Below, piece by piece: positions 1-31,459 of a stretch of DNA of 31,459 nucleotides. Position 1 is the first letter of the stretch. Each line of letters starts with the position of its first letter. Below the pieces are notes generated by a model that saw only the letters and a program-made list of their open reading frames with translations, searched no databases and was not told where the DNA came from. The position numbers were made by a program, and so were the translations under genes. Source of the DNA: a virus. The stretch is taken from the IMG/VR virus record IMGVR_UViG_3300030099_005398, positions 1-31,459 of that record. One strand, written 5' to 3'.

Positions 1-642
1 GTCTATAAATACAATGCGACTGTAGATGCAGCAGTCGTTTATCAAAACTTCAATTCATCTAGTGTTCAGCAATCGCAAGAGTTTTCACTCATCGCAACGT
101 CTGGCGATCCAAACGGTGTAACTTACGGATCGCTCGCTGCATCTACGATGGGTCCAATGGGTAGTATTGTCACAACTAAGCCCTTCATCAGAAGAACCCC
201 ATACACAGGAGTGTCTTCTCAACCATTATTCTCAAAGGTATCTAACGGAGCATCGTTTGCAATTTTCAAAGAAATTACGAGTAGTGCGACTCCATCCGCC
301 TTCGGTCGGGAATACGAGAGGTATGACAACACAAATTACTTTACGGATCTTAACTTCTTTTCTCAGCAAAATGCTCCCTTTAATGTTATCGGGAACGCCT
401 CAATTAGGGATGAGTTCGCCACGATGTCTCACCTCGCCTACCAAATTCCAGGAGTATACGCCACAAACAAGGAGTTCTTACCAGTGAATACCTTTATTGA
501 TCAGGTAGCCACTTTGATTACTAATGAGAGTCAATTTGCTTCGCCCCTACCCAATGGTTTCCCCACCACGGCCCAATATTTCGTTGGATACCCTATAGAA
601 GATGAGGGTCTGCCGGAATACGACAAAAACCGTCACGCATAA
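1..642 (+). CDS. Probable virion protein, 3' part (5' end outside window)
   Basis: The frame is open from the first base to a TAA at 640-642, giving about 213 residues of a protein that began upstream. The fragment is rich in Ser, Thr, Asn, Phe and Pro, low in charge and has few Cys, which is usual for phage structural proteins. I do not recognise a family. It is translationally linked to the next gene through a TAATG overlap. A structural role is inferred only from composition and from lying on the plus strand, opposite the replication genes. Confidence 0.6.
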   Translation, partial: VYKYNATVDAAVVYQNFNSSSVQQSQEFSLIATSGDPNGVTYGSLAASTMGPMGSIVTTKPFIRRTPYTGVSSQPLFSKVSNGASFAIFKEITSSATPSAFGREYERYDNTNYFTDLNFFSQQNAPFNVIGNASIRDEFATMSHLAYQIPGVYATNKEFLPVNTFIDQVATLITNESQFASPLPNGFPTTAQYFVGYPIEDEGLPEYDKNRHA

Positions 643-812
643 TGCGAATCAACGTTGAAGAGACTGTGCTCAGGCGTGAGCCTCCTAAAAAGGTCATAAA
701 GCCCACGCCTAAACCTACGCCTGAGCCCAAGGTTGAGATTCAGCCAGAACCACAAATTCCTGTCAAAAGGAATCAAAAGTGGTTTAATGAGCAAAAAAGG
801 TTGCGGCAGTAG
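642..812 (+). CDS. Small Pro/Lys-rich protein (56 aa)
   Basis: ATG at 642 overlaps the TAA of the upstream gene (TAATG), so translational coupling is likely; the stop is TAG at 810-812. The middle, about residues 14-40, is a PxPxP/KxxPEP-type charged proline-rich stretch resembling a TonB-like extended linker, followed by a basic end (VKRNQKW, then KRLRQ). No domain is recognised. The last 9 bases lie inside the acceptor stem of the tRNA-like sequence on the other strand, so the stop codon is supplied by tRNA-like DNA. It may be a small virion-associated or tether peptide, but that is a guess. Confidence 0.5.
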   Translation: MRINVEETVLRREPPKKVIKPTPKPTPEPKVEIQPEPQIPVKRNQKWFNEQKRLRQ

Positions 813-906
813 AAGGATTCGCACCTTCATCTCCTCTCTAGTCTAAGGTAATTAGGCCATTGGACGGTCAATACGAGAGGTGTAATAACTGTTATACGAT
901 ACTGCC
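804..906 (-). ncRNA. tRNA-like RNA with expanded anticodon arm
   Basis: On the minus strand a perfect 7-bp acceptor stem (GGCAGTA at 906-900 with TACTGCC at 811-805) encloses a D-arm-like segment GTATAACAGTTATTAC (897-882), a 6-bp anticodon-type stem CCTCTC/GAGAGG (880-875 with 838-833), a 4-base variable loop AGAT, and a T-arm GAAGG-TGCGAAT-CCTTC (828-812). The stem that should close a 7-base anticodon loop instead encloses 36 bases (839-874), which can form two small hairpins (ATTG/CAAT and CTAA/TTAG). The D-loop lacks the GG pair and the 3' end reads G-CAA instead of N-CCA. No normal anticodon can be assigned. It may be a decayed tRNA, or a stable tRNA-like RNA comparable to the small RNAs C and D of the T4 tRNA cluster. 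Confidence 0.6.
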
Positions 907-923
907 ATGAGGTAAATATATGT

Positions 924-1277
924 ATGCCTGTTAAGCCAAAGGACCGTCTTCACCCTTTAGAACTCCATACTGGAATAAAAACCTTCAAAATCAAGCTCCA
1001 GTCCTTGGAGAAGGATGAACTACACGGTTGTGTGGAAATGCACAAAGGACTAATTACTATCGATCCTAACCAAAGTATAGAGGATTACAAGGGCACTTTG
1101 CTACACGAAATCTGCCACGTTGGGTTTGATATCTATGGACTTGGTCACGACGATCAAATCCCTCAGATGACCAACGAGTATCTTACCTCCGTCACATCAA
1201 ACATGATACAGCAGCTTGCCGGTTTGAATCCTGAATTGTTTAGTTATATATTAGGTGGTGCCCATCACAGGACTTGA
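924..1277 (+). CDS. Small HEXXH metalloprotease-like protein (copy 1)
   Basis: A 117-residue protein with a zinc-protease core: LLHEICH, with HEICH at residues 61-65, and a likely third ligand Glu85 in TNEYL. It ends in an LNPELFSYIL segment. The layout closely matches the gene at 21915-22316 (HEIYH, TNEQL, LNPKLF), so the two look like paralogues. A GAGG at 909-912 lies 11 bases before the ATG, and TAAATA-TATGT-ATG also fits the TATAAT-like start box seen elsewhere. The stop codon falls inside the T-arm of the convergent tRNA-Thr, so the last residues are read from tRNA DNA. SprT/ImmA-type minimal metallopeptidases have this arrangement; the substrate is unknown. Confidence 0.7.
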   Translation: MPVKPKDRLHPLELHTGIKTFKIKLQSLEKDELHGCVEMHKGLITIDPNQSIEDYKGTLLHEICHVGFDIYGLGHDDQIPQMTNEYLTSVTSNMIQQLAGLNPELFSYILGGAHHRT

Positions 1278-1331
1278 ACCTGTAACCTACGGTTTACAAA
1301 ACCGTTGCTCTACCAATTGAGCTAGACGGGC
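1256..1331 (-). tRNA. tRNA-Thr (anticodon TGT)
   Basis: Full cloverleaf on the minus strand: acceptor GCCCGTC/GATGGGC (one G-T pair), D-arm GCTC/GAGC, anticodon stem ACGGT/ACCGT with loop TTTGTAA, T-arm ACAGG-TTCAAGT-CCTGT, discriminator A and an encoded CCA (1258-1256). The anticodon TGT reads ACA and related Thr codons. The 3' end overlaps the last 22 bases of the convergent metalloprotease gene. It is the promoter-distal member of the five-tRNA array. Confidence 0.96.
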
Positions 1332-1334
1332 AAA

Positions 1335-1410
1335 TGGCTCCTCAAGTAGGACTCGAACCTACGACCCGATGATTAACAGTCATCTGCTCTACCAACTGAG
1401 CTATTGAGGA
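1335..1410 (-). tRNA. tRNA-Asn (anticodon GTT)
   Basis: Cloverleaf on the minus strand: acceptor TCCTCAA/TTGAGGA, D-arm GCTC/GAGC, anticodon stem GATGA/TCATC with loop CTGTTAA, T-arm GTAGG-TTCGAGT-CCTAC, discriminator G and encoded CCA. All stems are well paired. It lies 3 bases from tRNA-Thr and 1 base from tRNA-Lys, which implies a single precursor cut by host RNases. Confidence 0.97.
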
Positions 1411-1411
1411 A

Positions 1412-1487
1412 TGGTACCTTCGCAAGGACTTGAACCTTGGACCAATCGGTTAAAAGCCGAATGCTCTACCAACTGAGCTACGAAGGC
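1412..1487 (-). tRNA. tRNA-Lys (anticodon TTT)
   Basis: Cloverleaf on the minus strand: acceptor GCCTTCG/CGAAGGT (G1-T72 wobble), anticodon stem TTCGG/CCGAT with loop CTTTTAA, T-arm CAAGG-TTCAAGT-CCTTG, discriminator A and encoded CCA. It reads AAA/AAG, among the commonest codons in AT-rich phage genes. Confidence 0.97.
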
Positions 1488-1492
1488 GTGTA

Positions 1493-1580
1493 TGGTAACA
1501 GTGGCGGGACTCGAACCCGCAAGACCGATATGGTCAACAGATTTTAAGTCTGTCGTGTATGCCAATTCCACCACACTGTC
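1493..1580 (-). tRNA. tRNA-Leu (anticodon TAA)
   Basis: Class II cloverleaf on the minus strand: acceptor GACAGTG/CACTGTT, anticodon stem ACAGA/TCTGT with loop CTTAAAA, a long variable arm as expected for Leu, T-arm GCGGG-TTCGAGT-CCCGC, discriminator A and encoded CCA. It reads UUA (and UUG). Confidence 0.96.
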
Positions 1581-1581
1581 A

Positions 1582-1658
1582 TGGTAGGGTAACATGGACT
1601 TGAACCATGGACCTGAGGTATATAAGACCCCTGCTCTAACCAACTGAGCTATTACCCC
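1582..1658 (-). tRNA. tRNA-Ile (anticodon TAT)
   Basis: Cloverleaf on the minus strand: acceptor GGGGTAA/TTACCCT (G1-T72 wobble), D-arm GCTC/GAGC, anticodon stem GGGGT/ACCTC with loop CTTATAT, T-arm CATGG-TTCAAGT-CCATG, discriminator A and encoded CCA. The anticodon is TAT, reading AUA directly. Most bacteria read AUA with a CAT-anticodon tRNA modified by TilS, so this copy avoids dependence on that modification. It is the first tRNA after the TATAAT box at 1670-1675. Confidence 0.93.
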
Positions 1659-1665
1659 GTGATGT

Positions 1666-2361
1666 CTAGATTATAGCCTTTGATCTCTGAGGGTCAACAG
1701 TTACTTTGTGAGAAACGTCATCATCTTCGTAGTATATGACACGGTTCTTTAACCTAAGAGAAATTGTAACTTTAGGATAATCTAATTTAAGAAAAGATTT
1801 GATGGCGTTGGAGATGGTCATGTCTGAATTTCTGTCGAATATATCAACCAAGAGGTTGCTGTAGTCAATTACTTTTATATCGCCATTCCTCTCAACTCTC
1901 ATATTTTCTTCATGAAAGTCTGCGCCCCAAGAATAGATATTAAACTTTTTTACAAACGAAAAATGACTCTCTAATCTATCCCTGAGTTTAACAAAGATAG
2001 GGTTAAACCAATAATGCTCACCCTTTGCTTGAGGTATGGCTTTAGATATGTAAGACATTTCTAGAGCAAATCCGTCTCTACTTATTTTTAAGCAAGGAGC
2101 AAAAAGATCTCCTAGAGACGAATGCTCCAAAGATTTATAAGCAGAGTACTCAGCTTTATTGTGTGATGGATAACCAACTTTTATTACTGTTCTAGAACAT
2201 TTTTCTTTAAAAGTAATTCTAGTGGTACCATCAATACTTAGTAACTTAAGTTTGAATTTTTTGGCTATTTTATCAGAGTGCTCCCACAACTCTTGAACCT
2301 CATCTTGAATGAGGCTTTGTGCGTAGGAATCAATTCTATTCAACAGGGAGGTTGATGCCAT
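1666..2361 (-). CDS. Protein-kinase-fold phosphotransferase-like protein
   Basis: A 231-residue protein. The second half has a kinase-type catalytic segment, DFHEENM (like the HxDxxxxN loop of small-molecule and protein kinases), followed by IKVIDYSN in the place of the metal-binding DFG/DxS segment. The first half contains TVIKVGYP, which may carry the ATP-site lysine. I place the start at ATG 2361 because AGGA lies 8 bases upstream; a start at 2394 would overlap the upstream gene further. It overlaps the gene at 2336 by 26 bases. The target could be a host protein or a small molecule. Only the fold is suggested; the family is not firmly recognised. Confidence 0.55.
   Translation of the reverse strand: MASTSLLNRIDSYAQSLIQDEVQELWEHSDKIAKKFKLKLLSIDGTTRITFKEKCSRTVIKVGYPSHNKAEYSAYKSLEHSSLGDLFAPCLKISRDGFALEMSYISKAIPQAKGEHYWFNPIFVKLRDRLESHFSFVKKFNIYSWGADFHEENMRVERNGDIKVIDYSNLLVDIFDRNSDMTISNAIKSFLKLDYPKVTISLRLKNRVIYYEDDDVSHKVTVDPQRSKAII
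1670..1675 (-). promoter_or_regulatory. CTATAAT box before tRNA array
   Basis: The minus strand reads GGCTATAAT, with the hexamer ending 11 bases before the first base of tRNA-Ile. Transcription starting about 7 bases downstream of the hexamer would leave a leader of roughly five bases. The box lies within the last codons of the upstream kinase-like gene. It matches the boxes found before many protein genes here. Confidence 0.6.
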
Positions 2362-2542
2362 AGGTTTTCCTGGCTGCAATAGCCATAAGCTCAAATTTTA
2401 GCATCTCAAGAGCGTCCCAGTCATCCTGCATCATGGAGCCTGGGACATATTCTGCTAAAAATTCATACTTAGGTTTGTAGTCTTTCCAGACTACTTTGTA
2501 GACTGCCTCATCTATAATCTGCTCTATGTGCTCAGACCTCAT
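2336..2542 (-). CDS. Hypothetical 68-aa protein
   Basis: A small acidic, helical protein with many Tyr, Trp and Met. ATG at 2542 overlaps the 3' end of the sigma-like gene by 11 bases and has AGAGGA 3-4 bases upstream, so it is translated from the same message. The end overlaps the kinase-like gene. No family is recognised. Its position between a sigma-like factor and a kinase-like protein suggests a host-takeover or regulatory role, which is inference only. Confidence 0.65.
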   Translation of the reverse strand: MRSEHIEQIIDEAVYKVVWKDYKPKYEFLAEYVPGSMMQDDWDALEMLKFELMAIAARKTYGINLPVE

Positions 2543-3125
2543 AATTCCTCTGAATAGACTTTTTCAAACTTTTAACAGCCTTATTGGTAAAGTGAATAGA
2601 CAACCCCGTCGAATTCCGAAGAGCAGAATGATTGACTGTGCCGTCCTTAGATAGGATGCCAGGATTTTTTAGAATGGCTTTTATAACTTTCTGAACATCT
2701 TCAGATTGAGCTTCAGTAAAGTCTTCAAGATCAACAGCAGAAGGTCCAAACTGAGCACGATCGTCTGCAAGCGTGTCAAACGCTCTATCATTGTCGCCAA
2801 AAGTTTGGTGCTGCTCAAGAGAGTAGTGCTTATTTCTGAATTCCATTCTCTTAGTTAATGGAATGCCTTTTTTAGCCTTACGATTCCATAAAACAGTCTT
2901 TGTATACTGATCAAAAAGCTTATTATTTATAGCTGCCTTAAACTTTTCTCCCGTTTTCTTTTCAAAGCCCTCTATCGATTCAAGGGCAGCGATACACAAA
3001 TCCGCATAGTTATCTTCATGGCTAGCGATAGCATCGTCGCCAGAGATCTTCATAGCGATAGTATGCATTAGCTTGCCATAACGCTCCTCATACAGAGCCC
3101 ATTCTTTGTCAGTTAATTCAACCAT
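2532..3125 (-). CDS. Sigma-factor-like protein (candidate late sigma, gp55-type)
   Basis: About 197 residues. The N-terminal half resembles sigma-70 region 2: a helix YGKLMHTIAMKI, then HEDNYADLCIAALESI and an aromatic/basic helix ending in TKTVLWNRKAKKG, which may contact the -10 element. The C-terminus (ALRNSTGLSIHFTNKAVKSLK) looks like a small helix-turn-helix such as region 4. This is the size of phage late sigma factors such as T4 gp55, which read a -10-type box without a -35. A TATAAT box ends 7 bases before ATG 3125; an ATG at 3134 overlaps that box and is less likely. If the call is right, this protein could itself read the CTATAAT boxes in the window. Confidence 0.5.
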   Translation of the reverse strand: MVELTDKEWALYEERYGKLMHTIAMKISGDDAIASHEDNYADLCIAALESIEGFEKKTGEKFKAAINNKLFDQYTKTVLWNRKAKKGIPLTKRMEFRNKHYSLEQHQTFGDNDRAFDTLADDRAQFGPSAVDLEDFTEAQSEDVQKVIKAILKNPGILSKDGTVNHSALRNSTGLSIHFTNKAVKSLKKSIQRNYEV

Positions 3126-3132
3126 ACTACTC

Positions 3133-3138
3133 ATTATA
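3133..3138 (-). promoter_or_regulatory. CTATAAT box, 7 bases before sigma-like gene
   Basis: Minus strand GCTATAAT followed by 7 bases and ATG 3125. No strong Shine-Dalgarno sequence is present. It is in the short gap between the genes at 3149 and 3125, so it would start a unit with the sigma-like factor as first gene. Confidence 0.5.
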
Positions 3139-3148
3139 GCACAAGAGG

Positions 3149-3463
3149 TTACGAATTTTCATCTAATCGGACAGATTCTTCTCTAGAAGATTCACGCGCA
3201 TCCTTGCCCATACTAAGAAGGCTGTAGCCGCAGATGTCCCGCCAGGGGGACTCATCACCATAAGTGGGATCAGTAGCCAGTCTAAAAAGCTTATCCACAA
3301 CTCTACAAATAGTAAGCACATCTAAGTATTGGTCTGGCTGTATACCGTCAGGAAACAAAACTTTAAGAATCTTGTGAGCTTTACCAAAGGAATCGCCATA
3401 CGCCTCTTGTTTTTCAGCTACTAACTTACCAACGCTTTTTCCTAGCTCTTCGTATCTGTTCAT
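3149..3463 (-). CDS. DUF1599/Nmad1-like phage protein (104 aa)
   Basis: A helical protein with the pattern EKQEAYGDSF, then a segment around YLDVLTICRVVDKLFRLATD and a PWRDICGYSLLSM motif. I associate the order YGDSF, R..DK..R and W.DI.GY.LL with phage proteins of the DUF1599 (nucleotide-modification-associated) type, whose biochemical role is not settled. ATG 3463 has AGGAAAG just upstream and overlaps the previous gene by 38 bases. The C-terminus is Ser/Glu/Arg-rich and probably disordered. Recognition is from pattern memory, so moderate. Confidence 0.55.
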   Translation of the reverse strand: MNRYEELGKSVGKLVAEKQEAYGDSFGKAHKILKVLFPDGIQPDQYLDVLTICRVVDKLFRLATDPTYGDESPWRDICGYSLLSMGKDARESSREESVRLDENS

Positions 3464-3653
3464 CTTTCTTTCCTATGTTTTTGTTTAAAATGCTCGTTCT
3501 TAGAATTCCTCTAGCATCCCTTCCCAGGCAAGAAGCACACGTTTTAGCATTGTTGTAATTATATAACAATGCTTTATCTCCACATGACTCACACTTACCT
3601 GTTTCGGGAAGTCTACGCAATCTCCGACTCCAACCATTGAATAATGGGATCAT
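3426..3653 (-). CDS. Small zinc-ribbon protein
   Basis: Up to 75 residues with two CxxC pairs, CESC (residues 21-24) and CASC (39-42), forming a probable zinc ribbon, and a very basic C-terminus (RRARKKRW) suited to nucleic-acid binding. The ATG at 3653 overlaps the upstream gene by 41 bases and has no ribosome site; an in-frame TTG at 3620 with GGAG about 8 bases upstream would start just after the upstream stop and keep both CxxC pairs. The true start is therefore uncertain. It may be a small transcription or mRNA-binding factor. Confidence 0.6.
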   Translation of the reverse strand: MIPLFNGWSRRLRRLPETGKCESCGDKALLYNYNNAKTCASCLGRDARGILRTSILNKNIGKKDEQIRRARKKRW

Positions 3654-3870
3654 ACATTTGTTGCTGTATGATTACCGAGAAATCAGCGTGCCCACCCGCC
3701 CTTACATATTGTAGAGTGGCATTTGCACGACTCTTAACAATCGTTAGAGTTGATGCGATGGCCTTAAACTTCTTAGTTTTATTGCGTCTAGAAGTCCTGC
3801 CCTCAAGGATTCTTAATTGATGAATGACATCGGTAAGGTACTTAGTTAGTTCTGTTTGTTCAGGTGTCAT
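3613..3870 (-). CDS. Hypothetical helical protein (85 aa)
   Basis: Starts at ATG 3870 (MTPEQTEL), preceded by TATAAT and a 6-base spacer; an upstream in-frame ATG at 3909 lies inside the preceding gene and is unlikely. The protein is mostly alpha-helical, with a basic patch RRNKTKKFK near the middle. No family is recognised. It begins a unit that continues through the zinc-ribbon and DUF1599-like genes. Confidence 0.6.
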   Translation of the reverse strand: MTPEQTELTKYLTDVIHQLRILEGRTSRRNKTKKFKAIASTLTIVKSRANATLQYVRAGGHADFSVIIQQQMYDPIIQWLESEIA

Positions 3871-3876
3871 GAACTT

Positions 3877-3882
3877 ATTATA
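3877..3882 (-). promoter_or_regulatory. CTATAAT box, 6 bases before ATG 3870
   Basis: Minus strand CCCTATAAT with a 6-base spacer to ATG 3870 and no Shine-Dalgarno sequence. The box includes the TAA stop of the AAA+ ATPase gene, so promoter and stop codon share bases. Confidence 0.5.
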
Positions 3883-5263
3883 GGGCTGAAAGGTCAATAG
3901 TGTTAACAATTTCTAGTTTATCTTCAATAACTTCTGCGTCATACCTACCCGTTCCGTTATCAGGTTGTCTGTTAGATAGAATTTCGTCAGCTAATGGGAG
4001 TCCAACAAGTCTCTTAATAACCCTTTGAATATCTCTTGCTCCAAACTCCTCGGAATAACCATGCTCTACAATATAATCTACAATTTCAGGGGTGGCTTTA
4101 ATTGGATACTTTGATAATGCCAACTTAGCTATCTTTTTTATATCTTCTGACGTAAGATCGTTGAAGAATACAAAGTCATCAATTCTGCCTCTGAATTCTG
4201 GAGAGAATGTGACCTCAAGAGACTTCATGATCTGCTCTCTATCACCATCAGAACTTTTATCCTCATTAAAGCCTACCTTCGTTGTCTTCAAGTCCTTGAG
4301 ACCACAGTTAGATGTCATAATGAAAATTGAGTCTGTGAGATCAATTTCATTGCCAGAATTATCAGTAAGAGTACCTGTATCCAGCAAACTAAGTAGGATG
4401 TTGTATAACTTGGGGTGTGCTTTTTCGATTTCATCAAATACGATTGTCCATCGGCTGGATTTGTCAGCCTTTTCTTTAATTAGAGAGCTTTCAGAGTGTC
4501 CTATGTATCCTGGGGGAGAGCCTAAAAGCCTGCTGACCTCATGCCCGTTTGTATACTCCGCACAGTTTATAACCCAGAAGTGATCTGAATACTTCTCACC
4601 TAACTTACGAGCTAATTGAGTTTTACCTCTTCCGGTTTTACCAATAAAAAAGAGATTCATGTGCTTGCTAAACTCTACTGCCTTTAATTTTACAGCATCA
4701 GAAACACAAGCAATGGCTTCGTCTTGGCCGATTATGTTTTTCTTTAAAAACTTCTCCAACTGAACTATTTGATTAATAGTCTCTAGTTTACCTTTTTCTG
4801 GCTTAGAGCCATTCTTTTTAGTTTTCTTTTCAAGTTTCTTCTTGAACTCTTCATCCTCTTTGGAATCTTTTATCAAAGATTCGAGAATAAAAGATTCAGG
4901 AAGAACCTCGTTTATCTCGTAGCACACGTATTCAATTCTAAGTTCAGGATAGTATTCTGCAATTGTAGAGTAGTAAGCACCTAGAAGTTTATACTCTAAC
5001 AAAGGATCTTTTACAGTATCCTTAACCCGCTGTGCCTCCTCCATTCTTGATACGAAAGTTTTACGCTCATCAGTCGTTAAAGCGTCTGTAACTACAATCT
5101 TAACATACTTAACAAAATCAAAGTCACCAGACTTGGAGGCCTTGATGAACTTCTTTAGTTTGTTAAAGATGATTTTGAATTGTCTTTCAGTTAGACGCTT
5201 AACATGAATGATTGAGTTTAATTCAGCAGAAAAAGCCTTGATGCTATTAGTCTTTCTGGGCAT
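3878..5263 (-). CDS. Hsp100/Clp-type AAA+ ATPase
   Basis: 461 residues. A helical N-terminal region of about 165 residues, with a Lys/Glu-rich linker near 135-160, is unlike known Clp N-domains. The AAA+ module has NIIGQDEAI, Walker A GKTGRGKT (208-215), a pore-type segment GSPPGYIGHSE (248-258), Walker B IVFDEIEKAHP (274-284), sensor-1 IFIMTSNCG and a ClpA/ClpB D2-like small domain ending GARDIQRVIKR. This is a protein unfoldase or remodeller; no peptidase gene is seen nearby, so it may use a host protease or act alone. Start at ATG 5263 has AAGGA 6 bases upstream; ATG 5278 lies deeper in the previous gene and lacks such a site. Confidence 0.85.
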   Translation of the reverse strand: MPRKTNSIKAFSAELNSIIHVKRLTERQFKIIFNKLKKFIKASKSGDFDFVKYVKIVVTDALTTDERKTFVSRMEEAQRVKDTVKDPLLEYKLLGAYYSTIAEYYPELRIEYVCYEINEVLPESFILESLIKDSKEDEEFKKKLEKKTKKNGSKPEKGKLETINQIVQLEKFLKKNIIGQDEAIACVSDAVKLKAVEFSKHMNLFFIGKTGRGKTQLARKLGEKYSDHFWVINCAEYTNGHEVSRLLGSPPGYIGHSESSLIKEKADKSSRWTIVFDEIEKAHPKLYNILLSLLDTGTLTDNSGNEIDLTDSIFIMTSNCGLKDLKTTKVGFNEDKSSDGDREQIMKSLEVTFSPEFRGRIDDFVFFNDLTSEDIKKIAKLALSKYPIKATPEIVDYIVEHGYSEEFGARDIQRVIKRLVGLPLADEILSNRQPDNGTGRYDAEVIEDKLEIVNTIDLSAL

Positions 5264-5657
5264 CTTTGTCCTTACCAAGCATTGCGTTTAGATTGCTAAA
5301 AAATGAACCTTTAAGTTCTTGTTGAGCAGGTCCAGCCTTGCCTTCCAAGTCCATTTCCTTAAGTTGATACTTTTGCATGGTTTGAGCCAGTTTTAAAAGT
5401 TTTTCATTAGCGACACCCATCTGACCAAGAGCGTTGGTTGATGCGGCAATAATTTTGGTGAAGGCGTCCACGTTCGGATTACCATTGTCATCAAAACTTA
5501 CTCGGTTACCTGCAAGATCTTGCATTGCGGACTTGCAGTCTTGAAACAACTCTATGGCCGCTTGACGGTCGGATTTAGCGTTTTCTTTGATTTCTTTGAC
5601 GAGTCGGTTCATTTTTGCGTCCGACCACATCTTGTTCTTCAGAATGTAATTTGCCAT
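5247..5657 (-). CDS. Hypothetical helical protein (136 aa)
   Basis: Predicted mostly alpha-helical and charged (Lys, Asp, Gln), without Cys, consistent with an oligomeric coiled-coil adaptor. ATG 5657 follows GAGGAA 8 bases upstream. It overlaps the AAA+ gene by 17 bases, so the two are coupled; an adaptor or substrate role for the ATPase is a guess. No family is recognised. Confidence 0.7.
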   Translation of the reverse strand: MANYILKNKMWSDAKMNRLVKEIKENAKSDRQAAIELFQDCKSAMQDLAGNRVSFDDNGNPNVDAFTKIIAASTNALGQMGVANEKLLKLAQTMQKYQLKEMDLEGKAGPAQQELKGSFFSNLNAMLGKDKDAQKD

Positions 5658-5793
5658 ATGTTAATTCCTCTTCAAAATATTCAAAATCTTCTTCATCGAG
5701 AAGATCGTCCTGATAATCGGGAAGATCCCTATGAGTATTTAGCCCTGAACGACGGTTACCGTAGGTTTTCTCTCTTCTAAAAGTTTTGCCCAT
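5575..5793 (-). CDS. Hypothetical charged protein (72 aa)
   Basis: Basic at both ends with an acidic centre (LLDEEDFEYFEEE), probably largely disordered. ATG 5793 overlaps the upstream membrane protein by 17 bases, but the 3' end overlaps the next gene by 83 bases, which is long even here, and no good ribosome site is seen. It may be real and coupled to the upstream gene, or a chance frame. Confidence 0.45.
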   Translation of the reverse strand: MGKTFRREKTYGNRRSGLNTHRDLPDYQDDLLDEEDFEYFEEELTYGKLHSEEQDVVGRKNEPTRQRNQRKR

Positions 5794-5989
5794 GCTTATT
5801 TTTAAGGTTAGAAATGTAATTGCCTTTTAAAAATTTATCAACATACCAAAAGTAAAAAGGTAAAGACCAATCTTTAGGTTTGATGATAACATCCAAATGT
5901 GTGACGTAAAGGACAAAATTAGCCACAGATTCTAATAATGATAGCACACCATACATCAACAATCCAATTCTTTTGATAAAATAGTTCAT
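5777..5989 (-). CDS. Small membrane protein (70 aa)
   Basis: A long hydrophobic N-terminal stretch (residues 8-36, GLLMYGVLSLLESVANFVLYV and onward) suggests one or two membrane helices; the C-terminal half is basic and aromatic. ATG 5989 overlaps the upstream stop (ATGA), so it is coupled. No family is recognised. Inner-membrane location is inferred. Confidence 0.65.
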   Translation of the reverse strand: MNYFIKRIGLLMYGVLSLLESVANFVLYVTHLDVIIKPKDWSLPFYFWYVDKFLKGNYISNLKNKHGQNF

Positions 5990-6201
5990 TGCTTATCTAT
6001 CATCTTTTCCATGAATTCTTGAAACGCTTGCTCTCTTGTAAGGCCTGCATCTCTTTGAGCTTTAGTAATTCTAAATCTCTTTCCTGTCTTTTTTTTGTAA
6101 TCTTCAATATCTATGAATGGAGCGTTTATGTCGTTGCTGTTGGAAAGCTGACGACGTAAAGCCTCCTTAATCATAGAGGTGAGTCTCTCTTCTATGCCCA
6201 T
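5986..6201 (-). CDS. Hypothetical protein (71 aa)
   Basis: A charged helical protein beginning MGIEERLTSMIKEAL, with a Lys/Arg-rich centre and an end rich in Glu/Met. ATG 6201 is preceded by TATAAT and a 5-base spacer; an AGGA lies inside the spacer, too near the ATG for a normal ribosome site. No family is recognised. It probably heads the unit containing the membrane protein and the AAA+ ATPase. Confidence 0.6.
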   Translation of the reverse strand: MGIEERLTSMIKEALRRQLSNSNDINAPFIDIEDYKKKTGKRFRITKAQRDAGLTREQAFQEFMEKMIDKQ

Positions 6202-6206
6202 ATCCT

Positions 6207-6212
6207 ATTATA
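6207..6212 (-). promoter_or_regulatory. CTATAAT box, 5 bases before ATG 6201
   Basis: Minus strand ACTAAATACTATAAT, then 5 bases and ATG 6201. The upstream ACTAAATA resembles a T4-like late promoter core, and the plus-strand gene at 7689 is preceded by a similar ACTAAATACT. The box lies in the 15-base gap after the recombinase gene. Confidence 0.5.
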
Positions 6213-6216
6213 GTAT

Positions 6217-7194
6217 TTAGTTTTCATCGTTAAGAATATTAATAATAGGCGCAACACCCTCATCACCCTGTTCAATCAGAGTTTTCAAAGATGGCGACTG
6301 AAACTTCTTTCCTGTAGATTTTACAGTGTACCAAGCACCTCCCCTCTCTACAACCCCATCACGCTCTAAAAGAGGTAACAAACCATAGTAAGGATTTAGA
6401 CCCTGATTAAATACAAGTTCAAACTCACAGGATTTAAAAGGCTCAATAATTTTGTTCTTCTTATTTTTTACTTTACCCCTAATCCCCGTAGGGCTATCCT
6501 TCTCACCTATGGTATCAGTCTTCGCTGTCTCTAGGTTCACTCCCAGATAGTAATCCAGAGCGTTACCGCCCGCAGCAGAGGTTCTAGGGTCCCCATACAT
6601 CACACCAACCTTTGTTCTTATTTGGTTGACCAACACTAGAGCAACGTTTTTAGGTCTGAGAATAGGATTAATTTTACGAAGAGCGGCTCCAATGGTCTTC
6701 GCCCTCACTGCGCCTTGCATGTTATTCCCCTCGTAACCTTCAGAATCCATCTCAGCCTTGGAAGGAGAGACTGCAAGACTGTCGTAGAACACCACTATCG
6801 GGGTGTCTTCATCTTCTTCACGGATAGCGTCAATAGTTTTTTGAATAGTATCGAAGCAATCCTCTACTGTAGGAGGCGCGGCATAAATCAATTTTTCAGG
6901 ATCGATGCCTAGAGTCACTGCAAATTTAGGACTATATGCGTTCTCTGAATCAATGATAATTGAGTAATAGCCCTTTCTCTGTGCTTCACGAAGAATGTGC
7001 GTGCCAAAAACAGTCTTAGCTGTAGAAGCCTGTCCGATAAATTGAGTGATCATTCCTATCGGAACACCCCCATTGTATTTGCCTGAAATTATCTTATTTA
7101 GGGCGTAAGAGCCCGTAGAAATCAAATCAGGTGTAAGCTCCTGCTCTGAGAGCATAGAAGCATTCTTTAGTTTGGCTAAAACATCTTTATTCAT
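6217..7194 (-). CDS. uvsX: RecA/UvsX-like recombinase
   Basis: 325 residues, the usual size for phage RecA-type recombinases. It has a Walker A variant GQASTAKT (54-61) in which Ala replaces the Gly before Lys, as in UvsX-type proteins rather than bacterial RecA (GPESSGKT). It then shows a Walker B-like VVFYDSLAVSPS, NMQGAVRAKTIGAALRKI near the L1 region, and a loop VLVNQIRTKVGVMYGDP followed by AGGNALDYY as in RecA L2. It forms filaments on ssDNA and drives strand exchange and recombination-dependent replication, with the gp32-like protein at 20647 and the possible UvsY at 21500. A TATAAT box lies 5 bases before the start and no Shine-Dalgarno sequence is visible. Confidence 0.93.
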   Translation of the reverse strand: MNKDVLAKLKNASMLSEQELTPDLISTGSYALNKIISGKYNGGVPIGMITQFIGQASTAKTVFGTHILREAQRKGYYSIIIDSENAYSPKFAVTLGIDPEKLIYAAPPTVEDCFDTIQKTIDAIREEDEDTPIVVFYDSLAVSPSKAEMDSEGYEGNNMQGAVRAKTIGAALRKINPILRPKNVALVLVNQIRTKVGVMYGDPRTSAAGGNALDYYLGVNLETAKTDTIGEKDSPTGIRGKVKNKKNKIIEPFKSCEFELVFNQGLNPYYGLLPLLERDGVVERGGAWYTVKSTGKKFQSPSLKTLIEQGDEGVAPIINILNDEN

Positions 7195-7199
7195 GCATC

Positions 7200-7205
7200 A
7201 TTATA
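7200..7205 (-). promoter_or_regulatory. CTATAAT box, 5 bases before recombinase ATG
   Basis: Minus strand GCGGCTATAAT, 5 bases, then ATG 7194. The gap between genes is only 19 bases and contains no purine-rich ribosome site, so promoter and start codon almost coincide. This is one of the clearest cases of the pattern. Confidence 0.55.
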
Positions 7206-7213
7206 GCCGCATA

Positions 7214-7633
7214 CTAACTGACAGGCCAGAAATATTCTAGATTATCAGGCTCAGTCCAACCATGGCTAGCGTAATAATCAGGAGCCTTACGCAGAAGGTT
7301 AGAGCGATGGCTAGCATGGACTCTATCGTCTCCCATCCAGGGCGGCATGAGAATATCATCAGGAAGATCATAAAACTTCATGGTGTTTTTGTATCCGCGA
7401 TCAATCCACTCTTGAACACAGACATTGTGATAAAGCTTGAGAGCATCCATGTAGCCAATCCACATGAATCTAGCAGGATGATTCATCCAACCCACCTTAG
7501 CATTAGGGTTAGCGGCTAGCTTGTTGGTGCTGTTTACAAGTTGCATGGCCTCCAACCGCTGTTTGCCAAGCCTGCGGTAATCAAGAGCTTTGACGGAGGA
7601 TACGAAGTCGGGATAGGGTAAGAATGTTTGCAT
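7214..7633 (-). CDS. Pyrimidine-dimer-glycosylase-family protein
   Basis: 139 residues with the conserved layout of the Pyr_excise (T4 endonuclease V-related) family found in bacteria and phages: MQTFLPYPDF at the start, LDYRRLGKQRLEA (20s), GWMNHPA (48-54), MWIGYMDALKLY, EWIDRGY, PPWMGDD and HRSNLLRK near the end. Family members are thought to remove damaged pyrimidines from DNA; I know of the relation to T4 endonuclease V but not a proven activity for this subgroup. A TATAAT box ends 7 bases before ATG 7633. It sits beside the recombinase gene, in keeping with DNA repair. Confidence 0.75.
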   Translation of the reverse strand: MQTFLPYPDFVSSVKALDYRRLGKQRLEAMQLVNSTNKLAANPNAKVGWMNHPARFMWIGYMDALKLYHNVCVQEWIDRGYKNTMKFYDLPDDILMPPWMGDDRVHASHRSNLLRKAPDYYASHGWTEPDNLEYFWPVS

Positions 7634-7640
7634 GGGTTAG

Positions 7641-7646
7641 ATTATA
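7641..7646 (-). promoter_or_regulatory. GTATAAT box, 7 bases before ATG 7633
   Basis: Minus strand GGTATAAT, 7-base pyrimidine-rich spacer CTAACCC, then ATG. No Shine-Dalgarno sequence. It lies in the 55-base divergent gap with the plus-strand gene at 7689, so each side may have its own promoter. Confidence 0.5.
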
Positions 7647-7688
7647 CCAGCCATTTCAAATTTTACCAGAACTAAATACTTATATACC

Positions 7689-7967
7689 ATGGCTATCGTA
7701 CCTGAAAACCCCAACGACACGGTAACTAGAGCGGATCTTAATCAACAACTTGAGGTTCACGCCAAAACAATTGAACTTCAAATTTTGTTGTCTAAACAGC
7801 AGGAAGACATACTGCAAAAGCTAGCATATTGTGTTGACGACCATAAGAGAATGAATAAATCCTTAGATATTTTGGAGAGAAGATCATGGAAACAGGGCTG
7901 GTTATTCTGGGGTATGATATTCTCGCTAATCACTACAGCAGCAACTTTATTAAGTAAGGCAAGCTAA
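7689..7967 (+). CDS. Coiled-coil protein with C-terminal membrane helix (XhlA-like)
   Basis: 92 residues: a helical, heptad-like N-terminal region (about 12-65) and one C-terminal membrane segment (about 71-88, LFWGMIFSLITTAATLL) preceded by RSWKQGW. This layout matches XhlA-type holin-associated proteins, so a role in lysis or in a membrane complex is possible. ACTAAATAC and TATATACC precede the ATG; there is no Shine-Dalgarno sequence. It overlaps the next gene by one base (TAATG). Confidence 0.6.
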   Translation: MAIVPENPNDTVTRADLNQQLEVHAKTIELQILLSKQQEDILQKLAYCVDDHKRMNKSLDILERRSWKQGWLFWGMIFSLITTAATLLSKAS

Positions 7968-8131
7968 TGACCAACATTCACAGAGAGCTTCTCGATAAGA
8001 TTACCACTATTAAAAGTGATGAAAAGCCCAGCGACTCCTACGAAGATACCGAAACTTATGAGAGGACATTAGCAGATGCCTCAACTATGCTGGAAGATGA
8101 GATCAGAAAGCTTAGAAGCAGAGTAGTGTAG
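7967..8131 (+). CDS. Hypothetical acidic peptide (54 aa)
   Basis: ATG 7967 overlaps the upstream TAA (TAATG) and the frame runs to TAG at 8129-8131. The product is a charged, probably coiled-coil helix (ERTLADASTMLEDEIRKLR). It is coupled to the XhlA-like gene and may work with it. The 3' end lies 8 bases from the convergent MazG gene. No family is recognised. Confidence 0.6.
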   Translation: MTNIHRELLDKITTIKSDEKPSDSYEDTETYERTLADASTMLEDEIRKLRSRVV

Positions 8132-8139
8132 TGAAGACT

Positions 8140-8490
8140 TTAATTGCCGTCGTCTTCGTGATCATTGTTTACGTGACGGATGCCGCCTCCGCTCTTAAAT
8201 CCCTCTGGGTATCTCGCCGTTAGCTTGTCTACGTTTGCCTGTGCAACCGAATCTAAATCGATACTCAGATTAGTAGCTGCCATGGCAACGTAATACAAAA
8301 TGTCTCCTAGCTCTTTCTTGGCGTGATCCTTATCAAGCATCTTACCGTGAAACTCACTCTTCTTAATGAGTTCACAGTATTCACCTGCCTCTCCCGCAAT
8401 ACCCAGAGCCCAGTTCATAGCAGCTTGAGAATAGGTAAGCTCAGTATTAGCGGTTCGCTTACAAGCTTTTTGAAATTTATTAAAGTCCAT
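8140..8490 (-). CDS. mazG: MazG-type nucleotide pyrophosphohydrolase
   Basis: 116 residues, a single all-helical MazG domain with GIAGEAGEYCELIKK, where the EAGE motif and following Glu bind Mg, and KKELGDILYYVAMAA with the second acidic pair (ELGD). It hydrolyses NTPs or dNTPs to monophosphates and pyrophosphate; phage copies have been proposed to adjust nucleotide or alarmone pools. Its start overlaps the stop of the dehydratase gene by one base (TAATG), so it is the distal gene of the glycan unit in reading order. Confidence 0.9.
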   Translation of the reverse strand: MDFNKFQKACKRTANTELTYSQAAMNWALGIAGEAGEYCELIKKSEFHGKMLDKDHAKKELGDILYYVAMAATNLSIDLDSVAQANVDKLTARYPEGFKSGGGIRHVNNDHEDDGN

Positions 8491-9452
8491 TACACAATCT
8501 CCATCCAGTGTTTAACCATCTCACCAACCATAGATTCAAAGGTATAAGCAGGCTCCCAACCTAAAACCTCTCTAATCTCGGTTGAATCTCCCTTAAGGAA
8601 GTTTAACTCATGAGGCCTCAAATACTTTTTGTCTATGGTGACGTGATCCTCATAGTTCAAACCTAAAAGGTTAAAAGTAACTTCACACATGTCTCTGATT
8701 GTCCTACTTTCACCAGTAGCCACAGTCCAATCGTTAGCTTGATCATGATTGAGAATCATATACATAGCTCTTACATAATCTCTAGAGTGTCCCCAGTCTC
8801 TAGATGCGTCCAAGTTTCCTAAAGCAAGTTTATCTCTCTTGCCTTTCTTAATTTCTACAGCGCCCTTAACAATCTTATTGGTTACAAAGTTGGAACCTCT
8901 TCTGGGGGATTCGTGATTGAAGAGGATGCCGTTACAGATGTGCATGTCGTATGCTTGGCGATAGTGCCGAGTAAGATTGTAGGCCATAACCTTAGCGCAG
9001 CCGTAAGGAGATGTAGGGTTCATGGGTGTCGTCTTTCGCTGAAACCCGTCGCTATCGATTGAGTTGCCAAACATTTCAGACGAGCTAGCCTGATACACCT
9101 TCACTTTTTTCTTAAGAGTTCTACAAGCTTCAAGAAGGTTTAGAACACCTAATGCATTAGTCTGAATGGTAAACGAGGGAACATCAAAGCTCACCCTAAC
9201 ATGGCTTTGTGCAGCTAAGTTATACACTTCGTCGGGTTGGACTTCGTTTACGATTCTATTGATCGATAGAGAGTCTAACAAGTCGCCGTAGTGTGTGGTG
9301 ACATTAAGACCTCTAATTCTGCTGTCTTGGTTTTCAGCGACAGAGTTCCTACGAACTATGCCGTGAACCTCATACCCTTTCGACAATAACAATTCGGACA
9401 AGTAACTTCCGTCTTGTCCCGCAATACCTGTAATCAACGCTACTTTATTCAT
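8490..9452 (-). CDS. gmd: GDP-mannose 4,6-dehydratase
   Basis: 320 residues. Extended SDR enzyme converting GDP-mannose to GDP-4-keto-6-deoxymannose, the precursor of GDP-fucose, GDP-rhamnose and GDP-perosamine. It has the nucleotide-binding GIAGQDG (9-15), VRRNS, a catalytic region SSSEMFG (123-129), YGCAK (Y150, K154) and the family hallmark NHESPRRGSNFVTNKI (from 179). The start at ATG 9452 fits the family N-terminus and sits 6 bases after a TATAAT box; ATG 9470 would add six residues. No GDP-fucose synthase (WcaG) is found in the window. Confidence 0.95.
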   Translation of the reverse strand: MNKVALITGIAGQDGSYLSELLLSKGYEVHGIVRRNSVAENQDSRIRGLNVTTHYGDLLDSLSINRIVNEVQPDEVYNLAAQSHVRVSFDVPSFTIQTNALGVLNLLEACRTLKKKVKVYQASSSEMFGNSIDSDGFQRKTTPMNPTSPYGCAKVMAYNLTRHYRQAYDMHICNGILFNHESPRRGSNFVTNKIVKGAVEIKKGKRDKLALGNLDASRDWGHSRDYVRAMYMILNHDQANDWTVATGESRTIRDMCEVTFNLLGLNYEDHVTIDKKYLRPHELNFLKGDSTEIREVLGWEPAYTFESMVGEMVKHWMEIV

Positions 9453-9458
9453 GATATG

Positions 9459-9464
9459 ATTATA
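9459..9464 (-). promoter_or_regulatory. CTATAAT box, 6 bases before gmd ATG
   Basis: Minus strand GGGCTATAAT, spacer CATATC, then ATG 9452. It lies just after the stop of the aminotransferase gene. No Shine-Dalgarno sequence is present. It could start an internal gmd-mazG transcript. Confidence 0.5.
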
Positions 9465-9469
9465 GCCCA

Positions 9470-10063
9470 TTAACCTTTAAAAACGCTCATGTTTCTTAAA
9501 TCAGGCCAATCCTGTATAGTCCAGGAACGTGGCTTCATAGCTTTAGCTTTCTCTAGTTTTTCAATGCCTAGCTTGGCCGTCTCTGGTGTCATGTAGTAGT
9601 GATAACCAACAGTATCGATGTCTTGGTCACGCCAAGGTACGTGTGGGAGTCTACCATCATAAGACATTTTTTTCAACTTTACTGCGTCCTCATAACTATC
9701 CGTTAGAATCATGCCCCCTCGACCTAAGCTGAGGTGTTTTTGATATTGAAAGCTCAGACACATTAAAGTGTTTGCGATGTAGCCATCTTCTTCCCAGTAA
9801 ACTGCCGCATCGACAATGTTAGTATTACCAATCAAGTAGTAATCATTCCAGCCAAAATTATCAAACGACCAGTTCAAGTTTAACTTCTCTGCCGTAAAAG
9901 GAACAGATATGTAAGTTCTCGCTGGGATAACGATGTCATCAGCTTCGGTATGCCGAAGACATAATTCAATTGCATGAGTGCAACAATCAACTGCGACGGC
10001 GTGAGGAGCGTTATAGAATTCTGCTACCCTAACTTCAAACTCTTCAACCCATGCAAAACTCAT
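9470..10063 (-). CDS. Compact DegT/DnrJ-type sugar aminotransferase
   Basis: 197 residues against about 370 for the family. The retained parts are the N-terminal PLP fold (FYNAPHAVAVDCCTHAIEL), a Tyr-Ile-Ser substrate segment (PARTYISVPF), a shortened VDAAVYW in place of the usual Asp-containing cofactor segment, and SFQYQKHLSLGRGG with the PLP lysine (Lys ahead of LSxGxGG). The C-terminal domain is cut to MTPETAKLGIEKLE. Next to gmd it could make GDP-perosamine, or be the PseC-type step of a nonulosonic acid route. It overlaps the upstream methyltransferase by 4 bases. Activity is uncertain because of the size. Confidence 0.75.
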   Translation of the reverse strand: MSFAWVEEFEVRVAEFYNAPHAVAVDCCTHAIELCLRHTEADDIVIPARTYISVPFTAEKLNLNWSFDNFGWNDYYLIGNTNIVDAAVYWEEDGYIANTLMCLSFQYQKHLSLGRGGMILTDSYEDAVKLKKMSYDGRLPHVPWRDQDIDTVGYHYYMTPETAKLGIEKLEKAKAMKPRSWTIQDWPDLRNMSVFKG

Positions 10064-10590
10064 TTGATGGCCTCTACATTTAAACTAATCAGCACGCCGT
10101 TCTCCTTATCCATGTGAGGTATGTATGCTTGAGAGTGATCATCATGATGAGAGTGTTCGGTTTCTCTCCAATCATAAGGGTTAACATCTTTAAACCCACT
10201 GCCCAGGAGAACATCCTTAAGCGAATCATAGTCGTAAGTTGTCTTATGGTAAACAGGTGGAACATTCCATCTACCATACAGAGGACCTATAACTTGATTT
10301 AAATTTATCTTTTGATGAGTGTACAGATGAGCTAGGACAGCAAAGTTAGGGACCGCTAACCTAAGTATGCCATCCTTTTTAAGGACTCTCTTCCACTCTT
10401 TGAGGACACCTAATACTTCATGCCTATCAAAGTACTCTAGCAAGTGAGATGCGTAAACAACATCACAGCTATCGTCATCGTAGGGTAAGTTAGTAACATC
10501 ATTTGATACAACATGAGGATAACCCACGTAGTCTATGTGGTCCCAACCCTCACCAAAATTTCTCATACCGCAGCCTAAATGCAATTTCAT
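10060..10590 (-). CDS. Class I SAM-dependent methyltransferase
   Basis: 176 residues. It begins directly with motif I, LHLGCGMRNFGEGW, followed by DVTNLPYDDDSCDVVYASHLLEYF (motif II/III region; split here by position only) and a post-motif segment with ILRLAVPNF. It is short, lacking any N-terminal cap, like many glycan-cluster methyltransferases. The C-terminus is His/Asp-rich (residues about 145-155). The acceptor is not known; a sugar hydroxyl or amine of the island's product is likely. Overlaps on both sides show co-translation. Confidence 0.8.
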   Translation of the reverse strand: MKLHLGCGMRNFGEGWDHIDYVGYPHVVSNDVTNLPYDDDSCDVVYASHLLEYFDRHEVLGVLKEWKRVLKKDGILRLAVPNFAVLAHLYTHQKINLNQVIGPLYGRWNVPPVYHKTTYDYDSLKDVLLGSGFKDVNPYDWRETEHSHHDDHSQAYIPHMDKENGVLISLNVEAIK

Positions 10591-11003
10591 TACAGGAACT
10601 CCTTATCACGCTCTTGACCCTCGTAAGGCCCAGTTTTAAATTCATACACCATCGTACTATTCTCTAGGATCTCGTAGGTGTGACCCCCCTCAAGAGTGAA
10701 TGAGCAGTCCCCAGGGTAGAGAACATGAGACTCTAAGTATTCACCATCAAGATCATAAAAGATAGCTTTAACGCTACCCTTAATCACCACCCAACTTTCC
10801 TGAGCAATTACCTTGTCGTAATTGGGGGCCTTCCAGATGTGCCGGTGAGGCTTAAAAGTTCTACCCTTGTGCATCAACAAACGAGCACACTGGATAAAGT
10901 TCTCAGCACTGACCAGTTCACTTCTCTCGTTTTTAGTATCGAAGCCTCGATGAATGCAATGTAGCACTTTGCCGTCCTCTACTTTAGATTTTATGTCAAT
11001 CAT
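10590..11003 (-). CDS. WbuC-like cupin
   Basis: 137 residues. Cupin motif 1 is PHRHIWK and later GSVKAIFYDLDG; motif 2 is GGHTYEI with VYEFKTGPYEG and DKEF near the end. The sequence KxGPY...DKxF is the ending I associate with WbuC-type cupin metalloproteins of O-antigen clusters, whose exact reaction is unclear. It may be a sugar isomerase or epimerase like other cupins of such clusters. ATG 11003 overlaps the fucosyltransferase stop (TAATG). Confidence 0.65.
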   Translation of the reverse strand: MIDIKSKVEDGKVLHCIHRGFDTKNERSELVSAENFIQCARLLMHKGRTFKPHRHIWKAPNYDKVIAQESWVVIKGSVKAIFYDLDGEYLESHVLYPGDCSFTLEGGHTYEILENSTMVYEFKTGPYEGQERDKEFL

Positions 11004-11779
11004 TATACTACAATCCAATCCTCTGGTATTATGTCATCTTTCGGCAAGTTATTACTAGGGCCGAACCAATTTTCGGGAGCAATAACCGTTTTGTTTTCAT
11101 TCTGGTTTAGCCAAGCTCCCCACCATGAAAAAGAAGAGTTAGCAATAATGTTGTTCTTACACAAAGACATTAGATAAAGTTCCATGTAGTCTTTCTCTTC
11201 TACAACCATGTACTCAGGAAATGCAATTTTAGCCCATTCGGGCTCGTCACAAAATAATAGAACTTTGGATGCATCTAGCTTGTGTAATGCCTTTCTATAA
11301 TAGCCAGTGGTCATTAAGTTAGTGTGATAATTACTATACCTATCGTGCAGATAATCACCTCTTCTAATGTGCATGGATGTATCGTAATGATCTGTGGCAT
11401 ACTTGTTTTTAAGATAGTTCAGGTCATCCTCTTTAGGTTTGAACGTATCCAGTATAAGCTGTCTATTTTCCAAAAAGTATTTCTCACTCTGCAAATAACT
11501 GTTCGATACATGGAAAGAGAAATTAAACTTAGGAATTGGGGTGTATCTAAATGATGGTTCAGTATAGCAGTGTCTAATTGACTCTGGCTCATCAGTGCTA
11601 ACATTTCTAAAAAAGTTATCCAGGTAGCCGCCCTGTTTGGGATCTTTGAGAACAGGAAATGTAGCCTTAAAGTTGTTATCTTTAGCAAAGCTTAACAGAG
11701 CAGCTACCTGGAATATCTGATTACCAAGACCGTAGTTTCCGTAATCAGGTCCGACTAAATTAGATGTGACTGTGAGCAT
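11003..11779 (-). CDS. GT11 alpha-1,2-fucosyltransferase-like enzyme
   Basis: 258 residues. GT11 motifs are clear: YGLGNQIFQ (16-24), SMHIRRGDY (near 137) for the donor phosphate, and IIANSSFSWWGAWL with APENWF near the C-terminus. These enzymes move fucose from GDP-fucose to galactose or a related acceptor by inversion. The start ATG 11779 follows the PseB-like gene by 5 bases with no clear ribosome site. The GDP-fucose needed is not made by genes in this window beyond the gmd step, so the host or another phage region must supply it, or the donor differs. Confidence 0.9.
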   Translation of the reverse strand: MLTVTSNLVGPDYGNYGLGNQIFQVAALLSFAKDNNFKATFPVLKDPKQGGYLDNFFRNVSTDEPESIRHCYTEPSFRYTPIPKFNFSFHVSNSYLQSEKYFLENRQLILDTFKPKEDDLNYLKNKYATDHYDTSMHIRRGDYLHDRYSNYHTNLMTTGYYRKALHKLDASKVLLFCDEPEWAKIAFPEYMVVEEKDYMELYLMSLCKNNIIANSSFSWWGAWLNQNENKTVIAPENWFGPSNNLPKDDIIPEDWIVV

Positions 11780-11784
11780 GATTC

Positions 11785-12645
11785 TTAGATCATTTCAAAG
11801 ATTTCTTCTATGGTATACTTTTCTGCCGAATCAGAATCTGATCTCTCAGCCAAGATCTTCTCATGCATGTTTTCTCCAGGTTGAAGACCAATCTCGTTAA
11901 TGATTAGCTCCTTACCCTCTGGGAGATACTTCTTAGACATTGCCTTAAGTAAGTTGCCTACACTCATGGCCTTCATCTCTGGTACATATGGCCTGCTATT
12001 CTCAGCGTTAATTAAGCAGTCCCAGATAAGCTCTACAGCCTCTTCAACCGGCCAGAAGAATCTAGTAGCGTTAAGGTCTGTGACTGTAACTGGCTGACCC
12101 TTAGAAAGCAACTCCTTCCATTTACACAAGACAGAGCCAGTGGAGTACAGAATGTTTCCATACCTAACCACCCTAAACTCAATATCAGGATAGTTTTCCT
12201 CAAACTGAGTAAACAGTTTCTCCATGATGTACTTGGTAGCTCCATACACGCCTGCAACCTGAGACGCTTTGTCGGTGCTAATGCCCATAACAAACTTCAC
12301 GCCAACTTTAGCACTCTCTTCTAAAATGTTGAGAGAGCCGAGGACATTGGATCTAGTGCATTCTCTTACCAGGGACTCAGCAACCCCAACATGCTTGAAA
12401 GCTGCTAAATGAAACACACCTTCAACACCTCTCATAGCTTGATGAACATTGAAAGGATCGCAGATATCCCCGGTATAAAACTCTACACTAGGAAATTTTT
12501 GATTTACTTCAATAAGCTTACCCTCGTCTCTGGCGAGGACTACTACTTTGCCCCCTTCATCCAATATTCTTTGAATGACTTTGACTCCGAGAAATCCAGT
12601 TCCTCCAGTAACTAAATATTTTTTATCTTTTTCTATTTTAATCAT
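11785..12645 (-). CDS. pseB: PseB-like UDP-GlcNAc 4,6-dehydratase/5-epimerase
   Basis: 286 residues. SDR fold with VTGGTGFLG (13-21), LARDEGKL, YTGDICDP, LAAFKHVGVAE (as in the PseB/FlaA1 AAxKQVPxAE segment), ISTDKAS and catalytic YGATK, then VRYGNILYSTGSV and ATRFF. This matches the FlaA1/PseB group that converts UDP-GlcNAc to a 4-keto-6-deoxy sugar, the first step to pseudaminic or legionaminic acid and to FucNAc-type sugars. Being next to a GNAT, a NeuB-like and a NeuA-like gene favours nonulosonic acid synthesis. It overlaps the GNAT gene by 8 bases. Confidence 0.85.
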   Translation of the reverse strand: MIKIEKDKKYLVTGGTGFLGVKVIQRILDEGGKVVVLARDEGKLIEVNQKFPSVEFYTGDICDPFNVHQAMRGVEGVFHLAAFKHVGVAESLVRECTRSNVLGSLNILEESAKVGVKFVMGISTDKASQVAGVYGATKYIMEKLFTQFEENYPDIEFRVVRYGNILYSTGSVLCKWKELLSKGQPVTVTDLNATRFFWPVEEAVELIWDCLINAENSRPYVPEMKAMSVGNLLKAMSKKYLPEGKELIINEIGLQPGENMHEKILAERSDSDSAEKYTIEEIFEMI

Positions 12646-13168
12646 AATCTTTTACCAATAAGGACAACATATGGGAGGTGTAATACCTACCCTTGTAGAA
12701 ATAATGCTCTCTTAAAGACCCATCTAAAGTGAACCCTAATGAATTATAAAAGTGTAGCTTCTTTTTATCAACCTCATACACTTCCGTCCATAACTTGTTC
12801 AAATTCAAAGTATTAAATCCATAATCTAAAAGTATTTTCATGGCATTCTTAGAGTATGTGTCATCAATCCATTTGTCGTCCTGCCCGATGTAAAAATGTA
12901 AATCGGCGTGTCTATTAACCCAATCAATATGTGTTATTCCAGCAACTCCAATAATCTCATTAGCATCGAACTTTTCAATAACAAACATTTCAAATCTATT
13001 GTCCGGTATCATCTTACGATACCAGTCTTTTATCTGAATCATGGATAATTCTCTATACTCTCTAAAGTAATGCCTTAAACACTCGCTGTTTCTCCACTTA
13101 TGAATTGTCGGTAGATCAGATTCCTCTATGGCTCTTAGTCCAAAGGATTTAACTTTAGAGTATATCAT
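12638..13168 (-). CDS. GNAT N-acetyltransferase (PseH-like)
   Basis: 176 residues. GNAT fold: LRAIEESDLPTIHKWRN at the N-terminus (RimJ/L-like), IGVAGITHID as beta-4, a degenerate acetyl-CoA loop around WIDDTYSKNAMKILLDYGF, and LHFYNSLGFTLDGSLREHYF near the end. In PseB-containing clusters a GNAT of this type (PseH) acetylates the 4-amino sugar. The overlap with the NeuB-like gene and PseB-like gene supports that role; the substrate is inferred. Confidence 0.8.
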   Translation of the reverse strand: MIYSKVKSFGLRAIEESDLPTIHKWRNSECLRHYFREYRELSMIQIKDWYRKMIPDNRFEMFVIEKFDANEIIGVAGITHIDWVNRHADLHFYIGQDDKWIDDTYSKNAMKILLDYGFNTLNLNKLWTEVYEVDKKKLHFYNSLGFTLDGSLREHYFYKGRYYTSHMLSLLVKDYD

Positions 13169-14183
13169 CTTTCTTTACGTAATCTCCTTTTATAAAATCT
13201 CTGGCTGCGGGTTTACCTATAAGAGACTCATAGTTGTTTATGTTAAACGCATCTTCAGGGCATGGACGTTGAAATTGGATATCTTCAATATTAATGATGT
13301 CTCCCTTAGCTACGTCTCTGGTAAATCGAATTGACCTACGTTGAAGCACTACAGTTTCTTTTTCATTGTCCTCAACTTTTTTATCAGAGCCACCCAAAGA
13401 TCTCTCTAGAACTCTCGTATCCTTAACCATCTTCTTCCAGGTTTCAGGGGTCATAGAAAAAGAGTGATCGGGGCCGATCCTTCTATTGTCATCCGTAAAA
13501 TGTTTCTCTACGACAGTAGCACCTAGGCTAATTGCGCCTAGCACCGTTACGCTACCGGGAGTATGATCGCTCAAACCTAGAGTAACATCAGGAAACATCT
13601 TTCTATAGGTGTGAAGAACATTTAAGTGTATGTAATCAAAGTTTTCATCACTGCCAGTGTAGTTAGTATTACATTGCATTAAGACTATGGGGATCTTGTA
13701 AGTCTTTAGAATCTCTACCGCTTTGATCACCTCCGGTAAAGTAGCGGCTCCAGTGGCTATCATCACTTTTTTACCAGTCTTTGCCACTTTGTGGAGCATG
13801 GGCTCAAACGCTATATCACCAGAGCCTATCTTATAGCAATCAACGTAAGGATCTAAGTGATCCACCATGTCAAGATCATACGGTGTAGAAAATAAGTCTA
13901 CACCTATGGCATCACAATACTGCTTAAGATCGTTCATCCATGCAGTAGGAACTTCAGCGTCCTTGTAAACTTCATATATGGACTTATCCCAAGAGGATTG
14001 ATGGCTGAGTTTATCACCTAAATTCTTAAACCCATAATCACTAACAAGTTTTTTGCAATCAAAGTGTTGAAATTTCACTGCATCAGCGCCACTATTTTTG
14101 GCTAACTGACAGAGCATTTTAGCTCTTTGTAAGTTACCATCGTGATTAGCGGCAATGTCTGCTATAAAATATGTTTTATTCAT
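13155..14183 (-). CDS. NeuB/PseI-type nonulosonic acid synthase
   Basis: 342 residues. It condenses phosphoenolpyruvate with a 6-carbon amino sugar to make a nine-carbon acid. The TIM barrel shows FIADIAANHDGN (as in AEIGxNHxG), AVKFQHF, FSTPYD, KIGSGDI, IATGAA, LMQCNTNY, LGLSDHTPG and ATVVEKHFT with DHSFSMTPE; the C-terminal antifreeze-like (SAF) domain spans about 280-342. It is complete and all the expected motifs remain. Whether the product is pseudaminic, legionaminic or sialic acid cannot be told from motifs alone. It overlaps the NeuA-like gene by 8 bases. Confidence 0.93.
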   Translation of the reverse strand: MNKTYFIADIAANHDGNLQRAKMLCQLAKNSGADAVKFQHFDCKKLVSDYGFKNLGDKLSHQSSWDKSIYEVYKDAEVPTAWMNDLKQYCDAIGVDLFSTPYDLDMVDHLDPYVDCYKIGSGDIAFEPMLHKVAKTGKKVMIATGAATLPEVIKAVEILKTYKIPIVLMQCNTNYTGSDENFDYIHLNVLHTYRKMFPDVTLGLSDHTPGSVTVLGAISLGATVVEKHFTDDNRRIGPDHSFSMTPETWKKMVKDTRVLERSLGGSDKKVEDNEKETVVLQRRSIRFTRDVAKGDIINIEDIQFQRPCPEDAFNINNYESLIGKPAARDFIKGDYVKKDDIL

Positions 14184-14856
14184 GATGAAACAACCTTTTA
14201 AATTTTAACTCTGCAAGGGACCAGTCTTGTTCAGTGTCTATATCGCAAACTAGACTTTCTGGTATAGGGAAAGCTATGCTATTATAGTCATACGAGAACG
14301 GAGAACTGAAATTTGTCTTGCTCCATCTAAATTGAGCAGCCTCCTCATAAAAAACGGGGAGATCCTGCGTTCTAGTGTTGAAATTGCCCGGTGAGAGCAT
14401 TTCACAGGTGTCATTGTTTACAGTGAAGATTCTGCCTGGATGGTAATCTAATTTTCTGACACTGAAGCAATGGTCCTTATCAGTTTGTATCAGCTTGAGA
14501 TAAGATTCTTTGATACTCTCTTTTCTTACAAAAGGATTACAGAATAGAGTGCAACAGTAATCATATTTTTTTCCTTCAAATCTCTTTAAAAAGTCTAAAG
14601 TAACCTCCCATAAGGGAGTGAAATCATCCGACAAGCGTGGGGCTCTATAGTAAGGGACCTTTGCGCCACATTTTATAGCGATGTCAGCTATCTCTCTGGA
14701 GTCAGTAGAGACAAACACTTCATCAAACAAATCACTTCCCAAAGCTTCGTTAATAGCGTAGTCTATCAAAGGCTTTCCACAAAAAGATTTTATATTTTTA
14801 TCTTTTATGCGTTTACTGCCAGCGCGAGCAGGAATTACGGCCACGTTCCTAATCAT
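14176..14856 (-). CDS. CMP-nonulosonic acid synthetase (NeuA/PseF-like)
   Basis: 226 residues. The CTP-binding signature IPARAGSKRIKDKNIK (8-23), FCGKPLIDYAI, FVSTDS, and the acidic VCDIDTEQDW near the C-terminus identify a cytidylyltransferase that activates the acid from the NeuB step to a CMP-sugar. YYRAPRLSDDFTPLWEVTLDFL resembles PseF more than NeuA. A TATAAT box ends 6 bases before ATG 14856 and no Shine-Dalgarno sequence is seen, so this gene probably heads a sub-unit running neuA-neuB-GNAT-pseB. Confidence 0.9.
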   Translation of the reverse strand: MIRNVAVIPARAGSKRIKDKNIKSFCGKPLIDYAINEALGSDLFDEVFVSTDSREIADIAIKCGAKVPYYRAPRLSDDFTPLWEVTLDFLKRFEGKKYDYCCTLFCNPFVRKESIKESYLKLIQTDKDHCFSVRKLDYHPGRIFTVNNDTCEMLSPGNFNTRTQDLPVFYEEAAQFRWSKTNFSSPFSYDYNSIAFPIPESLVCDIDTEQDWSLAELKFKRLFHHE

Positions 14857-14862
14857 GAATCT

Positions 14863-14868
14863 ATTATA
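14863..14868 (-). promoter_or_regulatory. CTATAAT box, 6 bases before NeuA-like ATG
   Basis: Minus strand GGATCTATAAT, spacer AGATTC, then ATG 14856. The hexamer contains the TAA stop of the upstream transferase gene. It would allow the nonulosonic acid genes to be transcribed separately inside the island. Confidence 0.5.
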
Positions 14869-15709
14869 GATCCAAGGAGTCCAATTTACTACATCCAGAT
14901 TGTAAGGTTATGCCGGTGTCTGATAAGGTGTAAGTTCCCACCCCGTTATCATTTAAAAATTTAACGTATTGAGAGAATAGTGCTACGTTCATGGCAGAGT
15001 GATTACCAAAAGATCTATTAGCTTTTTCTTCAGGAGACCCGAAAGTGATATTAGGCAGGGCAGGAAGTCTCCCTAACAACCATTCTATCTCTCCATGAAC
15101 ACTATGATGAACATCCCACAGAGAGGCTGGATTGTACGAACCTCCGTTACAATACTTCTTACTCTCTACAATGTCGCTCAAGCCTTTTCTTATTTTATTC
15201 TTTAATTCTAAATTCTCATCCCAGTAATGAGAGGCAGAGGTCTCATCAAACCCAATGTATACGATATTCTGAAAGCCCATAATGTAAGCCAGATGTGTAG
15301 CCAACAGAAGGATGCTGGTGTCGCCCTTTAAAGATATATCTGTTTCGCTTTTGAATTTATCTAAAGGACCTTTTGGGTCAGCAGAGAAGTGAACAACTCT
15401 ATCCTGATTCCAAAATAGATTGTCCATGTATGAGAAGGCTCTTTTCTTTTCAACGTTGTTGTAGTCTACGAAAATAGGAATTTCTTTATTGCAATACTCA
15501 AACAAATAGACGGCATTTGCTATGTGTGCCGAGATTGCGTAAGAAATCCAATTGGCTCCTTCGTAAGCTAAGTTAACTCCAATTGAGGGTTTACCTTTTA
15601 AAAATTGTATATCCCTCTGTGTTAAATTATTTAGATAAGGAGATGTGCCTACAATATATCCAGTCTCGCCTTTGTGTATTCCGTTGTACTCATGTAGTTG
15701 CGTTCTCAA
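14864..15709 (-). CDS. DUF115/GT42-like protein, candidate nonulosonic acid transferase
   Basis: 281 residues. KGETGYIVGTSPYLNN (about 13-28) matches the IxGxGPSL start of DUF115 and GT42 sialyltransferases, and GDTSILLLATHLAYIMGF then NIVYIGFDE matches their second nucleotide-site block. GT42 and Maf-like proteins use CMP-sialic or pseudaminic acid, the product of the neighbouring genes, so transfer of that sugar is a reasonable but unproven role. The start is TTG 15709, overlapping the upstream stop (TTGA); no ATG exists before the conserved region. Confidence 0.55.
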   Translation of the reverse strand: MRTQLHEYNGIHKGETGYIVGTSPYLNNLTQRDIQFLKGKPSIGVNLAYEGANWISYAISAHIANAVYLFEYCNKEIPIFVDYNNVEKKRAFSYMDNLFWNQDRVVHFSADPKGPLDKFKSETDISLKGDTSILLLATHLAYIMGFQNIVYIGFDETSASHYWDENLELKNKIRKGLSDIVESKKYCNGGSYNPASLWDVHHSVHGEIEWLLGRLPALPNITFGSPEEKANRSFGNHSAMNVALFSQYVKFLNDNGVGTYTLSDTGITLQSGCSKLDSLDL

Positions 15710-16611
15710 TTTTTTAATCCCACTAGATCGTCATACTCACCTTCTATAATTCTCTTCGCCGTAGGAAGCCAACTATAAACATTCATTATTTTTTCTCGCG
15801 ATTTAGAGATTTCATCAATCAAATCAGATTCAACAGGTTTAGATATTATATCTAAAAGTTCCTGCTCTGCATTCTCTTGTGTAATGTCCAGCTTATAAAA
15901 CGATTTAGGTGAGAAGTAAGTATCAACATTTGTTGAGCCCCAGTAAATTGGAACCGTGTACGCCATGAAAACATCCGAAAGTTTTTCACTAGCACAACCT
16001 AGGCCGCTGTCATTCTCCAGGGTTAAACAGTAATCGTATTGTTTTGCCCAATCAAACTTTTCATTATCTCCAAAAGTAGAGAATTCTTTGAAGTCATCTC
16101 CTAAGCCCTCTTGATCCATACCGATACCATATACGTCCATCACGCCAGGGTAGCGATTACAAAATCTTTTAATAAACTGTAGACGCTTCAGATGCCCCAT
16201 GCACATGCGTTTATTGCTAACTATGGTGCAAAGCTTTTTAGTTCTTTTCTCCCTTTTAAAGTTTAGCATTTCGCTGTAGGTATGCTTGGAGGACCACTCA
16301 CAAACTCTGTAGAAATCTCCATTAGAATATCTAAACTTGTATGGGGTCGTATATCTGTCCCAATTAGGAGTTCTTATCCAAGGAGGCTCTCTCTCAAAAA
16401 GTATAACTTTGTTCTGATCAATATCATCTAAAGATATTGAGGGATCTACCTGCTCACTTGCGATAATCCAGTCAGCATCATAGATGTCTTCTACAATTAC
16501 TAAATTCTCCCACACACCATCATGCTTAGGAGTTAGCTTTTTAAACATCTCGCGTAACTCACTGCTGGGTAAACCCCAGGGGCAAGTGATGGCTACCTTA
16601 ACTGTGTTCAC
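15706..16611 (-). CDS. GT10 alpha-1,3-fucosyltransferase-like enzyme
   Basis: About 301 residues. The GT10 donor site is plain: CLTLENDSGLGCASEKL, then FMAYTVPIYWGSTNVDTYFSP (short parts LEN, EKL, VPIYWGS are the conserved core). These enzymes move fucose from GDP-fucose. A GTG at 16611 overlaps the FkbM gene stop (GTGA), with GAAGGG about 13 bases upstream; a longer start at 16632 would lie further in the upstream gene. It is the second fucosyltransferase-family gene in the island, so the glycan may have two deoxyhexose linkages. Confidence 0.9.
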   Translation of the reverse strand: MNTVKVAITCPWGLPSSELREMFKKLTPKHDGVWENLVIVEDIYDADWIIASEQVDPSISLDDIDQNKVILFEREPPWIRTPNWDRYTTPYKFRYSNGDFYRVCEWSSKHTYSEMLNFKREKRTKKLCTIVSNKRMCMGHLKRLQFIKRFCNRYPGVMDVYGIGMDQEGLGDDFKEFSTFGDNEKFDWAKQYDYCLTLENDSGLGCASEKLSDVFMAYTVPIYWGSTNVDTYFSPKSFYKLDITQENAEQELLDIISKPVESDLIDEISKSREKIMNVYSWLPTAKRIIEGEYDDLVGLKN

Positions 16612-17201
16612 TTTAATTGCCACCCTTCCCACACAAATTCGTAATTGAACTTTTCGTTGTGTGTTTCTTTGAGTTTATTTCTGAGTGCAAATCTTCTCAT
16701 CCCATCTGGGTCAGCAAAGGTGTGAAATTGAATTTGAATATTAGATATTCTTTCTATCAGCTTAGTCTCTATTAAATGCGACAGAAGAGGATACTCTCCA
16801 CCTTCAATATTAACCTTAGCCAAATCTATTCTATCAAGTGATAACTCTTTTAGAACATCTGAAACTCCCCTTAAAGAGATGTCCTCCATGATCTTACCCT
16901 CTTTGAAGACACTGGATTCATCACCGTTCAAGCTGATTTTAACGCTGGAGTCTTCATCAGCTATTCCAAAATTATGAACATGTACATCTTCTACCTCTTT
17001 GAACCTGTCAACTATAAAATCGTAGAAGCTGGAGATAGGCTCAAATATATGCACTTGGCATCCATACTTACTGTGAATATCATGAGCAAAGTCTCCACGA
17101 TAGCCGCCAATATCCAACACAACGCTATCTTTCGACAATTCATAATTAAGTAAATGGGTGTTGTCGCCATCATCACCAAACCAACGCTGAAATTCATTCA
17201 T
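16608..17201 (-). CDS. FkbM-family methyltransferase
   Basis: 197 residues. SAM motif I is VVLDIGGYRGDFA, followed by VHIFEPISSFYDF (the FEP motif of FkbM) and a late block with IDLAKVNIEGGEYPLL (usually KIDVEGxExxVL). FkbM enzymes are O-methyltransferases common in glycan clusters. A TATAAT box ends 5 bases before ATG 17201. The gene overlaps the GT10 gene by 4 bases. Confidence 0.85.
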   Translation of the reverse strand: MNEFQRWFGDDGDNTHLLNYELSKDSVVLDIGGYRGDFAHDIHSKYGCQVHIFEPISSFYDFIVDRFKEVEDVHVHNFGIADEDSSVKISLNGDESSVFKEGKIMEDISLRGVSDVLKELSLDRIDLAKVNIEGGEYPLLSHLIETKLIERISNIQIQFHTFADPDGMRRFALRNKLKETHNEKFNYEFVWEGWQLK

Positions 17202-17206
17202 AGAAT

Positions 17207-17212
17207 ATTATA
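17207..17212 (-). promoter_or_regulatory. CTATAAT box, 5 bases before FkbM ATG
   Basis: Minus strand ACTAATACTATAAT, spacer ATTCT, then ATG 17201. No Shine-Dalgarno sequence. The upstream ACTAATA resembles the ACTAAATA in front of the box at 6207-6212. Confidence 0.5.
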
Positions 17213-17221
17213 GTATTAGTT

Positions 17222-17821
17222 CTAAAATAAAGGCACAGACTGTTTAGTATATTGAGGTTGTTCAGTCTGATAAAAGTATGGGTCGTTGGGTGTGAGTATG
17301 TTGAAATGCCTATGTATGGAGGCTAGCCCTACGTCAAAGGCAGTATTTGATTCCAAACAAGAGTGTATAACTTGAGCGCAAGCTTTAATATATCTTTCTG
17401 ATAGGTATAGGATAGCATGAGTAGAGCACATGTTGTACACTTTCTTATAATCGTTACAATGTCTTGAGGCCAGAACAGCACCACGATGACCATGAGGACT
17501 TATCTTTACAAATCCATGATCAGAAACTCCTAAGTAAATTGCATCTGTATTTTTAGGAATCCTAAGACTAGGTTTAAAATGCTCTGTTAAACCTATATCA
17601 TCCTCTAGAATTAGACAATTGGGCTTAATATTTGATAGGAGAGCTAGGTGAGACATGCCACAACCTATGATCCCCTTCTCATGCTTAACACCACTGAACC
17701 TTTGAAAAGGCTGACCTATTGATTCTAAAAGTTTTTTAGACTTTTCTAATCTCTCTACAGCCTCATCCAAATTTATCAATATGGTTGAGATAGAATTTAG
17801 TTGTGTAGTAATTTCTTCCAT
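17222..17821 (-). CDS. GT25-type glycosyltransferase
   Basis: 199 residues. The GT25/LPS-glycosyltransferase pattern is present: ILINLDEAVERLEKS (14-28), FQRFSGVKHEKG, GCGMSHLALL and LILEDDIGL, where EDD is the metal-binding motif. MCSTHAILYLS and the C-terminal half fit the shortened fold of this family, which adds galactose or glucose in LPS core synthesis. It overlaps the next gene upstream by 25 bases, so it is co-translated. Confidence 0.8.
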   Translation of the reverse strand: MEEITTQLNSISTILINLDEAVERLEKSKKLLESIGQPFQRFSGVKHEKGIIGCGMSHLALLSNIKPNCLILEDDIGLTEHFKPSLRIPKNTDAIYLGVSDHGFVKISPHGHRGAVLASRHCNDYKKVYNMCSTHAILYLSERYIKACAQVIHSCLESNTAFDVGLASIHRHFNILTPNDPYFYQTEQPQYTKQSVPLF

Positions 17822-18573
17822 GCGCTGTAGATGGCTTGGTCATCCCAGTATTCAGCCTTAGTGTCATTGCCCTCATCACCATGGTAATTTACTTTTGCGA
17901 AATCACACTCAGGCTTTATGAGATTAAAAGTTTCTAGTTCGGGTGAGTGATACACATCCGTGATCGCGTCATAAACAAGGCTCATATCGCTTGCAATGCC
18001 CCTGTAAGAGACTTTATCGCCTAATAAGGGCAATACCTCACTATTGAAATATGATTGATCTGTGATCGCCCCGTAAAGCCTAATATCCTTATGTCCGTCA
18101 TCTACGGCTCTCTCTATAGAGCGGTGAGTTCTCTTGTTAGAGTCTATGCTGCCAATTATACCAGCACTTTTCACTTTAAATTTATTATTCCTAGGAGGAT
18201 ATTTTTGAACAACATTAGGTATTACATTGCCCTCAACTCCTTGCCACTCTTTTTGAAATTCAGAGACAAAATGAATGTCATCATAAATCAAATCTTCTTG
18301 CTTCTTTATCGGAAACACTTGAGTTTCATGGCAAGACAGAATAATTTTTTCAACAGGAGGACGCTTAGTAAATTTCATAAAATGATAAATGACGATATCA
18401 TTCTTGCTAAACTTTAAATTACTTTGAGCGTCCCACCTACAAGTAACACCTTCCCACTTAGTAGGAGTGTACAGGCACGCTGCGCGTCCTTTCTCGTTAA
18501 GTAAATTAACGAGGTTATTAAAAGCTACGGTCGAGCCCCCTGGGCCACCCCATCCACTTATAACTTTAATCAT
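17797..18573 (-). CDS. GT4-like glycosyltransferase
   Basis: 258 residues. It has the N-terminal GWGGPGGSTVAFNNLV as in GT4 enzymes, a VSEFQKE segment with VIPNVVQ, IIGSIDSNKRT for donor binding, and VYHSPELETFNLIKPECDF, a variant of the ExFGLxxxEAM nucleotide-sugar motif. It is short for GT4 (about 370 is usual), so it may be a trimmed member. It overlaps the next gene by 8 bases. The donor sugar is unknown. Confidence 0.7.
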   Translation of the reverse strand: MIKVISGWGGPGGSTVAFNNLVNLLNEKGRAACLYTPTKWEGVTCRWDAQSNLKFSKNDIVIYHFMKFTKRPPVEKIILSCHETQVFPIKKQEDLIYDDIHFVSEFQKEWQGVEGNVIPNVVQKYPPRNNKFKVKSAGIIGSIDSNKRTHRSIERAVDDGHKDIRLYGAITDQSYFNSEVLPLLGDKVSYRGIASDMSLVYDAITDVYHSPELETFNLIKPECDFAKVNYHGDEGNDTKAEYWDDQAIYSAWKKLLHN

Positions 18574-19726
18574 TTAACTTGTATCCCGTATCTTTTATGG
18601 CTCTAAGATACAAGTCATATCTAGCGTGAGTTTGCTTTCTACCATCAAATAAATCTTTGGTACGATCGTGCAAGTTTTTACCTAATTCAATTCTGTGATT
18701 TTTATCCTTACAAAGCTTAGAAAGAATTTTAACCCATTCGCTTCTGGGTGCGTCATGATCGATTAGATATCCTGTCTCTCCGTTTACAATAGTGTCGTCA
18801 TAACACCCCACGTTGCTAGCTACCAAGGGTATCTTATACCTAGAACATTCTGCAACTTTAATATCAGATTTAGAATCATTAAATTGATTCATCTGTAGAG
18901 GAGCTATCGCAACGTCCATATCGGCGTAGTAGCGACCGTAAGAGTCTGGAGGTAATGCGTAGTGAATATTGTAGTTCTTCTGGCCCTTGAAGCCACTTAG
19001 AAGCTCACGCATGTATTCAGGCCAGACAGCAGCCTCCCAAGTTCCCTTCTTCTTAGGATCCTTTGGAGGATGTCCATAGAAATTCCACTGCACATTTTCT
19101 CTCCCAACTTTTTGATTTACGAGGTGAGGAACAGCGTTAAACACTTTTACATCTCCCCTATGGTGAATACCAGCCGCGTAACCAATTCTTGTAAACTTAG
19201 CCTTGCTTCTCGGGTGATTCCAAGCAGGTAGAGAGTAATCAATTACATTCTTTATAATTGCTAAACATTTTCCAATAAAAGGTTTAATTCTGTTCGCAAA
19301 CTTAAGTTGAGTTACCGTCACCAAATCTGCTGTATGATAACAGAATTTAGTGATCTCATCTAATTTGTGAGTTTTGTAAGTTTCAAAAAGGTGATGCTCT
19401 TCATATAAATCTGTGAGAAGATCATCAGTATCAAAATGAACAAATTTACCAAGTTGCTTACCTAGACCAATTACTCTAGCTGTGTAAGGCCCACCGTATT
19501 TTAATATATTGGCTACAAATACGATGTCACACCAGTTTAAGTCTTTAAGCTGCTCAGGAGGAGGTTGAATCTTTTTTTCAGGGTCAACCTCCAATGGGTT
19601 GTCGGTGTATCTAACTTCTACCTTATCCGACAATTCCTCTTGCATCATTTTCATCGGGGATAACTGCCTGTAATAGCTGCACCCACCATGATTTGCATAT
19701 ACAACCAGTATCTTTAATTTACGCAT
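18566..19726 (-). CDS. GT4-like glycosyltransferase, first gene of the glycan island
   Basis: About 386 residues. The N-terminal VVYANHGGCSYYRQLSPM, central IGYAAGIHHRGDV and a C-terminal GT-B domain with SDIKVAECSRYKIPLVAS followed by NGETGYLID match GT4-family enzymes. I start it at ATG 19726 (MRKLKILVVY), 5 bases after a TATTAT box; ATG 19771 falls within the terminator hairpin and is unlikely. It is read immediately after the terminator at 19751-19785, so it needs its own promoter. Confidence 0.8.
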   Translation of the reverse strand: MRKLKILVVYANHGGCSYYRQLSPMKMMQEELSDKVEVRYTDNPLEVDPEKKIQPPPEQLKDLNWCDIVFVANILKYGGPYTARVIGLGKQLGKFVHFDTDDLLTDLYEEHHLFETYKTHKLDEITKFCYHTADLVTVTQLKFANRIKPFIGKCLAIIKNVIDYSLPAWNHPRSKAKFTRIGYAAGIHHRGDVKVFNAVPHLVNQKVGRENVQWNFYGHPPKDPKKKGTWEAAVWPEYMRELLSGFKGQKNYNIHYALPPDSYGRYYADMDVAIAPLQMNQFNDSKSDIKVAECSRYKIPLVASNVGCYDDTIVNGETGYLIDHDAPRSEWVKILSKLCKDKNHRIELGKNLHDRTKDLFDGRKQTHARYDLYLRAIKDTGYKLND

Positions 19727-19731
19727 AAGAC

Positions 19732-19737
19732 ATAATA
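19732..19737 (-). promoter_or_regulatory. CTATTAT box, 5 bases before the first island gene
   Basis: Minus strand GGCTATTAT, spacer GTCTT, then ATG 19726. It differs by one base from TATAAT and has the same spacing as the other boxes. It lies directly downstream of the terminator, as expected for an independent start of the glycan island. Confidence 0.45.
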
Positions 19738-19750
19738 GCCATGTGTGTAT

Positions 19751-19785
19751 AAAAAAAACTAACTCAGGCATATAACCTGAGTTAG
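19751..19785 (-). terminator. Rho-independent terminator
   Basis: Minus strand: a perfect 10-bp stem CTAACTCAGG/CCTGAGTTAG with a 7-base loop (19785-19759), followed by eight T (19758-19751). It ends transcription from the replication and membrane-protein genes to the right, before the glycan island. The plus strand lacks a T-run after the stem, so it acts one way. Confidence 0.9.
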
Positions 19786-19810
19786 AAACTATGATTCTCT
19801 CTTCGTTTTT

Positions 19811-19909
19811 TTAAGACTTACGATTATTTGAAATAATAAGCGTAGCCAATCCAGAACCAACGATGACTGTTACACACAGTCCAAAGATGAAGATTACGTA
19901 ATCAACCAT
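19811..19909 (-). CDS. Small single-span membrane peptide (32 aa)
   Basis: ATG 19909 (overlapping the upstream gene by 8 bases) to TAA 19813-19811. The peptide is MVDYVIFIFGLC then VTVIVGSGLATLII and a polar basic tail SNNRKS: one membrane helix with a cytoplasmic end. It is the last gene before the terminator, in line with two other small exported or membrane proteins. A role in lysis is possible but unproven. Confidence 0.55.
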   Translation of the reverse strand: MVDYVIFIFGLCVTVIVGSGLATLIISNNRKS

Positions 19910-20087
19910 CGCGGCACAATACCAAGTTTCCAAGCCCCAGTATAGAGGGAACCCACAAACCAACAAACAATCCTTCATCCCTCATCCCATAGAACCATAG
20001 GCTCACAGAAAATAAGAAGGAAAGCCCTGCACCAACGAGCACTAGCATCCGTGCTCGTTGGATTTCTTTTTGTTGAGAATCATTCAT
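19902..20087 (-). CDS. Small two-span membrane protein (61 aa)
   Basis: A charged N-terminus (MNDSQQKEIQRAR) then two hydrophobic segments, about 14-34 (LVLVGAGLSFLFSVSLWFY) and 40-58 (LFVGLWVPSILGLGNLVL). This fits a small holin-like or membrane-anchor protein. It overlaps the upstream exported-protein gene by 4 bases (ATGA). No family is recognised. Confidence 0.6.
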   Translation of the reverse strand: MNDSQQKEIQRARMLVLVGAGLSFLFSVSLWFYGMRDEGLFVGLWVPSILGLGNLVLCRDG

Positions 20088-20650
20088 GTTTTTTGTTCCG
20101 AAGCCGTAGGTTTCGCAACTTCGTCCTCAAAGACCTTCTTCGATCCTTCAGAACTGTGAGAGGCGCCGATGGCCTTTCCAAGAGACAGCACAGCGTCTTT
20201 GAGTTCCATCTTGCCATTTCCAGGAACAGCAGCCTTTACAGCCGCTCCATAGTGTTTACGCTTCCTCTTAGAGAATAAAAGCCCAAGACCCTCAAGAGCA
20301 GCAACTCCTGGGAACACTGTGTTTAAGCCACCAAGAGCCATGCTAATTGCTGAGTCCAAAGCTTCAGAACCAGGGTCCATCACATCCACGACATCTGCCG
20401 TAGGATCTAGAATGTGAGCTTTGTCTACCAGAACCAAAGTTTCGCCTGTAGCTGCCATTTTACCTGCAACTTCTGGTGGCAACATCCCTAGGTCAGCCGG
20501 AACCACCTCACCGCGAGCCTCAGGACGCACGTTTCCAATGGTAGTGACTACTTTATCAGCGAAAAGACTTTCCGCTAAAGCACAACCAGTACATAACAAG
20601 CCCATCACAGTAGCGAAGAAGGCTGTAAACCAAAATTTCTTATTCATCAT
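20084..20650 (-). CDS. Exported protein, possible lipoprotein (188 aa)
   Basis: An N-terminal signal: NKK, a hydrophobic core (residues 6-20) and CTGCALAES. The Cys23 context resembles a lipobox, but Cys rather than Leu stands at -3; a signal-peptidase-I site after ALA (residue 26) is equally possible. The mature part is Ala/Val/Gly-rich, with a hydrophobic stretch (LGGLNTVFPGVAALEGLGLLF) followed by KRKRK and a disordered tail. It overlaps the ssDNA-binding gene stop and has GGAGG 10 bases upstream. The genes that follow are membrane proteins. No family is recognised. Confidence 0.65.
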   Translation of the reverse strand: MMNKKFWFTAFFATVMGLLCTGCALAESLFADKVVTTIGNVRPEARGEVVPADLGMLPPEVAGKMAATGETLVLVDKAHILDPTADVVDVMDPGSEALDSAISMALGGLNTVFPGVAALEGLGLLFSKRKRKHYGAAVKAAVPGNGKMELKDAVLSLGKAIGASHSSEGSKKVFEDEVAKPTASEQKT

Positions 20651-21453
20651 ACTTGTAAATCCTCCCCACTGTCCGAGGTCGTCTCGGTCCTAATAGGGTT
20701 AAGAGAAGCTTCAAAACTCATAACGAGTTCCTTCCCCTTCTCGTAGCTATCAATCTCAACGAGAGATTGAAGGTTCAGTTCATTATCCATCCACTCAGCA
20801 ACCTGAGCGGGTGTTCCAGCGCGAGTCTTCTTGTATTTGGCAGAAGACTCTACAAAGCTAGGGAATTGTCCCTGCCTAGTGATCTTAATATTGAAGTCAT
20901 TACCTCTCTCAAGAGAAATGATAGTCGTGTTATCGGGGTCGTCCTCATCCTGGTAATCATCACTGATCATAGCATGCATAACGCGATCAAAAAGTTGTTG
21001 ACTCATAGCCACATACTTTACCGGATCCTCGCCAGCCTCCTCCAAAGATCTGATGACTGCGGTAGAGTAGAAACGTGGCTTGGGTTTAATCTTAACGGCA
21101 AGATCACCATACTTGGACCTGATGTTTCGACCGTTCTCATCTTTGCCTAGATTCAAAGCTTTATGCCGCTTCCACAGATCAAAATAGTACTCACACATGG
21201 GGCACTTCTCATTTTGAGTCTTTCGACATTTGTAATTCCTCCACATGCCCTGATCATCCTGATACTTGTGAACAGCGCCCTCTACAAAAAATTCCAGAGG
21301 GTCTTCCTTACCTGGGAGGAAGCGAACCATATTGTCTCCGTCTTCAAAAGTAGCCCAATCAGACTTACCTCCACCACCTCCTGTGGTTGTAGGCTTGTTA
21401 TCGGACATCATATTCTTGTGCATCTCACGAAGTTCTGCTAGTGTTTTTGCCAT
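20647..21453 (-). CDS. gp32-like ssDNA-binding protein
   Basis: 268 residues. A basic, Lys-rich N-terminus for cooperativity is followed by a core holding a zinc site: H62, C76, C84 and C87 (CRKTQNEKCPMC), the same order and nearly the same spacing as the T4 gp32 ligands. Next is KIKPKPRFYSTAVI. The C-terminus ends in a short acidic tail (SGEDL), as used by SSBs to bind partner proteins. It coats ssDNA during replication and recombination. A strong AAGGAG lies 7 bases before the ATG and no TATAAT box is seen. Confidence 0.85.
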   Translation of the reverse strand: MAKTLAELREMHKNMMSDNKPTTTGGGGGKSDWATFEDGDNMVRFLPGKEDPLEFFVEGAVHKYQDDQGMWRNYKCRKTQNEKCPMCEYYFDLWKRHKALNLGKDENGRNIRSKYGDLAVKIKPKPRFYSTAVIRSLEEAGEDPVKYVAMSQQLFDRVMHAMISDDYQDEDDPDNTTIISLERGNDFNIKITRQGQFPSFVESSAKYKKTRAGTPAQVAEWMDNELNLQSLVEIDSYEKGKELVMSFEASLNPIRTETTSDSGEDLQV

Positions 21454-21499
21454 TGTATTTCTCCTTTAAGCTATTGATTTGCAAACGAGTGCTAACAAG

Positions 21500-21922
21500 T
21501 TATTGGTAAAGCTTGGATTCCTGCCGACTGTTAGCGGAAAGCTGGACAAGCATATCTTTCTTCATATCCAAGGTGCTACAGATACCTTTAGCATATCCAT
21601 AGCACTCCTTAAGACGTAAGACTTCATTGTTTAATTGATCAGTCAACTCAAGAGAATTAACGTAATCCTCAGCCGCTACGGCAGTGAGTTTTACGCCTTC
21701 ACTTCTCTTTTCATTGCGAGATGTAGACTTGTGTTTCTCCAAGATGTCCTCAGCATCGTCTAGGAATCTCTTAGACTTAATCATGATTCCATAATAATAG
21801 CCATACAACGCTGAAATTTCACGAAGTTGATTGGCAACTTCGTTCGGATCGCGAGCCACTCGACTCACTTCCTTAATGATGCTTTGATAAGTATCTTGAG
21901 TAATGGTGTTAGGATCAAGCAT
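21500..21922 (-). CDS. UvsY-like recombination mediator (candidate)
   Basis: 140 residues, all helical, close to the 137 of T4 UvsY. Both have a Tyr-rich first helix (ALYGYYYGIMIKSKRFLDD), a charged loop, a segment with Lys-Leu-Thr (VKLTAVAAEDYV) and a final long helix (GYAKGICSTLDMKKDMLVQL) in the place of UvsY's DAIKSRGFAIKHI. The match is in layout, not sequence, so it needs a profile search. Its place beside the gp32-like gene and near the helicase gene supports the call. ATG 21922 overlaps the upstream stop (ATGCTTGA). Confidence 0.45.
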   Translation of the reverse strand: MLDPNTITQDTYQSIIKEVSRVARDPNEVANQLREISALYGYYYGIMIKSKRFLDDAEDILEKHKSTSRNEKRSEGVKLTAVAAEDYVNSLELTDQLNNEVLRLKECYGYAKGICSTLDMKKDMLVQLSANSRQESKLYQ

Positions 21923-22316
21923 AAATTGTAGCGAATAATTTAGGGTTAAGATGGTGCAGAGTCATTGTTTGCTTTGATAAGGCTACCACAAGCTGCTCGT
22001 TGGTCAATAGCATTTTTTGCTGATCGAAGTTTTTTTCATCAAATCCTACACCCTCTAGCATGCAGTGGTAAATCTCATGAATTATAGTCTCTCTAGCATC
22101 AATATCATCAAGACTCATTTCTAATTTAATTTTACGCTCATCCCAAATGCACAAGCCATCCACTTTTTGATCACCCTCATAAAGATCGGAGTGAAGTTCA
22201 AATGTAAAAGTAGACCAACCCAATTTTACATCTCCAATTTCTCTATCAATAAGTTTATTGTAGATGTGTTTTTTATCCTTTATAAAAGGAAAGTCACTTG
22301 GCTTGTTGTTCTTCAT
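21915..22316 (-). CDS. HEXXH metalloprotease-like protein (copy 2)
   Basis: 133 residues. HEIYH at residues 80-84 with a probable third ligand E107 in TNEQL, and the closing block HHLNPKLFATIY. It aligns with the gene at 924-1277 (HEICH, TNEYL, LNPELF), with 24-27 residues between the HExxH and TNE in both. It overlaps the helicase gene by 23 bases and follows the weak site GGAGCCC. It lies inside the replication block, so it may act on a replication or host protein; the substrate is unknown. Confidence 0.7.
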   Translation of the reverse strand: MKNNKPSDFPFIKDKKHIYNKLIDREIGDVKLGWSTFTFELHSDLYEGDQKVDGLCIWDERKIKLEMSLDDIDARETIIHEIYHCMLEGVGFDEKNFDQQKMLLTNEQLVVALSKQTMTLHHLNPKLFATIYA

Positions 22317-23604
22317 GTGAGGGCTCCTTCATCTGTAGAGTAGAGTAATCGACTCCGACATTAATTAAATAGTGTTGTTTTGAGTCTCTTGCTTTGATAA
22401 CAAAAACTCTCATGGCACCCTCATCATACTCTTCTTGAGTCTGATTCAAAGAAATAACCCAATCAGCAGGTCTAATTTTTCCGTAGGAGTCACCAAGTTC
22501 AGCATCCGTAATAATGTTCACTCTTCTGGCCTGCCTGTTAGTTTGAGAGGCTGTCCAGATGAGGCAGTTGTTTTCCACTCCTAAACCTCTAAGCTCTTCA
22601 GCGATACGCTGCTGGGCTTGATATTCAGAATCAATAATACGATTTGGGCGTAGAAGCTCAAGGTAGTCTACAATAATCAAATCTGGCGTAAATCCACTAT
22701 GAAGCTTTAACTGCACCAAAAGAGATCTGAGCTTGTTTACGTTGGATTCGCCTGTGGGAAATTCTTTGATGATAAGTCTACCATTAGTTCTCTCTTTAAC
22801 TTCTCGAAGTCTATCCTTGAGTTTGAGTTGAGCAAGTGGTTTTTTTAAATCACTATTCCTAATCTCAGTTAGGACAGAGTCGAATCTACCAGCAATTTTA
22901 TCCTGGCTCATCTCCAGGGACACGTATAGTACATTTTTACCCTCGTAGATCGCATGAGCACCTTGATTAACTAGATAAAGAGATTTGCCAACACCAGGGG
23001 GTGCGACAACTATCGCTAGTTCCTTAGGGGCTAGACCACCCTCAAGGTGTCTATCGTGAGTTCTAAAAGCTGTACCAATCTTAGTTTGGTTACTCTCCTC
23101 ATAAGATCGTCTAAGTCTGTTTTGAACATCATCAAAATATTCTTGACCAACATCCACGTTGCGGTTTACCAGCAGAGCATCCTTAACAAGTTCTTCTACC
23201 TGAGCAATATCACCCTCTTCATTAAGAATAACAATTGCCTTTCTAACTGCCTGCTCCATTGACTTGTTTCTAGCAAACTGCTCAACGGTATCTAGCAGAA
23301 ACTCTCTATCTCCTAAACAAGCCTTATCAATAGTGTTGATTTCTGCGAGAGTGTTTTCATAGTCCACCCCAAGATCGCAAGCTCCAGAGACTGTCGCATT
23401 TATGTAATCTGGCAGAATGGAATCGGAAGGAAGTCTCTGATACTTTTCATAGTAATTTCTTACGCCTAGAAATACGTTCTTGTATGCTGGGAAATCGAAA
23501 TACTCAGGCTTCAGTAGAGGAACGATCTCAGAGAAAAACTCAACGTCTTTCTTGAGAAGATACAAACAACCACGCTTGGTGTTGTCTGAGATGTGGTAGG
23601 GCAT
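22294..23604 (-). CDS. DnaB/gp41-like replicative helicase
   Basis: 436 residues. N-terminal helical domain (about 1-170) as in DnaB/gp41, then the RecA-like ATPase domain with Walker A APPGVGKS (201-208), VLYVSLEMS, Walker B LIIVDYLEL (309-317), and a later ATPase-loop block with TASQTNRQA (near 350) and VIKARDSKQ. It unwinds DNA ahead of the fork. A TATCAT box ends 5 bases before ATG 23604 and there is no Shine-Dalgarno site. Confidence 0.9.
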   Translation of the reverse strand: MPYHISDNTKRGCLYLLKKDVEFFSEIVPLLKPEYFDFPAYKNVFLGVRNYYEKYQRLPSDSILPDYINATVSGACDLGVDYENTLAEINTIDKACLGDREFLLDTVEQFARNKSMEQAVRKAIVILNEEGDIAQVEELVKDALLVNRNVDVGQEYFDDVQNRLRRSYEESNQTKIGTAFRTHDRHLEGGLAPKELAIVVAPPGVGKSLYLVNQGAHAIYEGKNVLYVSLEMSQDKIAGRFDSVLTEIRNSDLKKPLAQLKLKDRLREVKERTNGRLIIKEFPTGESNVNKLRSLLVQLKLHSGFTPDLIIVDYLELLRPNRIIDSEYQAQQRIAEELRGLGVENNCLIWTASQTNRQARRVNIITDAELGDSYGKIRPADWVISLNQTQEEYDEGAMRVFVIKARDSKQHYLINVGVDYSTLQMKEPSHEEQQAK

Positions 23605-23609
23605 TCTGT

Positions 23610-23615
23610 ATGATA
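23610..23615 (-). promoter_or_regulatory. TATCAT box, 5 bases before helicase ATG
   Basis: Minus strand CCCTATCAT, spacer ACAGA, then ATG 23604. A one-base variant of TATAAT with the same spacing. The gap to the next gene is 30 bases. It probably starts the helicase, metalloprotease, UvsY-like and later genes. Confidence 0.4.
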
Positions 23616-23634
23616 GGGTTTAGGTTTCTAATAT

Positions 23635-24198
23635 TTAGGTTTTCTTTACATATGCTGGTCTTCCTAACGACCCATCTTTTGTTAGAGTCGCGTTGACCTG
23701 CTTCATATCTCTCTTCTTTTGTGCGACCTCTGCGTCGTTAAGCTTTCTGACTGAGCCCTCTTTGGCTAGAACCTCATAGTTAGGGACAATTTTAGCGTAA
23801 GCTTGCCCACCACTTTTTCTCCTTTTCTTGGTGGCAGCGATTGATTCCTCTAAAAATTTATCACCTTGTTTTTTATCCATGCCATAGTGGTGGTATCTCT
23901 GTCTCTCTTTCAAAGCATGATAAGAATTTCTGCCATGCTTAATAGTGGGTGCGCCATCCACTATCCGTTCACCTTTACCGCCACAGTAACAGTCTACCAC
24001 ATCAGGCGGCATATCGCCATACTTAACTTCTTTATAAACTTCATAATCTCTGGGGTCGTCCCAATCAGGAAGAGCATCGATCTCTTCCTGATTAAGGCTA
24101 CTAACTAATACTTGCTCTGTGAAAACGTCATCAACTAAAGGAATATGACGCAATTCCTCTTTGTCGCACTCGGCACAGTAATAGTTATAGTAAGGCAT
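23635..24198 (-). CDS. FmdB-like zinc-ribbon protein
   Basis: 187 residues. N-terminal PYYNYYCAEC (C8, C11) with a second CYC pair in VDCYCGGKGERI, as in FmdB-type zinc ribbons (CxxC...CxC). The C-terminal half is basic and helical (KKQGDKF..., KKRRKSGG), without recognised domain. ATG 24198 overlaps the reductase stop (TAATG) with GGAG about 8 bases upstream; the in-frame ATG at 24210 lies inside the reductase gene. Role unknown; nucleic-acid binding is plausible. Confidence 0.6.
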   Translation of the reverse strand: MPYYNYYCAECDKEELRHIPLVDDVFTEQVLVSSLNQEEIDALPDWDDPRDYEVYKEVKYGDMPPDVVDCYCGGKGERIVDGAPTIKHGRNSYHALKERQRYHHYGMDKKQGDKFLEESIAATKKRRKSGGQAYAKIVPNYEVLAKEGSVRKLNDAEVAQKKRDMKQVNATLTKDGSLGRPAYVKKT

Positions 24199-26102
24199 TA
24201 GGCTCCACACTCCCCGCCAATCTTGCAGACCTCAACTGCCATCTCTGTCTCAACTTGCTCAGAAGCAATAAGCTCCATTGCCCTGGCGATGTTTTCCTCA
24301 GTGGGGGATAGAGCCTCCAGTGGCTCCATGCCTTTTGATCCAGCGCGATAAACCGTCATGCCCTTAAGATAAGGAGCATACTTTAGAGCCATCTTAGAGA
24401 CAACCTCATGGCTTGCGTCATTAGGCAGATTAATTGTTTTGCTAATCGCGTTATCAACATACTTCTGAATACAGGCCTGAACAGCCATGTGTTGTTCAGG
24501 AGTGATATCATAAGATCCCACAATATGCCTACCGTTACTACCCTTCATCAACTCCTCCTTAAATAGAGGATCAAGAACGAGAATAGATTTCCAAGTGTTA
24601 CCCTCACGATAACGACGGTTGTACATTGGAGCAAAGATCGGCTCAATTCCAGTTGAGGCGCCGTGAACCATTGAGATTGTGCCTGTAGGAGCAGCCGTAA
24701 GCATCACCGCGTTACGAATACCATGCTCCTTGATAAGCATCCTAATCCGAGCAGGAAGTGTCTTAGCGAACTCTTCATTCAAATATTTGCGAGCATTGAA
24801 CTCGGGGAAGGAGCCACGCTCGCGGGCGATGTAAACAGAAGCAAGGTAGGCCTCGTTACGGATAGTAGTATAGAGTCTATCAATGAACTCGATACACTTG
24901 TCAGTACCATACTTGATACCCAGCTTGATGAGCATGTGGTGCAGGCCCATCGTGCCTAGACCAATCCGACGAGAACGATCACCCGCAATCTTGCACTCCT
25001 CAATCGGGTAGTGATTTGCAGTCAGAGTGTTGTCGAGAAATCGAATACCCGTGCGAATAGTTCTGGCAAGTCGGTTCCAGTCCAAGTCGCTACCGTCCTC
25101 ATTTACCATATTGGACAGGTTAACGTGACCCAAACAACAATTAGCATATGAGTCCAACGGAATCTCACCACAAGGGTTAGTGGCATTCATGCGAAGGAAG
25201 TAGGACATGTTGGTGTAGCGGTTCGTCAGTGACAGGTTGAAGATACCCGGCTCACCAGACTTAACCGCATTTTCCCACAGTCGATTCCACAGGTCAATAG
25301 CCTTGAATTGAACTTCTTGAACATCTTCAAACTGATCATCCCAACCACGAAGATGATGCTGCTTCGCACGGCCCAAAGCATCCTCTTCAGACAGTGCAAC
25401 AATGTTAATGATTTCACTGTGTCCATCGCTAGAGATTCTGTTTGCCGAGTAAACTTGATATTCTCGGTTACCAAATTTAAACTGCCAAGTATCATCATTC
25501 TCACACGCTTCAATAAATTTATCGGTGATCGCAACCGAAATATTGAAGTTCGTTAGCTGAGAAAGATCCAGCTTAATATGCAAAAAGTCCAGTAGATCAG
25601 GGTGATCCACATTAAGTTCCGCCATAAGTGCGGTCCTTCTGTTTTTACCTGCTTTAACATGATTTCCTACCTCATTAATCATTTGCATCACTGACACAGA
25701 GCCAGGAGCAGAGTTTTTCACATTACCAATATCATCGCCCTTCGGACGAATCTTAGAAAAATTGAAGCCAATACCGCCACCCCCGCAGGAGATACGATAC
25801 ATATCTTGAATAGTTTTACCAATGGATTCCACGCTGTCTTCAGGCTCAATAGCATAGCAGTTAAGAAGATTCTGTTGGCTACGACCAGCACCATAAATGA
25901 TTCGACCGCCAGGGACGAGATCACCTGTGCTTAAAGCATCATAGAACTTCTTCTCATACTTTTCTATTTCTTCTTCACTCTCAACAGATGCGATGTGCTT
26001 TGCCATCGCCTTACATCTCTCTGAGTATTTCGTTTCGCCTGGGTAAGCGTAACGAGACATGAAGATTTCTTGACCCATACTATCCAATTGTTTAATTGCC
26101 AT
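24198..26102 (-). CDS. nrdJ: B12-dependent (class II) ribonucleotide reductase
   Basis: 634 residues. A complete catalytic set: NCYAI (C82), NATNPCGEIPL with thiyl C311 and neighbours N309 and E313, NCCLGHVNL (C322/C323) as the redox partner, APTGTISMVHGASTGIEP as the phosphate/substrate loop, and a C-terminal CKIGGEC pair (626, 632) for reduction by thioredoxin. Class II enzymes need adenosylcobalamin and no second subunit. An extra segment of about 50 residues (210-262, with YQVYSANRI and ALSEEDAL) lies between barrel strands. It overlaps the exonuclease gene upstream. Confidence 0.92.
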   Translation of the reverse strand: MAIKQLDSMGQEIFMSRYAYPGETKYSERCKAMAKHIASVESEEEIEKYEKKFYDALSTGDLVPGGRIIYGAGRSQQNLLNCYAIEPEDSVESIGKTIQDMYRISCGGGGIGFNFSKIRPKGDDIGNVKNSAPGSVSVMQMINEVGNHVKAGKNRRTALMAELNVDHPDLLDFLHIKLDLSQLTNFNISVAITDKFIEACENDDTWQFKFGNREYQVYSANRISSDGHSEIINIVALSEEDALGRAKQHHLRGWDDQFEDVQEVQFKAIDLWNRLWENAVKSGEPGIFNLSLTNRYTNMSYFLRMNATNPCGEIPLDSYANCCLGHVNLSNMVNEDGSDLDWNRLARTIRTGIRFLDNTLTANHYPIEECKIAGDRSRRIGLGTMGLHHMLIKLGIKYGTDKCIEFIDRLYTTIRNEAYLASVYIARERGSFPEFNARKYLNEEFAKTLPARIRMLIKEHGIRNAVMLTAAPTGTISMVHGASTGIEPIFAPMYNRRYREGNTWKSILVLDPLFKEELMKGSNGRHIVGSYDITPEQHMAVQACIQKYVDNAISKTINLPNDASHEVVSKMALKYAPYLKGMTVYRAGSKGMEPLEALSPTEENIARAMELIASEQVETEMAVEVCKIGGECGA

Positions 26103-27693
26103 TGCTAATCTTACTGATTCCTTTGTGTTTTCTAACTGTAACTGCGTTTGTGTCTCCCAGAAGTTCCTGTAAATAACTATTATGTGTAATCACTAAAACC
26201 TTCTTCTCAGGATTCTGGGATTCGAGAGTGCGAAGAAGATTGTTGACGGCCAAGATACCAGGATTATCGATGTTATCACAAACCTCATCAAAGAACAAGA
26301 GGTTGCAATCAGTTCTCGAAATCTTAGAGCTAAGATCTTGAAGGGCAAGCATTATAGCTAGGTTGACCTTCCTTTTCTCACCCCCAGATAAAGAAATGTA
26401 CTTGGTCTCTACGTTGTTATTACAAATGGTCTCAGACAATTCGTCATTGAACTCTAAAGAGAACTGTCCACCAGTAAGGATTGAAGCATACTCGTTAGAT
26501 CGTAAGTTGAAGTAATCCAAAATGTTCCTAATGATATAACGGATAAGTCCCTTTTCTGAGAAGGCAGTCTCCCAGAACTTCATAACCTCAAGTAGAGAAT
26601 CAAGCTCCAGCCTTTTGGCTTCATATTCCTCCAACTGTGCTGATACTTGGGATAGTCTATGTATGCTACTTTGAGCATTTTCTATCTGTTTATTTTTTTT
26701 ATTGTATTTTGCCCACTCAGATGAAGAGATCTTTGGCTTTGATGTCTCATTGATGTCTCTGAGATCCTTAATTAGAATCTCTTCCTCTTTGATCCGGCGA
26801 GCAAGCTCATCTGCGTCCCCACCAAGGCTGATAATATCTTGCTTGGTTTGAGACTTGGTGTATTTGCTTTTGCAGACATGACACTCTTTCTCTTCTTCGT
26901 AAACTCCCTCTTTAATTGAATCATTAATTCTACGAAGACGATCACGTTCTTTCTTTATGGCTCTCTGATACTCTCGAATGTGCTTCTCATTCTCTGTGAT
27001 CCTTGCTTCAGCTTTTAGAATTTTTTCCAAGCTGGGTAGCTTAACCAACTTATACTTCTCATCAGGAACTTCAGCCTGCAACTTATCTTTCTCGTTGATA
27101 AGGTTAGCTAGCAGGGTTCCAATCACTTTCAACTCACCTTGATATGAAGACTTCAATTGCTTAACAGAGGCACGCTTTGAGAAGATGTCATCAAGGTTGA
27201 AACAGTTCTTGATAATTTTACGCTTATCCTCTGGGGTCGAGTCGAGGAAGGTAAACGTGGAATGCTGACCGAATACTACAGACGCAAGGAAGGACTTGTA
27301 ATCACTCTCAAGCAACTCCTCCAACGCATCTTGAGTCTGAGTCGCGTTAGCCTTGTTTATCAGGGTTCCGTTAACCTCCACATCCAAACCAGTGGGCCTC
27401 TTAGACCTTGTAATTATGATGGTACCGATGCCCTTCTTCTCAATTTCAACGCATACAGAGCAATCCTTACCAGCCTGAGAGTTAACTAGAGCCGCTTCAG
27501 TAGACTTACGAATTGTGGTACCGTAAATACCCCAAGTGACGGCCTCAAACAGAACACTCTTCCCAGCGCCATTAGATCCTCCACTATCTTTATTTCGACC
27601 TAGGATCCTGGTGATGCCGTCAAATTCGGAAAAGTTTAGATCTAAACGTCTGAATGAATAAAAGTTCTTAGCCGTGATCTTCTTGATCTGCAT
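26092..27693 (-). CDS. gp46/SbcC-like recombination ATPase
   Basis: 533 residues. ABC-type ATPase of the SbcC/Rad50 family: Walker A GGSNGAGKS (38-46), a zinc-hook CHVC (271-274) between coiled-coil arms of about 100 residues each, signature LSGGEK (435-440), Walker B LLFFDE (465-470) and the His switch VITHNS. With the next gene it makes the nuclease that processes DNA ends for recombination and replication. The arms are short, as in T4 gp46. ATG 27693 overlaps the partner gene. Confidence 0.92.
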   Translation of the reverse strand: MQIKKITAKNFYSFRRLDLNFSEFDGITRILGRNKDSGGSNGAGKSVLFEAVTWGIYGTTIRKSTEAALVNSQAGKDCSVCVEIEKKGIGTIIITRSKRPTGLDVEVNGTLINKANATQTQDALEELLESDYKSFLASVVFGQHSTFTFLDSTPEDKRKIIKNCFNLDDIFSKRASVKQLKSSYQGELKVIGTLLANLINEKDKLQAEVPDEKYKLVKLPSLEKILKAEARITENEKHIREYQRAIKKERDRLRRINDSIKEGVYEEEKECHVCKSKYTKSQTKQDIISLGGDADELARRIKEEEILIKDLRDINETSKPKISSSEWAKYNKKNKQIENAQSSIHRLSQVSAQLEEYEAKRLELDSLLEVMKFWETAFSEKGLIRYIIRNILDYFNLRSNEYASILTGGQFSLEFNDELSETICNNNVETKYISLSGGEKRKVNLAIMLALQDLSSKISRTDCNLLFFDEVCDNIDNPGILAVNNLLRTLESQNPEKKVLVITHNSYLQELLGDTNAVTVRKHKGISKISNGN

Positions 27694-28720
27694 AATCTTT
27701 GATGAGGTTTAGGCCTGACTCTAGCCTATCTTTTGGTATCGTTGAACATTGTTCATCAATATACTTGCTGATGATATCCGTATCAATTACCGTTAAAGGG
27801 ACATTAGGATCATAGCCCGACAACCTTTCATTTAAAGTATCGTCGTAAACGGGTTGAAATTTCAAATCAACATGAGCCACTTTAAATTTATCAGCAATAT
27901 CGGCCCGTAGTAGTGAGGGTGGTTCATCTGCAAACTTATCAATGGTTACGCGCAGAAGAGTGAAATAATTTGGATCCGAGATTTCATCTCTCATTGCTTC
28001 AAGAGCATCATAAGGAGCTTCATAGAAACGTGGTCCAAATCCTACTTTAAATTTAATTAGTGGACCCCATCCGTCGTTATGTTGTTCCAGTATACCCACA
28101 TAATGTTCGTTATCAGACTCTCCGAAGTTAGTTGACCAAGGAGTTCCTAATACAGTTACGTGTTCATCCTCCACGTACTTGTGAATATGCCCAAGAATTG
28201 TCCTGCACCCAAAGTCTTTCAACTTAAGATCAGAATCAAAGCCACGGATGCCAAGGTGAGCAGGACAGTAGCTGAAATGGCCGAAAGCGATGTAATTATC
28301 ATCAGATCCTCGATGTAAGTGCTCCTTAATCGTCTCTTCATTCTCATAGTGCGGTATCAATAAAAATTTAAGATCAGTATCAACTAAAGTTTGCTGGACA
28401 AGCCGCACTTTCGACCCTGGGTAGCAAAGTGTTTCCAGCGCAGTTAAACCATCATCGTTTCTGTTTTGCGAATCATGGTTACCTCTAAGCACATACATGA
28501 ATTTCAGACCTGGGGTCAGAGCCAGTTTCTGAAACATTTTATGAGTTGCTACAATCACCTCAGGGGAAGGTTTTCTATGATGATAGATGTCACCTAGAAA
28601 AACAACATGAGTGGGCTTGTGCTCATTAACAATCCTGATCGTAGATTCTATTTGGCTTTGGAGATAGCCTTCACATTTAGTGTCGTAGTGCGTGTCTCCA
28701 ACAATGAGACATTTCTTCAC
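27668..28720 (-). CDS. gp47/SbcD-like nuclease
   Basis: 350 residues. A calcineurin-like phosphoesterase: GDTHYD (8-13), FLGDIYHHRK, RGNHDSQN, an IPHYENEE segment, FGHFSY and LGHIHKY, the five metal-binding motifs of SbcD/Mre11. The C-terminal part has no recognised domain, as is usual. The start is GTG 28720, overlapping the ThyX stop (GTGA) with AGGAGAG 6 bases upstream; an ATG at 28750 would sit inside ThyX. It overlaps gp46 by 26 bases. Confidence 0.92.
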   Translation of the reverse strand: MKKCLIVGDTHYDTKCEGYLQSQIESTIRIVNEHKPTHVVFLGDIYHHRKPSPEVIVATHKMFQKLALTPGLKFMYVLRGNHDSQNRNDDGLTALETLCYPGSKVRLVQQTLVDTDLKFLLIPHYENEETIKEHLHRGSDDNYIAFGHFSYCPAHLGIRGFDSDLKLKDFGCRTILGHIHKYVEDEHVTVLGTPWSTNFGESDNEHYVGILEQHNDGWGPLIKFKVGFGPRFYEAPYDALEAMRDEISDPNYFTLLRVTIDKFADEPPSLLRADIADKFKVAHVDLKFQPVYDDTLNERLSGYDPNVPLTVIDTDIISKYIDEQCSTIPKDRLESGLNLIKDYADQEDHG

Positions 28721-29493
28721 AGACTCTCCTTCGTAATCCCAAGCTTGCACAAGTCATCCCTCATCAATTCGTAGATTCCTTCAGCCAGCATCCTAATCTC
28801 ATATTGAGCGTCTAGCTTCAGACGCTGATGCAAGAACCAAATAACGCTTTGCAGGCTAAGAGTCCAGTATGCCTTAGTATACATACATTGAGGGAGGATG
28901 CCTCTTGCTTGCTCTTTAGCTACACCGTTTTTAATCATGCGATTATACATGTGTAGGGCATTAGTGCATAGCTGATCCATGTATTCAATAACCTCACCGG
29001 GATACATATAGCCCATGGTATTTTCTTCCATAGGGTTTTCATACCCACCGGAGGATTGTTTGTTTCCATGAGGAGGATTAGATCTCAACTCTGCCGGGAG
29101 ATAATAATCATCCGACGTTTTGGTGTATCGACCACTAACCTCATTCCAAGAGCATCCCTTGTCGATGTCATACAAGTGATCAAACTCTTCAATAAATATC
29201 TCCCTTCCGTCAGCCTCTACTGACCTAAACCCCGAACCCACTTGATATTTCATTAACTGCCTTGCCACAAAAATAGGCAGTTTTACCTGAAATGTATAGT
29301 AGCTGTGACGGAAGGGAGATGTGTGTTCATGCTTCCAGAGAAACCTAGTCAGTCTTTGATCCTTTTCATCAAACTCATCTTTTTCAAAGTCGTATGAACA
29401 CCTAGCTGCGTTTACAGTCTTTAACGCAGAATCAGCAATCATACGGTCAACCAAAGAAACTGAACTCTTTTTATCTTTAAGAAAGTCTATCAT
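28717..29493 (-). CDS. thyX: ThyX-type flavin thymidylate synthase with split motif
   Basis: 258 residues. Methylates dUMP to dTMP with FAD and methylene-tetrahydrofolate. The start of the ThyX fold is normal: TSPFRHSYYTFQVKLPIFVARQ. The signature that usually reads RHRxxSxNExSxRY is altered: KYQVGS (82-87) stands in place of RHRxGS, then about 27 residues (88-114) are inserted, and SWNEVSGRY (115-123) follows. The rest is clear: MYPGEV, ARGILPQCMYTKAYWT and FLHQRL. The missing RHR may reduce activity or the insert may supply the residues. ATG 29493 is preceded by no Shine-Dalgarno sequence; a TATAAT lies 21 bases away. Confidence 0.85.
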   Translation of the reverse strand: MIDFLKDKKSSVSLVDRMIADSALKTVNAARCSYDFEKDEFDEKDQRLTRFLWKHEHTSPFRHSYYTFQVKLPIFVARQLMKYQVGSGFRSVEADGREIFIEEFDHLYDIDKGCSWNEVSGRYTKTSDDYYLPAELRSNPPHGNKQSSGGYENPMEENTMGYMYPGEVIEYMDQLCTNALHMYNRMIKNGVAKEQARGILPQCMYTKAYWTLSLQSVIWFLHQRLKLDAQYEIRMLAEGIYELMRDDLCKLGITKESL

Positions 29494-29514
29494 AGGGGTA
29501 AATAGGTTAGGAGT

Positions 29515-29520
29515 ATTATA
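29515..29520 (-). promoter_or_regulatory. TATAAT box in the divergent gap before ThyX
   Basis: Minus strand GGCTATAAT lies 21 bases before ThyX ATG 29493. The same bases on the plus strand give TATTAT four bases before ATG 29524 of the basic protein, so the box may serve either strand. TTAGGAG (29507-29513) also offers a normal ribosome site for the plus gene. Confidence 0.45.
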
Positions 29521-29523
29521 GCC

Positions 29524-29973
29524 ATGGTTGGAAGGTTTAAGCAAGCTTTGTTAGAAAAAGGTAAGATGCCTAGTAAATTCTCGGTAAAGAGCGGAGATAA
29601 GTCTGCCAAGGGTGGACTCACGGCTAAAGGCGTTAAAAGGTATAGAGCAGCCAATCCTGGTTCAAAGCTTAAGACTGCTGTAACCACCAAACCATCAAAA
29701 CTTAAAAAAGGTAGTAAATCTGCTAAGCGTCGTAAGTCCTTCTGCGCTCGTATGGGTGGGATGAAAAAACGTCTAACCTCAGCTAAGACTCGTAGAGATC
29801 CTGATAGTCGTATTAACAAGGCTCTGCGAAAGTGGAACTGCTCTACTGATATTGTCAGGGGGGCTCGCTTGGCATTGGCTGAGAGAATCCTCGAAGCTTG
29901 CTGGGCTACTCACAAGCAAGTGGGCATGAAAAAGAAGGGTGGCCGCATGGTCCCTAACTGTGTGAGGAAGTAA
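29524..29973 (+). CDS. Conserved basic phage protein (DUF6321/DUF5872-like)
   Basis: 149 residues, very basic. The block KSGDKSAKGGLTAKGVKRYR, AANPGSKLKTAVTTKPS, KKGSKSAKRRKSFCARM and ALRKWNC is a set I recall from proteins of tailed phages and marine metagenomes, with CARM and KWNC as fixed cysteines. The second part, VRGARLALAERILEACWATHK then KKKGGRMVPNC, is a second module. A DNA- or RNA-binding packaging or virion role is plausible. TTAGGAG lies 10 bases before the ATG. The family name is from memory. Confidence 0.6.
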   Translation: MVGRFKQALLEKGKMPSKFSVKSGDKSAKGGLTAKGVKRYRAANPGSKLKTAVTTKPSKLKKGSKSAKRRKSFCARMGGMKKRLTSAKTRRDPDSRINKALRKWNCSTDIVRGARLALAERILEACWATHKQVGMKKKGGRMVPNCVRK

Positions 29974-29993
29974 AGAATAATATATATAAAAAT

Positions 29994-31459
29994 ATGTTAC
30001 TTGCAGCAATACTCGCCTTTGCCCCACAAGGACCAGTCGGTGTAAATTTAGAAACAGTTACTGACTGGCACAAACAAACACCCTTTGTAGATGCTTTTAA
30101 AAGTTCTCGCGAATGGGTAAGTCATCAAGCCAGCCCATTCTCATGGGGCACAGGCCCATCAATTAATACGGACGATTTAGGTTGGCCTCAGAGTCTTGAG
30201 CCCAATCAATGGATTGAATCTATTATCTTCTCAGACGGGTCTCCTAATTATCCTGACGGTATCTATAACATTCGTTACGATGGTATCGGAACTCTCAAGC
30301 CTTTAGCAGGTGGTAACGGATCTGTTACAATCGTAGAGCAGAATCCAGGTCACATTAAAATTAATTTACAGGTTCCGAGCGATGGGTATTTCACTCTTAG
30401 AATTACCGACATCGTTCAACCTATTGAAAACATTCGAGTCTATCTGCCTGGGTATGACAACTCCAACAGAATATTCCACCCTGATTTTATGAAGAGCTTA
30501 GAACCTTTCGATACTATCAGGTTTATGAACTGGGGTAGGACAAACGATAACCCTGTGATTCACTGGTACGAAGCCACTAACTTTTTTAATTATACTCAGG
30601 CTACGTCGGAAGGAGTTCACCCTCTTTACATGATCGACCTGTGCAACAAAACAAAGAAACACATGTGGATCTGCGTTCCTCACATGGCTAACGATTTATA
30701 CGTTCAGTATCTTGCACTTCTATGTCGCATAGCCTTAGACCCGTCACTTACAATTTATTTGGAATACAGTAACGAAGTTTGGAATGGTATCTTTGATCAG
30801 TGTCAATACGCTCAAAACGAAGGGACAGCTTTAGGATTGCATCCTCAACCATGGCATGCCGGGTGGCGCTACTACTCCCAAAGATCAGTTGAAGTGTTTA
30901 GCTTATTCTCTAACATATACAGCCCCTTAAATCAAAGAAGACTTGTTCGCGTATTGGCAGGTCAAAGTGTTAACCCCTGGATTAACAGGCAGATCATGGA
31001 CTGGCAAAATGCCTACGAAAATACAGATGCTTTTGCAGTGGCTCCTTACTTTGGTGGAGTATTAGGTAACTCTAGTAATTATCCGCAGGCTTCTACTTTC
31101 TCCGTTTCCCACATCCTGTCACTGTGTCAGTTGGATCTTGACGACAATCACAATGTGTATACTAGGCAAAATAGAATTGATACCACACAAAGAGGCTTAC
31201 AACTATTAGCTTATGAAGGTGGTCAACACTTAGTCGGAGTGGGATCCGCACAAAACAATCAGGCTCTTACAAACTTATTTGTGCAAGCTAACAGAGACGC
31301 GGGTATGCGTCAGTTATACTACAATGATTTAGATCGTTGGTTTGGCGAGGGTGGAGATCTATTTATGCTTTACAGAGCAACAGGTAATTATGGTAGGTAT
31401 GGATCATTTGGATTGCTTGAGTGGCAAACACAACCTAGAGCCACAGCGCCTAAATGGAT
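29994..31459 (+). CDS. Glycoside-hydrolase-like protein (clan GH-A), 3' end outside window
   Basis: The frame is open from ATG 29994 to the window end (488 codons, no stop), so the protein is longer. The N-terminus MLLAAILAFAPQ is hydrophobic but short. The protein has the order typical of a cellulase-type (GH-A) TIM barrel: a beta-rich start, LYMIDLCNKTKKHMWICVP, LEYSNEVWN with the acid/base Glu after Asn, YYSQRSVEVF, RVLAGQSVNPW, FAVAPYFGG and LLAYEGGQH with the probable nucleophile Glu. Proteins with YSNEVWN and YEGGxH are often annotated as cellulose-binding proteins. On a phage it could be a tail-associated glycan depolymerase. TATATA-AAAAT-ATG fits the start-box pattern. Confidence 0.75.
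   Translation, partial: MLLAAILAFAPQGPVGVNLETVTDWHKQTPFVDAFKSSREWVSHQASPFSWGTGPSINTDDLGWPQSLEPNQWIESIIFSDGSPNYPDGIYNIRYDGIGTLKPLAGGNGSVTIVEQNPGHIKINLQVPSDGYFTLRITDIVQPIENIRVYLPGYDNSNRIFHPDFMKSLEPFDTIRFMNWGRTNDNPVIHWYEATNFFNYTQATSEGVHPLYMIDLCNKTKKHMWICVPHMANDLYVQYLALLCRIALDPSLTIYLEYSNEVWNGIFDQCQYAQNEGTALGLHPQPWHAGWRYYSQRSVEVFSLFSNIYSPLNQRRLVRVLAGQSVNPWINRQIMDWQNAYENTDAFAVAPYFGGVLGNSSNYPQASTFSVSHILSLCQLDLDDNHNVYTRQNRIDTTQRGLQLLAYEGGQHLVGVGSAQNNQALTNLFVQANRDAGMRQLYYNDLDRWFGEGGDLFMLYRATGNYGRYGSFGLLEWQTQPRATAPKW

Follow-up and report, generated by a model that had tools for sequence, protein, structure and literature searches.

Candidate leaderless promoters at start codons in an uncultured T4-related phage lineage

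Ten minus-strand genes in the window, meaning the whole analysed stretch of 31,459 nucleotides, have a TATAAT-type hexamer only 5–7 bases before the ATG. Judging from the window and its relatives, these boxes are very probably −10 promoter elements giving leaderless mRNAs. The boxes, their spacing and conservation, the base preferences around them, gene pairs diverging from a single box and a gp55-like protein in relatives were all observed. Such a layout has precedents among some bacteria and in one Thermus phage; for a T4-related phage it is unusual.

Boxes in the window

The boxes and associated features were:

1670..1676, minus strand: CTATAAT of the tRNA-array promoter, 11 bases before tRNA-Ile
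1692..1697, minus strand: TTGACC, −35-like element of the tRNA-array promoter, spacer of 16 to the CTATAAT
2532..3125, minus strand: sigma-like protein of 197 aa, with a sigma region 2-like N-terminus and an HTH-like C-terminus
3133..3139, minus strand: CTATAAT box, 7 bases before ATG 3125 of the sigma-like gene
3877..3883, minus strand: CTATAAT box, 6 bases before ATG 3870 of an 85-aa ORF
6207..6213, minus strand: CTATAAT box, 5 bases before ATG 6201 of a 71-aa ORF
7200..7206, minus strand: CTATAAT box, 5 bases before ATG 7194 of a UvsX/RecA-like recombinase
7641..7647, minus strand: GTATAAT box (G class, TGG before TATAAT), 7 bases before ATG 7633 of a Pyr_excise glycosylase
9459..9465, minus strand: CTATAAT box, 6 bases before ATG 9452 of a nucleotide-sugar epimerase family gene
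14863..14869, minus strand: CTATAAT box, 6 bases before ATG 14856 of a cytidylyltransferase
17207..17213, minus strand: CTATAAT box, 5 bases before ATG 17201 of a methyltransferase-like gene
19732..19738, minus strand: CTATTAT box, 5 bases before ATG 19726 of a glycosyltransferase
19759..19785, minus strand: terminator-like intrinsic hairpin and T run (11-pair stem, tail TTTTTTTTAT), upstream of the 19732–19738 box
23610..23616, minus strand: CTATCAT box, 5 bases before ATG 23604 of a DnaB-like helicase

Hexamers and spacings agreed with the original prediction at all ten starts: TATAAT before eight ORFs, and TATTAT (19726) and TATCAT (23604) before two more. As it had also stated, C mostly precedes the hexamer (9/10 boxes, with G at 7633), and the tRNA-Ile box stops 11 bases short of the tRNA. 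The boxes of 3870 and 14856 overlap the stop codon of the respective upstream ORF. Not every conserved box is leaderless, since 21 bases separate a CTATAAT at 29521 from the ThyX start, and the related contig G001 has a similar leader. Terminator-like matches in the window half carrying the 19759–19785 hairpin showed no overall excess (10 vs 11.3 in shuffles).

The six Shine-Dalgarno sequences cited for other starts (2542, 3463, 5263, 5657, 21453 and 28720) were all present. Boxed starts were said to lack such sequences, and they do; this absence is weak as evidence, because with a box 5–7 bases from the ATG there is no space for one, which partly forces the result. The observation that no start has both a box and a Shine-Dalgarno sequence was discarded as evidence, being geometric.

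The enrichment expected over shuffled controls was far above chance in the window. Irrespective of ORF length, the minus strand contained nine copies of TATAATN5-7ATG, whereas 300 dinucleotide shuffles of that strand averaged 0.73 and reached 4 at most; the plus strand had two. When ORFs of at least 60 aa were required, the counts were eight (minus) and zero (plus). The top hexamer 5–7 bases before window starts was TATAAT (8 of its 20 occurrences), and the next non-overlapping one was AAGGAG (3/17). Across 30 related records, TATAATN4-8ATG was found 255 times vs 85 for a reversed-pattern control. CTATTAT and CTATCAT were enriched 7.9- and 8.4-fold at the start-proximal distance. CTATGAT, which precedes the GTG starts of gp55-like genes in the close clade, had no sites at ATG starts. 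The motif, as read from these sequences, is C-TAT(A>T,C)AT-R.

Spacing and conservation in related phages

In comparisons with named phages, UvsX matches were all <60% identical, and in a megablast search with window positions 1–25000, the best 20 of 49 matches covered only tRNA stretches. A UvsX scan of genome contigs gave four loci, of which the only close one (82%) lies in a MAG named Altibacter sp.; as a host clue this contig is weak evidence, being assigned by binning alone.

Across 15 contigs belonging to this uncultured lineage, box positions peaked sharply 5–7 bases before the start. The peak was again at 5–7 in 36 loci with at least 59% UvsX identity, many of which are parts of the same contigs. 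It was absent from 40 loci at ~33% UvsX identity and from the analysed parts of T4 and Syn9. Boxes were rarer in two large, more distant contigs of 98 and 112 kb, each of which had five exact sites.

Within each orthologous gene the spacing was fixed. An exact TATAAT preceded UvsX in 13/15 cluster members, always at spacing 5; for Pyr_excise, 9/9 members were boxed at spacing 7. The sigma-like gene had the exact hexamer in 9/11 members: all nine close-clade contigs share box and spacing as an invariant 7-base island amid variable flanks, and the exact box was absent from the two distant homologs (G012, G026). Eight of the 12 cluster members of the 71-aa ORF were boxed, with spacing 5 in all seven boxed close-clade members, and 85-aa ORFs in G002 and G006, judged similar by eye, were boxed at spacing 6. 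Exact TATAAT was found before 2/7 DNA polymerase genes, and 3/25 epimerase cluster members were boxed. Genes related to the 19726 glycosyltransferase had TATAAT in G007 and G012 and CTATTAT in G001; the G001 homolog of the DnaB-like helicase had the identical CTATCAT 7-mer and spacing. The cytidylyltransferase (14856) and the methyltransferase-like gene (17201) had no ortholog in the 15 contigs.

Boxes had been expected to be commoner at the heads of transcription units, which we assessed by the upstream gap. This was the case in the more distant group B, where 19/143 starts with a wide or divergent gap were boxed, vs 2/22 with a gap of 10–39 and 3/157 with a gap <10. The contrast was weaker in the close group A (12/150, 12/34 and 13/216, respectively).

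Transcription start and promoter classes

The sequence evidence that the box acts as a −10 element with +1 at the A of the ATG is strong. The base at −1 was a pyrimidine in 67/70 boxed starts and 32/33 ortholog groups, compared with 47% of 240 Shine-Dalgarno starts and 52% of 343 other starts; ATG 23604, preceded by A, runs contrary to this trend. In six contigs outside this test, TATAAT preceded by C or G had a pyrimidine at −1 in 10/10 cases, the others in 2/5. The base before the hexamer was also selective: at 102 TATAAT sites 5–8 bases from an ATG it was C in 82, G in 14, A in 5 and T in 1, vs A in 196, T in 170, C in 136 and G in 101 of 603 sites with no ORF start within 30 bases.

In six contigs (G001, G002, G007, G017, G022 and G026), the gp55-like sigma and DNA polymerase genes diverge from a single near-palindromic box, with 14–17 bp between the start codons. 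The first bases of the two start codons are 18 bp apart in G001, G002 and G007, 17 in G017 and G026, and 15 in G022. Bidirectional promoters with a symmetric shared −10 are described as having divergent starts most often 18 bp apart (PMC12825309, PMC10268837). Unlike the promoters described there, these pairs have both start codons at the expected start sites, so that both mRNAs are predicted to be leaderless.

The reading of the hexamer as a −10 giving leaderless mRNA thus gained support from the spacing peak, the ortholog spacing, the −1 pyrimidine, the divergent pairs, the tRNA boxes and upstream T runs. A position fixed relative to the AUG would also suit an RNA element, either a ribosome standby site or an endonuclease site where mRNA cleavage exposes the AUG. 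This is very improbable, as the same box stands before tRNA genes and in near-palindromes between divergent genes, and T runs lie just upstream of 7/33 boxed groups vs 40/644 unboxed starts. An origin by chance, or through coding constraint on the end of the upstream gene, is scarcely credible: some boxes do overlap an upstream gene end and the contigs are related, but the shuffles and the invariant box before the sigma-like gene argue against it. So does the UvsX box: it overlaps the end of the Pyr_excise gene in eight other close contigs, yet in the window, where 19 bases separate that gene from UvsX, its spacing is still 5.

Transcription would start on the A of the start codon, and ribosomes would enter the mRNA at its 5'-terminal AUG; these steps, like the recogniser and the timing, we infer from the sequence. 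The remaining genes use Shine-Dalgarno sequences or stand close behind a preceding gene.

On sequence grounds the boxes form two classes, CTATAAT without a −35 and GTATAAT with a TTGACA-like −35. The −35 score of the C class (26 ortholog groups) was 2.70 vs 2.78 in shuffles, and TGn preceded the box in only 2/26 groups. The G class scored 4.35 vs 2.72, a value reached in 0 of 300 shuffles. An early test on the undivided 70 boxed starts had given 3.37 vs 2.96 (0 of 500); splitting by the preceding base and averaging over orthologs traced this signal to the G class. The window had no excess of −35/−10 pairs (33 vs 38.1 and 35 vs 35.5 in shuffles). C-class boxes lie 5–6, sometimes 7, bases from the ATG and head replication, recombination, sigma-factor and sugar-related genes; G-class boxes usually lie 7 bases away, with several examples near one end of a relative's contig.

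The lack of a −35, originally noted at 7194, extends to the CTATAAT class taken over its 26 ortholog groups, but not to the GTATAAT class or the tRNA promoter. The latter, whose CTATAAT also lies 11–12 bases before tRNA-Ile in G001, G002, G003, G006, G007, G013 and G019, belongs to a different class from most other boxes because of the TTGACC 16 bases upstream. A consensus scan found partial −35 elements at 3870 (TTAACA, spacer 18) and 3125 (ATGAAA, spacer 18, TG before the box). With these and the tRNA promoter in mind, a C before the box is by itself no marker of a phage-sigma class.

Candidate sigma factors and known systems

The gp55-like family (G001_28 and relatives) is related to T4 gp55 in sequence and predicted fold. 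Hhalign aligned it to gp55 over 95/114 columns (88%, E 3.1e-6). Its proteins matched Pfam Sigma70_r2 with E 3.1e-5 to 2.5e-4 (1/5 above the cut-off) and the PHROG late-sigma family with E 0.0026–0.032 in 4/4. The highest Foldseek TM-score of the model, 0.72, was to 7d7c_F (T4 gp55 complex), at E 0.39; VIA gave 7d7c Z 10.3 (rmsd 3.4, 111 residues), joint highest and tied with other region-2 domains. Matches to a viral structure library were weak (best E 0.022), several being to phage sigma factors, and no gp55-named entry was among the matches listed.

For the sigma-like protein of the window, the Sigma70_r2 match (E 2.8e-4) was below the curated cut-off; its AlphaFold model (pLDDT 72) had sigma factors among its best but weak matches (Foldseek best E 0.21, VIA Z ≤7.3). 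PHROGs (E up to 10) and solved-structure sequences gave nothing convincing, and tblastn found no phage record. Similarity to gp55 was not detectable (hhalign 0.6%, E 0.094), and identification as a gp55 gained no support, although kinship may still exist at so weak a score. The gene does carry the box, as had been pointed out; its product is not detectably gp55-related.

CTAT(A>T,C)AT-R boxes would most likely be read by host RNA polymerase with the phage gp55-like sigma, as by gp55 in T4, and the gp55-like protein could quite possibly be the reader of the C class. GTATAAT with its TTGACA-like −35 would probably be read by the host's main sigma. It is conceivable, if rather doubtful, that this host factor reads all −10 boxes and the phage sigma-like proteins act otherwise, an alternative concerning the recogniser and not leaderlessness. 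TATAAT is the usual bacterial housekeeping consensus, and −35 elements occur in the G class and the tRNA promoter and, in part, at 3870 and 3125. The C class, however, scores no higher for a −35 than shuffles and seldom has TGn; its strong C before the box, the T or C tolerated at the fourth base and the lineage's own gp55-like sigma also speak against the host factor. The window's sigma-like protein (2532–3125) is an unlikely reader of the CTATAAT boxes. Its weak Pfam match, its sigma-like model with an HTH-like C-terminus and its presence in the close clade, G012 and G026 speak for it, but an HTH of the region 4 type normally goes with a −35, an element absent from the C class.

The original comparison with T4 late promoters was apt, and the C class has a −10 only; the gene for the gp55-like factor, however, was located in relatives, outside the part of the genome that the window spans. 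As described in PMC7892883, T4 late promoters likewise have a −10-like element alone, with no conserved −35, and their reader is a diverged sigma factor that possesses a region 2 domain. This lineage has a relative of that factor, gp55. The T4 control comprised 50 annotated starts, leaving out alternative internal starts, repEA, repEB and genes cut by the stretch. In T4, TATAAAT boxes preceded the start by 15–29 bases (41 in one case) and 11/13 had a Shine-Dalgarno sequence, whereas here the box (CTATAAT-R) abuts the start codon at 5–7 bases, with a C in front. At 113–118 aa, the gp55-like protein is shorter than T4 gp55 (185 aa), which recognises late promoters together with gp33 and gp45 and carries the clamp-binding motif in its C-terminal region.

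In the Thermus phage phiYS40, most middle and late mRNAs likewise have no leader; there the review (PMC3594737) reports RNA evidence, whereas here leaderlessness is deduced from sequence. Bacterial TA-led genes are called leaderless by a Pribnow-like box ~12 bp before the start codon (PMC3160421, PMC12340547), and the window and its relatives have such a −10-like box at about that distance. TA-led genes are cellular, with a TANNNT pattern in high-GC groups, and a C before the box is not reported in the parts of those two papers that describe them.

We tentatively propose that this T4-related lineage has fused phage-sigma promoters with start codons, a shortened gp55-like sigma reading CTAT(A/T/C)AT and starting transcription directly on the start codon. 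That sigma would be without the stretch bearing the clamp-binding motif in T4 gp55. Its targets would be its own gene and the DNA polymerase, helicase and recombinase genes, two of them expressed from one bidirectional promoter. The 14–17 bp between the start codons leave almost no room for conventional leaders, which makes this two-gene promoter a compact test case.

For an uncultured phage lineage, the boxes amount to a promoter code that can be read from sequence, so that transcription units and start codons can be assigned. They illustrate how a start codon and a −10-only promoter of the T4 type can be brought together, and raise the question whether host ribosomes are shifted toward leaderless initiation, as proposed for phiYS40 in the review (PMC3594737). 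If true, the fused promoters and start codons would constitute a dedicated leaderless gene-expression programme.

Boxes in the window and its relatives

All ten boxes of the original prediction, TATAAT-type hexamers 5–7 bases before minus-strand ATG codons, were present in the window sequence at the spacings claimed. The minus strand had eight exact TATAATN5-7ATG sites with an ORF of at least 60 aa; the plus strand had none. With any ORF length there were nine minus-strand sites against 0.73 expected, the maximum in 300 shuffles being 4. The 39 minus-strand starts listed comprised 10 boxed, 12 with a Shine-Dalgarno (SD)-like sequence and 17 with neither, ThyX among the latter. ThyX had a CTATAAT 21 bases before its start and no SD (29493–29521, minus strand), similarly in the 91-kb related contig G001; this conserved CTATAAT would leave a short leader.

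The window encoded:
UvsX/RecA-like recombinase, DnaB-like helicase and ribonucleotide reductase
gp32-like, ThyX, SbcC-like and calcineurin-like phosphoesterase proteins
8490–19726, minus strand: sugar-related block with sugar, NeuB, cytidylyltransferase, glycosyltransferase and methyltransferase genes

Several genes of the sugar-related block had their own boxes. Two small plus-strand ORFs (7689–8131) broke the minus-strand run, divergent from the Pyr_excise gene. The window is an entire virus record of 31,459 bases, probably a fragment. One 36-kb IMG/VR contig encoded UvsX and sigma-like proteins identical to those of the window, and the sigma-like gene was found at 14 loci in relatives. G001 had PHROG matches to a major head protein, head maturation protease, head-tail adaptor Ad2, tail sheath stabilizer and tail sheath, family names that also label T4 parts in T4's record. 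The lineage, far from named phages, is taken to be T4-related and contractile-tailed. One close phage relative (L132, UvsX 82%) had been assigned by binning to a MAG with the name Altibacter sp.

Starts were called blind to the box in 15 contigs from 31 records, nine close (A, window included) and six more distant (B). The contigs are related and not independent; key tests counted ortholog groups. At spacings 5, 6 and 7, TATAAT was counted 17, 5 and 15 times in A and 17, 6 and 1 times in B, and any other spacing had at most 3 sites. A box at spacing 4–8 was found in 77 of 727 genes, alternative starts allowed, 70 of them with the box at 5–7 and an ATG. The spacing was invariant per orthologous gene: 7 for sigma-like and Pyr_excise (nine contigs each), and 5 for UvsX (nine A and four B) and a 71-aa ORF (seven contigs). 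The exact box was present in 13/15 UvsX, 9/11 sigma-like, 9/9 Pyr_excise and 8/12 71-aa cluster members. Before the sigma-like gene, CTATAAT formed an invariant island between varying flanks.

Among UvsX relatives (the best 80 of 213 loci), the spacing peak was present in 36 loci at ≥59% identity, many from the same contigs, and absent from 40 loci at ~33% identity; the single locus at 50% had one box site. The peak was also absent from the examined parts of T4 and Syn9, and boxes were sparser in two large, more distant contigs. In four distant-clade contigs (G017, G019, G022 and G025), AAGTCAAA lay 5–6 bases before the TATAAT of uvsX, a possible regulator site. Five large proteins of 800–965 aa had similar N-termini (G012_6, G017_46, G019_47, G022_7 and G026_39), and each of their genes had a TATAAT box at spacing 5 together with a T-rich stretch upstream; a PHROG search with one of them, G017_46, found nothing at E ≤ 1.

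Sequence of the box and expected transcription start

At 102 sites 5–8 bases before an ORF ATG, TATAAT was preceded by C in 82, G in 14, A in 5 and T in 1, compared with A in 196, T in 170, C in 136 and G in 101 of 603 control TATAAT without an ORF start within 30 bases. The following base was mostly A or G. Enrichment 5–7 bases before ATG was 29-fold for CTATAAT (70 sites), 7.9 for CTATTAT (14), 8.4 for CTATCAT (12), 8.1 for GTATAAT (10), 1.8 for ATATAAT and 0.5 for TTATAAT; CTATGAT did not occur there.

At bacterial start sites, the base just before +1 is usually a pyrimidine. If the A of the ATG is +1, a pyrimidine is thus expected at the preceding base. It was found at 67/70 boxed starts (32/33 ortholog groups); the 240 SD starts had it in 47% of cases and the 343 other starts in 52%. 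Six contigs outside this test had 15 TATAATN5-7ATG sites, with the pyrimidine in 10/10 sites having C or G before TATAAT and 2/5 others. Three of these ten were orthologs of counted genes (one UvsX, two MazG-like), and the remaining seven made five gene groups, by eye.

A gp55-like gene, found outside the window, diverges from a gene whose two searched copies matched a DNA polymerase PHROG, and a single near-palindromic TATNATA box is common to both. Their start codons were separated by 17 bp in G001, G002 and G007, by 16 bp in G017 and in G026, and by 14 bp in G022. The CTATNATAG of this box was intact in 5/6 contigs, one half-site in G022 having T instead of C; the same scan did not recover the pair in G019, the seventh contig with a gp55-like gene. 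With a 17-bp gap, the distance from the first base of one start codon to that of the other is 18 bp, the separation reported most often for divergent starts that share a -10 (PMC12825309, PMC10268837).

Putative promoter classes and known systems

The original prediction saw no -35 element in the one case it inspected closely (7194). Lack of a -35 holds for boxes preceded by C overall, where TTGACA likeness at -35 in 26 groups was at the shuffled level (2.70 vs 2.78, sd 0.16), but not for those preceded by G, where it was well above it in 7 groups (4.35 vs 2.72; reached in 0/300 shuffles), 4 of them with TGn, nor for the tRNA promoter. A plain sigma-70 scan of the window gave no excess of -35/-10 pairs (33 vs 38.1; 35 vs 35.5), but the 3870 and 3125 boxes each had a partial -35 match. 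On the G001 minus strand, 85–91 kb, there were five TTGAC/TTTAC-GTATAAT promoters; three were followed at spacing 7 by the ATG of an ORF with at least 40 codons.

CTATAAT preceded tRNA-Ile by 11–12 bases in the window, in G019 and in six close relatives, and by 7 bases in G017; G026 had CTATTAT at 13, and the tRNA-Ile of G025 had no such box upstream. Among the close contigs, the window, G003 and G006 had TTGACC or TTGACT upstream of the box, whereas G002, G007 and G013 had TTGATC there, as judged by eye. T runs of at least 5 lay a short way upstream in 7/33 boxed groups vs 40/644 unboxed starts (p 0.005), and a terminator-like hairpin lay upstream of the 19726 box.

Of the 50 T4 starts analysed, all within 46 kb, 13 had a TATAAAT box upstream. 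The distance from box to start was 15–29 bases, except for one box at 41, and 11/13 of these starts had an SD, whereas the boxes of the lineage lie at 5–7. In bacteria, a Pribnow-like box that precedes the start codon by ~12 bp is described as a sign of a leaderless gene (PMC3160421, PMC12340547). Middle and late transcripts of phage phiYS40 are given as leaderless in a review (PMC3594737), and PMC5312081 remarks that phage transcripts often are. Among the matches listed from open-licence literature on leaderless and phage or promoter topics, titles and abstracts held no report of the box-at-start-codon arrangement in T4-type phages.

Candidate reader of the box

The gp55-like family (113–118 aa) occurred in seven contigs and was absent from the window. 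It aligned to a ten-member gp55 alignment (hhalign 88%, E 3.1e-6, 95/114 columns). The predicted structure (pLDDT 84) had its highest TM-score, 0.72, with the T4 gp55 open-complex chain 7d7c_F (Foldseek E 0.39, second by E-value), which also shared the top Z (10.3, rmsd 3.4, 111 residues) with other region-2 domains. Where these genes start with ATG, the box was CTATTAT (G017, G019 and G026) or CTATAAT (G022); in the close clade a GTG start follows CTATGAT.

T4 gp55 promoters are described as having a -10-like element without a conserved -35, and the C-terminal region of gp55 as carrying a clamp-binding motif, the form without that region still giving basal initiation (PMC7892883). The window's sigma-like protein matched Sigma70_r2 at E 2.8e-4, under the cut-off, and its alignment to gp55 detected no relationship. 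The proposed likeness to T4 late promoters fits, but the gp55-like factor comes from relatives, in a region outside the window. Given the likeness to gp55, the -10-only promoters of T4 gp55 and the lack of a detectable gp55 relationship in the window's sigma-like protein, we favour, by inference only, the gp55-like protein as the reader of the CTATAAT class.
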